Of a stretch of 49,507 nucleotides of DNA, positions 1-49,507 are shown in pieces. Source of the stretch: Bacteroides sp. (GTDB lineage Bacteria > Bacteroidota > Bacteroidia > Bacteroidales > Bacteroidaceae); assembly GCA_017621035.1 (NCBI GenBank), contig JAGATY010000061.1:1-49507 (forward strand), written 5' to 3'. Position 1 is the first letter of the stretch; every line of letters starts with the position of its first letter. Position numbers and translations under genes: made by a program. The notes under the pieces are model-generated. The model ran no database searches and was not told the DNA's origin. It saw nothing but the letters and a program-made list of their open reading frames with translations.

Positions 1-33
1 ACAGAATATTTCTATTAAATTTGCGTCAGTCAT

Positions 34-100
34 GGGAGTGATTTTTATTTGTAACACTTTGATTTTGACACTATAAAGATACAAATAAATTTTCACTCCC
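34..100. repeat. Imperfect inverted repeat upstream of the first gene
   Basis: The arm GGGAGTGA..TATTTG at 34-51 is mirrored by CAAATA..TCACTCCC at 82-100: 8 outer and 6-7 inner base pairs match, with a slipped A/T run between. The loop is about 30 nt and AT-rich. No T-run follows on either strand, so it is not a typical terminator. The rest of 1-184 holds no gene that I can support. It could be the 3' structure of a gene lying before the window, or a regulatory hairpin. Confidence 0.5.
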
Positions 101-184
101 ACTACTTTTTATGATACTTTCTTATACCGAACTCACGTTTTCTATAAATAGGGAAAACCCTATGAAGGTGTCGGGAATTTCCTC

Positions 185-214
185 TTGACGAGTGTTTTCC
201 CCGCGTTATCTTTG
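185..214 (+). promoter_or_regulatory. Bacteroides-type promoter of the MG2/plug protein gene
   Basis: TTG at 185-187 and TATCTTTG at 207-214 are 19 bp apart and match the Bacteroides -33/-7 pattern. Transcription would begin near 221. That argues against the TTG at 185 or the ATG at 227 as start codons and favours ATG 254. Confidence 0.65.
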
Positions 215-253
215 CCTGCACCGGAAATGAAGTTAAACAAACATCCCGCTCCT

Positions 254-2713
254 ATGAAAAACAACCGCCTCCCTCAGACAGTTTTGCCGCACCGATGTGC
301 CGGCCGGTCTCTCTTCATTGCCTTGCTGCTGCTTGTCGGAATCCAACTTCCGACTCGTGCCACAGGTGAATTGACCGACTCCATCACTCACCGCTTCCGC
401 CAGCAACTGCTACTCTTCCCGCAAGAGAAGGCTTATCTGCACACCGACCGCAGTCGCTACTCGGCCGGCGATACCGTGTGGATGCGTGCTCACTTGCTGG
501 ATGCCGCCACCCACCAGGCAGTGACGGCCAGTCGCTATGTCTATGTGGAGCTTATCGACGCAGAGAGCAAGCTGATGAAACGTATAAAGCTGCGTCCCGT
601 GAAGGAGGTATATCAGGGCTACATCCCGCTCGACCCGCTGTTGCCGCAGGGTTACTACACGTTGCGGGCATACACGCGACTGATGGAGAGCATGCCGGAA
701 AACTACTTCTTCCACAGCACCATTGCGGTGACCAATCCCATGGGCGGAAAGAAGGAGGAGCAGACTTCCGGTACGGCTGCTACTCAGAGCGTCTACCAGC
801 CACCCTTTGACGTAGGTTTCTTCCCCGAAGGGGGCTATCTGCCCGCCGGTGTACCGTGGCGCGTGGCATTTAAGGGGGTAGACCGTGAGGGTTGGAGTGA
901 AGCCGTCTACGGTCAGGTGATAGAGCGCGAAAGTGGAGACACGGTGGCCACGCTGCAGCATATGCACCGAGGCATGGGACTCTTCCGGATGACGGCCGAA
1001 AAGGGTAAGCAGTATGTGGCGCAGGTGTTCAACCATGCCAACCGTTATTTGGAGTTTGAGTTGCCTGAGGCAGTGGAGAGTGTCCCCATGCTGTCGGTCC
1101 ATTGGGTAAAGAATAGGTTGGGCGTCACTTTGTCTCATCCGCAGTGCGAGGGGTTACGGTTGGTGATGCACACACGGGGTGTCGTCTTCTACAGCCGTCC
1201 GTGGAATCCGCAGCAGCCCACGCTGTTTGTCGCCAAAGAGCAACTGCCGGTGGGCGTCATCCAACTGCTTCTGGTCGACGCGCAGGAGAGAGTACTGAGT
1301 GAGCGCCTCGTGTTCAACCACTCGCCCCAAGCTTTGCAGACCTCGCTCACAGCAGACAAACCGACTTACGGTCGCCGGGAAGCGGTGGCCATGAGTGCTT
1401 TGCTGAACACGCAGGGGAGTGACAGCACCGAGATGGGTAACTTTTCGGTAGCCGTCAGCCTGAATGAAGACGCCGAGGCTACCTCTACGGCAGACATCTA
1501 TACATACCTGCTTCTCTCCTCTGAGTTGAAAGGAACCGTCGAACTTCCGGAAACCTACTTCAACGCTTCAGACAAACAGGCCGAGCAGCACTTAGACTTG
1601 CTGATGCTGACCCAAGGCTGGCGCCGGTACAACATTGAGCAAGTGGCGCAAGGCGAGTTCAGAAGACCGCGCACCCGTCCGGAAGTGGGGCAGGAGATTC
1701 ATGGGCAAGTGGTGAGTGAGTACAACGGTCGTCCCCGTCCGGATGCTCCTGTGCTGATGATTATCTCCGGGCTTCGGTTCTATGAAGAGAAGGTAAGTGA
1801 CTCGCTGGGACGTTTCAGCTTCACGCACCTGGAGTTTCCTGACAGTACCAAGTACATCGTTCGCGGGCTGACACGCAAAGGTAAGAGCCACGACGTGCAA
1901 GTTAACATTCGGGAGGAACTCTTCCCCGAGATTCCCGATTATGCCTCAGTGGGCGCGTTGCTAAATCGGGCAGAAGTGAAGAATGAGCTGAACATCAATG
2001 CGCTGCCTGACAGTACCATTCGCCTGATAGAACTGCAACAGGTGGAGATTACGGCCTCCTTCAAGCGGCCGCGTACACCCATCGGCTTCATGCCCAACGC
2101 TAACACAACCACGTTTGATGGGAACTATTATCAGAAGAAGTCGGTGTACGACATGTACGACCTGTTGAACAGCACCCCCTACGTAACCTGTTATGACAAC
2201 ACAGTCCTTGTAAGAGCCTCGCCGGGAAACAGCAGAGGCAGTAACATGCGAACAGTACAGTTGCCGGCTCTGATTTTGGTTGACAACATGGAAGTGACGA
2301 CAGATCAGCTGCTTTCGCTGGATGCAATGGATGTGGAAGAGGTCAGTGTGGTGAGGAAAGTTACCAATAGTGCGTTTGACATGCGCGGCTACGGGGCACT
2401 GCTGTTAGTCTACACCAGCCCGAACAGCAAACGTAAGAGCCGCTTTAGTAAGATGAACATTGCCGGTTATATGCCTTTAGGCTATCAGCGTCCGGTGGCT
2501 TTCTACGCTCCAAAGTATGTTTCGCGTGTGAAAAGCAGTCGCGATAACCGCCGCACACTCTACTGGAGTCCCTGCGTGCGCATCGGACAAACGGGGAAAG
2601 CAGACTTCAGCTTCTATACAGGCGACAAACCAGGCCTCTACACAGCTACCGTGCAGGGTGTGACCAGGGACGGACAAATCATCCATGCCCAACAACAGTT
2701 TGTGGTGGAATAG
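254..2713 (+). CDS. Exported MG2-domain protein with TonB-receptor plug-like domain
   Basis: This is an 819-residue envelope protein of unknown exact role. ATG 254 gives a basic start followed by a hydrophobic stretch (LFIALLLLVGIQ), a good signal peptide; the frame stays open upstream to 185, but that part overlaps the promoter. Residues about 57-160 (KAYLHTDRSRYSAGDTVWMR, then LPQGYYTLRAYTR) look like the MG2 domain of alpha-2-macroglobulin-like proteins. About 480-545 resembles a carboxypeptidase-regulatory-like beta sandwich. About 620-720 resembles a TonB-receptor plug (ILVDNMEV...LDAMDVEEVSVVR...YGALLLVYTS). No 22-strand barrel follows, so it is not a transporter itself. Similar proteins are common in Bacteroidales, where the fold suggests surface protein-protein contacts. 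It is followed by convergent gpmI. Confidence 0.7.
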   Translation: MKNNRLPQTVLPHRCAGRSLFIALLLLVGIQLPTRATGELTDSITHRFRQQLLLFPQEKAYLHTDRSRYSAGDTVWMRAHLLDAATHQAVTASRYVYVELIDAESKLMKRIKLRPVKEVYQGYIPLDPLLPQGYYTLRAYTRLMESMPENYFFHSTIAVTNPMGGKKEEQTSGTAATQSVYQPPFDVGFFPEGGYLPAGVPWRVAFKGVDREGWSEAVYGQVIERESGDTVATLQHMHRGMGLFRMTAEKGKQYVAQVFNHANRYLEFELPEAVESVPMLSVHWVKNRLGVTLSHPQCEGLRLVMHTRGVVFYSRPWNPQQPTLFVAKEQLPVGVIQLLLVDAQERVLSERLVFNHSPQALQTSLTADKPTYGRREAVAMSALLNTQGSDSTEMGNFSVAVSLNEDAEATSTADIYTYLLLSSELKGTVELPETYFNASDKQAEQHLDLLMLTQGWRRYNIEQVAQGEFRRPRTRPEVGQEIHGQVVSEYNGRPRPDAPVLMIISGLRFYEEKVSDSLGRFSFTHLEFPDSTKYIVRGLTRKGKSHDVQVNIREELFPEIPDYASVGALLNRAEVKNELNINALPDSTIRLIELQQVEITASFKRPRTPIGFMPNANTTTFDGNYYQKKSVYDMYDLLNSTPYVTCYDNTVLVRASPGNSRGSNMRTVQLPALILVDNMEVTTDQLLSLDAMDVEEVSVVRKVTNSAFDMRGYGALLLVYTSPNSKRKSRFSKMNIAGYMPLGYQRPVAFYAPKYVSRVKSSRDNRRTLYWSPCVRIGQTGKADFSFYTGDKPGLYTATVQGVTRDGQIIHAQQQFVVE

Positions 2714-2787
2714 TCTTTAAGGTCGGGACTTACACTTTCTGAAGCCGGAACTCCTTACCTCATTTCATTCCCCTGAGTGAGTAACAC

Positions 2788-2829
2788 AAAAAAACGCGGG
2801 TAGCACAGTGATTTCTGTGCGTACCCGCG
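2788..2829 (-). terminator. Rho-independent terminator of gpmI
   Basis: A hairpin with arms GCGGGTA-GCACAG (2796-2808) and CTGTGC-(G)TACCCGC (2815-2828) is followed on the minus strand by seven T (2788-2794). It lies about 30 nt past the gpmI stop. The plus-strand gene ending at 2713 has no T-run of its own here. Confidence 0.8.
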
Positions 2830-2857
2830 CTATCATTAGCATGAAAAAAAGAAAGTT

Positions 2858-4375
2858 TTACTTAATCAGATCTTTACCCGTCATCTCAGCCGGTTGAGCC
2901 ATGCCCAGGATATGAAGGATAGAGGGAGCTACGTCGGCCAAGACACCGTTCTCAACCTTAGCCTCCTTGTTGTCGGTGACATAAACAAAGGGAACGGGAT
3001 TGAGTGAGTGTGCCGTGTTCGGTGTGCCGTCTTCGTTCAAAGCGTGGTCAGCATTTCCGTGGTCGGCAATGATGATAACCTCATAGCCGTTTGCCTTGGC
3101 TGCCTCTACGGTATCTTTCACGCAGTTGTCGATGGCAACGACAGCCTTCTCGATAGCTTCATAGATGCCGGTATGACCTACCATATCGCCGTTGGCATAG
3201 TTCACGACAATGAAGTCAAACTTTTGAGTGCCGATGGCTTCTACCAGCTTGTCTTTCACTTCGTAAGCACTCATTTCCGGTTTCAGGTCGTAAGTAGCTA
3301 CTTTAGGAGAGGGCACGAGAATACGTTCTTCGGCATCGTAAGGAGTCTCACGGCCACCGTTGAAGAAGAAGGTTACGTGTGCATACTTCTCTGTTTCGGC
3401 AATGTGAAGCTGTGTCTTGCCATTGGCTGCCAGATACTCACCCAAGGTGTTCTGCACATTTTCTTTATCAAAGAGAATGTGAACGCCCTTGAAAGAGGCA
3501 TCGTAAGGAGTCATGCAGTAGTATTGCAGGCCGGGAATGGTGTGCATACCTTGCTCGGGCATATCTTGCTGAGTGAGCACGATGGTCAACTCTTTTGCAC
3601 GGTCGTTACGGTAGTTGAAGAAGATAACGACATCGCCTTCTTTGATGGTTCCGTCGACGGTGGCATTGTGAATGGGCTTGATGAACTCATCGGTTACACC
3701 CTCATCGTAGCTCTCTTGCATGGCTTGCACCATGTCTGTGGCGTTCTTTCCTGTACCGGAAACAAGCAGGTCGTATGCCTCTTTCACACGCTCCCAACGC
3801 TTGTCGCGATCCATGGCATAGAAGCGTCCAACGATAGAAGCAATGGTTCCGGCACTTTGTGCACAGTGGGCTGTGAGTTGTTCGATGAAGCCTTTACCGC
3901 TCTTCGGGTCTGTATCGCGTCCGTCCATGAAACAGTGGATAAAGGTGCGCTCGCCAATGCCATACTCCTTGGCAATGTCACAGAGCTTGAACAGGTGGTC
4001 GAAAGAGCTGTGTACGCCACCATTACTGGTCAATCCCATGAAGTGGATGTTCTTTCCATTCTCCTTAGCATAAGAGAAGGCGGCTACAATTTCTTTGTTT
4101 TGCAGAATGCTGTTGTCGGCACATGCGCGGTTAATCTTCACCAAGTCTTGGTAAACAATGCGGCCTGCACCAATGTTGAGGTGACCTACTTCAGAGTTAC
4201 CCATCTGTCCGTCAGGCAAACCAACGTTTTCACCACTAGCCTGAAGCTCGGCGTGCGGATAGTTGGCCAACAGACTGTCCCAGTAAGGAGTGGGAGTATT
4301 GAAGATTACATCATCTTTACCTTGATCGCCTATTCCCCAGCCATCAAGAATCATTAAAAGGGCTTTCTTGCTCAT
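2858..4375 (-). CDS. gpmI: 2,3-bisphosphoglycerate-independent phosphoglycerate mutase
   Basis: Cytoplasmic glycolytic/gluconeogenic enzyme interconverting 3- and 2-phosphoglycerate through a phosphoserine intermediate and two metal ions. The 505 residues are the usual family length. Visible marks are the N-terminal metal-binding LDGWG (Asp11), the nucleophile region [17 protein letters not shown] with Ser61, [12 protein letters not shown] in the mutase domain, [13 protein letters not shown], and the C-terminal metal motif ADHGNADH. It is transcribed alone, with a likely -7 site at 4461-4468 (leader about 80 nt) and a strong terminator at 2788-2829. A 449-codon open frame lies antisense to it (3008-4357) and is only a shadow. 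Confidence 0.97.
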
Positions 4376-4460
4376 AGTTATTTGTTTTATTTATATTATC
4401 GTTTATTGTCAGTTACATTGAAACCGCTTCTCCGTGTGGAGGGTAACAACTTTTCGCGCG

Positions 4461-4468
4461 CAAAGTTA
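4461..4468 (-). promoter_or_regulatory. Probable -7 element for gpmI
   Basis: CAAAGTTA on the plus strand reads TAACTTTG on the minus strand, an exact TAnnTTTG. No convincing -33 TTG is visible at the expected distance, so support is partial. Confidence 0.4.
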
Positions 4469-4547
4469 TAAAAAAGGGACGGTTCGGTTGTTGGGTTTCA
4501 GATGATTTATGCTTTCTGCACGTTTATAAGGGAAGAAGTGGAGGGCA

Positions 4548-6110
4548 TCAGAACTTCCAAATCTTTGCCTGCTCGTTGCGGAACTTGGTTTGTGTCCTTC
4601 CGACAGGAGCGCCTCGGTAACTGGGGTCGCACACAACAAACTTCTTTCCCTCAATCAGGAAGTGGTCACCATTTACATCGGTAGAAGCAAAGTGGACGGC
4701 TGTAGATACATGACCTTCGTAGTCCAAATAAACCACTTCCAGCCCTAACAGATGCTTTACCAGGTAGGAAAACATCAATGCGCGGTCTTCACAGTCACTC
4801 TGCGGGTAGTAAAGAATCTCTTCCAGGAAGCAGGGCTTGCTGTAACCAAACTGGTCTTCGTCTGTACCATACTCAAAGGCTGTGTGGAGGAACTTCAGTA
4901 GGAAAGCAACAGCCTCATACTCTGTCTTTCCGGCTACTTGTTTGCGCAAAGGGGCAAGCAGTTCTTCACTGACTTGGGCATTGACTGCTGCATGAATATA
5001 GACATCGTAATCGCATTGCGGGAACTGCTTGTAGAAGTCGACCAGTACTTGCGGCACGTCTACCTCCACCTTTATACGGGTATCTTTGTCTAGGTGCAAA
5101 GTAGCAACCTGTTCTCCCCAAAAGTAGGGAGCTACGGCAGGTGTCATACTTACATTCTGCTTGACTTGAGGAGCATCCTTGTCGCGGGCACACAGACTGA
5201 AGCTGCAAGGCTCGGGAGAGTTTACGCAGTAGTACTTTATTCCTTTCAGGGTGAAACCCGGATAACCATACAGACCATTCTCTACAGCAAGGCAGAGGAG
5301 CAAGTCGTCGGAATCCTTCTTTCTCCCGACTTTGGTGCGGTAGCCTAACTGAGTGAGCAGGAAATATTGCATCACCACACTCTCATTGGGGGTACGGCAA
5401 CAAGCATTAGAAACCTCCTTCAGAAGCAGATACATGCCCCAATCGTTCAGTTTCAACTCGTCGCGTAACTGGATGCACTCTTTCAACAGCTTTTCCGGTT
5501 TACGACGCATCAACATCTCGTAGGCATCGGCCACACCGTTTTCATCCACTTTACGCAAGTAGCATTTGTTCAGCAGGGCATTGTTTAAATAGAGTGTGCG
5601 TCCCATGAAAGGAACGTTTAGGCGTTTTTTCTTATTCTCCATGTAGATTTCAGAGGAGAAGGGAGCGGCATCTTCTGCCACAGAAGCACGGGCATTGCGC
5701 TCTACCTGGTTCTCCATGCCGCTAATTATTACTCCCACTTCACCGACTGCAGGGGCAACGGTAGTGGTGTCTTGACTGATGTCTGCTGAATCGGCCGCGC
5801 TCAGGTCAACGACTTCTGAAACTTGTAAGGGAGTGGAGGCGTTACCATTTTGAAGAGTGTCTGTTTCGGGATTGTAGACCATCTCTTCTATGGGAGTATC
5901 TTTCTTGGGCTTTTTAACTGCCGGTTGGAGTTCTGTACTTTGCCACGGTTGACGCATGAACTCAATGTACTCTTTGTTAATACTGTCAGTAAAGGCATCG
6001 AACTTGCGGTTCTGGAGGGAGTCGAATTGCTCAAACCGCTCACCAATGTTTTGTGCCTGCAAAGCAATGGCAACCATCATCAAGACAATCGGTAAGATAC
6101 GTTTTAACAT
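4548..6110 (-). CDS. Exported transglutaminase-like (papain-fold) protein
   Basis: A 520-residue exported protein of unknown substrate. The start at 6110 (MLKRILPIVLMMVAIALQAQ) gives a clear signal peptide. An in-frame ATG at 6170 is rejected because a consensus promoter (6140-6170) lies between the two. The middle is unremarkable with an acidic/Ser-Thr-rich stretch at about 90-150. The C-terminal ~110 residues look like a transglutaminase/papain-like core: SDCEDRA (Cys near 439), GHVSTAVHF (His near 469) and CDPSYRGAPVG (Asp near 492) give the Cys-His-Asp order. The activity could be protease, amidase or cross-linker. It is likely monocistronic; rnhB lies upstream on the same strand beyond the promoter. 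Confidence 0.7.
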   Translation of the reverse strand: MLKRILPIVLMMVAIALQAQNIGERFEQFDSLQNRKFDAFTDSINKEYIEFMRQPWQSTELQPAVKKPKKDTPIEEMVYNPETDTLQNGNASTPLQVSEVVDLSAADSADISQDTTTVAPAVGEVGVIISGMENQVERNARASVAEDAAPFSSEIYMENKKKRLNVPFMGRTLYLNNALLNKCYLRKVDENGVADAYEMLMRRKPEKLLKECIQLRDELKLNDWGMYLLLKEVSNACCRTPNESVVMQYFLLTQLGYRTKVGRKKDSDDLLLCLAVENGLYGYPGFTLKGIKYYCVNSPEPCSFSLCARDKDAPQVKQNVSMTPAVAPYFWGEQVATLHLDKDTRIKVEVDVPQVLVDFYKQFPQCDYDVYIHAAVNAQVSEELLAPLRKQVAGKTEYEAVAFLLKFLHTAFEYGTDEDQFGYSKPCFLEEILYYPQSDCEDRALMFSYLVKHLLGLEVVYLDYEGHVSTAVHFASTDVNGDHFLIEGKKFVVCDPSYRGAPVGRTQTKFRNEQAKIWKF

Positions 6111-6139
6111 AGTTGAATGTTTTAATTGATTGTGCTCCA

Positions 6140-6170
6140 CAAAAGTACGCCGAATTCTGCTTACCGCCAA
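6140..6170 (-). promoter_or_regulatory. Bacteroides promoter of the transglutaminase-like gene
   Basis: On the minus strand TTG (complement of CAA, 6168-6170) and TACTTTTG (complement of CAAAAGTA, 6140-6147) are 20 bp apart, a full match to the Bacteroides consensus. The predicted leader to ATG 6110 is about 25 nt, which fixes that start. Confidence 0.75.
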
Positions 6171-6202
6171 CTTTCGAGGGAGAAAAGTGTTAGAGAGGGG
6201 GA

Positions 6203-6811
6203 TTATTCGTCAAACACCAGTGATAGCTGACCGTCGCCCAAGAGGTTGAACGTCTTCCGGTGATAGGGAGTAATGCCATGCTCGGCAATGGCTGCTCGGT
6301 GGGCTTGGGTAGGATAACCTTTATTCTTCTTCCAGTCATAACTGGGATATTCCTGATGGAGTGCATTCATGTAATCGTCCCGATAAGTTTTGGCCAGCAC
6401 ACTGGCAGCAGCAATGTTGAGGTACTTGCCATCTCCCTTTATAACTGTAGTGTGGGGGAGGTTCTGATACTTCTTGAAACGATTACCATCAATCAGCAGG
6501 TGTTGAGGCCGCACCTTCAGCCCGTCAACGGCACGGTGCATAGCCAGGATGGAGGCATTGAGGATGTTTATCTTATCAATCTCTTCCGGTGTTACCACTC
6601 CTACCGCCCATGCCACTGCCTCCTGCTCAATGATGGGGCGTAACTGATAGCGTTGGGCTTCAGTTAGTTGCTTGGAGTCGTTCAGCAACTCGTTCCGGAA
6701 CTCTTTAGGTAGGATGACGGCCGCCGCATAGACGGCACCGGCCAGACAGCCACGTCCGGCTTCGTCGCATCCGGCTTCTATCAACTCTTTATTTAAGTAA
6801 GGTAACAGCAT
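6203..6811 (-). CDS. rnhB: Ribonuclease HII
   Basis: Cleaves the RNA strand of RNA-DNA hybrids and removes single ribonucleotides from DNA. The 202 residues are typical. The N-terminal CDEAGRG motif (Asp16, Glu17), [17 protein letters not shown], the LLIDGNRF segment with the third acidic residue, and [12 protein letters not shown] with the fourth are all present, as is the basic [14 protein letters not shown] segment. It is the last gene of an apparent operon, 13 nt after the nuclease gene, itself 21 nt after the SulP gene. Those partners have no obvious functional tie beyond nucleic-acid turnover. Confidence 0.96.
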
Positions 6812-6824
6812 GGAATCAGTCGGG

Positions 6825-7820
6825 TTAATCGGTTATTTTCCACAGCTTCGGGTCGCAGGCAGCTTCCACCTTTGCTTCAATCTCATCGGGTAGTGCCGGG
6901 AAGAAGTCTATGCCCGTGATGCGTTCCACCTGGTCTACACTGTTGACGTAGGAACTCATGGGACGGTTGCCGCCTTCGTTCTTATAGATGAAGCCGATGG
7001 CGCGGGGTGGATTGCTCTCCATGCAGAGTACCACTTTAAAGAAGGCTTCAGGTACTATGATACGACGGTCAGCCTGTTTGCCGATGGTCTTGTGGTTGCC
7101 TTGATAGAGGATGGGACCACAGACTATGTAGATGCGACCCTCTTGCTTGGCCCAGCGTCGGCAGGCCTCTTCCAGCTCTTTCCAGTCACCACTGTTCAGC
7201 TTGTGATTCTGCGGACACATGTTTGTCATATAGAAGCTCTCTTGCATGGCTTTCCAGTGCCAACGGCTGTCACCGGCAGGACACATGTGACCACGGTCGT
7301 AACCGGACGACTTGTAGTCCTTGGTTGTAACCGCCTCCTTCTCAGGAAGGTCAGGGTCGGGTAAGAAGTCATTTGTCCGCCCCTCGCGTTCAATAAGTTT
7401 TTCGGGTGTCAGTTCCCAAGCCACCCAGTTCGGCAGTTTCCATTCACGGTTGTAAGAAGTGGTATATCCCTTTCTTTTGAGAATGAGTTCACTGCGTTTC
7501 TTCAGGGCTGCGGGTATCTCTATTCCGGTGCCGGGCTTGGGAAAGTCTTTTAGTGAAGGCTCTTTCTGTTGTTTTTTAGGGGAGGATGCCTCCTGCTGTG
7601 CAGAGGCAGAGAGCTGGGTGGCAGCCTCTTGCAGTTTCTCTCCCAACTTGTCTGCAGCCTGGCTCACAGCCTTGTCCATCTTCTGTTCCAGCGTTCCCTT
7701 GCCGGAGAAGATTTCCACCAGAGGCTCGTACCCTACTATTACTAAACAAAGAAAGGCTACAAGGATAATAACCCCTGTAGCCGGTTTGTTGTTGGATGTT
7801 TTGCGTCGTTTGTTTGCCAT
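6825..7820 (-). CDS. Membrane-anchored DNA/RNA non-specific endonuclease (NUC1 family)
   Basis: A metal-dependent, sugar-nonspecific nuclease of the Serratia nuclease / endonuclease G type. A basic N-terminus (KRRKTSNNK) precedes one membrane segment (about residues 16-33), then a low-complexity Ala/Gln/Ser linker to about 95, then the nuclease domain. The catalytic [10 protein letters not shown] motif is at 175-184 (His178), and [15 protein letters not shown] supplies the metal-binding Asn region. The topology implies an active domain outside the cytoplasmic membrane, probably in the periplasm, where it could degrade foreign or released nucleic acid. It sits between the SulP gene (21 nt) and rnhB (13 nt). 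Confidence 0.88.
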
Positions 7821-7841
7821 ACACGTTGGGGAGGGTTGCTT

Positions 7842-9554
7842 TTACTTAACCAACTGCTTGGCTCTTTCCAGTGCCACATGGATGTTGGGGCAGATGTTCT
7901 CTTCGCCCAACAGTGTGTAGAAGCCGGATTTCTCCAGAACCTTGTGTACCTTGTCGTTGACACCGGAAAGTACGATGGTGATGTTCTCCTTCTGCGACAT
8001 GTGACACAGGCTCTCCAGGTTGTGGATACCGGTAGAGTCGATGAATGGAACTTTACGCATACGGATGACACGCACACTGGGACGCGGACGCATCTGTGAC
8101 ATGATTTCCTCAAACTTGGTGGCGATGCCGAAGAAGTAGGGACCGTTGATTTCATACACCTCCACGCCGTCCGGAACCATCAGCTTCTCATCTGCCAGTG
8201 AGATGTCGGTATCGTTGCTGGCATTGATTTCGTCATTGATGACTGAGATTTCTGTAGTCTCCATCACACGGCGCATGAACAATACACAGGCAATAACCAG
8301 ACCAATCTCTATGGCAATGGTCAGGTCGAAGATGACTGTCAGGAAGAAGGTGATGAGCAGCACGCTGACATCCGATTTAGGATTCTTCAGCAAGCCCTTA
8401 AAGGTGCGCCAGCCACTCATGTTATAAGATACAATCACCAACACACCGGCCAGACAGCCCATGGGGATGTATTGCGCCAATGGCATCAGTAGCAACAGAA
8501 TGAGCAGTAGGACTACAGCGTGCACAATGCCTGCCACCGGTGTTTTTCCACCGTTATTGATGTTAGCCATGGTGCGGGCAATGGCTCCGGTGGCGGGAAT
8601 ACCGCCGAAAAGTGGAGTGGCAATGTTAGCCACACCCTGAGCAATCAGCTCGGTGTTAGAGTCATGCTTGTCGCCAATCACACCATCGGCCACGGTGGCG
8701 GAGAGCAGTGATTCGATGGCACCCAGCACAGCAATGGTCACGGCCACGGGGAACAGGTTGCGGATGGCTTCCCAATTCAGGTCGGGAACTACGGCATCCG
8801 GTAACTCAGCCTTGATACTGAAGCGGTCACCGATGGTGTCAATGCAGTCCACTCCGCCATAAGTCTTCATCAGCCACACAGCCACGGTTACTACCACAAT
8901 GGCAATGAGTGAGCCGGGAATCTTTTTGGAGAAGCGCGGGGTGATGGCAATGATGATGATGCTGACAATGCTGACTATCGTGTTCCACCAGTTGATGGAG
9001 CTGATGTGGTCAACGTAGCAGACCCACTTGCCCAGGAAGTCGCCGGGCGTCTTCAGTGGAGCAAGAATCTCCTGCCCATCGGCATCCAGCACCGTTTCGG
9101 TCAGACCCAACACGTCACCAATCTGAGTGGTGAAGATAGTTACCGCAATACCACTGGTGAAACCTACGATGATGGGGTAGGGTATGAACTTGATGACGGC
9201 ACCCAGTTTGAATACACCCAGCAAGATGAGTAACACACCCGCCATCAGTGTGGCTACAATCAGGCCGGACTCGCCGTACTGCTGGATGATGCCATAGATG
9301 ATGACGATGAACGCTCCCGTCGGGCCGCCAATCTGCACCTTACTACCACCTAACAATGAAATGAGGAAACCGGCAATGATGGCCGTAATGATACCCTTTT
9401 CGGGTGACACTCCTGAAGCTATACCAAAAGCAATGGCCAAAGGCAGGGCTACGATACCTACAATAATACCCGCCATCAGGTCGGCCATGAATAGTTCTTT
9501 GGAGTAGTTCTTCAAAGCTGTATAGAGCTTTGGTTTGAAGTCGAACGCTTTCAT
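7842..9554 (-). CDS. SulP-family inorganic anion transporter with STAS domain
   Basis: An inner-membrane secondary transporter (SLC26/SulP) for sulfate, bicarbonate or a related anion; the ion cannot be read from sequence. The 570 residues hold about 10-14 hydrophobic segments. The family marks are ALPLAIAFGIASGVSPEKG near the N-terminus, GGPTGAFIVI, and GGIPATGAIARTMANINNGG. The C-terminal ~110 residues form a STAS domain (YEINGPYFFGIATKFEE ... FIDSTGIHNLE). The first gene of the SulP-nuclease-rnhB operon, it is divergent from lysO, and both have consensus promoters in the 168-bp gap. Confidence 0.93.
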   Translation of the reverse strand: MKAFDFKPKLYTALKNYSKELFMADLMAGIIVGIVALPLAIAFGIASGVSPEKGIITAIIAGFLISLLGGSKVQIGGPTGAFIVIIYGIIQQYGESGLIVATLMAGVLLILLGVFKLGAVIKFIPYPIIVGFTSGIAVTIFTTQIGDVLGLTETVLDADGQEILAPLKTPGDFLGKWVCYVDHISSINWWNTIVSIVSIIIIAITPRFSKKIPGSLIAIVVVTVAVWLMKTYGGVDCIDTIGDRFSIKAELPDAVVPDLNWEAIRNLFPVAVTIAVLGAIESLLSATVADGVIGDKHDSNTELIAQGVANIATPLFGGIPATGAIARTMANINNGGKTPVAGIVHAVVLLLILLLLMPLAQYIPMGCLAGVLVIVSYNMSGWRTFKGLLKNPKSDVSVLLITFFLTVIFDLTIAIEIGLVIACVLFMRRVMETTEISVINDEINASNDTDISLADEKLMVPDGVEVYEINGPYFFGIATKFEEIMSQMRPRPSVRVIRMRKVPFIDSTGIHNLESLCHMSQKENITIVLSGVNDKVHKVLEKSGFYTLLGEENICPNIHVALERAKQLVK

Positions 9555-9612
9555 TTACAATCTTGTGATTTATATTTACCTATCGTTACCAGCCTCAGCT
9601 GGAAAAACGGTG

Positions 9613-9645
9613 CAAAATTAGGTAAAATAGTGCAAACAAGTGCAA
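9613..9645 (-). promoter_or_regulatory. Promoter of the SulP operon
   Basis: CAAAATTA (9613-9620) reads TAATTTTG on the minus strand. A CAA at 9643-9645 gives the -33 TTG at 22 bp spacing, slightly long. The leader to the start at 9554 is about 50 nt. Confidence 0.55.
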
Positions 9646-9670
9646 CGAATTGTTTTTTTCTGCTTCCCGA

Positions 9671-9700
9671 TTGTTCCAAAGACACAATTCTGTACCTTTG
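9671..9700 (+). promoter_or_regulatory. Promoter of lysO
   Basis: TTG (9671-9673), 19 bp, then TACCTTTG (9693-9700): a full match to the Bacteroides consensus. The leader to ATG 9723 is only about 16 nt. Confidence 0.75.
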
Positions 9701-9722
9701 CACGGTCTTAAAATGTGAATAA

Positions 9723-10658
9723 ATGATAAGTGTTATTGCCGCGATGCTCTCGGGCATCTTCTTCGGTTACCTGCTGCGTAAGCAAAATCTCTGGTTTGTA
9801 CAACCTTGCGTTACCTTATTCATCTGGCTGCTACTCTGGCTCTTGGGTATAGAGGTGGGGAGCAACGATGTCATTGTGCGAAGCCTGCACACACTGGGTG
9901 TGGAGGCACTCATTCTGACGCTGGGTGGTACGTTGGCCAGCGTAACGGCTGCCAAATTCCTCTGGAATGCCATCCGCCGCAAGCAGCAAGCCGAGGCTAA
10001 GGAGGATGCTGCCGCCACACTTGCGTCCCCTAAACCTGCCGGAGGCAGCAGCCCCTGGCGAGGCAGTCTGACCATTGTGGGATGCTTTGCACTGGGCGTG
10101 GTGTGCGGACTGTTCCACCTGCTCCCCTTCGAGGTGGCCGACAGCGGGCTAAGCCTTTACACCCTCTACGCTCTGGTCTTCAGTGCCGGCATGAGTATGG
10201 GGAGCGACCCGATGATGATGAACCGCTTCCGCAGCCTCAATATCCGACTGATGCTACTCCCCCTCTTTACCATTGTGGGAACCCTGCTGGGAACAGCCGT
10301 CATAGGCCTGCTGCTGGGCGAGCGTCCGCTTACCGACTACCTGGCCGTAGGCTCCGGATTCGGCTACTACTCCCTCTCAAGCGTGCTGATTACCGAGATG
10401 CGCGGTGCCGAGCTGGGCACCGTGGGACTGTTGGCTAACATCTGTCGTGAGCTGCTTACCATGCTCTGCGCCCCACTGCTGTTGCGCTGGTTCGGAAGCC
10501 TGGCACCCATATCGGCCGGAGGCGCCACCTCGCTGGACAGTACTCTGCCCATCATTACCCGCACCTGTGGCAACGAATTCCTGGTAGTCACCTTCTTCCA
10601 CGGTTTCTTGGTAGACTTCAGTGTACCGTTTCTGGTCACCCTCTTCTGCTCTTTCTGA
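9723..10658 (+). CDS. lysO: LysO-family (DUF340) lysine exporter
   Basis: An inner-membrane protein of 311 residues, close to the ~300 of E. coli LysO (YbjE), which exports lysine and its toxic analogue. About eight to ten hydrophobic segments are seen. The conserved second half includes GMSMGSDPMMMNRF, the GSGFGYYSLSSVLITE segment, LGTVGLLANICREL, and the C-terminal TRTCGNEFLVVTFFHGFLVDFS, all typical of the family. The N-terminal DUF340 part and the C-terminal part are in one chain here. The start at 9723 is set by the promoter just upstream. No good terminator follows; instead the downstream gap holds two tandem-repeat arrays. Confidence 0.88.
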   Translation: MISVIAAMLSGIFFGYLLRKQNLWFVQPCVTLFIWLLLWLLGIEVGSNDVIVRSLHTLGVEALILTLGGTLASVTAAKFLWNAIRRKQQAEAKEDAAATLASPKPAGGSSPWRGSLTIVGCFALGVVCGLFHLLPFEVADSGLSLYTLYALVFSAGMSMGSDPMMMNRFRSLNIRLMLLPLFTIVGTLLGTAVIGLLLGERPLTDYLAVGSGFGYYSLSSVLITEMRGAELGTVGLLANICRELLTMLCAPLLLRWFGSLAPISAGGATSLDSTLPIITRTCGNEFLVVTFFHGFLVDFSVPFLVTLFCSF

Positions 10659-10684
10659 AGTTATAAATCTGCTTCCTACTGCCC

Positions 10685-10768
10685 TTCACTTTCTACTTTC
10701 CGCTTTATTCGCCTACGCTCATCAGTTTCACAGTCAACTTTCAACTTTCATCTTTCAACTTTCCACTC
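10685..10768. repeat. Heptad tandem repeats (TCAACTT; complement AAGTTGA)
   Basis: In-phase 7-bp units: TTCACTT, TCTACTT, TCCGCTT at 10685-10705, then after a break TCAACTT, TCAACTT, TCATCTT, TCAACTT, TCCACTC at 10734-10768. The complement AAGTTGA matches the heptads at 37002, 38623, 48856 and 49380. It is located in the convergent gap lysO/susD. Confidence 0.75.
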
Positions 10769-10773
10769 AAAAC

Positions 10774-10861
10774 GACCCTCGGCGACCTAGACCCTGACCC
10801 TCGGCGACCTAAGGCCCGACCCTCGGCGACCTTCAACGGGACCCTTGGGTACCTCCGGTTT
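10774..10861. repeat. 22-bp tandem array, four units (locus A)
   Basis: Units begin at 10774, 10796, 10818 and 10840. The first three share GACCCTCGGCGACCT exactly and the fourth (GACCCTTGGGTACCT) has diverged. The remaining 6-7 bp of each unit differ. The array lies in the gap between convergent lysO and susD (10659-11014), which holds no gene I can support. Confidence 0.85.
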
Positions 10862-10929
10862 TCCCCCTCCCGACAACCGGAAATAACAACGGCAGGAAAT
10901 GGGCCTCTGCTGCCTCACCTCCTGCCGGT

Positions 10930-10967
10930 AAAAAGGAAGCCGTCGTTGCTTCCCAGCGACGACGGCT
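10930..10967 (-). terminator. Terminator of the susCD operon
   Basis: A hairpin with arms AGCCGTCGTTGC (10938-10949) and GCGACGACGGCT (10956-10967) is followed on the minus strand by TCC and five T (10930-10934). It lies about 50 nt past the susD stop. Confidence 0.7.
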
Positions 10968-11014
10968 CTCGTATAGTATCAATTATTACTTATCTATTGT
11001 TGCCAATCCATATC

Positions 11015-12709
11015 TTACCATCCCGGATTGTTGGGCAACAACTGTTCGTTCAAGTCACTTTGTCCTGACGGAATAGGATAGAGGTAGTACTTCTTGTCGA
11101 AGTCGCGGGTCTTACCCTTACTTCCGTCAATGTAATTACCGCTCTTGTCACCTTCGTAAGTGGCATCGTTAGAGATGTTTGCACCCAGCAAGATGTCAGG
11201 ATAGTTGGTAGAGTTCAACTTGTCGAGCATATGCCAGCGCACCAAGTCCCAGTAGCGGAACCAGTTGTCGAACATCAGCTCAGAACGGCGCTCACGACGA
11301 ATCTCCCAAATCAGGTCACTTACACCGCGGTCATTCTTCGGGTCAGTGAAACCTACGTTAGTGGTCAGTGCAGGCAGACCGGCACGTGCGCGCAACTTGT
11401 TGATAGAGTTGTTCAGGTCGGTATCAGTGATACTACCTAACTCTGCACAAGCTTCGGCATAGTTCAGATAAACCACAGCCAGCCAGTAAAGCGGACAGTC
11501 GGTGTAGTTGCTGTTGCCTTGGTTACGGTCAGCCAGAGGCAGTGTGCCGTTGTCATACTTGGAAACGCCATAGCCGGTAGATGACTCTTGATTCATGTCA
11601 CCGTCGAAACGTTGGTTCGGGTTGCCTTCGTAGAGCAGCACGTGGTCGATGGTTTCGCTCAAACGCTTGTCGCGTACGGCAAGAATGTTGGTCAGATCCA
11701 ACTTTCCGTCAACCATCGGGGCAACGTCAGTATCGTCTAATGAAGAGAGCCCCATGGGTTTACCGTCAGTCAACAGGTAAGACTCGAAAGCATCCTTACT
11801 CAGACCTGAAATCTGGGTAGAAGTACAGGTATAGTCGATGAGCGAGTGCTTCAAGATGTCTTTTTCATATGCCTTGTAGAAAATCATCTCTGGGTTGCTG
11901 GCCAGACTGAGTGAGTTGTAGTTTGCCTGGTAAGAGTCATTCAGTTCATAGCTCTTTCCCATGATGAAGGAACAAGCATCTTTACAAGCTTGCAGGAACT
12001 TTTGTGCTCCGGCAGCATCGGCAGCGGGTTGTCCGTCGGCACTGCTGCGGTACTTGCGGAAGGTACCTTCCCACAAGCAGATGTCAGCCTTCATGGCGTT
12101 GGCCATGCTGCGGCTCCAAGTAATCTTGCTGGTGACATCGTTGATGTTGCTGGCGGCAAAATTCAAGTCTTCCAACACCTTATCCATCACCTCGTCACGG
12201 TCGGTACGTGGGCCATAGAGAACACCTTCGTCAGTGATGTCCAACTTCTTGTCGGTATAAGGTACGTCACCAAACATGCGCACCAACTGGAAGTAGTTGT
12301 AGGCACGCATCAAGCGACCCACACCTTCCCAGTGTGCTTTCACTGCATCGGTAGCGTCGATGTTAGGAATCTTTTCCAACATAGCGTTGGCACGGCGTAT
12401 TTCAATGTAGCTGTTACTCCAGGTACTGTTGCTGGTAAGGTAGTTTTTGTGATCCCAGTCAGCAAACGAGTTACCTGCCTGGTCGTCAGACAGAGTCTTG
12501 AAGTAGTACAAACCGGTACCGCTTCCGTTTCCGTAACCTGTGAATGAGGCGTAGAATACGTTGGCATAAGCCTGAACGTTTCCTTCCGATTTCCAGAAGT
12601 TGCTGTCGGTGAACTGATCCAGTGGCTCCTTGTCCAGGATAGAATCACACGCGGTCAGGGAACCTAACGTGAGGAGACCCAACCCAAGTATATAATTTAT
12701 CTTTTTCAT
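11015..12709 (-). CDS. RagB/SusD-family glycan-binding outer-membrane lipoprotein
   Basis: A surface lipoprotein of 564 residues that would cap the SusC-like transporter and bind its substrate. The signal peptide ends in the lipobox LTAC (Cys21). The SusD marks are DSILDKEPLDQFTDSNFW at the N-terminus, the TPR-rich region (RLMRAYNYFQLVRMFGDVPY), YLNYAEACAELG, and the C-terminal ERRSELMFDNWFRYWDLVRW. It follows susC by 23 nt and shares its operon. The substrate is unknown; the divergent GH3 enzyme hints at a beta-glucan or other beta-glucoside. Confidence 0.95.
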   Translation of the reverse strand: MKKINYILGLGLLTLGSLTACDSILDKEPLDQFTDSNFWKSEGNVQAYANVFYASFTGYGNGSGTGLYYFKTLSDDQAGNSFADWDHKNYLTSNSTWSNSYIEIRRANAMLEKIPNIDATDAVKAHWEGVGRLMRAYNYFQLVRMFGDVPYTDKKLDITDEGVLYGPRTDRDEVMDKVLEDLNFAASNINDVTSKITWSRSMANAMKADICLWEGTFRKYRSSADGQPAADAAGAQKFLQACKDACSFIMGKSYELNDSYQANYNSLSLASNPEMIFYKAYEKDILKHSLIDYTCTSTQISGLSKDAFESYLLTDGKPMGLSSLDDTDVAPMVDGKLDLTNILAVRDKRLSETIDHVLLYEGNPNQRFDGDMNQESSTGYGVSKYDNGTLPLADRNQGNSNYTDCPLYWLAVVYLNYAEACAELGSITDTDLNNSINKLRARAGLPALTTNVGFTDPKNDRGVSDLIWEIRRERRSELMFDNWFRYWDLVRWHMLDKLNSTNYPDILLGANISNDATYEGDKSGNYIDGSKGKTRDFDKKYYLYPIPSGQSDLNEQLLPNNPGW

Positions 12710-12732
12710 ATCATCATGTTTTTAGTGAAGTA

Positions 12733-15700
12733 TTAGAATGTAGCTTGCAAACCGAATGATACGGTACGATACATCGGGTCAATACGTCCCCAAGTACCGT
12801 TAGAGAAGCTGCCGTTTTCAGTAGCGTTGATTTCCGGGTCAACCGGGGCGTAACTGTTGTTAATCAACTCACAGATGTTGTCTGCACTGAAGTAAACACG
12901 TACCTTCTCCAGGTAAACCTTCTTGGTCAGCTGCTTCGGCAAAGTGTAACCGATGGTCAGGTTCTTGAAACGCAAGTAAGATGCGTCAATCAAGTAACGG
13001 CTCTGCGGATAGAAGTTGTTGGAACCTGCATCGATGACAGAGATAGTACCCTGGCTGGCATTACCTGCCCACATGCTCGGATAGAAAGCATTGACATTCT
13101 GGTTCTCTTTAGTCCAGTAGTCGGTTTGGTTCTCGTAGATAGCATCTGCACCACGGCTCATCGGGATAACGAATGCACCGGTTGACCAGATGTCACGCTT
13201 ACCTACTCCTTGGAAGAACATGTCGATGTCGAAGCCCTTCCAGCTACCACCCAGACGGAAGCTGTACTGATAACGCGGCAGTGTGTTACCGATTACCTTT
13301 AAGTCACCGTGGTCGTCGGCTGTACCGGCACCACCGTCAATCTTACCGTCACCGTTCAAATCCTTGAACTTGATATCACCCGGGCCGTAAACGAAGCTAC
13401 CCTTTTGCAGTGCGCTTTGGTCAGCATGGTTCTGAACGTCTGTATCATCCTTGAAGATGCCTTCTGTCTCAAAGCCCCAGATGTCGCCATAGTTCTTGCC
13501 ACTATAGTTACTGTTCAACAACTTGGAATCATTGTCCCACTTCGTGATTTCGGTCTTGAAGTCACCGATGCTGAAGTTACCGTAAACAGAGAGGTTGTCC
13601 AGGTCTTGGAAAGTGTGACGATAGTCGATGCTCAATTCCCAACCGCGAGTTCTCAACTCACCGGCATTTACTTGCGGGGCACTTGCACCCAATACCTGCG
13701 GCATGGTCTTGGCCGGAGCCAACATGTCTTTAGTAGTACGTTGATACCAGTCGAATGATACGTTCAGGTCATTGTTTAAGAACGCAAGGTCAAGACCCAA
13801 GTCAACTGTTTGGATGCGCTCCCACTTCAAAGTAGAAGATACCAGTGTAGGCAATTTATAACCAGTAAGTTTTGTGCCACCGCTATCCAGCCAGTTAACG
13901 GTTTGAGCACCGATGGTAGAGATAAACATGTTGCTACCAACAGCTTCGTTACCGATTTCACCAAATGATGCACGGAACTTACCATTGTTGACAATCTTCT
14001 TCAGCGGCTCGAAGTATGCCTCTTCACTGAAGCGGTAACCCATAGAACCTGAGGGGAAGAATGCCCAACGGTCGCTTGCGGGGAAGCTGGAAGAACCATC
14101 GTAACGGCCATTCAATTCAACCAACCAGATACCCTTCCAGTCATAGTTGATACGTCCGAACCAACCGGCAGTACCCCATTCGCTATGGCTACCGTCAACA
14201 GTTTGTGTACCGGTAGCAAGGTCAAACTCAGGAAGTGTGCTGTCCAGCAGGCCTGTACGCTTGCTGTAGTGCATTCTTCTGGTTCCTTCTTCTGCATTGG
14301 CACCCACCATGATGTTGAAGTTATGGTCTTTAGCCAAAGAGAACTCATAGTTTGCATACACGTTCAGGGCATAAGATTGGTTCTTATTGCTCTGTTGCAG
14401 GATGTATGAAGCTGATTGTGAAGATGCGTAGGCCGGAGAGTTCAGCTGACCACCCCAAGAGTTCCAGCAGTAAACCGGAAGACCCTCTTCCAGATAGTCT
14501 CTGTTCTGAATGCTTACGGTATAGTCTGCATTCAAAGTCAGGCCTTTCAACAGCTTAGCCTTTGCGAAACCACCGATACGGGTGTAAGTATTGTCAAGCA
14601 CTGCATCGCCGGCTTGCTTCAGGTAAGCAATGTCGTTACGCATGTCAACACCTTTATAATATCCGTACGGGCCAAAGAAGCTACCCCAACGCCACATGTA
14701 CTGATAAGTGTAACGACGGGTGTTAGGCTTGGTATAGTTACGGTCGTTGTAGCTGAAGCGTCCACCCACAGTTAACCATTTGGTGATGTCAGACTGTACG
14801 TTCATTGTTACATTGTAACGTTTCAGTTTATCGGGGTTGAAGTTTAGAACGCCTTCATCCTTGTTGTAGCCGAATGACAAGTAGTAAGAAGTCTTGCCGC
14901 TGGTACCTTGGATAGATACGTTATGCTTCTGAGCCGGCTTCCAGTTTTGGAACATGATGCCGACAACATCCCAGTCTGCTACATACACCGGAGTACCGCT
15001 GTCTGAGATGTAGAAGTCATCGCCTTCAACCATTTCACGATAACCGGCTTTTCCACCGTGGCGTTTCTTCCATGCTTCTGCTGCATTGATGAACTCGTCG
15101 TCCAGGTACATACCAAACAATTCATTGGCAACACCTTGGCGCTCATTAGCAGCACGCAAAGCACGTGCTTGAGTAGCTACATCGGGGAAGTCGGGCAACA
15201 TGGTCGGAGTAGACCAAGAGAAGTTGTTGCTGTAGTTGATGGTTACCTTATCTTTCTTCTGTGCAGACTTGGTGGTTACCAAGATTACACCGAATGCAGC
15301 ACGTGCACCGTAGATAGAAGAAGAGGCAGCATCTTTCAATACAGAAATGCTTTCGATGTCATCAGGATTCAAGATAGAGAGGTCGTCCATCTGTACACCG
15401 TCTACAATAATCAACGGGTTACTGGTAGCACTGTTACTCAACGTACCTGTACCACGGATGGTAATGGTAGGAGTGGCAGCAAGCTCACCACTTGAGTTCA
15501 TGATGGTCAAACCGGGAACCACACCCTGCAAAGCCTTGCTGATGTCACCTTGTGGACGTGCCTCCAGTGTCTTGCCTACATCTACTGTAGATACGGCACC
15601 GGTCAAGTTAGCTCTCTTCTGAGTACCATAACCTACGACTACTACTTCATCCAGCAATGCGGTGTCTTCTTTCAAGATAACTTTCAGGACAGAACCGGTT

Positions 15701-16026
15701 ACTTTTACCTCTTGCGGTACGTAACCTACAAAGGAGATTTGCAGAACGGCGCCTTTACTTACTTCCAGATTCACTTGACCGTTCAGGTCAGTAATGGCAC
15801 CGTTGGTTGTACCTTTCTCCATTACGTTGGCACCTACAACAGGACCTAATTGGTCTTCAACAGTAACCGTTACTTTGGTTGTCTGCATCTGTTCCAATAC
15901 TCCATGAGAATCGGCAGATGCTTCGGTAGCTTGTAGTTGTCCGCTACCTAAAAACAGTGCACATATAGCCACTGTTGCGAGGAACTTGCTATGAGCTAAT
16001 CCCCGTCTTTTGTGATTTTCATTCAT
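12733..16026 (-). CDS. SusC/RagA-family TonB-linked outer-membrane transporter
   Basis: A 1097-residue TonB-dependent importer. A signal peptide of about 34 residues (SKFLATVAICALFLGSGQ) is followed by a carboxypeptidase-regulatory-like domain (about 50-118, VTVEDQLGPVVGANV ... ISFVGYVPQEV), the SusC signature DEVVVVGYGTQKR, a plug (PLIIVDGVQMDD, SISVLKDAASSSIYGARAAF) and a long barrel ending in an aromatic F. There is no N-terminal STN domain, so signalling to an ECF sigma through FecR is not expected. No TAnnTTTG site is visible upstream; control by a hybrid two-component or other regulator outside the window is likely. Confidence 0.96.
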   Translation of the reverse strand: MNENHKRRGLAHSKFLATVAICALFLGSGQLQATEASADSHGVLEQMQTTKVTVTVEDQLGPVVGANVMEKGTTNGAITDLNGQVNLEVSKGAVLQISFVGYVPQEVKVTGSVLKVILKEDTALLDEVVVVGYGTQKRANLTGAVSTVDVGKTLEARPQGDISKALQGVVPGLTIMNSSGELAATPTITIRGTGTLSNSATSNPLIIVDGVQMDDLSILNPDDIESISVLKDAASSSIYGARAAFGVILVTTKSAQKKDKVTINYSNNFSWSTPTMLPDFPDVATQARALRAANERQGVANELFGMYLDDEFINAAEAWKKRHGGKAGYREMVEGDDFYISDSGTPVYVADWDVVGIMFQNWKPAQKHNVSIQGTSGKTSYYLSFGYNKDEGVLNFNPDKLKRYNVTMNVQSDITKWLTVGGRFSYNDRNYTKPNTRRYTYQYMWRWGSFFGPYGYYKGVDMRNDIAYLKQAGDAVLDNTYTRIGGFAKAKLLKGLTLNADYTVSIQNRDYLEEGLPVYCWNSWGGQLNSPAYASSQSASYILQQSNKNQSYALNVYANYEFSLAKDHNFNIMVGANAEEGTRRMHYSKRTGLLDSTLPEFDLATGTQTVDGSHSEWGTAGWFGRINYDWKGIWLVELNGRYDGSSSFPASDRWAFFPSGSMGYRFSEEAYFEPLKKIVNNGKFRASFGEIGNEAVGSNMFISTIGAQTVNWLDSGGTKLTGYKLPTLVSSTLKWERIQTVDLGLDLAFLNNDLNVSFDWYQRTTKDMLAPAKTMPQVLGASAPQVNAGELRTRGWELSIDYRHTFQDLDNLSVYGNFSIGDFKTEITKWDNDSKLLNSNYSGKNYGDIWGFETEGIFKDDTDVQNHADQSALQKGSFVYGPGDIKFKDLNGDGKIDGGAGTADDHGDLKVIGNTLPRYQYSFRLGGSWKGFDIDMFFQGVGKRDIWSTGAFVIPMSRGADAIYENQTDYWTKENQNVNAFYPSMWAGNASQGTISVIDAGSNNFYPQSRYLIDASYLRFKNLTIGYTLPKQLTKKVYLEKVRVYFSADNICELINNSYAPVDPEINATENGSFSNGTWGRIDPMYRTVSFGLQATF

Positions 16027-16623
16027 ATTCGGTAATGTTTTTTAGAAAAGGGTTTTAAAAAATAGATTGCCTTGTGCCTGCGGCATCAGAGGCAGAAAGG
16101 GTAGAATTTGTTTTGTGTTATTCCATAGGCAGATATCTTTTATAGGGGTTATTATGTTTGCTCTGTTTTCTCTCTCTTACCCTACAAACAGCATAGATGC
16201 ACACTTCATATCCTGTATGTAGGGTGTGTAAAAGTATTAAATTAAACTAAAGTAAAAAGCCTATCCTATGTCAATTTAACGTAAATTAACTGTCTGAGTC
16301 GTTAAAAGCACTGTTTTGCTATGTGGGCTTTGCAAGAGTCGTATGACTGCTTCGCTTGTGTATGTCGATTGAGGAGAAGAATAGTGAGGGAAAGAGTGGA
16401 AATTGAATGCCTGTTTTCAGTTTCTCTGACTTCTGTTGAAGCGATGTCTTCTTCTGTTGCCGCAGAGTGAAGATTGAAGTGTCGGGTACACCTTATATAT
16501 ATAGTATCACTTCTCAACTTGCAGATAGGGGAGAGGGGGAGGAATGAGGCAGAAGATTTACATTCTCTTACTCTCTTACTGAAAAAAGTTGGCGGATTGT
16601 TTTCATTCGTGCCAATATGTTGT
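16027..16623. other. Divergent gap between susC and the GH3 gene
   Basis: About 600 bp without a supportable gene. It is AT-rich near 16220-16290 and contains an inverted repeat at 16179-16225 (separate entry). No consensus -7 was found for susC on the minus strand, which suggests activator-dependent expression. A 71-codon frame at 16302-16517 lacks any sign of being real. Confidence 0.5.
16179..16225. promoter_or_regulatory. Inverted repeat upstream of susC, possible operator
   Basis: ACCCTACAAACAG (16179-16191) and CTGTATGTAGGGT (16213-16225) are inverted copies with one mismatch and a 21-bp spacer. The centre-to-centre distance is about three helical turns. It lies about 155 bp upstream of the susC start. 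It could bind a dimeric regulator, or form a leader hairpin. Confidence 0.5.
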
Positions 16624-16631
16624 TAATTTTG
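16624..16631 (+). promoter_or_regulatory. -7 element of the GH3 gene
   Basis: TAATTTTG matches TAnnTTTG. The nearest TTG (16597-16599) is 24 bp away, too far for a good -33. The predicted leader to ATG 16658 is about 20 nt. The site lies downstream of the TTG at 16589, so that earlier start is unlikely. Confidence 0.5.
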
Positions 16632-16657
16632 TCCGCAAGAACAACAAAATCAACACC

Positions 16658-18985
16658 ATGAATAAAAGAGTATTTCCTTTGCTGGCACTGAGTCTGACAT
16701 TTGTTGCCTGCACGCAGAAGGCTACGGTAGAACCGGCCATTCCGCAAGACCCCGAGATTGAGAAGAAAGTTGAAGCCTTGCTGAAACGCATGACGCTGGA
16801 AGAGAAAATCGGACAGATGGTTGAACTGACTGCCGACGTTATCGGTAAGCAGGGTACCGCTGAGTATGAGATTGATGAGGCCATGTTGGACACCGTGTTC
16901 GGTAAATACAAGGTTGGCTCCATCCTGAACGCTCCCCGCACCATGGCCATCACGCCCCAGCGATGGGAAGAGATTATTTCCCGCATACAAGAGAAGTCTA
17001 TGGAGACCATCGGCATCCCTTGTATCTACGGTCTGGATCAGAATCACGGAACCACCTACACTATGGGTGGCACCCTTTTCCCTCAAAACCTCAACGTGGC
17101 CGCTTCCTTTAATACCGACTTAGCCAAAGAGGCTGCCCGCATCACCGCTTACGAAACCCGTGCCTCCAACTGCCCGTGGACCTATTCTCCCACGCTTGAT
17201 TTGAGCCGCGACCCGCGCTGGCCGCGCATCTGGGAGAACTATGGCGAAGACTGTCTGGTCAATGCCAAGATGGGTGCGGCTGCAGTGAAAGGTTTCCAAG
17301 GTGAAGACCCCAACCACATCGGCCCCAAGAACATTGCCGTTTCCGTAAAGCACTACATGGGCTACGGTGTGCCACGCACGGGTAAGGATCGCACACCTGC
17401 CATCATCTCCCCGCAAGAGTTACGCGAGAAACATTTTGCACCTTACAAGGCTGCCATCGAGGCCGGAGCACTGACTGTTATGGCAAACTCAGGTTCCATT
17501 AACGGTATGCCGGTGCATGCCAATTACGAGTTGCTCACCCAATGGTTGAAAGAAGACCTCAACTGGGACGGACTGATTGTAACCGACTGGGCTGACATCA
17601 ACAACCTCTATCAGCGTGAGAAGGTGGCCAAAGATAAGAAAGAGGCCATCAAGATAGCCATCAACGCCGGCATTGACATGTCTATGGACCCCTACAGCTG
17701 GGAGTTCTGCATCTTGCTGAAACAGTTGGTGGATGAGGGCGAAGTGCCAATGAGTCGAATTGATGATGCTACCCGTCGCGTGCTCCGTCTGAAGTATCGC
17801 CTCGGCCTGTTTGACCGCCCCAACACACTCTATAAGGACTATCCCGAGTTTGCCAGTGACGAAGCTGCCGTCGTTGCTACCAAGGCAGCCGAAGAGACCA
17901 TGATTTTGTTGAAGAACAAAGCAGACATTCTCCCCCTCGCCAAAGGCAAAAAGATACTGGTTACCGGCCCCAACGCCAACTCCATGCGCTGCCTGAACGG
18001 TGGCTGGACTTACACCTGGCAGGGACATCTCACCAATCTGTTTACTGCCGAGCACAACACCATCCTCGAGGCCATGCAACAGAAGTTTGGCAAAGGCAAC
18101 ATCGTCTATGAGCCGGGTATAACTTACAACGAGGCGGGAGCCTATTGGGAAGAGAACGCACCTCAAATCGGCAAGGCTGTTGCAGCAGCCCGTGGCGTGG
18201 ACGTGATAGTTGCTTGCATTGGCGAGAACTCTTACTGCGAAACGCCGGGTAACCTGACCGACCTCACCCTGTCGCGCAACCAGCTGGATCTTGTGCAGGC
18301 ACTGGCCAAGACAGGTAAGCCCATCGTGCTCATCCTGAGTGAGGGACGTCCGCGCCTTATCAACGAGATTGAGCCGCTGGCACAAGCCGTGGTAGACATC
18401 ATCCTGCCAGGTAACTACGGTGGCAACGCATTGGCCAACCTGTTGGCAGGCGAGGCCAACTTCAGCGGTAAGCTTCCTTTCACCTATCCTAAAGACAACG
18501 GCTCGCTTACAACCTACGACTACAAGGTGAGTGAACAGGTTGGAACCATGGCCGGAGCTTATGACTACAATGCCGTGGTAGATGTGCAGTGGGCCTTTGG
18601 TTACGGACTCAGCTACACCACCTTTGAGTACAGTAACCTGAAGGTGAGCAAGAACAACTTCACTGCTGCCGACGAGCTGACCTTCACCGTAGACGTGAAG
18701 AACACCGGCAAGCGTGTGGGTAAAGAGGCTGTCCTGCTCTTCAGCAGCGACCTGCTTGCATCGCTCACCCCGGACTCTCGTCGTTTGCGCGCTTTCGACA
18801 AGGTGGAACTGCAACCCGGTGAAACAAAAACCATCAGCCTGACTATCAAAGCCAGCGACCTGGCCTTTGTGGGCAACGATGGTAAGTGGGTACTGGAACC
18901 GGGCGACTTCCGCATGCAGGCCGGCGACCAAACAGTCACCATCACCTGCACCGACGGTAAGAAGTGGGAGACTCCTAACATCTAA
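16658..18985 (+). CDS. bglX: Glycoside hydrolase family 3 lipoprotein, probable beta-glucosidase (BglX-like)
   Basis: A 775-residue exo-acting beta-glycosidase that would release glucose from oligosaccharides at the envelope. The start ATG 16658 gives a lipoprotein signal peptide with lipobox FVAC (Cys18). It holds the GH3 N-terminal domain with [15 protein letters not shown] and the nucleophile segment LIVTDWADI (Asp310), the GH3 C-terminal domain ([30 protein letters not shown]) and a C-terminal FN3-like domain ([11 protein letters not shown] ...). It is divergent from susCD and probably part of the same glycan locus. It is followed by a strong terminator at 19018. A 516-codon antisense frame is a shadow. 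Confidence 0.93.
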
Positions 18986-19017
18986 GCCGGCTGAGAAATA
19001 GACTGACTGATAACTTG

Positions 19018-19068
19018 ACGAGTTGACAAGGAGGTGCACCGTAGCACCCTTGTCAACTCGTTCTTTTT
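19018..19068 (+). terminator. Terminator of the GH3 gene
   Basis: A long hairpin pairs ACGAGTTGACAAGG..GGTGC (19018-19036) with GCACC.TTGTCAACTCGT (to 19061), followed by TCTTTTT. It lies about 32 nt past the stop. Confidence 0.85.
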
Positions 19069-19208
19069 GTCACCTCTTTTCAGAGCTTATATAGACCTCG
19101 GGTTCATTAACTGCTCCCCTTGTTTTCTCTTGACCTCGCCACCCTTTTCTCTTATTTCTCTTTTCCTCAAGAAGCAGACCGGAGAACCGGCACATTAGAA
19201 CCAATTAT

Positions 19209-19274
19209 GCACAAGATGCCATCTTGTGTTGCATAAGATGGCATCTTGTGCAGCACGAGTTGGCATCTTGTGCA
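19209..19274. repeat. 22-bp palindromic tandem array, three units (locus B)
   Basis: Units start at 19209, 19231 and 19253. Each is close to a perfect dyad: half GCACAAGATG and half GCATCTTGTG, joined and abutting. Unit 2 and unit 3 end identically (GGCATCTTGTGCA). It lies in the convergent gap between the GH3 gene and the nitroreductase (18986-19390), which is otherwise empty apart from the terminator. Confidence 0.9.
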
Positions 19275-19390
19275 TCGTCCCTCCTAGTGCGGAGGGTGAA
19301 AGGGTTGTATCTGCCGCAGGGGCAGAATGAGTGCGGGGGAGGAGCGGAATGGGTGTGGGAGATGAAAAGGGTAAGTGTGGTGAGCGTGTG

Positions 19391-19996
19391 TCACTCGAAA
19401 ATGCGTATGCGCTCACTGACGTCCTGAAACTCTTTGGCTTCCGGCTCCTCCAGCGGAAGGCCGAAAGGCATCTGTGCCACTAACTGCCAGGTGTGGGGCA
19501 AAGCCCAGGCGGCACGCACCTCGTCGTCTATCAGCGGATTGTAGTGTTGGAGGGAAGCCCCCAGCCCCATATCCTCCAGCATGGTCCAAACGGCAAATTG
19601 GTGCATGGCGGAGGTGTGCTGTGCCCATACCGGGAAGTTATCGCTGTAGAGAGGATAGTTCTTTTGGAGGGTTTCTATCACTTGATTGTCCTCGTAGAAA
19701 AGCACGGTGCCCCGGCCGGCAGCAAAGCTCCGGTCAATCTTTTCTACTGTTTTGGGGAAGGCGGTTTCCGGTACCAGCTTCTTCAGTACGCTTTTCACCA
19801 GCTCCCACAGCTTGCGGTGGTGCTCGCCCAGCAAGAGAACGATGCGGGTGGACTGAGAGTTGAAGGCGGAGGGAACGTGTTTTACGGCTTGCCGGATGGC
19901 ATGGATGATTTCTTCGTCAAGTGTCAGGGAATCACTGCAAAGGGAGTAGTAGCTGCGGCGATGTTGCATCGCCTCTTCAAATGTTCTTCTTTTCAT
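19391..19996 (-). CDS. Nitroreductase-family FMN oxidoreductase
   Basis: A cytoplasmic flavoprotein of 201 residues that would reduce nitro or quinone compounds with NAD(P)H. The N-terminal RRTFEEAMQHRRSYYSL is the FMN-contacting start typical of the short Frm2/Hbn1-like group. VPSAFNSQSTRIVLLLGEHH, a central helical pair, and DMGLGASLQHYNP followed by LVAQMPFGLP are further family marks. It lies 95 nt downstream of the GH3-type adenylate gene and on the same strand; no promoter was seen in that gap, so read-through is possible. Physiological substrate unknown. Confidence 0.88.
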   Translation of the reverse strand: MKRRTFEEAMQHRRSYYSLCSDSLTLDEEIIHAIRQAVKHVPSAFNSQSTRIVLLLGEHHRKLWELVKSVLKKLVPETAFPKTVEKIDRSFAAGRGTVLFYEDNQVIETLQKNYPLYSDNFPVWAQHTSAMHQFAVWTMLEDMGLGASLQHYNPLIDDEVRAAWALPHTWQLVAQMPFGLPLEEPEAKEFQDVSERIRIFE

Positions 19997-20091
19997 AAGT
20001 TCAAGGTTTTTATGAAAAGAAGAACACGCAGAGGGGGAAGGTTGTTCGGATGCGCTGAAAATATCTCCGGAACTTATTGTATATGAGTTGC

Positions 20092-21603
20092 TCAGACGTT
20101 CAGCTTCAGCATCTCTTCTATATAGTCGCGATTGTTGCTCAGGCGGGGAATCTTGTGCTGTCCGCCCAGCTTGCCTTTCGCATCTAACCAGTCGTGGAAA
20201 AGATTCTTTCTGGCCACAATGATTTCCAAGGGTTGCAGGGCTAGGTCGTTTTGGCGCTTGGCTTCGTAGTCAGAGTTAACCTCCTGCAGGGTAGTGTCCA
20301 GAATCTTGGCGAAGCGTGCCAGGTCGTCCGGCATCTGCGCAAATTCCACCAGCCATTGGTGACGGCACTTAGCGTTGGCATCCATGAAGACGGGAGCGGC
20401 AGAGTAGTCCAGCACCTTGGCGCCGGTTTCGGCACACGCTTTGGCCAGTCCTTTCTCGGCGTTATCAACAATAAGTTCTTCGCCGAAGGCGTTGATGAAG
20501 TGTTTGGTTCGTCCGGTGATAATGAACTTATAAGGGTCACGGGAGGTGAACTTTACAGTGTCGCCAATCATGTAACGCCACAGGCCGGATGAGGTTGAAA
20601 TGACCATGGCATAGTTCTTGCCCAGTTCAATCTCCTCCAGACAACAGATGCGGGGGTGTTCAGACTCGAGGTCCTCCATCGGGATAAACTCATAGAAGAC
20701 GCCGTAGTCAATCATCAGCAACATGGAGAGGTCGTTCGGGTCGTTCTGGATACCAAAGAAACCCTCGCTGGCATTGTATGTCTCCACATAGCGCATCTTG
20801 CTGCTTCGGATAATCTCTTTATACTGCTCGCGGTACGGAGTGAATGCCACACCTCCGTGGAAGAAGACTTCCAGGTTGGGCCATACCTCCTCCAGTCCCT
20901 GCTTACCGGTCTTCTCTAAGACGTGTTTAATGAGTACCAGCATCCAGGAAGGTACACCCGAGAGGTTGGATACATTGGCGCCGATGGTTTCATTGGCAAT
21001 GGCCTCCATCTTCGGTTCAAAATGTTCCATCAAAGCGGTCTGCTTACTGGGCACACGAATCAGATTAACAGCAGAGGGGATGTTTTCTATCAGGATGGCG
21101 GAAAGGTCACCTACCAGACTGTGGTTTGTGTTGAGGTTGGGCGCATGGCTACCTCCCAGAATCAGTCCCTTTCCGGAGAAGAAACGGCTCTCAGGATTCT
21201 GCCCTAGATAGATGGCAACAGCATCCTGTCCGCCTTTGTAGTGAGTGTCTTTCAGTGCTTCGCGGCTCACGGGGATAAACTTGCTCTTGTCGTTGGTAGT
21301 TCCTGAAGACTTGGCAAACCAACGAATCTCCGAGGGCCACAGCAGGTTCTGTTCACCGGCACGCAGGCGAGCCACATAGGGCTTCACTTCTTCATAAGTC
21401 TGGATGGGTACCCGTTGCTTGAAATCTTCATACGTGCGGATGGAGGCGTAGTCATATTTCTTGCCCCACTCGGTGTTGGCAGCCAGCTTCACCAAACGCT
21501 GTAACACACTTGCCTGTAACTCGCCGGCATGGTCGGCGTAACGTTCAATCTTCTTTCTGCGAGGCGTAAAATATAACTTGTTGAGTAGTTTCGTTATGTT
21601 CAT
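20092..21603 (-). CDS. GH3 auxin-responsive-type acyl-adenylate/amide synthetase family protein
   Basis: A 503-residue member of the firefly-luciferase-like adenylating superfamily named after plant GH3 acyl-amido synthetases; the bacterial substrate is not known. An adenylate-binding loop FAKSSGTTNDKSKFIPVS lies near 100-115, YNASEGFFGIQ is the second ATP motif, and LWRYMIGDTVKFTSRDPYKF with ITGRTKHFINAFGEEL marks the hinge/C-terminal domain. A -7 site at 21633-21640 is about 30 bp upstream. Its name should not be confused with glycoside hydrolase family 3, which is also in the window. Confidence 0.9.
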   Translation of the reverse strand: MNITKLLNKLYFTPRRKKIERYADHAGELQASVLQRLVKLAANTEWGKKYDYASIRTYEDFKQRVPIQTYEEVKPYVARLRAGEQNLLWPSEIRWFAKSSGTTNDKSKFIPVSREALKDTHYKGGQDAVAIYLGQNPESRFFSGKGLILGGSHAPNLNTNHSLVGDLSAILIENIPSAVNLIRVPSKQTALMEHFEPKMEAIANETIGANVSNLSGVPSWMLVLIKHVLEKTGKQGLEEVWPNLEVFFHGGVAFTPYREQYKEIIRSSKMRYVETYNASEGFFGIQNDPNDLSMLLMIDYGVFYEFIPMEDLESEHPRICCLEEIELGKNYAMVISTSSGLWRYMIGDTVKFTSRDPYKFIITGRTKHFINAFGEELIVDNAEKGLAKACAETGAKVLDYSAAPVFMDANAKCRHQWLVEFAQMPDDLARFAKILDTTLQEVNSDYEAKRQNDLALQPLEIIVARKNLFHDWLDAKGKLGGQHKIPRLSNNRDYIEEMLKLNV

Positions 21604-21632
21604 GCTTTAATGTAAATGCTAGTTTTGAAGCG

Positions 21633-21640
21633 CAAATTTA
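21633..21640 (-). promoter_or_regulatory. Probable -7 of the GH3-type adenylate gene
   Basis: CAAATTTA reads TAAATTTG on the minus strand. No -33 TTG is seen at the right distance. On the other strand, TACCTTTA (21683-21690) is a one-mismatch candidate for pfkA. Confidence 0.4.
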
Positions 21641-21817
21641 ATCTTATTTATTCTCTTCTCTATCTTTTTTCTCTTTTTTTTCTACCTTTACGGCTTGATT
21701 AAGTGTTTATCCGGTGAGTGTGCCGAAGCTTTACTGGCCGTTTCGGAGAAATGGAACAGCAGTACAGCCGATTAGCACAGTCTACTTGTCATTACATCAG
21801 AACGAAGGAGAAAAGAT

Positions 21818-22828
21818 ATGAGAATAGGTATTCTGACTTCAGGGGGCGACTGCCCGGGCATCAATGCCACCATTCGTGGCGTGTGTAAAACAGCTATCAA
21901 CCACTACGGCATGGAGGTAGTGGGCATCCATAGTGGCTTTCAGGGTCTGTTGACCAAAGAGGTGGAGCCGATAACCGACAAATCGCTCTCCGGCCTGTTA
22001 AACCTGGGCGGTACCATTTTGGGTACTTCGCGCGAGAAGCCTTTCAAGAAGAACGGCATCATTTCCGGCGTGAACAAACCGGCGCTGATAGAGGAAAACA
22101 TCAAGGAGCTGGGCTTGGACTGCATTGTCTGTATCGGTGGAAACGGTACACAGAAGACGGCTGCCAAGCTCTCGGAAATGGGGCTGAACATTGTCTCTAT
22201 TCCTAAGACGATTGATAATGACATTTGGGGAACCGACTTCTCTTTCGGGTTCGACACTGCCGTCAGCATTGCTACCGATGCCATCGACCGCCTGCACTCT
22301 ACTGCCAGCTCGCACAAACGGGTTATGGTAATTGAAGTGATGGGGCACAAGGCCGGTTGGATAGCCCTCTACTCCGGTATGGCAGGGGGCGGAGATGTGA
22401 TTCTGATTCCGGAAATTCCTTACAACATACGCAGCATCGGGAATACCATTCTCGACCGTCTGAAGAGAGGAAAGCCTTACTCCATTGTGGTGGTGGCTGA
22501 GGGCATTAAGACCGACGGGCGCAAACGGGCGGCAGAATACATTGCTCAGGAGATTGAATATGAAACCGGCATCGAGACCCGCGAAACAGTACTGGGCTAT
22601 ATCCAGCGCGGAGGCTCACCCACACCCTTCGACCGCAACCTCTCCACACGCATGGGTGGTCACGCAACTGAGCTGATTGCCAATAACCAGTTCGGGCGCA
22701 TGGTAACGCTGCAGGGTGATGCCATAAGCTCCACTCCGCTGTCAGAAGTTGCCGGAAAATTGAAATTGGTAACTGAGGAACACGACTTAATCGTCCAGGG
22801 CAGACGGATGGGCATCTGCTTCGGGTAG
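21818..22828 (+). CDS. pfkA: 6-phosphofructokinase
   Basis: Phosphorylates fructose 6-phosphate in glycolysis. The 336 residues carry the PFK marks LTSGGDCPGINATIRG, PKTIDNDIWGTDFSFGFDTA, EVMGHKAGWIALYSG and GYIQRGGSPTPFDR. Two positions are unlike the classical bacterial ATP enzyme: GGNGTQ replaces GGDGS/T (Asn where E. coli has catalytic-site Asp103), and PKTIDND has the Lys usually linked with pyrophosphate use. The phosphoryl donor should therefore not be assumed. AAGGAG lies a few bases before the ATG, an unusually good Shine-Dalgarno for this phylum. Its 3' end overlaps rnc by 42 bp, tail to tail. Confidence 0.93.
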   Translation: MRIGILTSGGDCPGINATIRGVCKTAINHYGMEVVGIHSGFQGLLTKEVEPITDKSLSGLLNLGGTILGTSREKPFKKNGIISGVNKPALIEENIKELGLDCIVCIGGNGTQKTAAKLSEMGLNIVSIPKTIDNDIWGTDFSFGFDTAVSIATDAIDRLHSTASSHKRVMVIEVMGHKAGWIALYSGMAGGGDVILIPEIPYNIRSIGNTILDRLKRGKPYSIVVVAEGIKTDGRKRAAEYIAQEIEYETGIETRETVLGYIQRGGSPTPFDRNLSTRMGGHATELIANNQFGRMVTLQGDAISSTPLSEVAGKLKLVTEEHDLIVQGRRMGICFG

Positions 22829-23650
22829 GCTACTCTCCTGCTCCGGAGTAGCGGTGGCAGTCAAGGCTTCGGCAGCATGGTTCCGCTCTTTAGCCTCTTG
22901 AATGGCGGCCTGGAACTCTGCGTTTCCTCTTAGTTTCTTTAGAGCCACGCGGGCCGCGTTCTGTTGTGACTCTTTCTTGGAGTAACCCATGCCCTTACCG
23001 GCCGGAACTCCCTCGATGAGTGTCTCGGTGTAGAATACCGGATTGTAATCTTTGTCAAAGCGTTGCTCTATCAGCTCGAAAGATACCTCCATCTTATTCT
23101 TCTGACTCCACTCGATGAGGCGTGACTTGAAGTTTACCTCCTTGCGCGACATCTTGTCCAGGTCGATATACTTCTTGACGATGCGCTCTTCAATGAACAG
23201 CTTGCACCGCTCATAACCCTGATCCAAATAGATAGCACCGATAAAGGCCTCAAAAGCATTGCCATACATGTAGCTGTTGTGTGACGAAGAGCGGGTGGCA
23301 TACTTTACCAACTTGTCCAGCCCGATTTCCACAGCCAACTTGTTCAACGATTCGCGTTGCACAATCTTAGAACGGGTGTTGGTCAGGAATCCTTCCCGAC
23401 GTCCCTCAAAATGTTTGTAGACAATGTCGCCTACCACAGCATCCAGAATGGCATCGCCCAAAAACTCCAGCCGCTCGTTGTTCAGCGGACGCCCCTTCTC
23501 AGACCGGAGTGAGGTAGACTTATGCAACAATGCCTCCTGATACACCTTAATGTTGTGTGGCACAAAGCCAAGTATCCTATATAAACAAAGATAAGACTCC
23601 CTTTCCTTGCGGAAAAGAAGCCTTATCTTGTCTATTTGATTACGTAACAC
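22787..23650 (-). CDS. rnc: Ribonuclease III
   Basis: A double-strand-specific RNase for rRNA and mRNA processing, 287 residues. The catalytic signature NERLEFLGDAILDAVV and the later GNAFEAFIGAIYLDQG supply the metal ligands. The double-stranded RNA-binding domain follows (NFKSRLIEWSQK ... GKGMGYSKKESQQNAARVAL). A C-terminal tail of about 45 residues rich in Ala/Glu/Thr extends beyond the usual end. It is the third gene of acpP-fabF-rnc, starting 9 nt after fabF. Its last 42 bp are antisense to the end of pfkA. Confidence 0.97.
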   Translation of the reverse strand: MLRNQIDKIRLLFRKERESYLCLYRILGFVPHNIKVYQEALLHKSTSLRSEKGRPLNNERLEFLGDAILDAVVGDIVYKHFEGRREGFLTNTRSKIVQRESLNKLAVEIGLDKLVKYATRSSSHNSYMYGNAFEAFIGAIYLDQGYERCKLFIEERIVKKYIDLDKMSRKEVNFKSRLIEWSQKNKMEVSFELIEQRFDKDYNPVFYTETLIEGVPAGKGMGYSKKESQQNAARVALKKLRGNAEFQAAIQEAKERNHAAEALTATATPEQESSLPEADAHPSALDD

Positions 23651-23659
23651 GACCAGTGA

Positions 23660-24922
23660 TTATTCTGCGTACTTCTTGAAGATAACGCATGCGTTATGTC
23701 CACCAAAACCAAAGGTGTTGGACAAAGCAGCATTGATTTCACGCTTCTGTGCCTTGTTGAACGTGAAGTTCAGGGCATAGTCAATGTTCTCGTCGTTGTC
23801 TCCCTCTTCGTGATTGATAGTGGGAGGTACAATACCATTCTTAATAGCTAAAATGCTGGCGATGGATTCAACAGCACCGGCTGCACCCAGTAAGTGGCCT
23901 GTCATAGACTTGGTTGAGCTGATGTTCAACTCATAAGCATGCTGACCGAATACTTCCTTGATGGCCTTTGCCTCAGAGATGTCACCTACCGGAGTAGATG
24001 TACCGTGAACGTTGATGTAGTCAATCTCTTCCGGTTTCATCTCAGCATCTTCCAACGCATTCTGCATAACCAATTTGGCGCCCAAGCCCTCGGGGTGAGA
24101 AGCTGTCAGGTGGTGGGCATCGGCAGACATGCCTACGCCGGCCAACTCAGCATAAATCTTTGCTCCACGAGCCTTGGCGTGCTCCAACTCTTCCAGAATC
24201 AAGCAACCACCGCCTTCACCCATGATGAAGCCGTCGCGGCTGGCACTGAACGGACGAGAAGCTGTTTCAGGAGAATCGTTACGGGTAGACAATGCGTGCA
24301 TGGCATTGAAACCGCCTACGCCGGCTGCTGCAATGGCAGCTTCCGAACCACCGGTTACCATAACGTTGGCCTTGCCCAAACGAATCAGGTTGAATGCATC
24401 GGCAATGGCATTGGTTGAAGTGGCGCAAGCTGAACATACCGAGTAGTTGGGGCCATGGAAACCGTACATGATAGAAATCTGTCCGGCTGCAATGTCCGAA
24501 ATCATCTTGGGGATGAAGAACGGATTGAACTTGGGGCCTAACTCTTTGTGGAGTGCATAGCTGCTAACTTCCTCTTCAAATGTGCGAATACCACCGATTC
24601 CGGCGCCAAAAATGACACCTATTCTATTTAAATCTTCTTTCTCGACATCCAGACCGGCATCTTCCACAGCTTGCTTGGCTACGGCTACACCCAGCTGAGT
24701 GTAACGATCCATCTTGCGGGCTTCCTTGCGGTCGATATAATCGTTCGGGTTGAAGTTCTTTACTTCACACGCGAATTGTGTCTTGAAAAGCGATGCGTCA
24801 AACTGAGTAATAGGCCCTGCTCCACTAACTCCATTGACCAGATTTTCCCAAAACTCGGGAACGCTGTTGCCGATGGGGGTAATGGCGCCAAGGCCTGTTA
24901 CTACAACTCTTTTTAATTCCAT
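23660..24922 (-). CDS. fabF: 3-oxoacyl-[acyl-carrier-protein] synthase II
   Basis: The condensing enzyme of type II fatty-acid elongation. The 420 residues match the family. The catalytic Cys lies in SACATSTNAI (Cys166), with the two His motifs NVHGTSTPVGD and KSMTGHLLGAAGAVE; VVVTGLGAITPIG opens the protein. It starts 20 nt after acpP, its substrate carrier, and is followed by rnc, an arrangement conserved in this phylum and elsewhere. Confidence 0.98.
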   Translation of the reverse strand: MELKRVVVTGLGAITPIGNSVPEFWENLVNGVSGAGPITQFDASLFKTQFACEVKNFNPNDYIDRKEARKMDRYTQLGVAVAKQAVEDAGLDVEKEDLNRIGVIFGAGIGGIRTFEEEVSSYALHKELGPKFNPFFIPKMISDIAAGQISIMYGFHGPNYSVCSACATSTNAIADAFNLIRLGKANVMVTGGSEAAIAAAGVGGFNAMHALSTRNDSPETASRPFSASRDGFIMGEGGGCLILEELEHAKARGAKIYAELAGVGMSADAHHLTASHPEGLGAKLVMQNALEDAEMKPEEIDYINVHGTSTPVGDISEAKAIKEVFGQHAYELNISSTKSMTGHLLGAAGAVESIASILAIKNGIVPPTINHEEGDNDENIDYALNFTFNKAQKREINAALSNTFGFGGHNACVIFKKYAE

Positions 24923-24942
24923 ATCAACGATTGATGGATAAA

Positions 24943-25179
24943 TTACTTAGCGTGTTCTTCGATGTAAGATACAGCATCACCTACAGTACCAATCTTTTCT
25001 GCTTGGTCATCAGGAATAGAAATGCCGAATTCTTTTTCGAATTCCATGATAAGTTCTACAGTGTCAAGAGAGTCTGCGCCCAGATCGTTAGTGAAGCTAG
25101 CTTCATTAGTTACTTCAGATTCCTCAACGCCCAACTTGTCGACGATGATAGCTTTTACTCTTGATGCAATTTCAGACAT
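24943..25179 (-). CDS. acpP: Acyl carrier protein
   Basis: A 78-residue acidic helical carrier that holds the growing acyl chain on 4'-phosphopantetheine. The attachment site is [12 protein letters not shown] (Ser37), with the usual spacing to both ends. It is first in the acpP-fabF-rnc operon, with a candidate promoter at 25231-25261 and a leader of about 45 nt. Confidence 0.98.
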
Positions 25180-25230
25180 AACTTTAAGTTTTTAATTAAT
25201 AAATAGTTTTCTTTCTTTCTTTTTGCGCTG

Positions 25231-25261
25231 CAAAGGAATGAATATTTCTCGGCTCCCGCAA
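25231..25261 (-). promoter_or_regulatory. Candidate promoter of acpP-fabF-rnc
   Basis: On the minus strand TTG (25259-25261), 20 bp, then TTCCTTTG (25231-25238). The -7 has one mismatch (TT for TA) but the spacing is ideal. Confidence 0.5.
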
Positions 25262-25353
25262 ATATTTAGCTAATTAAATGCAAAATTCTGCACACTTTTT
25301 GCCGTTTTGTGCATCCGCACACCTTTTGTCTAGGATTTTTTCTGCAAAAAATC

Positions 25354-25383
25354 TTTGTAATCAGGAATTATTCTGTATCTTTG
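25354..25383 (+). promoter_or_regulatory. Promoter-like site facing the locus C repeat array
   Basis: TTTG (25354-25357), 18 bp, then TATCTTTG (25376-25383) on the plus strand. No plus-strand gene follows. A transcript starting near 25390 would cover the 11-bp repeats and then run antisense into the end of pdxB. Confidence 0.45.
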
Positions 25384-25401
25384 TCACAGAAAAGGTCTCG
25401 G

Positions 25402-25502
25402 TATGTCTCAAATACCTCCTTTCTACCCCTCCTGAATATCTCCTACCTACCAACGCCGTATCAACTCCGTACCAACGCCGTATCAAGTCCGTTCCTATAG
25501 GA
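25402..25502. repeat. 11/22-bp tandem array, nine half-units (locus C)
   Basis: Eleven-base units beginning TAYC: core TACCAACGCCG (25448), TATCAACTCCG (25459), TACCAACGCCG (25470), TATCAAGTCCG (25481), then TTCCTATAGGA (25492). Alternation gives an exact 22-bp period with one change. Weaker units extend back in phase at 25402, 25413, 25424 and (after a 2-bp slip) 25437. The array lies 50 bp past the pdxB stop; the gap 25180-25554 holds no gene I can support. Confidence 0.85.
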
Positions 25503-25554
25503 GCGAAGAAGAGGCGGGTGAGACATAGGGTGGATATGGGTGTGATTTCTCTCT

Positions 25555-26598
25555 TTATTCTATCTCTACTTGGAAGGCGAGGGCTTCACGACGCAGCGGA
25601 TAGTCGCCACGCAATTTCTCAAACAGTTCGGGGTGTTGCTTCAGGGCATTGCTGTCACGACGTGGGTCATACATCTGCAGAAATGCTTCTGCTTGTGATG
25701 AGGCACGAAGATGTGTGACGGGAGGTGCTGGAGGCTCTATGTGATACTTAGCATCCACGTGGAAGAAGCGGCAGAGGGCATCCAGTGACATGCGGGTGGC
25801 GTTGGCCTTGCCGTCGGCAGAGTAGCCGGCAATATGTGGGGTAGCCAGGAAGGCACGTTGCAGCAGGGTGGGGTTGATGTCCGGCTCATTTTCCCAAACA
25901 TCAATGATGGCTTCAGTTACCACACCTTTCTCTAACGCCTCCAGCAGGGCTTCTGTTTTCACCACCTCTCCGCGTGAAGTATTGATAAGTACCGGTCTCT
26001 TCTTCAGTGATTGGAAGAAGGCTTCGTCGGCCAGGTGAAAGGTCTTGAATTTTCCCTCTCTATGCAGGGGTACATGGAAGGTGAGGATGTCGCACTCCTC
26101 TGCCAAAGTCCTCAGGGAGTGGTAGGCGGCACTGCCCTCTTGCTCGGCGCGGGGCAGGTCGTTTTGCAGTACACGCATTCCAAGTGCTTGTGCCACTTTC
26201 ACCACTTTACTGCCCACATTGCCTACCCCTATCACGCCAAGGGTCAGCTTGGAAAGTTCCATTCCTTTCAACTTTTGCAACAGCAGCAGGGAGGATTGCA
26301 CGTATTGTGCTACCGATGCCGAGTTACATCCCGGTGCATTGGTCCAGCAGATGCCGGCCTGACGACAGTACTCCACGTCGATGTGGTCGAAACCAATGGT
26401 GGCTGTGGCAATGAAACGCACGTGGCTTCCCTCCAACAGCTGGCGGTTGCAGCAGGTACGGGTACGCACAATCAGGGCGTCGGCATCTTTCACCAGCTCG
26501 GGGGTGAATGCTTTGCCGGGGGCGTAAATCACCTCGTCGGCAATCTTTTCAATAGCCTCTTGGATGTAAGGAATCTTGTTGTCTACAATAACTTTCAT
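25555..26598 (-). CDS. pdxB: Erythronate-4-phosphate dehydrogenase
   Basis: Oxidises 4-phosphoerythronate with NAD in pyridoxal-phosphate biosynthesis. It is a 347-residue D-2-hydroxyacid dehydrogenase with VRTRTCCNRQLL, ATATIGFDHID, the Rossmann loop GVIGVGNVGSKV, LINTSRGEVV with the catalytic Arg, and TPHIAGYSADGK with the catalytic His. The C-terminal dimerisation region typical of PdxB is present. It begins 28 nt after the M16 protease gene, so the two probably share a transcript from the promoter near 27904. Confidence 0.93.
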   Translation of the reverse strand: MKVIVDNKIPYIQEAIEKIADEVIYAPGKAFTPELVKDADALIVRTRTCCNRQLLEGSHVRFIATATIGFDHIDVEYCRQAGICWTNAPGCNSASVAQYVQSSLLLLQKLKGMELSKLTLGVIGVGNVGSKVVKVAQALGMRVLQNDLPRAEQEGSAAYHSLRTLAEECDILTFHVPLHREGKFKTFHLADEAFFQSLKKRPVLINTSRGEVVKTEALLEALEKGVVTEAIIDVWENEPDINPTLLQRAFLATPHIAGYSADGKANATRMSLDALCRFFHVDAKYHIEPPAPPVTHLRASSQAEAFLQMYDPRRDSNALKQHPELFEKLRGDYPLRREALAFQVEIE

Positions 26599-26626
26599 GA
26601 TACTCAGACTTCTGTATGATGAGGTG

Positions 26627-27883
26627 TTAGCGGTAAATCAGTGTGGAGAGGTTGTCGCGCGACAGCATCTCGTTGGCAACCTCCCGGAGCAGAGCCGGAG
26701 TGAGGGCTTCGATGCGCTTGCAGACTGCCTCAGCTGTTTCATATTTATGATAGTGCAGAAAGGTCTTGGCCATGCCCAGGGCGTTGTTTTCATTGTTGTC
26801 TCCTGCTACGCCTATCTGACCGATGAGTTGTTTCTTGGCAGCGGCCAACTGGGTGGGGGTCAGCGGTGCTTCACATAGGCGATGTAGTTCCCGATGTACC
26901 AGACGGAGGCAAAGCTCCACGTCGTCCGGGTCGCAGCCGAAGTAGATGCAGAAGGTGCCGGTGTCGGTGTAGGAGGTCAGGTTGGATTCCACATTGTAGA
27001 CCAGTCCTCGCCGTTCGCGCAGAGCCACGTTCAGACGGCTGTTCATACCGGGTCCTCCCAACAGATTGTTCAGCAGATAGAGGGCTGTGCGGCGATCGTT
27101 GTGGGCATCGTAACCACGAGCACCAATCATGACGTGTGCCTGGTGAGTCTCTTTATTGACAATGCGCTCGGTGGGCAGATAGAGTGCCGGCGAGGTACGT
27201 TGGTGAGTCTGCGGACGGGCAGGAATGTCGGTCAGCAACTTTTCTGCCAGACGAACCACTTGACGCTTGAAGTCTAGATTCCCTTGTACGAAGAATATCA
27301 TATTCTCCGGATGATAGAAGCGTTCGGTAAAAGAGATGGCATCTTCTGAGCGGAACCCTCTTAGCAGCTCCGGCTTGCCTAATATGTTGCGGCCCAGCGG
27401 ATGGTTGGGGAAGATAAGCTCCTCGAAGTCGTCGAAAATCAGCTCTGCAGGATTGTCCTCATAGCTCTGAATCTCGTCGATGATGACCTCGGTCTCCTTC
27501 TCTATCTCGCGTTGCGGAAAGGTGGAGTGAAAACAGATGTCGGCCAGTAGCTCGAAAGCACGGGCAAAGTGCTCGCAGAGAAAGGCTGAGTAGACCACGG
27601 TCTCTTCTTTGTTGGTATAGGCATTCAGGTCGCCTCCCACGTTCTCCATCCGGTTGAGTATGTGCCATGCGCGACGTTTACGGGTACCTTTAAAGATAAG
27701 GTGTTCCACGAAGTGTGCCATTCCCTGTTCCTGCTCCTGCTCGTCGCGTGTTCCGGCATCCACGGCAAAGCCACAGTAGGCTACCGGTGAGGCAGACGGA
27801 CGGTGGATAATGCGTAATCCGTTAGGCAGAGTGTGCAGGTTGCAAGGGGCTGCATTGGCTTCAGTTTTCTTCATTGCATGCAT
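26627..27883 (-). CDS. M16-family zinc metalloprotease
   Basis: An insulinase/processing-peptidase-like protein of 418 residues. The inverted zinc motif HFVEH is at 57-61, with the distal ligand Glu in the EKETEVIIDEI stretch near 135. NVGGDLNAYTNKEETVY-type sequence follows the zinc site, and the C-terminal inactive half includes GGPGMNSRL...RERRGLVYNVES. There is no signal peptide, so it is probably cytoplasmic. The start could be the first Met or the Met at residue 4. pdxB follows 28 nt later. Confidence 0.92.
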   Translation of the reverse strand: MHAMKKTEANAAPCNLHTLPNGLRIIHRPSASPVAYCGFAVDAGTRDEQEQEQGMAHFVEHLIFKGTRKRRAWHILNRMENVGGDLNAYTNKEETVVYSAFLCEHFARAFELLADICFHSTFPQREIEKETEVIIDEIQSYEDNPAELIFDDFEELIFPNHPLGRNILGKPELLRGFRSEDAISFTERFYHPENMIFFVQGNLDFKRQVVRLAEKLLTDIPARPQTHQRTSPALYLPTERIVNKETHQAHVMIGARGYDAHNDRRTALYLLNNLLGGPGMNSRLNVALRERRGLVYNVESNLTSYTDTGTFCIYFGCDPDDVELCLRLVHRELHRLCEAPLTPTQLAAAKKQLIGQIGVAGDNNENNALGMAKTFLHYHKYETAEAVCKRIEALTPALLREVANEMLSRDNLSTLIYR

Positions 27884-27903
27884 TGATAAAGTAGTTGAGG
27901 CAG

Positions 27904-27911
27904 CAAAAATA
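27904..27911 (-). promoter_or_regulatory. Probable -7 of the M16-pdxB operon
   Basis: CAAAAATA reads TATTTTTG on the minus strand, about 20 bp before the start codon. A -33 TTG is not obvious. Confidence 0.45.
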
Positions 27912-27923
27912 CAACAAAACTTA

Positions 27924-27953
27924 TTGCCGTTTATGGAAAATTGCAGATATTTG
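27924..27953 (+). promoter_or_regulatory. Candidate promoter of the KpsF-PfkB pair
   Basis: TTG (27924-27926), 19 bp, then GATATTTG (27946-27953), one mismatch from TAnnTTTG. The leader to ATG 28002 is about 42 nt. Confidence 0.45.
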
Positions 27954-28001
27954 CATGTTGTAGTTTAAAACCCAAACTTAAAACTCAAAACAGTAAGAGA
28001 C

Positions 28002-28607
28002 ATGATAGCATCCATCCAAGAACTTCTGCAAAAAGAAGCACAAGCCGTTCTGAACATTCCCGTAACAGACGGATATGAGAAAGCAGTTGCCCTCATCGTG
28101 GAACAGGTTCACCGCAAAAAAGGTAAACTGGTGACGTCGGGCATGGGAAAGGCAGGACAGATTGCCATGAACATTGCCACTACCTTCTGCTCCACCGGCA
28201 TCCCCTCAGTCTTCCTCCATCCCAGCGAAGCACAGCATGGCGATTTGGGCATCTTGCAGGAGAATGACTTGCTGCTCTTCATCTCCAACTCCGGTAAGAC
28301 GCGCGAGATTGTGGAGCTTACCCGTCTGGCACACAACCTGAATCCGAATCTGAAGTTCATTGTCATCACCGGCAATCCGGACAGCCCGCTGGCCAAAGAG
28401 GCTACCGTATGCCTCAGCACCGGCAATCCGAAAGAGGTGTGTGCGCTGGGCATGACGCCTACCACCTCCACCACCGCCATGACTGTGATTGGAGACATCC
28501 TGGTTGTGCAGACCATGAAGCAGACACAGTTCACCATTGAAGAGTATTCAAAGCGCCATCACGGCGGATACCTGGGAGAGAAATCAAGAGAACTATGCGA
28601 AAAATAA
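28002..28607 (+). CDS. Short KpsF/GutQ-type SIS-domain sugar-phosphate isomerase
   Basis: A single-SIS-domain protein of 201 residues, related to arabinose-5-phosphate isomerase (first step of Kdo synthesis) but lacking the C-terminal CBS pair of the ~320-residue form. KLVTSGMGKAGQIAMNIATTFCSTG, SEAQHGDLG, LLFISNSGKTREI and CALGMTPTTSTTAMTVIGD are the conserved blocks; the tail YSKRHHGGYLGEK is typical of the family. It overlaps the next gene by 13 bp, so translation is coupled. The sugar is unproven; arabinose 5-phosphate is the best guess. Confidence 0.85.
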   Translation: MIASIQELLQKEAQAVLNIPVTDGYEKAVALIVEQVHRKKGKLVTSGMGKAGQIAMNIATTFCSTGIPSVFLHPSEAQHGDLGILQENDLLLFISNSGKTREIVELTRLAHNLNPNLKFIVITGNPDSPLAKEATVCLSTGNPKEVCALGMTPTTSTTAMTVIGDILVVQTMKQTQFTIEEYSKRHHGGYLGEKSRELCEK

Positions 28608-29527
28608 TAGGAATCGGGGAGACCATCCTCGACATCATCTTCCGCGACAAGCAACCCTCGGCTGCCGTACCCGGAGGCTCCGTCTTCAACGGCATCGTCT
28701 CACTGGGGCGTGTAGGTGTGCCGGTATGCTTCATCAGCGAGGTGGGTAACGACCACGTGGGTGAAATCATCCTGCAATGTATGCGCGACAACAACATCCC
28801 CACCGACCACATCAACGTCTTCCCCGACGGAAAGTCACCCGTGTCACTGGCCTTCCTTAACCAACAAAACGATGCAGAATACATCTTCTATAAAGATTAC
28901 CCCAAGCAACGCCTGGACATCAACTATCCCGAAATAGAAGAAGACGACATCGTCATCATCAGCTCCTACTACGCCCTGAACCCCGTGTTGCGCGACAAGG
29001 TGGTCTACCTGCTGGAGCGAGCCAAAGAGAAGAAGGCCATCATCTACTACGACCCCAACTTCCGCTCCTCGCACAAAGATGAAGCCATCAAACTGGCCTC
29101 CACCATCATCGAGAACTTGGAGTATGCCGATATTGTCCGCGGCTCGAAAGAAGACTTCTTCTATATGTACGGCCTGCAAGAACCGGACCGCATCTATCGC
29201 GACAAAATCAAGTTCTACTGCCCTAACTTCCTCTGTACAGCCGGAGCAGAAAACATTGCACTGCGCACAGCCACCCTCAGCAAAGAGTACACGGCTGCGG
29301 CCGTGCAGACCGTCAGCACCATCGGAGCAGGCGACAACTTCAACGCAGGCATCCTCTTCGGATTGCTGAAGTACAATGTGCGTCACGACGACCTCCCCAC
29401 GCTGGATGAGGCCACTTGGGACAAGATTGTAGCCAGCGGCATCAGTTTTGCCGGCGAAGTCTGCCAAAGCTTCCAAAACTCCGTCTCCCGCGAGTTTGCC
29501 GAAGCCCATCGCTACACACAACCCTGA
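28595..29527 (+). CDS. PfkB-family carbohydrate kinase
   Basis: A 310-residue ribokinase-fold sugar kinase. GIGETILDIIF and PGGSVFNGIVSLGRVG at the N-terminus and the anion-hole/catalytic STIGAGDNFNAGILFGLL near residue 245 define the family. The sugar cannot be read. It is coupled by a 13-bp overlap to the SIS isomerase, so the two probably act in one sugar-phosphate step series. A hairpin terminator follows at 29550. Confidence 0.88.
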   Translation: MRKIIGIGETILDIIFRDKQPSAAVPGGSVFNGIVSLGRVGVPVCFISEVGNDHVGEIILQCMRDNNIPTDHINVFPDGKSPVSLAFLNQQNDAEYIFYKDYPKQRLDINYPEIEEDDIVIISSYYALNPVLRDKVVYLLERAKEKKAIIYYDPNFRSSHKDEAIKLASTIIENLEYADIVRGSKEDFFYMYGLQEPDRIYRDKIKFYCPNFLCTAGAENIALRTATLSKEYTAAAVQTVSTIGAGDNFNAGILFGLLKYNVRHDDLPTLDEATWDKIVASGISFAGEVCQSFQNSVSREFAEAHRYTQP

Positions 29528-29549
29528 GACACCTATTTATATATATAAT

Positions 29550-29590
29550 AACAGCCCGCCTGCATCTCTTGCAAGCGGGCTGTTTCACTT
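29550..29590 (+). terminator. Terminator of the KpsF-PfkB operon
   Basis: A hairpin ACAGCCCGC (29551-29559) / GCGGGCTGT (29575-29583) with an inner TGCA pair is followed by a T-rich tail (TTTCACTTT). Confidence 0.75.
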
Positions 29591-29683
29591 TCTCAGACCC
29601 AAAATTTGTAAAGTCTTATTACTATTTGTGTTATTTTAGTAACTTATTGTATTCTAACACATTACCTGTTGGTTGCACATTGG

Positions 29684-29771
29684 CATGCAAAATGAGCCTC
29701 TTTTTGATGCAGAATGAGCCTCCTTTTGATGCAAAAAGAGCCTCCTTTTGCATGCCGATAAGGCTCGTTTT
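29684..29771. repeat. 22-bp tandem array, four units (locus D)
   Basis: Units start at 29684, 29706, 29728 and 29750. The shared pattern is (G)ATGCA.AATGAGCCTC.TTTT; the last unit has drifted (GCATGCCGATAAGGCTC). Around the unit junctions GCAAAAAGAG and CTCCTTTTGC form a near-perfect dyad. It lies in the convergent gap between the PfkB kinase and the radical SAM gene (29528-29857), otherwise AT-rich with no gene seen. Confidence 0.9.
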
Positions 29772-29857
29772 CTGTATTGTAAAATCTTGTTACCATCAAA
29801 AGGTGGCGCATATGGTGAGGAATGCGGGGAAAAAGATGTTGCGCCCTATAGTCTAAA

Positions 29858-30631
29858 TCAGTAAGAGACGCTGACGGAGAGGCCGGCTTCGCGTACCAGT
29901 GCGGCAATGCGGTCCAGCTCCTCGTGGGTGGCTTTCTGCAGGGATTGCTCGGGAGTTTCGCGGTCGATGGTGTAAATCATCACCTGGCGTGGAGCAATCT
30001 GTTTGACGGTTTCCAGCCAGGGGAGCACATAGCGGTCGCCGGTGTTGTCCACCTCTTTGCCTGCTGACGTGCCTTTCAGGAACATGGTTTGGATGATGCA
30101 GTTGCCGTGGAAGGCTTTCATGCGCTCCACAATCTGTTCCAGCCGGTAGCTTCCGGTGGGGCGGTCTACGGCATGAATGTAGGCTTCGTCCACGGTGTCC
30201 AGCTTCAGAATGTTGTTATCCACCTTGTTGAGGGCGGCAAACACGTCGGGCTTGTGCAGGAAGGTGGAGTTGCTGAGTACGCTGACTTTGGCGTTGGGGA
30301 AGTAGCGGTCGCGCAGTGCCAGCGTGTCGTCCATGATGGCTGCAAAGTGTGGGTGTGCGGTAGGCTCTCCGTTGCCGGCAAAGGTGAGTACGTCGGGGGC
30401 GGGACCCTCTTGTTGCATCTGTTGCAGGCGGGCTTCCAGGGCGGTGCGTACCTCTTCGCGGGTGGGCATGGGTTGCTTGGGACGGAAGTCACGGTTGAAG
30501 CCGCACTCGCAATATACACAGTCGAACGTGCAAACCTTGCCATCGGCAGGCAACAGGTTGATGCCTAGCGATACGCCCAGCCGGCGGGAGTGCACGGGGC
30601 CGAAGATGGGAGAGGGATAGATTACTGTCAT
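29858..30631 (-). CDS. Radical SAM protein
   Basis: A 257-residue radical SAM Fe-S oxidoreductase of unknown reaction. The cluster motif is CTFDCVYCECG (CxxxCxxC). FGPVHSRRLGVSLGINLLP precedes it, a feature of a compact COG0731-like group, and TFAGNGEPTAHP is the following glycine-rich SAM-binding strand. There is no extra C-terminal cluster motif. It begins 33 nt after nadB on the same strand and is probably co-transcribed; whether it serves NAD synthesis is not shown. Confidence 0.85.
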   Translation of the reverse strand: MTVIYPSPIFGPVHSRRLGVSLGINLLPADGKVCTFDCVYCECGFNRDFRPKQPMPTREEVRTALEARLQQMQQEGPAPDVLTFAGNGEPTAHPHFAAIMDDTLALRDRYFPNAKVSVLSNSTFLHKPDVFAALNKVDNNILKLDTVDEAYIHAVDRPTGSYRLEQIVERMKAFHGNCIIQTMFLKGTSAGKEVDNTGDRYVLPWLETVKQIAPRQVMIYTIDRETPEQSLQKATHEELDRIAALVREAGLSVSVSY

Positions 30632-30664
30632 GATGTCGGTAGATGGTTGTGACGGCCTCGGTGG

Positions 30665-32236
30665 TTACTTCTCTGTCTTCGGGTAGTCGATGGTGTAGTG
30701 CAAGCCTCTGCTCTCTTTGCGCTCCATGGCCTGACGGGTGATGAGGTAGCCCACGTTAATCATGTTACGCAGCTCGCACAACTCGCGGGTGGCCTTGCTG
30801 CTCTTGAAGAGTTTCTCGGTCTCTTCATAGAGAATGTCCAGACGGTTCCAGGCACGGATGAGGCGGGTGTTGCTGCGGACGATGCCGACGTAGCACTCCA
30901 TAATCTGGTTGACCTCTTTCATGCTTTGCGTGATGAGTACGCGCTCCTCGTTGCTGATGGCACCCTCATCATTCCATTCGGGAATGTCTTCATTGAAATC
31001 ATACCGCTCAAATACGCTGAGTGAGTGTTGTGCGGCAGCTTCGGCATAGACAATAGCCTCGATGAGTGAGTTGGATGCCAGGCGGTTACCTCCGTGCAGA
31101 CCGGTGCATGAGCACTCGCCGATGGCATACAGTCTGCGGATGCTGCTTTGACCATCTAAGTCAACCTTGATACCTCCGCACAGATAGTGGGCGGCAGGTG
31201 CAACGGGAATGTACTCTTTGGTGATGTCGATGCCGATGGAGAGGCATTTCTTATAGATGTTGGGGAAGTGGCGTTTGGTCTCTTCGGGGTCTTTGTGAGT
31301 GACGTCCAGGTAGACATGGTCTTCGCCACGATGTTTCATTTCATTGTCGATGGCACGGGCTACAATGTCGCGTGGTGCCAGCGAGAGGCGCGGGTCATAC
31401 TTCTGCATGAACTCTTTACCATCTTTAGTCCGGAGCACACCGCCATAGCCACGCATGGCCTCTGTGATGAGGAACGACGGACGGTCACCCGGGTGATAGA
31501 GCGCTGTGGGGTGGAACTGGATGAACTCCATGTCCTTCACGGCTCCTTTGGCACGGTAAACCATGGCGATGCCGTCGCCAGTGGCAACCAGTGGATTGGT
31601 GGTGTGGCGGTAGACAGCCTCGCAGCCGCCGGTAGCCATGACCGTTACTTTGGAGAGGAAGGTATCCACCTGGCCGGTCTCTTCATTCAGCACGTAGGCA
31701 CCAAAGCACTTGATTCCCGGCGTGTGGCGGGTAACAATGATGCCCATGTGATGCTGGGTAATGATTTCCACGGCATAATGGTTGGTCAGTACAGTGATGT
31801 TCGGGTGAGCCTTCACGGCGCGGATGAGGCTGGTTTGAATCTCAGCTCCCGTATTGTCCTTATGGTGCAAGATGCGGAACTCGCTGTGTCCGCCCTCTTT
31901 ATGCAGGTCGAACTCGCCATCTTCTTTCTTGTCGAAGTTCACGCCCCACTTAATCAGTTCCTCAATCTGTGCAGGCGCTCCTTTTACTACTTTCTCCACG
32001 GCAGCGGGGTCACTAATCCAGTCGCCCGCAATCATGGTGTCTTCAATATGTTTTTCAAAATTGTCTACTTTGAGGTTGGTTACCGAAGCGATGCCGCCTT
32101 GTGCAAAGTATGTGTTGGCTTCTTCCAAACCGGCCTTGCAAATGAGGGCTACTGTTCCTTTGTGCGCTACTTTCAGCGCGAAGCTCATACCGGCCAATCC
32201 GGAGCCGATGACGAGAAAATCGAACTTTCTTACCAT
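30665..32236 (-). CDS. nadB: L-aspartate oxidase
   Basis: An FAD enzyme that converts aspartate to iminoaspartate, the first step of de novo NAD synthesis. The 523 residues match the family. FLVIGSGLAGMSFALKVA is the dinucleotide loop, NTYFAQGGIASV is the family signature, and QFHPTALYHPG, EAMRGYGGVLR, APRDIVARAID and HYLCGGIKVDLDGQSS lie in the catalytic and flavin regions. No nadA or nadC is in the window. A -7 lies at 32259-32266. Confidence 0.97.
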   Translation of the reverse strand: MVRKFDFLVIGSGLAGMSFALKVAHKGTVALICKAGLEEANTYFAQGGIASVTNLKVDNFEKHIEDTMIAGDWISDPAAVEKVVKGAPAQIEELIKWGVNFDKKEDGEFDLHKEGGHSEFRILHHKDNTGAEIQTSLIRAVKAHPNITVLTNHYAVEIITQHHMGIIVTRHTPGIKCFGAYVLNEETGQVDTFLSKVTVMATGGCEAVYRHTTNPLVATGDGIAMVYRAKGAVKDMEFIQFHPTALYHPGDRPSFLITEAMRGYGGVLRTKDGKEFMQKYDPRLSLAPRDIVARAIDNEMKHRGEDHVYLDVTHKDPEETKRHFPNIYKKCLSIGIDITKEYIPVAPAAHYLCGGIKVDLDGQSSIRRLYAIGECSCTGLHGGNRLASNSLIEAIVYAEAAAQHSLSVFERYDFNEDIPEWNDEGAISNEERVLITQSMKEVNQIMECYVGIVRSNTRLIRAWNRLDILYEETEKLFKSSKATRELCELRNMINVGYLITRQAMERKESRGLHYTIDYPKTEK

Positions 32237-32258
32237 AAGAAATGATGTTTAGATGGCA

Positions 32259-32266
32259 CAAAAGTA
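32259..32266 (-). promoter_or_regulatory. -7 element of nadB
   Basis: CAAAAGTA reads TACTTTTG on the minus strand, about 23 bp before the start codon. No clear -33. Confidence 0.5.
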
Positions 32267-32429
32267 TGAATAACTCTTGAAAAATCTAGCGAATGGATGA
32301 AAAATAATGATGACGGTATTATTTGAGAGGGCTTTGGCTATCTTAGGGGATGCCTTAACTAATCATACTGTGAAGGCAGTCGTGAAAAGAGGTGTTATAA
32401 TGAGAGACAAGTTTATTTATAATTGTGTG

Positions 32430-32463
32430 CTTGGTATTACAACCGAAAATCTTTCATACCTTT
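32430..32463 (+). promoter_or_regulatory. Promoter of the DUF1016 remnant
   Basis: TTG (32430-32432), 23 bp, then TACCTTTG (32456-32463). The -7 is perfect; the spacing is long. The leader to ATG 32492 is about 22 nt. Confidence 0.5.
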
Positions 32464-32545
32464 GCATGAGGTTTAATTAGAGGATTAGTGTATGAAAGAT
32501 TTAACCGATGTGAAGCTATTCAGTGAGAATGATTATAATGAATTG

Positions 32546-32564
32546 CTGCGACGGGCTGTCGCAG
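32546..32564. repeat. In-frame 19-bp palindrome, copy 1
   Basis: CTGCGACGGGCTGTCGCAG: 7-bp arms CTGCGAC/GTCGCAG round a 5-bp centre. It encodes LRRAVAV within the DUF1016 remnant. It differs from copy 2 at two central bases. Confidence 0.85.
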
Positions 32565-32800
32565 TAATTGAGACTTCGCGATTACAACTTGCAAAACAGT
32601 TGAACACAATCGTGATGTCTTCCTATTGGGAGATAGGCAAACTTCTGGATGAAAGAAAGGTGGATAGCAAATACGGTGATGGTATTGTAAAAAAGCTGTC
32701 GGTAGATTTGAAGGCTAAATACCCCGGCATGGGATTGTCTCCAAGAAATCTGTGGGACATGAAAAAATTCTACCTTCGTTATAATGGGGAAGATGCAAAA

Positions 32801-32819
32801 CTGCGACAGGCCGTCGCAG
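32801..32819. repeat. In-frame 19-bp palindrome, copy 2
   Basis: CTGCGACAGGCCGTCGCAG, same arms as copy 1 and in the same reading frame (LRQAVAV), 255 bp downstream. The spacing is a multiple of three. Confidence 0.85.
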
Positions 32820-32848
32820 TTTTACCCTGGAGCCATAATCTGCTGCTT

Positions 32849-32963
32849 ATTTTCTTCTCTTCTGAGGAGCATAGCGGGCTATGTGACGAAGAAGAGAAGG
32901 AAAAGAGACCGAAAAGGAACTTCAAAGAAGCAGAAGGACTACTTTTTAAATAAAATCAAAAGG
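32849..32963 (+). mobile_element. Truncated copy of a MITE-like hairpin element
   Basis: About 85 bp (core 32849-32931, containing CTTCTGAGGAGCATAGC and GCTATG.GACGA) is nearly identical to the reverse complement of 36158-36241. One end keeps the inner part of the terminal repeat (AAAATCAAAA, 32952-32961); the other end is fused to DUF1016. It has no coding capacity of its own. The centre folds as a hairpin, CATAGC/GCTATG flanked by TTCTTCTC and GAAGAAGAGAA arms. Confidence 0.7.
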
Positions 32964-32996
32964 ACTTCTTATAGCTTACGCCAAAAATCTGAAGAT

Positions 32997-33425
32997 ATGA
33001 ATCGTATTTTTCATGCCCGTATCTTGATGGGGCACTATTTGTCACTTGTTTTGTTCACGGTTCTGGGGCTTTATGGGTTCCTGGAGCGTAATGCCCTCTG
33101 GGCTTTGGCCGGCATGTTGTTGCTGGTGCTGCTGATTGAACGGCTGATTCACACTACTTATACGCTGACAGCGCAGGGCACACTCGTGATAGACCGTGGG
33201 CGTTTCAGTAAGCAGAAGAGCATTCTGCTGACGGAAATCCACGGTGTGGAGCAGACCTCTTCTATGCGCATAGGAGGCCGGAGCCTGATGCACTGCGTGG
33301 TGCTGACTTACGGCAACAACTGTCACGAGGCACTGATACCGGTCAACGAAGAGGAGTTTATCAGCCAATTACAGAAAAGAAGAGCGACCCTCAGAAGCTC
33401 CACTTCAGAGCCAGTGTCGGATTGA
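32997..33425 (+). CDS. Small PH-domain-like membrane protein
   Basis: A 142-residue protein starting at ATG 32997 (MNRIFHARILMG); the longer frame upstream only reads through the hairpin element. Two hydrophobic segments (about 11-25 and 30-50) are followed by a beta-rich part, TYTLTAQGTLVIDRGRF, ILLTEIHGVEQTSS, YGNNCHEALIPVNEEEFISQ, which looks like the bacterial PH (YdbS/bPH_2) fold. Function unknown. Its 3' end overlaps the DUF5020 gene tail-to-tail by 35 bp. Confidence 0.7.
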   Translation: MNRIFHARILMGHYLSLVLFTVLGLYGFLERNALWALAGMLLLVLLIERLIHTTYTLTAQGTLVIDRGRFSKQKSILLTEIHGVEQTSSMRIGGRSLMHCVVLTYGNNCHEALIPVNEEEFISQLQKRRATLRSSTSEPVSD

Positions 33426-34089
33426 GATACCAGCCGTCCATTACTGCAAAGTTGTTGCTGATTTCCCACTCCGTGCCGATGCTCAGCTTGAAGTCATCAT
33501 CCACTTTCTCAAACTTGTTCAGGTTCACCCAAAACTGCGGCTCGGCCAGGAAGCAGAAGTCGTGTGCCTGCCCCTTGACATCAGTATGCTCTTCACGCCA
33601 GAAGTCGGCAAATCCGGTGAACGAATACTTTCCTTTTCCAAAGTGCAGATACCACGTACCTGTCAGCTGGAAGCTGTTGGGGGTGGGATTGCTGTGCAGA
33701 TACTTATACATGGGTGAGATGCTGAATCCCTTGCTGAAGTCTTGGTTGTTCCACGTATAGGTTACACCCAGCAGGTAGGAGTCTTTGATGTAGTTCAGAC
33801 CGCCGTCATACTCCACGTGGATGGAGACGGGGGCTTTCCAGAACTTCAGTTCACGGGCAATTTCCCAGTAGGCAGAGCTTACTTCATTGTTGGAGTAGTC
33901 CATGTCGACAAAGAAGAAGGTGCTACCCCACTTGTCGGGCTTGAACATCTCCACGGTGCTGGTCAGTCGCGGGCGAGTGTCCAGTTCGTCATACAGTGCC
34001 CGGCCAAAGTCATAGTGTAACTGAATGTTTTGTGCCATTGCCACGGTGGCAGCACAACAGAGAAAGAGTGCAAAGAGTATCTTTTTCAT
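33391..34089 (-). CDS. DUF5020-family outer-membrane protein (Tsx-like channel)
   Basis: A 232-residue exported protein. The start at 34089 (MKKILFALFLCCAATVAMAQ) gives a good signal peptide; the in-frame ATG at 34125 lies on the -7 element. The mature part has alternating aromatic/polar strands (NIQLHYDFGRALYDE, WGSTFFFVDMDYSN, ...) and ends in LALKWSF with terminal Phe, as expected of an outer-membrane barrel. The pattern fits DUF5020, distantly like the nucleoside channel Tsx. Substrate unknown. Confidence 0.8.
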   Translation of the reverse strand: MKKILFALFLCCAATVAMAQNIQLHYDFGRALYDELDTRPRLTSTVEMFKPDKWGSTFFFVDMDYSNNEVSSAYWEIARELKFWKAPVSIHVEYDGGLNYIKDSYLLGVTYTWNNQDFSKGFSISPMYKYLHSNPTPNSFQLTGTWYLHFGKGKYSFTGFADFWREEHTDVKGQAHDFCFLAEPQFWVNLNKFEKVDDDFKLSIGTEWEISNNFAVMDGWYLNPTLALKWSF

Positions 34090-34122
34090 AAAGCAATAGA
34101 ATTTATGGGTTGTTACCGGCCA

Positions 34123-34130
34123 CAAAAATA
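34123..34130 (-). promoter_or_regulatory. -7 element of the DUF5020 gene
   Basis: CAAAAATA reads TATTTTTG on the minus strand; predicted leader about 25-30 nt to the start at 34089. No -33 was recognised. Confidence 0.5.
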
Positions 34131-34401
34131 GAACATTTCAGAGGATATTCCGGCCATTGCCTCCACTTTTTTCTCGCGCACTGTTGCATAAAGGGATGAG
34201 TGGGAAGATTACAGGTTATCATTTTGACACTTTGATTTCCCAACCGCCTGAGAATCGTTTATTTCAGTCCAAGAGGATAGTCGGTGCAGATTTTTGAAAC
34301 GGGAAACGGCTATCTTGCAGACAGCCAACGCGGTATCGAAATATTGACAAAAATTCTAGCGCGAAAAAGTGAGAAAAACGGGCAGGAAAAGGCCGGTTTT
34401 T

Positions 34402-34489
34402 GCTCCGCACAAGTCCCGGCTTTCTTCCACACAAGTGTGGCATTTGCTCCACACTTGTGTCCACCGCGCTCCACACTTGTGCGGAACAA
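34402..34489. repeat. 22-bp tandem array, four units (locus E)
   Basis: Units start at 34402, 34424, 34446 and 34468. Core variants are CTCCGCACAAGTC, TTCCACACAAGTGTGG, CTCCACACTTGTGTCC and CTCCACACTTGTGCGG. The half-site CCACAC/GTGTGG makes unit 2 a dyad, and the centre flips between AA and TT among units. The gap 34090-34709 holds no gene I can support; it also contains a promoter, this array and the miaB terminator. Confidence 0.85.
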
Positions 34490-34640
34490 ACGGTTTGCAA
34501 GCACAGTTTGCGGAAATTGCTTGCCTAAAGTGCATAATTTGTGAATATTGGATGTATATATGCAAAATATTCTGCATATGCATTCCTTTTCTTGCGTCTG
34601 TTTCTCCTAGAATGGGAATTTTGAAAACAGGGGCAGTAAG

Positions 34641-34678
34641 CAAAACGGATGCTTTCCCGCCAAAAGGAAAGCATCCGT
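34641..34678 (-). terminator. Terminator of miaB
   Basis: A perfect 13-bp stem ACGGATGCTTTCC (34645-34657) / GGAAAGCATCCGT (34666-34678) is followed on the minus strand by TTTTG. It lies about 32 nt past the miaB stop. Confidence 0.8.
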
Positions 34679-34709
34679 CTGTATAAGGGTTTCAAAAAGA
34701 AAAAAGCAG

Positions 34710-36083
34710 TTATTTCACCTCCTCGCCTTTCAGTGTGGCAGAACTGCTCTCGGTGATGCGTACTGTGACGAAGTCGCCCACACGGTGTGTGCCACGGTCG
34801 AATACCACCACGCGGTTCTGCTCAGTGCGGCCAAAGAGCTGGTCGCGACTGCGTTTGCTTACGCCCTCTACCAGCACCTCATAGGTCTGACCCACGCAGC
34901 GAGCGTTGGCTTCTGCCGAAAGGCGGTTCTGCAAAGCAATGATTTCATTCAGTCGGCGTATCTTCACCTCTTCAGGCACATTGTCGGGCAGATGCTTGGA
35001 GGCGTGTGTGCCCGGTCGTTCGGAATACTTGAACATGAAGGCAGAGTCATACCCACACAGCTCCATCAGAGAGAGCGACTGGGCGTGGTCTTCTTCTGTC
35101 TCGCTGTGGAAACCTGAGAAGATGTCGGTGGAGAGGCCACAGTCCGGAATGATGCGCCGGATGGCTGCCACGCGCTCCAAGTACCACTCGCGGTCATACT
35201 TGCGATTCATCAGCTTCAGGATGCGTGAGCTTCCGCTCTGCACAGGCAGGTGGATGTGTCGGCACACGTTAGGTTCGTCGGCAATCACTTGCAGGGTCTC
35301 GTCACTCATGTCTTTCGGATGCGAGGTGGTAAAGCGTACTCTCATGCCGGGAACAGCTTGAGCCACGGTGCGAAGCAGTGTGGGGAAATTGATGATTGTG
35401 CCATCTTCGCGCTGGAAGCGGTAGGAGTTTACGTTCTGACCCAGCAGTGTTACCTCTTTGTACCCTTTCTGTTCCAGGTCTTTCACCTCGTTGAGGATGC
35501 TCTCTACATCGCGGCTGCGTTCACGGCCACGGGTGTAAGGTACAATGCAATAGGTGCAGAAGTTGTTGCAACCACGCATGATGGAGACAAATCCGGAGAT
35601 GTGGTTACCGCAGATGCGTGAGGGGATTACGTCGCGGTAGGTCTCGGTGGTGGAGAGTTCTACGTTGATGGCTTTCTCGCCGGCCTCCACGGCTGCAATC
35701 AGTTCAGGCAGGGTGAGATAGGCGTCAGGGCCTACCACCAAGTCCACGTGGTGATTGGCAATCAGGTCATCTTTCACGCGCTCGGCCATGCAACCTAGTA
35801 CACCGACAATCAGTTTGGGACGTTTTTTCTGCTTCAGCGAGTGGAAAAACTCCAGTCGGTTAAGAATCTTCTGCTCGGCATTGTCGCGTATGGAGCAGGT
35901 ATTCATGAACACGGCATCGGCCTCTTCCAACGTTTCGGCCATCTCATAACCCGCCATCTGCATGATGGAGGCAATCACCTCGCTGTCAGCTACATTCATC
36001 TGGCAGCCGTAGGTTTCGATAAAGAGTTTCTTGCTCTCTTCAGCAGTTGCGGATTTAAAGTCCGCTTCTGTTTTTTCTTTCAT
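34710..36083 (-). CDS. miaB: tRNA-2-methylthio-N6-dimethylallyladenosine synthase
   Basis: A radical SAM methylthiotransferase that modifies A37 of tRNAs reading UNN codons. Of 457 residues, the N-terminal UPF0004 domain carries the cluster Cys27, Cys63 and Cys98 (YGCQMN, NTCSIR, LGCMAE); the radical SAM cluster is GCNNFCTYCIVPYTRGRERSR-type, with Cys172, 176 and 179; the C-terminal TRAM domain includes VLVEGVSKRSRDQLFGRTEQN-type sequence. The gene is flanked by a terminator downstream and a MITE-like element 43 bp upstream of its start. No consensus promoter was recognised. Confidence 0.97.
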   Translation of the reverse strand: MKEKTEADFKSATAEESKKLFIETYGCQMNVADSEVIASIMQMAGYEMAETLEEADAVFMNTCSIRDNAEQKILNRLEFFHSLKQKKRPKLIVGVLGCMAERVKDDLIANHHVDLVVGPDAYLTLPELIAAVEAGEKAINVELSTTETYRDVIPSRICGNHISGFVSIMRGCNNFCTYCIVPYTRGRERSRDVESILNEVKDLEQKGYKEVTLLGQNVNSYRFQREDGTIINFPTLLRTVAQAVPGMRVRFTTSHPKDMSDETLQVIADEPNVCRHIHLPVQSGSSRILKLMNRKYDREWYLERVAAIRRIIPDCGLSTDIFSGFHSETEEDHAQSLSLMELCGYDSAFMFKYSERPGTHASKHLPDNVPEEVKIRRLNEIIALQNRLSAEANARCVGQTYEVLVEGVSKRSRDQLFGRTEQNRVVVFDRGTHRVGDFVTVRITESSSATLKGEEVK

Positions 36084-36125
36084 TTTGCAGTCTTTGTATA
36101 AAGGGTTGATAATCTATTTAGACTC

Positions 36126-36288
36126 TGTTTTGATTTTCTTCCAAAAGGTTTTTATCAGCTTCTTTGAAGTTCCTTTTTGGTCTCTTTCCCTCTTCTTTCT
36201 CGTCGCATAGCTTGCTATGCTCCTCAGAAGAGAAGAAAAATATCCTCGAAAAGGCTACTTAAAAGAATGCAGAAATAAAATCAAAACA
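36126..36288 (-). mobile_element. Complete MITE-like element, 163 bp
   Basis: Perfect 12-bp terminal inverted repeats TGTTTTGATTTT (36126-36137) and AAAATCAAAACA (36277-36288) bound a non-coding 163-bp unit. Its reverse complement shares an 85-bp core with 32849-32931, including the GAGGAGCATAGC..GCTATG hairpin. No clear target duplication is seen. It lies immediately upstream of miaB. No transposase is in the window; mobilisation in trans is assumed. Confidence 0.7.
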
Positions 36289-36426
36289 TACTCTTATCGG
36301 GTGCGAAGATAAGGCTTTATCTGTTACAGTGTGATGCAAAACCTGAGAAAAATATGTTCCTTAGCAGTATTTTATATTGTCACTTCTAATAAATGTTAAG
36401 TGTGTGAACATTTCTAACGCAACTGT

Positions 36427-36457
36427 TTGGCCGTTAAAAGAATAATGCTGACTTTTG
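36427..36457 (+). promoter_or_regulatory. Candidate promoter of an intergenic small transcript
   Basis: TTG (36427-36429), 20 bp, GACTTTTG (36450-36457), one mismatch from the -7 consensus. A strong terminator follows at 36507. Confidence 0.45.
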
Positions 36458-36463
36458 CTAGCG

Positions 36464-36543
36464 AAAGAAACATTAGATTTTTTCATAGTTAAGGTTTAGG
36501 TTAAAGAATGAAAGGGTAGCTGTGAAGCTGCCCTTTCATTTTT
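36464..36543 (+). ncRNA. Possible ~80-nt small RNA ending in an intrinsic terminator
   Basis: No plus-strand gene lies upstream, yet a perfect terminator sits at 36507-36543: 14-bp stem AATGAAAGGGTAGC / GCTGCCCTTTCATT (one G-U) and five T. With the promoter-like site at 36427-36457 this defines an RNA of about 80 nt. It could instead be a leader with attenuation: a 15-codon frame (36445-36492, containing FFH) precedes the hairpin, although its ATG would lie inside the promoter. The rest of the gap 36289-36613 shows nothing else. Confidence 0.4.
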
Positions 36544-36556
36544 CCCTCCCGTTTGT

Positions 36557-36587
36557 TTGGCGGTTAGCAGATAAATGCCGTACTTTG
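36557..36587 (+). promoter_or_regulatory. Promoter-like site of the small membrane protein gene
   Basis: TTG (36557-36559), 21 bp, then TACTTTG (36581-36587), which is one base short of TAnnTTTG. The leader to ATG 36614 would be about 20 nt. This favours ATG 36614 over the earlier ATG 36575. Confidence 0.4.
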
Positions 36588-36613
36588 GGCAGAAATCATT
36601 CAGAAGGCTGTTT

Positions 36614-37000
36614 ATGGAAGACTTTTATGGTGTCTTGTTTATGGTGGTCGCCATTCTGTTCAGCGTGGTAAGTAAGCTGAACAAGAAGAAAGAAGAGACA
36701 GAAGAACCTTTCCCTTTGGAGTCGGAAGACAATATAGAAGAGGAGGAACTGATGTTTGAAGAGATTGTGCAACCTCAAGAAACACCTCAGCCGCAGCCAT
36801 TCTACACCCCCACACAACCGGAAACCAAACGTCCGTCGACTCCACCTGTTGCCACTAAAGTAGCGGCACTTAAGAAGGACGACCCTACCCCAGCTGATCA
36901 CACCGCAGAGCGTGAACCGGAGGAATATGCCATTCACAATGCGGAAGAGGCTCGCAAAGCCATCATCTGGGGAGAAATCCTGCAAAGGAAATACACGTGA
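36614..37000 (+). CDS. Small membrane-anchored protein of unknown function
   Basis: 128 residues from ATG 36614: a short N-terminus with one membrane segment (DFYGVLFMVVAILFSVVSKL), then a charged Glu-rich stretch, a Pro/Gln/Thr-rich linker (about 50-90) and a conserved-looking end HNAEEARKAIIWGEILQRKY. I do not recognise a family beyond similar small Bacteroidales proteins. The KAIIWGEIL tail may be a binding peptide. It lies 127 bp ahead of the CoA-transferase gene with no promoter seen between, so the two may be co-transcribed. Confidence 0.65.
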   Translation: MEDFYGVLFMVVAILFSVVSKLNKKKEETEEPFPLESEDNIEEEELMFEEIVQPQETPQPQPFYTPTQPETKRPSTPPVATKVAALKKDDPTPADHTAEREPEEYAIHNAEEARKAIIWGEILQRKYT

Positions 37001-37001
37001 G

Positions 37002-37064
37002 CAGTTGACAATGGACAGTTGATAATTGACAGTTGACAATTGATAGTAGAGAGTTGATAGTTAA
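37002..37064. repeat. Heptad tandem repeats (CAGTTGA/TAATTGA)
   Basis: Nine in-phase 7-bp units: CAGTTGA, CAATGGA, CAGTTGA, TAATTGA, CAGTTGA, CAATTGA, TAGTAGA, GAGTTGA, TAGTTAA. The array begins one base after the stop of the preceding gene and ends 63 bp before the CoA-transferase start. Confidence 0.85.
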
Positions 37065-37127
37065 CAGCTTTAACTGAAGAGATTAAGTAAGGAAACTTAA
37101 ATAACATAATTATAAAAGAACGAACAA

Positions 37128-38624
37128 ATGGCATTCAACTACATTTCAGCAGCAGAAGCTGCCAGCCTGATTAAACATGGCTACAACGTAGGCCTTAGCG
37201 GGTTTACCCCTGCCGGTACAGCCAAGGCCGTTACTGCCGAACTGGCAAAAATTGCAGAAGCAGAACACGCCAAAGGAAACCCTTTCCAGGTAGGTATCTT
37301 TACCGGAGCCTCTACAGGTGATTCATGTGACGGCGTTCTCTCACGCGCAAAAGCAATCCGCTACCGTGCACCCTACACTACCAACCCTGACTTCCGCAAG
37401 GCGGTGAACAATGGTGAGATTGCATACAATGACATTCACCTCTCTCAAATGGCTCAAGAGGTGCGCTACGGATTTATGGGTAACGTGGACATTGCAGTGA
37501 TTGAGGCCTGCGAAGTGACTGAAGATGGCAAAATCTATCTCACTGCTGCAGGAGGTATCTCACCTACCATTGCCCGACTGGCTCCGAAAATCATTATTGA
37601 ACTGAATGCCGCACACAGCAAGGCTGCTATGGGTTTGCACGACGTGTACGAACCGCTTGACCCGCCCTGCCGCCGCGAAATCCCTATCTACAAGCCGAGT
37701 GACCGCATCGGTCTGCCCTACATACAAGTAGACCCGAAGAAGATTGTAGGCATTGTGGAGACCAACTGGCCCGATGAGGCACGCTCTTTCACTGCTCCCG
37801 ACCCCGTTACTGACCAAATCGGTCAGCGTGTAGCAGACTTCTTGGCTGCTGACATGAAGCGTGGCATCATCCCTTCAACCTTCTTGCCGTTGCAATCCGG
37901 TGTGGGTAACATTGCCAACGCAGTGCTTGGTGCATTGGGACGCGACAAGACCATCCCTGCTTTCGAGATGTACACAGAAGTGTTGCAAGACGCTGTGGTA
38001 GACCTCATCCGTCAGGGCCGCGTGAAGTTCGGCAGTACCTGTTCACTCACTGTAACCAACCAGTGCTTGAATGGTATCTATGACGATATCGAGTTCTTTA
38101 AGGACAAGCTTGTGCTCCGTCCTTCAGAAATCTCTAACAATCCTGAAATTGTCCGCCGCTTAGGTATCATCTCTATCAATACCGCCATTGAGGCTGACAT
38201 CTACGGTAATGTGAACTCAACCCACATTGGTGGAACTAAGATGATGAACGGTATCGGTGGTTCTGGTGACTTCACCCGCAACGCATACATCTCTATCTTC
38301 ACCTGCCCGTCGGTAGCCAAAGAGGGAAAGATTAGTGCCATTGTACCGATGGTTTCTCACCACGACCACACAGAACACGACGTCAACATCATTGTGACTG
38401 AACAAGGTGTAGCTGACCTTCGTGGTAAAGGTCCTAAGGAACGTGCGCAAGCCATCATCGAGAACTGTGCACACCCTGACTACAAACAACTCCTGTGGGA
38501 TTATCTCAAACTGACTGACGGTAAGTCACAGACTCCGCACGCTGTAAAAGCTGCTCTCGCCCTCCATGCAGAGCTGGCCAAGAGTGGTGACATGCGCAAT
38601 GTGGACTGGGGACAGTTTAAGTAA
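37128..38624 (+). CDS. Succinyl-CoA:acetate CoA-transferase family enzyme
   Basis: A class I CoA-transferase of 498 residues (acetyl-CoA hydrolase/transferase family), which would move CoA between succinate or propionate and acetate during fermentation. GLSGFTPAGTAKAV near the N-terminus, IFTGASTGDSCDG, FEMYTEVLQDAVVDL with the Glu expected to carry CoA, and GIGGSGDFTRNAYIS near the oxyanion site are visible. The gene is strongly codon-regular and ends in a heptad repeat that starts at the stop codon. A perfect-stem terminator follows at 38719. Confidence 0.92.
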   Translation: MAFNYISAAEAASLIKHGYNVGLSGFTPAGTAKAVTAELAKIAEAEHAKGNPFQVGIFTGASTGDSCDGVLSRAKAIRYRAPYTTNPDFRKAVNNGEIAYNDIHLSQMAQEVRYGFMGNVDIAVIEACEVTEDGKIYLTAAGGISPTIARLAPKIIIELNAAHSKAAMGLHDVYEPLDPPCRREIPIYKPSDRIGLPYIQVDPKKIVGIVETNWPDEARSFTAPDPVTDQIGQRVADFLAADMKRGIIPSTFLPLQSGVGNIANAVLGALGRDKTIPAFEMYTEVLQDAVVDLIRQGRVKFGSTCSLTVTNQCLNGIYDDIEFFKDKLVLRPSEISNNPEIVRRLGIISINTAIEADIYGNVNSTHIGGTKMMNGIGGSGDFTRNAYISIFTCPSVAKEGKISAIVPMVSHHDHTEHDVNIIVTEQGVADLRGKGPKERAQAIIENCAHPDYKQLLWDYLKLTDGKSQTPHAVKAALALHAELAKSGDMRNVDWGQFK

Positions 38625-38715
38625 GTGGAAAGTTGAAAGATGAGAGTTGAAAGTTACAACTCTCTAAAGCCCTTAAGGCTCTTGAACTCCTTAAGATCTT
38701 TAAGGACTTTAAACA
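38623..38715. repeat. Composite array: heptads then nonamers, downstream flank of the surface-protein locus
   Basis: Heptads AAGTGGA, AAGTTGA, AAGATGA, GAGTTGA, AAGTTAC run from 38623 (inside the stop codon) to 38657. Nonamers CTCTAAAGC, CCTTAAGGC, TCTTGAACT, CCTTAAGAT, CTTTAAGGA, CTTTAAACA run from 38662 to 38715. The same order and strand recur at 48856-48945. Confidence 0.8.
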
Positions 38716-38718
38716 ACT

Positions 38719-38760
38719 CCATAAAAAAAGCTGCGAGATAGCTCGCAGCTTTTTTTATGG
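38719..38760. terminator. Bidirectional terminator
   Basis: A perfect 19-bp stem (38719-38737 with 38742-38760, loop ATAG) has GCTGCGAG / CTCGCAGC at its core and seven A/T pairs on each side. It therefore gives a T-run on both strands. It ends one base from the stop of the minus-strand lipoprotein gene and serves both that gene and the CoA-transferase. Confidence 0.9.
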
Positions 38761-38761
38761 G

Positions 38762-41065
38762 TTACTCTTCCGTCCCCGGTAACGGGTTATCGTTACTGCC
38801 CGGGTCGGTTTGCTTGGTGCGCAGGGTAGTGTATGAACTGTAACCGGCACCATTCTTATTGATGGCATAAGCACGTACATAATAATAGGTGTATGCCTTC
38901 AGGCCGGAAGCGTTCACGGTGAAGCTGTTGTCGCTGTTCAGCGTGCCTGTGACGAAACCGTCACAGTTCTCCAGTGTCGGTTCACTGGTACTTTCACTCC
39001 AACAGAAACCTACTTCACTGATGGTCAGCACTTCACTACCATCTCCACCGTCGGCATTCACCTTACCGTACATGATGGCACTGGTGCTGTACACTGTGCT
39101 GTCCGGTACACTGATGCTGGTACTCGGTGTGGTAGTGCTGGAGGTGCGGAAAGTACTTGCCTGCCCGTAACCTGTACCCTTACTGTTGGTGGCGTAGGCC
39201 CGGATGTAGTAGAGTGTGCGGTATGTCAGTCCCGTCAACTCTGCCGTAAAGTTACTTTCGGTAGAGGTAGAGACAATCTTTGTCACGCCCTCGGCACCCA
39301 CTTCCGGATTCACAATGCTGGTAGAGATGAGGAAACCACGCTCGGTAATCTCCAGTCCGCCATTGTCGCTGATGACAGCTCCCACACTGGCGTGGTCATC
39401 ATAAGCTGTAACAGAGAGGTTAACCACTTCCGGCTCTTTGGTCAGCGCTGTGGTAAACTCTTCAGCGTAACTGTATGCTGTACCATTTTTATTAGTGGCG
39501 TAGGCACGCACGTAGTATTTCTGTCCTTTCTCCAGATTGCTCAGATTCACGGCAAAGTCGGCTGTGGTAGCCTCCGAGGCTATGCTTCCGTCGCAGTTAT
39601 CCAGGGTAGGAGTAGAGAGACTCTTGCTCCAGCATATTCCGCGAGCCGTTACTTCACGTCCGCCGTCGCTACTGATGCTGGCGTTGATGGTGGCCGAGGT
39701 CTCACCCACGTTACTGATAGAGGCAATCTTCAGCGTGGCTGTGGTGGTACGGTTCAGGGTGAACTGTATCGGGTCGCTGTAGAAGGTACCGTCACGTGTC
39801 ACAGCATAGGCTGTGGCATAGTAGGTAGCACCTTCACTCAGATTGCTGAGACTCACGCTGATGGCCTCGCCTTCACTGCTGTCGCTCGCCTTGCTGTCGC
39901 CCGTGGTAGGACGAGTGGCAAACATACTATAGCAGATACCCTTTTCAGTGATGGCAATCTCCTCACCCTCAGGAATGGTGATGCTGCTGGCCAACGTCAC
40001 AGAAGTAACATCCAGGTTGGTGGTAGTAGGTATTGTAAGAGTTACCTCCTGCTTCTTCTCGGTAGTGAACTCCACAATGTTACTGTAGCCCGTACCCTTC
40101 TCATTGATGGCATAAGCACGCAAGTAGAACTTGGTGTTAGGCTCCAGGTTGTCGATGGTCTTCTGGAACGATGCTGTGTTACCGTCGGTTCCCATGGTAA
40201 TCTTCAGGTTCTCAGTGGTGGGCACCAAGCTCTCTTCACTGTAGCAGAAGCCATACTCAGTTACTTTAAACCCGCAGTCGGTGGTGATGTTGGCAGCCAC
40301 ACTGGCAGCAAAGGCTGTGATGTTACTGCTTTCACACGTCAGCTGTGGAATCTTCAACTGCTCGGTGGTGAAGTAGATGGCCTCTCCGTAGCCGGTGCCT
40401 GCCTTGTTGGTGGCATAGGCACGAGCCACATATTGTGTATTGGCCTGCAATCCCTCGATGAGTGCTGTCAGGCTCTCTTCATCCTGGCGTACTACACGTT
40501 TCTTATCATAAATGGTGGGCTCTGATACACCATCTGTGTACACCTTATATACAAAGCCCCACTCATTGATGGTGCTACCGCCATCATCAGTAATGTCACT
40601 ACTCAGTGTGACACTGGTCTCAGTGGGCGCATCGCCCCGTGTGCTGTTCAGTGTGGGGATGGCACTCTCCAATGTCTTGAAAGAGATGACTTCACCCTGA
40701 GCCACACTGCCGCCACTGCGTGCCGCAATGCAGAAGCTGTATGAGGTACCCAGTTGCAAACCGCTCAGGTAACAGGTGTATCGTCCTTCGCTGCTGTTGT
40801 CAGGAGTGGCTTCCATCTCAGTGGCGTCACTCAGGGTGGCTCCTTTGGAGAAGAGGAAGAACACCTCATAATCCGTGGTGCTGTTGGCATTTGCCACCAC
40901 CGTACCCGACAAGCTGGCCTCGAAGCGCGTCACATCTGCCTCCTGCACAGTGTTACTCACCAGTGTAGGCATATAGCTCTGCGGCTCGTTGTTCTCTTCA
41001 CAGCCGGTAGTCAGCCCTACCGTCATTAGCAAGAGAAGCGCTATTTTGGTTATTGTCTTGTTCAT
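38762..41065 (-). CDS. Repeat lipoprotein with about seven FN3-like domains
   Basis: A 767-residue predicted surface or periplasmic lipoprotein with lipobox TTGC (Cys22). About seven ~100-residue repeats carry the pattern ..GGxxITExGFCYS.. then LxxGTxYYVRAYATNKxGTGYSxxxxFTT, fibronectin-III-like. It ends in a short linker and DNPLPGTEE. The mature start CEENNEPQSYMPTL is nearly that of the paralogue at 46171 (CETNDEPASYAPTL). It is fourth in a minus-strand locus with the PEGA protein (65 bp gap), the LRR protein and that paralogue. The repeats are likely spacers or binding modules; ligand unknown. The antisense 377-codon frame is a shadow. Confidence 0.75.
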   Translation of the reverse strand: MNKTITKIALLLLMTVGLTTGCEENNEPQSYMPTLVSNTVQEADVTRFEASLSGTVVANANSTTDYEVFFLFSKGATLSDATEMEATPDNSSEGRYTCYLSGLQLGTSYSFCIAARSGGSVAQGEVISFKTLESAIPTLNSTRGDAPTETSVTLSSDITDDGGSTINEWGFVYKVYTDGVSEPTIYDKKRVVRQDEESLTALIEGLQANTQYVARAYATNKAGTGYGEAIYFTTEQLKIPQLTCESSNITAFAASVAANITTDCGFKVTEYGFCYSEESLVPTTENLKITMGTDGNTASFQKTIDNLEPNTKFYLRAYAINEKGTGYSNIVEFTTEKKQEVTLTIPTTTNLDVTSVTLASSITIPEGEEIAITEKGICYSMFATRPTTGDSKASDSSEGEAISVSLSNLSEGATYYATAYAVTRDGTFYSDPIQFTLNRTTTATLKIASISNVGETSATINASISSDGGREVTARGICWSKSLSTPTLDNCDGSIASEATTADFAVNLSNLEKGQKYYVRAYATNKNGTAYSYAEEFTTALTKEPEVVNLSVTAYDDHASVGAVISDNGGLEITERGFLISTSIVNPEVGAEGVTKIVSTSTESNFTAELTGLTYRTLYYIRAYATNSKGTGYGQASTFRTSSTTTPSTSISVPDSTVYSTSAIMYGKVNADGGDGSEVLTISEVGFCWSESTSEPTLENCDGFVTGTLNSDNSFTVNASGLKAYTYYYVRAYAINKNGAGYSSYTTLRTKQTDPGSNDNPLPGTEE

Positions 41066-41090
41066 AGTCTAAAAAATAACTGTTATCAAT

Positions 41091-41126
41091 GACCTTAAGG
41101 ACTTTAAAGACCTTAAGAATCTTACC
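41091..41126. repeat. Nonamer tandem repeats between the PEGA and lipoprotein genes
   Basis: Four 9-bp units, GACCTTAAG, GACTTTAAA, GACCTTAAG, AATCTTACC, fill most of the 65-bp gap. They share the TTAA core with the arrays at 38662 and 48910. Confidence 0.8.
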
Positions 41127-41130
41127 CCAC

Positions 41131-42513
41131 TTAGAATACCAGACCGATGCCACCGGTCACTTCATGGTATGCGCCATTCACGGTGTGATAGCCGGCAGAG
41201 ATGAGGAACTTGCCGAAGCGGAGAATACCTCCTACCTCAATGGCGGCTCCTGTGGGTGAGTTGTCTGTGTCTTTCACCGTGGTACCTGCCTCATACTCTT
41301 TGCCGTCGATGGTTACCGGAGCTGCCAGTTCATAAGCCAAAGTGCGGCTACCGTAACCGGCACCGGCATAGAGGTAGAGCTTACTGTTCAGCTGGCGGAT
41401 ATATCCGGCGGTAATACTCATGCGGGCATTCTCCTTCTTGCCCTCTGCATAGAATGGGGCACTGCCTGCGTCTGTACCGCTGATGATACCACTCTCGTTA
41501 CACTCCAGGTCGCCACTGGCAGAGCCGAAATCACTGCGGAAGCCTACATAGAAGTAGTTCTTCTTGCGTCCGAAACCCAGCATGGCACCATAGGTTGTAC
41601 TGTTCGGATTGTAGCCCAGCTGTACTAGTGCCAGTGTGGTCAGAGGAACTTTCGGCTTGATGGTACTCTCCAGTACAAAGGTGGGGCGCAACGTCTCGCC
41701 GGCACCCAGTGTCACTACTGTATCTTTCGGGAAGTAAGTCTCCTTCTCAATGCGGATGCTATACTCTTTGATGGCCATACGGTCACTGCGGAAGGGGGTA
41801 GTACCCACCTTTACGCTGTCGATGTAGACGTCAGCATTCTGTACCGGCAGTGAGAAGATTTCCATGTAACCGAACTTCGGCTTCAGCGTTACACTCTTGA
41901 TGACCTGCTCGTCGGCCAGTGTAACTACGCCTGCATCGGCCTGATACATAGGAGCCTCCACGCGATAGGTGTGCTCACCCTTAGGCATGGTTGCAGAGAA
42001 CAGACCGTTTTCAATAGGCACCTGCTCGTCGTCAATATACACATTGGCATTAGCCGGTTCGGGACGCAGTACAAAGAGCTGCATGTTATTCTCCACCACC
42101 GGTTTGTCCTCACGGTCACCCGTATTCAGCACCATCTCATATACAGTACCCTTTTCAATGATTTCAGGGTAGAAGTAGTTTCTTAAGATGCCCAACTCCT
42201 CGTGCAAGATAGAGATACGGCGTGCGCCACGTGGCACATAGAGCCAAATCTCACCTGTCCGGTTCTCGCGAGCCGTGATGCCCAACGCATCCGACTCAAA
42301 CATCAAGTCCTTCACATTGGTTACAATACGTATCAAGGCACAGATTTCACCATTCTGATCCTTCTTCGGTGCTGTAACACGTGCCGTGATGTCCGTCTCC
42401 ATGCGGCTGAACGATGCCACGGCTATTTTGCTTTGCTGAGCCAGTGCGGCAGGGCAACATACCATTGTTACCAGCATCGCCACCACCCAGCGTCTTATTG
42501 ATTTATTTTTCAT
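41131..42513 (-). CDS. PEGA-domain protein with C-terminal outer-membrane barrel-like region
   Basis: A 460-residue exported protein with signal peptide RRWVVAMLVTMVCCPAALA. About residues 145-225 and 225-305 look like PEGA-type beta-sandwich repeats (ANVYIDDEQVPIENGLFSATMPKGEH; ADVYIDSVKVGTTPFRSDRM-type). The last ~160 residues (LTTLALVQLGYNPNSTTYGAMLGFG ... AAIEVGGILRFGKFLISAGYHT) resemble a small barrel ending in GGIGLVF. This PEGA-plus-barrel layout could anchor or display the neighbouring repeat proteins. It is third in the locus, 103 bp after the LRR gene. Confidence 0.75.
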   Translation of the reverse strand: MKNKSIRRWVVAMLVTMVCCPAALAQQSKIAVASFSRMETDITARVTAPKKDQNGEICALIRIVTNVKDLMFESDALGITARENRTGEIWLYVPRGARRISILHEELGILRNYFYPEIIEKGTVYEMVLNTGDREDKPVVENNMQLFVLRPEPANANVYIDDEQVPIENGLFSATMPKGEHTYRVEAPMYQADAGVVTLADEQVIKSVTLKPKFGYMEIFSLPVQNADVYIDSVKVGTTPFRSDRMAIKEYSIRIEKETYFPKDTVVTLGAGETLRPTFVLESTIKPKVPLTTLALVQLGYNPNSTTYGAMLGFGRKKNYFYVGFRSDFGSASGDLECNESGIISGTDAGSAPFYAEGKKENARMSITAGYIRQLNSKLYLYAGAGYGSRTLAYELAAPVTIDGKEYEAGTTVKDTDNSPTGAAIEVGGILRFGKFLISAGYHTVNGAYHEVTGGIGLVF

Positions 42514-42537
42514 TACTATTTAGTTTAGCCTCCTCAA

Positions 42538-42603
42538 CTCCCCCCGAGGGGGAGCTTATGGAAGCGGTTAATTTGGTTTCCCAACTCCTCCCCTTGCGGG
42601 AGG
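42538..42603. repeat. Two GC-rich hairpins between the LRR and PEGA genes
   Basis: CTCCCCC CGA GGGGGAG (42538-42554) is a perfect 7-bp-arm palindrome. CCTCCC / GGGAGG (42587-42603) is a second one. Neither has a T-run, so they may stabilise or partly attenuate the transcript between the two genes rather than end it. Confidence 0.55.
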
Positions 42604-42616
42604 CAGGGAGGGACTT

Positions 42617-45600
42617 TTACTTCACAATCACTTTCTGTCCTTCCAGCAAATAGATGCCGTTGCCCAGTCCGCGTACCTCATTCTGACCCTCTTGTACCTC
42701 AATGGTGCGTACTGTCTGACCGCTCACGTTATAGATGTGGATGGTACGTGCCGCGTTGCTCTCAATGTAGAGCACACCGCCTCGTGCATACACCTTCACT
42801 GCCTGGTCAGGCATCAGAATGGTATCTTCAATACCGGTAATCTCACCATTGCCGCCGCCAATGGAGTAGTACAAAGGCCCACGTGTGCTGGCTGTGGTTA
42901 CGTTGGTTTCCTTACTTACCAGATAGGCCTGGAAAGGATCTACTGCCGGTTCCCAATCTCCACCATCATTATAGTTCTTGATGAAGACACTACCATTTTT
43001 ATAGGTCTTGTCATCTGCATAGTAATAGTTGTCCTCATTCAGTGCATAGATTGAGTCGTTCTTGAACAAAGATTCATAAGTGGGAACAAAGTCAAACTTA
43101 GTGCCTACGCTGCGTTTCAATGCACCCTCAGTCTTACTCAGCAATACACCGGCCTCATTATTGGCGGCAAAAGTCACATTACCACTGATGTTATACTCAC
43201 TGGGATACTTGTTGTTGTTCGGCATGCAGATTAAATAAGGTGTGTGCGCCTTGATGGCAGTGGCAGCCTTGTAGTTACCATCTGTTCCTAACTCATACAG
43301 CCAATAGGGCAGTGCACCCTCTACATTACTGCCAAAGGGGGCAATGTAAATGGTATCATAAGTAGTCTTACCATTGTAGTAGTTATCTTTTACATAGTAA
43401 GTCTCTGTTACATCAAACGGCAGCACCAAAGTTTTCCAGCCACCGGCCTCTGCATAGCCACTCTCTGTATTGAAGTGTTTGGTATAGGTTACATGCTTAG
43501 CCTTAATGTCTTGGCTTTGGCTATAAGTAGAATAATAAGCACCATATTCAGGATTACTACCATTGGTACCTACTGTGTATTTATCAGTTAAGCCATTGTA
43601 AAAAATAGCATTTATGCCATCTGTTGAACTGACAGAACCGCCTTCTGGTAAAAATAGATTTCTAATACTTTTGAACTTATCTTTTGGAAATTGTTTGGTA
43701 CTATTCCAGTAAACATCGTTAAGAGAACTCCAGACACCACTATCTTTAATATCTAATCCTGCATTAGGATTAATGATAAGCTTGTTAATAGAGGTATTTA
43801 AAAATGCCCATGTTCCAATATATTGAATAAAAGAAGGAATTATTACTGTTTCACTTTTACCTCCTCTAAATGTGAAATCTCCAATTTCATTTAGACTTTC
43901 AGGAAATGTAAGCTCTTTGATACAGTGTCCTTCAAAAGCATTATGCCCTATTTTTGTTAGGTTACTAGACCAAATTACTTTTTCAAGTGGGACGTTTGAA
44001 AATGCAGCCTCTCCAATACTTGTTAGAGTGTTGGGAAATATAATTTCTTTCAGGTTCTTAGCTGCATTCGCAAATGTACGATTTTCTATGGTTGTAAAGG
44101 TTGAATTGGAGAAGTCTAATTTGCTAATATTCAAGTTTTCACAATATTCAAATGCAATTCCACCAATTTCTGTTAAAAGTAGTCCATCTAAATTGATGTT
44201 AGTCAATCTTACGCAACTCCAAAAGGCTCCGTATTTTATGGCTGTAACTGTATTAGGAAGCTGAATAGATTCTAGATTTCTACAATCCCAAAAGGTGTTA
44301 TTACTAATTGATGAGATTGTTGTTTTTGTTAAATCTACAGTTTTAAGGAAATCGCAATCTTCAAATGCATACTCTCCAATACTTTTAATAGATGCCGGAA
44401 GTGTAATTGTTGTTAAACTATCACAGTTCTGAAAAGCATAAGCAGCAATAGCTTCCGGTGCAGCTCCATCAGCTAACAAAATTTCTCTGATACTTGTGCC
44501 ACCAAAACCTCCAAGTGTTTTCATTGACTTGGGGAAAGTGACACTTCTCAAATATTCACATCCGGCAAAGGCATTTTCTCCCAAAGTGGTGATACCTTCC
44601 TTCAGAATAACCTCTTCTAGACCAGAATCTTGGAAAGCTCCCTGTTCAATAGTCTGTATGCTACCGGAGATAGTCACAGATTTTAGTGATTTACAGCCAT
44701 AAAAAGCATGGTATTGAATAGTCAATAAGCCGGAAGGGAAGGTGATGTCACTCAGCTTCTCACAACCGGAGAAAACTTCACGGCTGATATCACTCATATT
44801 AGCAGGTAAGTTGATACTTACAAGATCTTTACAATCCTTGAAAGCTCCTTCTGCAATAGTCATTACTAGTGAGGGAAGTTCTATTTCCTTCAAACCAGTG
44901 TTTGCAAAGGTATAGGAATTGATTGCCATCAACTTCTCAGGTAGAGTTATTTCTGTAAGGGCTGTACAGCCATAAAAAGCATTATTGCCAATGGTGTTCA
45001 ATTCGGTAGATAAATTGATTTGATTCAGGGCTGAACAACCGCCAAAGGCATTATATTCTATGCTTGTAACACTATTGGGCACTGTGAAACTGGTTAAAGC
45101 TGTGCAGTTCTGAAATGTATAGCTAAGAATTTCTGTTATGCCTTCAGGCAAAGATATAGATTTCAATGAACTACATCCATTAAAGCATCTTCTACCAAGA
45201 GAAGTAACTGTTGCGGGAATGGAAAGTGTTGTTAGAGCTGAGCAACCTTCAAATGCGCTGGCTAAGTCGGTAAGATTTTCAGGCAGTGTAATAGAAGTTA
45301 ATGCTGTGCAGTTCTGAAACATAAAGTAACTTAATTTTGTGATTCCAGCACCCAATGTTACATTGTTTAGTTTTGTACAATCTGCAAAAGTATAGCTATT
45401 GTATCCACTATATGCTAAATCTTCGTTCTGAATTTTATTCCTTGTATTTAAAGTAGAGGGGAGTGCAGCACTATTCAATTCGATACATCCTTGAAAAGTA
45501 TAGTTTCCCATAAATTCTACTCCTTCGGGGATAGATACTGTGGTCAAACTAGTACAATCGCCAAAAGCTTTTGGGCCAATATACACCAATGCAGTAGGGA

Positions 45601-46144
45601 ATGTAATCTCTTTCAGGCTTACGCAACGGGCAAAAGCAGCACATCCATAAGAAGATTTTTCGTCGTTAGCCGATTGTGTCATAGGAGACCCATAAAGTAT
45701 GGCATTCCCATTCCCATCTGTAGCCCATGGGCCTTCACTTTCATTCCAGTAATACCATGAACCTATACTATACACATCCTTCGGCATCACAATTTTAGTC
45801 AAATTGGTCATGGCATAAAACATAAAGTCACCAATGACATTGTTTTGTGTGTAGTAACTGGTGGTTCCGGTTACATGATAGGCGTTTACTTTGTCTTCCA
45901 CAATCTGCGCATTCTGTAGGTTCAGTACAGAGAGCTTTTCGCGCATGGACTTGATGGTAAGAATATCCAGGCCATTCAGCGGGCCGCTGATGGTAAGGTC
46001 TGTTACAGAGGTCAGATAGTCGGCCGGTAACTGGTCTTTCAAGGTTCCGGCAGTGGTTACTGTTACGCTGGTCTGTGCCTGCAAGTTTAGTGTACTTGCC
46101 AGCAACATGCAAACAGCCACGTAGAGATATTTATGTAGTTTCAT
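42617..46144 (-). CDS. BspA-like leucine-rich-repeat surface protein
   Basis: A 1175-residue exported protein, signal peptide LYVAVCMLLASTLNLQAQ. Residues about 100-800 hold about two dozen ~23-residue repeats of the LRR_5 type (LxxIxLPxxLxxIGxxAFxxCxxL). A region at 820-1090 without repeats is followed by a C-terminal ~75-residue domain (VKVYARGGVLYIESNAARTI ... GLGNGIYLLEGQKVIVK) that looks like a type IX secretion sorting domain. Such proteins bind host or bacterial surfaces in relatives. The DNA for the LRR part (about 43600-45800) is clearly richer in A+T than its neighbours, which suggests separate origin. It starts 26 bp after the first lipoprotein gene. Confidence 0.82.
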   Translation of the reverse strand: MKLHKYLYVAVCMLLASTLNLQAQTSVTVTTAGTLKDQLPADYLTSVTDLTISGPLNGLDILTIKSMREKLSVLNLQNAQIVEDKVNAYHVTGTTSYYTQNNVIGDFMFYAMTNLTKIVMPKDVYSIGSWYYWNESEGPWATDGNGNAILYGSPMTQSANDEKSSYGCAAFARCVSLKEITFPTALVYIGPKAFGDCTSLTTVSIPEGVEFMGNYTFQGCIELNSAALPSTLNTRNKIQNEDLAYSGYNSYTFADCTKLNNVTLGAGITKLSYFMFQNCTALTSITLPENLTDLASAFEGCSALTTLSIPATVTSLGRRCFNGCSSLKSISLPEGITEILSYTFQNCTALTSFTVPNSVTSIEYNAFGGCSALNQINLSTELNTIGNNAFYGCTALTEITLPEKLMAINSYTFANTGLKEIELPSLVMTIAEGAFKDCKDLVSINLPANMSDISREVFSGCEKLSDITFPSGLLTIQYHAFYGCKSLKSVTISGSIQTIEQGAFQDSGLEEVILKEGITTLGENAFAGCEYLRSVTFPKSMKTLGGFGGTSIREILLADGAAPEAIAAYAFQNCDSLTTITLPASIKSIGEYAFEDCDFLKTVDLTKTTISSISNNTFWDCRNLESIQLPNTVTAIKYGAFWSCVRLTNINLDGLLLTEIGGIAFEYCENLNISKLDFSNSTFTTIENRTFANAAKNLKEIIFPNTLTSIGEAAFSNVPLEKVIWSSNLTKIGHNAFEGHCIKELTFPESLNEIGDFTFRGGKSETVIIPSFIQYIGTWAFLNTSINKLIINPNAGLDIKDSGVWSSLNDVYWNSTKQFPKDKFKSIRNLFLPEGGSVSSTDGINAIFYNGLTDKYTVGTNGSNPEYGAYYSTYSQSQDIKAKHVTYTKHFNTESGYAEAGGWKTLVLPFDVTETYYVKDNYYNGKTTYDTIYIAPFGSNVEGALPYWLYELGTDGNYKAATAIKAHTPYLICMPNNNKYPSEYNISGNVTFAANNEAGVLLSKTEGALKRSVGTKFDFVPTYESLFKNDSIYALNEDNYYYADDKTYKNGSVFIKNYNDGGDWEPAVDPFQAYLVSKETNVTTASTRGPLYYSIGGGNGEITGIEDTILMPDQAVKVYARGGVLYIESNAARTIHIYNVSGQTVRTIEVQEGQNEVRGLGNGIYLLEGQKVIVK

Positions 46145-46170
46145 ATGTTATGATTTTAATAGTTACAAAA

Positions 46171-48846
46171 TTATTCGTTGGCACCGGGGGTGGGGTTATC
46201 ATCTGCTCCCGGTGCCGGCTTATCGCTGCTCTCGGTGGTGAAAGTTCTCTCACTACTGTAGCCTACGCCCTTGGCATTGATGGCATAAGCACGCACACGG
46301 TAGCGGGTGCTGCCTGTCAGGTTGGTCAGCTTGGTTGAGAAACTGTCGCTTTCACTGGTCACCACTATCTTGGTAGCGTTGTCCATAGTCAGCTCGGTAC
46401 CGTTATCTACGGCATAGAGGAATCCCTTTTCGGTAATCTCCATGTTACCATTGTTATTGATTCCGCTGCTTACCCATGCGCTGGTAGCATAGATTTCAGT
46501 TACATTAGGATAATCCAACTTTGGCAAGCTGGTATGGTCGTGGTCACCGGGCAGAGGATTGTCTCCGGAAGCAGGTGGCAACTTGGCTGTGCGGAAGAAT
46601 GTTCCTCCTCCTGCATGTCCATTTTTGTTTCTTGCGATAGCTAAAACCTGATACTCAGTATCTGGTTCTAGTCCCGTAATGGTTGCTGTTACGACATTAC
46701 CTTCTCTTACACCGGGTTGTATTTTATCTTCTTCAGAACTATATGCAAGCTTCCAGTATAAGCTATGTTCTGTAAGCTCAGCACCTCCATCATTTATAAT
46801 ATCAAAGGTGAAAGTCAATGAATTATAAGTAGCCTCTGTGCAAGTCAAATTACCAACTTCCGGTGTCGTACTGGTACCCGTCTCAAACTGCAGTGCTCTG
46901 CTATATCCATAGCCGATACTATTCTTTGCATAGGCACGAATGCTGTACAAAGTACTGTAGCTCAGTCCTGTCAGCTTCAAGGTGAACTCGTCGGTAGTGG
47001 CATCACTGGGGAAGACGGTAGAGATGCCGTCACCTACACTGGGAGTCTCTGTCCAATCTTTGGGAACAACCACAAAGCCACGCTCGGTAATGGTCTCACC
47101 CTCACCACCGTAGTTGCTGATGTAGCTGGTGGCCATGGCGTTGTCATCACCAATCTCATAGATGTTCAGAGCCGTGAGCTGCGGTGCAGTGTGTTGTGCA
47201 GTGGTGAACTCGGCAATCTGACTGTAGTTGGTACCCTTGGCATTGGTGGCAAAGGAGCGTATGTAGTAGATGGTGCCGCCAGAGAGGCCATCTATGCTGG
47301 CGGTGATGTCGTTACCGGCATCGGTAGAGGTCAGCTTGGAGGCATTCTCCAGTGTAGGCTCAGAGAGGGTTCCGCTGTAGACGAATCCTTTCTCTGTGAT
47401 GGCCAGACCACCGTTGCTGGCAATGGTGTGGCGAATCTTGGCACCAGTCTCTGTCAGGTCGTAGATTTCCGGCATACCGTCCAGTGAGGGGGTGAAGGTG
47501 CCTTCGGTGGTGAAGATAACGTCACTACTGTAGAAGGTACCGTCGCGGGTGATGGCATAGGCACGTGCATGGTAAGTGCTGTTCTCTGCCAGGCCGGTCA
47601 GTGAGGCTGCTACCTGTGTGGTGCTGCCACTGTTGTCCACAAGCTTGGTGCCGTTGCCGTCGATGTCAGGATTGGCTTGCTGCCCGTAGCAGATTCCCTG
47701 CTCGCTGATAGTGGTTCCCGCCGTGGTAGCCTTCAGCACGGTAACGGTAGCCGAAGAGGAGGTGAGGTCGGTCACAGTGGCCTGTGTCAAGGAGACTACC
47801 TGCTCGCTGTCGGTAGTAAGCTCAAGAGTCTCACTATAGCCGGTACCCTTCTCATTGATGGCATAGGCGCGGTAGTAGTACTTGGTATTGGCAGCCAGGC
47901 CGGTAAGCACTCCGGTGAAGCGGGTGTTGTTGCCGTCGGCCGTCACACTCTGGCTGTTGTCCACCGTCGGGCGGTTACTCTCACTGCTGTAAACAAAGCC
48001 ATACTCGGTAGGCGTGAATCCATAGTCCTCGGTAACAGAGGCGGTCACGGTAGCTGCATAGGCACCCGGACTGCTTGCTGCATCGGCCACAACCACCGGC
48101 GTCATCAAGGGGGTGGTAGTGATGATGACAGACTCGCCATAGCCGGTACCGGCATCATTGGTCGCATAGGGGCGTACCAGGTAGCTGGTGTTAGCGCTAA
48201 GGCCTGAGAGTGAGGCACTGAAGTCATTGCCGCTACCGCTGGCATCGGCCGTCTCGCCTTCGCCTAGCATCGGGTCACCGGCATTCTCAATGTAGAGGGT
48301 GTAGATGAATCCCTTTACCGTGGGATCCACACCACCGTTGTCAATTACCGAAGCTGTCAGGGAGACAGTGCTCTCTGTCAGGCCGCTGCCGGTAGCCACA
48401 CTCAGGGTGGGCACGGTAGCCTCTTCGGTGTCGAAGCTGTTGGTCTTGCCTTTGCTGACAGCCTTTCCGCTACGTGCAAAGATGCAGTAGTAGTAGGTCT
48501 GTCCGGGCTCCAGGTTGCTGACCGTGGCAGAGTAGTTGCTGCCGTCTCCCGAGGAGTTGGCCATTACTTCGCCGGCACCGGTCAGGCTGGCCGAGGTGGA
48601 ATAGAAGAAGCCGACCTCCAACTGCTGGTTCTCGCTGTTGGGGTTTGCCACTACCGACCCTTGGAACGTGGCTCCCGAGCGTGTCAGCCCGGTGGCCGTG
48701 TTGGTGGTAAGGGTCGGCGCATAGCTCGCCGGCTCATCATTCGTCTCGCAGCCCAAGGCAAACAACAGCACACACAAATATGCACAGCAGTGGCTGACAA
48801 ACCTCTTTGTGCATAGCTGATTGGTGTAGTGTTTTACCATAAGCAA
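46171..48846 (-). CDS. Repeat lipoprotein with about eight FN3-like domains
   Basis: An 891-residue paralogue of the lipoprotein at 38762, with lipobox ALGC (Cys33) and a longer N-region. The start could be the first Met or the Met at residue 3. Eight FN3-like repeats are seen (pattern GLxxxTxYYxRAYAxNxxGTGYS). The seventh differs: it is closer to an ordinary FN3 (GLEPDTEYQVLAIARNKNG) and its DNA (46590-46870) is AT-rich. After it comes SGDNPLPGDHDHTS near residue 760, which matches the C-terminal tail of the paralogue; one more repeat and a second tail (DDNPTPGANE) follow. This is a likely product of domain addition past an old C-terminus. It is first gene of the locus. Confidence 0.75.
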   Translation of the reverse strand: MLMVKHYTNQLCTKRFVSHCCAYLCVLLFALGCETNDEPASYAPTLTTNTATGLTRSGATFQGSVVANPNSENQQLEVGFFYSTSASLTGAGEVMANSSGDGSNYSATVSNLEPGQTYYYCIFARSGKAVSKGKTNSFDTEEATVPTLSVATGSGLTESTVSLTASVIDNGGVDPTVKGFIYTLYIENAGDPMLGEGETADASGSGNDFSASLSGLSANTSYLVRPYATNDAGTGYGESVIITTTPLMTPVVVADAASSPGAYAATVTASVTEDYGFTPTEYGFVYSSESNRPTVDNSQSVTADGNNTRFTGVLTGLAANTKYYYRAYAINEKGTGYSETLELTTDSEQVVSLTQATVTDLTSSSATVTVLKATTAGTTISEQGICYGQQANPDIDGNGTKLVDNSGSTTQVAASLTGLAENSTYHARAYAITRDGTFYSSDVIFTTEGTFTPSLDGMPEIYDLTETGAKIRHTIASNGGLAITEKGFVYSGTLSEPTLENASKLTSTDAGNDITASIDGLSGGTIYYIRSFATNAKGTNYSQIAEFTTAQHTAPQLTALNIYEIGDDNAMATSYISNYGGEGETITERGFVVVPKDWTETPSVGDGISTVFPSDATTDEFTLKLTGLSYSTLYSIRAYAKNSIGYGYSRALQFETGTSTTPEVGNLTCTEATYNSLTFTFDIINDGGAELTEHSLYWKLAYSSEEDKIQPGVREGNVVTATITGLEPDTEYQVLAIARNKNGHAGGGTFFRTAKLPPASGDNPLPGDHDHTSLPKLDYPNVTEIYATSAWVSSGINNNGNMEITEKGFLYAVDNGTELTMDNATKIVVTSESDSFSTKLTNLTGSTRYRVRAYAINAKGVGYSSERTFTTESSDKPAPGADDNPTPGANE

Positions 48847-48855
48847 AAAAGTATT

Positions 48856-48945
48856 TAAGTTATTAGTTGTCAGTTATTGGTTATTAGTTGTCAGTTATTA
48901 GGGCGCTAAGGACTCTAGAGACTTTAAGGACCTTAAAGACCTACC
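48856..48945. repeat. Composite array: heptads then nonamers, upstream flank and leader
   Basis: Heptads TAAGTTA, TTAGTTG, TCAGTTA, TTGGTTA, TTAGTTG, TCAGTTA, TTAGGGC (48856-48904). Nonamers GGACTCTAG, AGACTTTAA, GGACCTTAA, AGACCTACC (48910-48945). It lies between the promoter at 48998 and the start of the first lipoprotein gene, so it would be in the mRNA leader. Confidence 0.8.
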
Positions 48946-48997
48946 ACCCTTGTCAACTCACCTCTTTATTCTTCATTCTTCATCATAAAAGAATTGC

Positions 48998-49030
48998 CAA
49001 AAGTACTCATTTTCCTACAAATACACCAAA
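48998..49030 (-). promoter_or_regulatory. Promoter of the four-gene surface-protein locus
   Basis: On the minus strand TTTG (complement of CAAA, 49027-49030), then TACTTTTG (complement of CAAAAGTA, 48998-49005), with 21 bp between the CAA and the -7. The predicted leader is about 145 nt and contains the heptad and nonamer arrays. No other consensus promoter is seen inside the locus. Confidence 0.7.
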
Positions 49031-49255
49031 CATTTGTAGAGAAAAATCAAAAACTGTAAAGGAATGTTTTACAAGGAGAGGAACTTCAGTTAACCAGAAT
49101 CGGCATAAGGCCTGAAAGGCCATAAGTCGAACTGATGTTTAGTCAGTATCCCTTTATGCTTCCACCGCGCAGGAAAGTGTATCATCAATCAACTTATTGA
49201 TATTTGCCACACCCTCTTGGGGGTGTCTGAGGGCCTTTAAGGTGCTTCCCTCTCC
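49031..49255. other. Gap upstream of the surface-protein locus
   Basis: No gene was seen in 49031-49255. A small hairpin CATAAGGCCTGAAAGGCCATAAG-like (AGGCCT/AGGCC arms near 49106-49121) and CACCCTCTTGGGGGTG (49210-49225) are the only structures noted. The window ends in repeats, so the neighbour beyond is unknown. Confidence 0.4.
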
Positions 49256-49365
49256 GATATATCCTTCTATCTCATTTGATATTGCTTCGATATATATTGG
49301 ATAAAGTACTGATATTCCAAGGAGATATCAAAGGAATATCGAACCAATATTGAATGGATAAGGGG
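49256..49365. repeat. 11/22-bp phased GATAT array, five units (locus F)
   Basis: 22-bp units at 49256, 49278, 49300, 49322 and 49344. Half-units of 11 bp begin GATATATCC, GATATTGCT, GATATATAT, GATAAAGTA, GATATTCCA, GAGATATCA, GGAATATCG, CCAATATTG. Sequence is loosely conserved, but the GATA/ATATC elements recur on the same helical face. Confidence 0.65.
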
Positions 49366-49379
49366 AGGGCTTATGGGGA

Positions 49380-49507
49380 GTTGACAGTTGATAGTTGACA
49401 GTTGATAGTTGGTAGTTGATAGTTGACAGTTGATAGTTGATAGTTGGTAGTTGATAGTTGGTAGTTGATAGTTGACAGTTGATAGTTGATAGTTGACAGT
49501 TGATAGT
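49380..49507. repeat. Long heptad array, 18 units, running off the window
   Basis: A perfect 7-bp register of three unit types, GTTGACA (C), GTTGATA (T) and GTTGGTA (G), in the order C T C T G T C T T G T G T C T T C T, then GT at the window end. All 18 units differ only at bases 5 and 6. It is 128 bp long and continues beyond the window. Confidence 0.95.

Follow-up and report, generated by a model that had tools for sequence, protein, structure and literature searches.

Tandem arrays in the window

The window, by which is meant the whole stretch of 49,507 nucleotides that was analyzed, is contig C90 of a Bacteroides sp. genome (2.64 Mb, 91% complete, 93 contigs). Its PdxB protein is up to 77% identical to the PdxB proteins of Bacteroides species, and the genome is accordingly Bacteroides-like. 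A scan of the window against Rfam 15 gave no matches above the gathering score. Six repeat loci, designated A to F, lie beside ordinary metabolic and surface genes (Table 1). A reading made from the sequence only had described all six as repeating at 22 bp, with no two of them sharing sequence. The second statement holds among the six, and the first holds for A to E but not for F. For A, B, C, D, and E the top lag (of 8-44) within the respective gap is 22, with local scores of 33, 31, 25, 36, and 25, each at the floor (p = 1/301) set by dinucleotide shuffles of the gap concerned, and TRF reports a period of 22 at all five. Locus C also has an 11-bp repeat (lag-11 score 21), and part of the right arm of B (19318-19380) was detected separately as a weak array. 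Locus F contains no 22-bp tandem (lag-22 score 6; p = 0.13); its top lag is 11 (score 15), lags 11, 22, and 33 are prominent among 17 copies of its family, and it is an 11-bp dyad element.

Table 1. Repeat features of the window and the number of places at which each family occurs in the source genome (the window copy is counted).
Feature	Coordinates	Strand	Organization	Setting	Places in source genome
Array A	10774-10854	none	3.7 units of 22 bp each	convergent gap, flanked by a lysine-exporter-like gene (9723-10658, +) and by a SusD-like gene (11015-12709, -)	19
Array B, core	19208-19274	none	three near-palindromic 22-bp units; dyad at approximately 19241		38 strong (79 matches; 40 of 45 candidates scored)
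Array B, left arm	19098-19207		approximately five degenerate 22-bp units, in phase with the core (family-level evidence)		
Array B, right arm	19275-19384		degenerate 22-bp units, in phase with the core (family-level evidence)		
Array C	25437-25495		11-bp direct repeats forming a 22-bp double unit	adjoins the 3′-end of pdxB (25555-26598, -)	18
Array D	29685-29771		22-bp units with a dyad	convergent gap, flanked by a PfkB-like gene and by a radical-SAM gene	4
Array E	34389-34489		22-bp units, core CACTTGTG/CACAAGTG	gap between a DUF5020 gene and miaB	approximately 33 at E < 1e-6 among the 100 matches listed (40 of 43 candidates scored)
Element F	49256-49365		long imperfect inverted repeat; internal phase of 11 bp, not 22		29

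The period across the source genome

A strict self-match scan (lags 8-60) covered 841 kb, comprising the window and 40 stretches, or approximately 32% of the genome. The counts were 55 at lag 22, seven at lag 44, and six at lag 11; heptamer arrays give rise to a second series at multiples of seven (25 at lag 14 and 19 at lag 21), and lags outside these two series show three at most. A third-order Markov control gave zero at every lag. Looser scoring of the same 841 kb yields 91 arrays. The excess at 11 and 22 over shuffled gaps that the sequence-only reading had anticipated is present in intergenic DNA as a sharp peak at 11, 22, and 44. In 341 gaps without heptamer arrays (101 kb) the counts are 72 at lag 22, 34 at lag 44, 13 at lag 11, and two at lag 33, with zero at lag 20, one at lag 23, and at most seven at any other lag, while one dinucleotide-shuffle set of these gaps gave no matches at the same threshold. 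The scans are ungapped and therefore favor arrays without indels.

A set of 150 arrays selected at lag 22, those of relatives being taken without a screen for coding overlap, forms 86 unit clusters (a few of them low-complexity), 35 of which have a member in the source genome; the peak is thus not due to one family. Dyads account for 23 of the 86 units and 11-bp direct doubles for eight, compared with 1.9% and 1.3% among shuffles, and 56 are neither at the cut-offs used.

Dispersed families

The six sequences had been regarded as private, which they are not: each belongs to a dispersed family in the source genome, D having the fewest places (four) and B the most (38 strong ones). In a comparison of eight A copies and ten B copies, the units mostly follow the same order and carry the same position-specific variants; in two A copies the first two units are swapped. 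We conclude that whole blocks have been copied. Similar dispersed copies span 70-130 bp. The earlier opinion that the arrays do not represent a copied element is therefore unsupported. The families are also species-bound where tested. Matches to family B were found in one of 18 other same-genus genomes and in none of 12 others of the order. The one array of B. ndongoniae that was searched for in this way has no match in seven other species, and has one full copy and one weak match in its own genome.

These properties are relevant to the question of whether the arrays are non-autonomous mobile elements (MITE- or REP-like), in which case a putative transposase would need 22-bp-phased subterminal sites, comparable to a MITE that bears a minisatellite. 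The dispersed copies with largely preserved unit order and the near restriction of families to one species are consistent with mobility, as is the structure of F, a single long inverted repeat; but B lacks sharp ends, its conservation fading in phase over 110-130 bp, and the paucity of copies of the B. ndongoniae array also argues against it. RAYT systems carry a Y1 transposase. The Y1 domain (PF01797) had no match in the 91%-complete source genome, with five of 14 control genomes positive, and the RAYT/IS200 (REP) form of this explanation was rejected. Mobile elements as a whole appear to us unlikely.

Long homogeneous arrays also occur, as at L175:474-726 (approximately 11 units) and L105:817-1044 (approximately ten units). 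They would be in keeping with satellite-like descent, in which a single ancestral 22-bp minisatellite is homogenized by unequal exchange and gene conversion, so that its length is kept while its sequence drifts, and nothing reads the spacing. The mostly kept unit order and the turnover of families between species would fit such a history. Dyad families and direct 11-bp doubles, on the other hand, would not readily derive from the drift of one unit, and the arms of B remain in phase at 31-37% identity, where homogenization is plainly not acting. We rate this descent as unlikely, though better placed than mobility.

Phase in the flanks of family B

The register of the flanks was assessed with a leave-one-out profile on 34 copies of B, after duplicates with any 30-mer of flank in common had been discarded. 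At 22-66 bp from the core the mean pairwise identity is 0.35 on the left and 0.37 on the right, and register 0 is the best fit for 32 and 30 of the 34 copies, respectively, where chance would give 1.1. Farther out, at 66-110 bp, the identity is 0.31 and register 0 is found in 22 (left) and 19 (right) of the 34 copies; at 110-154 bp the numbers are six and three. Autocorrelation of the flanks only gives z values of 10 at lag 22 and 7 at lag 44, and the consensus has a single degenerate unit of 22 bp in the right arm and the mirror image of this unit in the left, both fading outward. Phase is therefore kept where sequence is almost lost, which favors a reader of spacing over slippage; neutral decay to near-background identity would be expected to bring indels that break the register.

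The flanks of F at 22-66 bp fit best at an 11-bp shift (19 of 26 copies on the left and nine of 26 on the right). Beyond 22 bp the fit is no better, or little better, than chance in the arms of A (15 copies) and of E (27 copies), which thus act also as a control on the method. Strict removal of duplicates was applied to A, B, E, and F, after exclusion of one copy of B and two of F whose flanks were too short, and not to C and D; in earlier versions of the phase and covariation analyses duplicates were removed loosely.

Position relative to genes

With genes called by a home-made caller and arrays assigned by their midpoints, none of the 91 arrays lies within a called gene. In the source-genome sample, 74 of the 383 intergenic gaps of at least 60 bp hold an array. 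Leaving out seven arrays at the ends of stretches, the 84 that could be classified comprise 19 in convergent, 48 in tandem, and 17 in divergent gaps, and the density per bp in convergent gaps is approximately 1.9 times that in either other type. Among gaps of 60-400 bp, arrays are present in 9/43 convergent, 21/199 tandem, and 2/52 divergent gaps; above 400 bp the corresponding figures are 7/12, 23/53, and 12/24. The assertion that arrays follow the 3′-ends of genes survives as a bias in tandem gaps, where 34 of the 48 arrays are nearer to the upstream stop. Their supposed absence from divergent gaps applies to those of 60-400 bp and fails for longer ones; the three divergent gaps on which it was based (9555-9722, 16027-16657, and 27884-28001) have no lag-22 signal.

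RNA folding, termination, and promoter signals

The 3′ bias in tandem gaps would be in keeping with hairpin or RNA elements, that is, transcript stem-loops or cruciforms that serve in 3′-end protection or bidirectional termination, 22 nt being two turns of the A-form helix. Relative to shuffles, B (z = −10), D (−5), E (−3.8), and F (−3.2) fold far better, whereas A (+0.6) and C (+0.2) do not fold. In a survey of 90 arrays (one of the 91 was too long) and 90 of 129 array-free gaps, z was below −3 in 35 arrays and 17 controls, and above 0 in 24 arrays. Complementarity between the arms of the same copy exceeds that between arms of different copies near the center of E (0.572 versus 0.492; p = 0.0005) and, slightly, near the center of F (p = 0.019). 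In B (34 copies) the opposite is true, the arms of one copy being less complementary than arms taken across copies (0.842 versus 0.868; p = 0.0005), also at the other distance tested (0.425 versus 0.504; p = 0.0005), and there is no covariation between the arms in A, or in C, the duplicates of which were removed loosely. Hairpins, moreover, need no exact tandem pitch, and in gap D a terminator-like hairpin (29584-29550, - strand) stands apart from the array. General selection for hairpins was judged unsupported, E and B pointing in opposite directions. Since folding is not general and the arms of B are less complementary within copies, the DNA duplex is the likelier substrate, and we regard RNA elements as improbable, on a par with mobile ones.

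Intrinsic terminators were rejected too, terminator-like sites not being in excess over shuffles (18 versus 18.7 and 11 versus 18.2). None occurs in the six arrays themselves; there is a weak one in the left arm of B (19191-19178, - strand). Bidirectional Rho-dependent termination would call for pyrimidine-rich words approximately 11 nt apart. The arms of B are indeed C-rich when read inward (C 0.32-0.35, G 0.14-0.19), and the inward C-G skew of arrays in convergent gaps is 0.15 and 0.14 as against 0.08 and 0.08 in array-free convergent gaps, but the sense strand of arrays in tandem gaps has a mean C-G skew of −0.08, positive in 21 of 48. This being the wrong sign, Rho sites were rejected and seem to us very improbable.

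The Bacteroides promoter consensus is TAnnTTTG. For copies of A, B, E, and F, respectively, it faces the array in 0/13, 0/20, 3/20, and 0/17 left flanks of 150 bp and in 0/13, 3/20, 1/20, and 1/17 right flanks of the same length, compared with a background of 25% of 148 stretches. A promoter role was accordingly rejected. The exception is C, where 8/13 copies carry the motif in the left 150 bp.

Occurrence in relatives

Eighty pdxB loci from named genomes (1.47 Mb) gave a count of 55 at lag 22 and of 0-11 at each other lag from 12 to 39, again with no screen for coding overlap, and the arrays concerned are mostly of other sequences. In eight same-genus genomes (441 kb) lag 22 (11) has a modest lead over lags 21, 23, and 24 (5, 5, and 4) rather than a sharp peak, and in one portion of the same-genus data taken by itself there is no lead, with three at lag 22, four at lag 21, and three at lag 23. 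Named isolates (400 kb) gave 16 at lag 22, four at lag 21, and two at lag 23; the 16 arrays, all outside called genes, derive from B. ndongoniae (ten in 160 kb), B. oleiciplenus (four in 80 kb), and B. fragilis Q1F2 (two in 80 kb), with none in 80 kb of B. graminisolvens. The count at lag 22 is zero in five genomes from other families of the order (234 kb) and in 20 genomes from other orders and classes (400 kb). In the samples taken, the arrays are restricted to Bacteroides and close genera.

The gap at the 3′-end of pdxB, which is the site of C, was compared in 76 of the 80 loci (in L089, L098, L105, and L118 the match is near a contig end). One locus, L075, has no gene call, and 50 of the remainder had gaps longer than 60 bp. 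The best lag was 11 or 22 in 16 of these 50, where approximately 2.7 would be expected if 37 lags were equally likely. The arrays are of several unlike sequences; those of L057, L059, and L068 resemble C by eye. An array is present in the 148-bp gap of L054 (B. timonensis), and in L056 (B. cellulosilyticus) the gap is 1 bp. Because the gene adjoining pdxB differs among relatives, the synteny of the whole set of gaps was unusable.

A proposed explanation

The data establish the pitch, the intergenic confinement in the sample, the restriction to Bacteroides and close genera in the samples taken, the dispersed families, and the phase of the B flanks with so little sequence conservation. The two-turn pitch, the dyad or direct half-units, the absence from genes, and the phase of B together point to a spacing constraint at the level of the DNA, and suggest that some component of the cell reads DNA spacing more than letters. 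The sequence-only reading had offered either a process or a protein that reads spacing, a choice borne out insofar as the 11/22/44 peak exists and lag 22 leads in relatives with other sequences.

We tentatively propose, at a little less than an even chance, that the arrays are intergenic, helically phased DNA-binding sites for a putative cooperative protein. One or more DNA-binding proteins, perhaps a related set with differing sequence tastes, would sit next to one another along a single helix face, spaced 22 bp (two turns) apart, with 11 bp for each half-unit, whether direct or inverted. Binding would nucleate at the center, on three to four units that match well, and, as family B suggests, would then spread outward in both directions over ever weaker units. 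The presumed protein-DNA filament could then shape local chromosome structure or insulate transcription, and would be situated more often near the 3′-ends of genes. Families would be copied inside a genome and replaced between species, so that sequence turns over and pitch stays.

Several points count against a protein. The strong arm result comes from family B alone, A and E being near chance and F shifted by 11 bp, and the many families per genome would require either many proteins or one of loose taste. The 56 units that are neither dyads nor direct doubles, the hairpin-type covariation in E and, weakly, in F, and the modest lead of lag 22 in the same-genus genomes also weigh against it. 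Furthermore, B-DNA has 10.5 bp per turn, which predicts 21 rather than 22 bp for two turns. A wider proposal, that Bacteroides and close genera possess a chromosome-wide class of elements defined by geometry, consisting of exact 11/22-bp dyad or direct arrays that are refilled in each species and read by a filament that tracks one helix face, nucleates centrally, and advances in two-turn steps, is possible but more doubtful than the binding sites themselves. If true, this would be a previously unrecognized class of intergenic elements, set by geometry and not by sequence, which could account for a sizable share of this group's intergenic DNA. Few gut bacteria have received as much study as Bacteroides, and the arrays would provide a testable handle on a putative nucleoid or insulator protein, or on a new copying mechanism.

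Comparison with known systems

A constant pitch, the letters of which are replaced between species, is to our knowledge unlike the familiar bacterial repeats. Plasmid iterons and the 11-bp boxes of the PhoB/ParR type are tandem sites of approximately 11 or 22 bp that also bring proteins onto one helix face. In those systems each cognate protein has a single sequence, located at an origin, promoter, or centromere, whereas the present arrays comprise dozens of sequences in ordinary intergenic gaps. In satellite DNA with a constant monomer length, the length outlives the monomer sequence; the arms of B differ in keeping phase though not homogenized. REPs and BIMEs resemble the arrays in being extragenic palindromic repeats with many copies and several families, and we know of no fixed 22-bp pitch among their familiar traits. 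REPs of their two main super-families are characterized by a GTAG or a CGTC tag (PMC3733652).

No description of a clade-wide 22-bp period was found in the literature, which is a weak test of absence from print. The closest printed case found is BrickBuilt of Porphyromonas gingivalis, a 23-nt minisatellite inside a MITE (PMC4596501). It is described there as spacer-free 23-nt tandem arrays in 19 dispersed copies, always intergenic and of one sequence, with a leader, a tail, and short terminal inverted repeats that resemble the ends of IS5-family elements (PMC4596501). The same text cites 41-, 23-, and 22-nt tandem direct repeats in P. gingivalis W83 (PMC4596501), and parts of the present phenomenon may therefore have been noticed earlier, though not the general rule. 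The consensus sequences of A, B, C, and E, with flanks of 150-190 bp, have no common leader, tail, or sharp end, and F is an inverted repeat throughout. BrickBuilt shares with the present arrays their nature as short, dispersed, intergenic tandem arrays in the same order as Bacteroides, and differs in having one sequence where the present arrays have many unlike unit sequences on one period.

Signs of array growth and a recurring core

Long homogeneous arrays at L175:474-726, from the same genome (about 11 units), and L105:817-1044, from the pdxB locus of a relative (about 10 units), are of unusual length and show signs of recent expansion by exact 22-bp steps. In another stretch of this genome, L151:13698-13905, a lag-22 run of 208 bp passes from an array of different sequence into a copy of array B, with the register kept throughout. 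A CACTTGTG-like core recurs in several species within arrays that are otherwise dissimilar, and an older shared family may lie behind them.

Other repeats and signals

A repeat search of the window found tandem heptamer units (AGTTGAT/AGTTGAC and variants) at five sites, and in the self-match scan of the genome sample the peaks at lags 14, 21, 28, 35, and 42 are those of heptamer arrays.

Coordinates of heptamer arrays and of arrays with the recurring core
Feature	Location	Remark
Heptamer array	window 10734-10767	
Heptamer array	window 37002-37066	
Heptamer array	window 38623-38655	
Heptamer array	window 48858-48901	
Heptamer array	window 49379-49507	reaches contig end
CACTTGTG-like core	window 34389-34489	array E
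CACTTGTG-like core	L051:3303-3387	
CACTTGTG-like core	L071:11086-11173	
CACTTGTG-like core	L076:15683-15776	

A convergent gap lacking a 22-bp array holds a strong hairpin (window 38718-38761), which is intrinsic-terminator-like in both directions. Among copies of the 11-bp repeat family C (window 25395-25520 and L039-L048), some lie within short ATG-started frames, as judged by eye, and 8 of 13 have a promoter-like TAnnTTTG motif 63-116 bp upstream.
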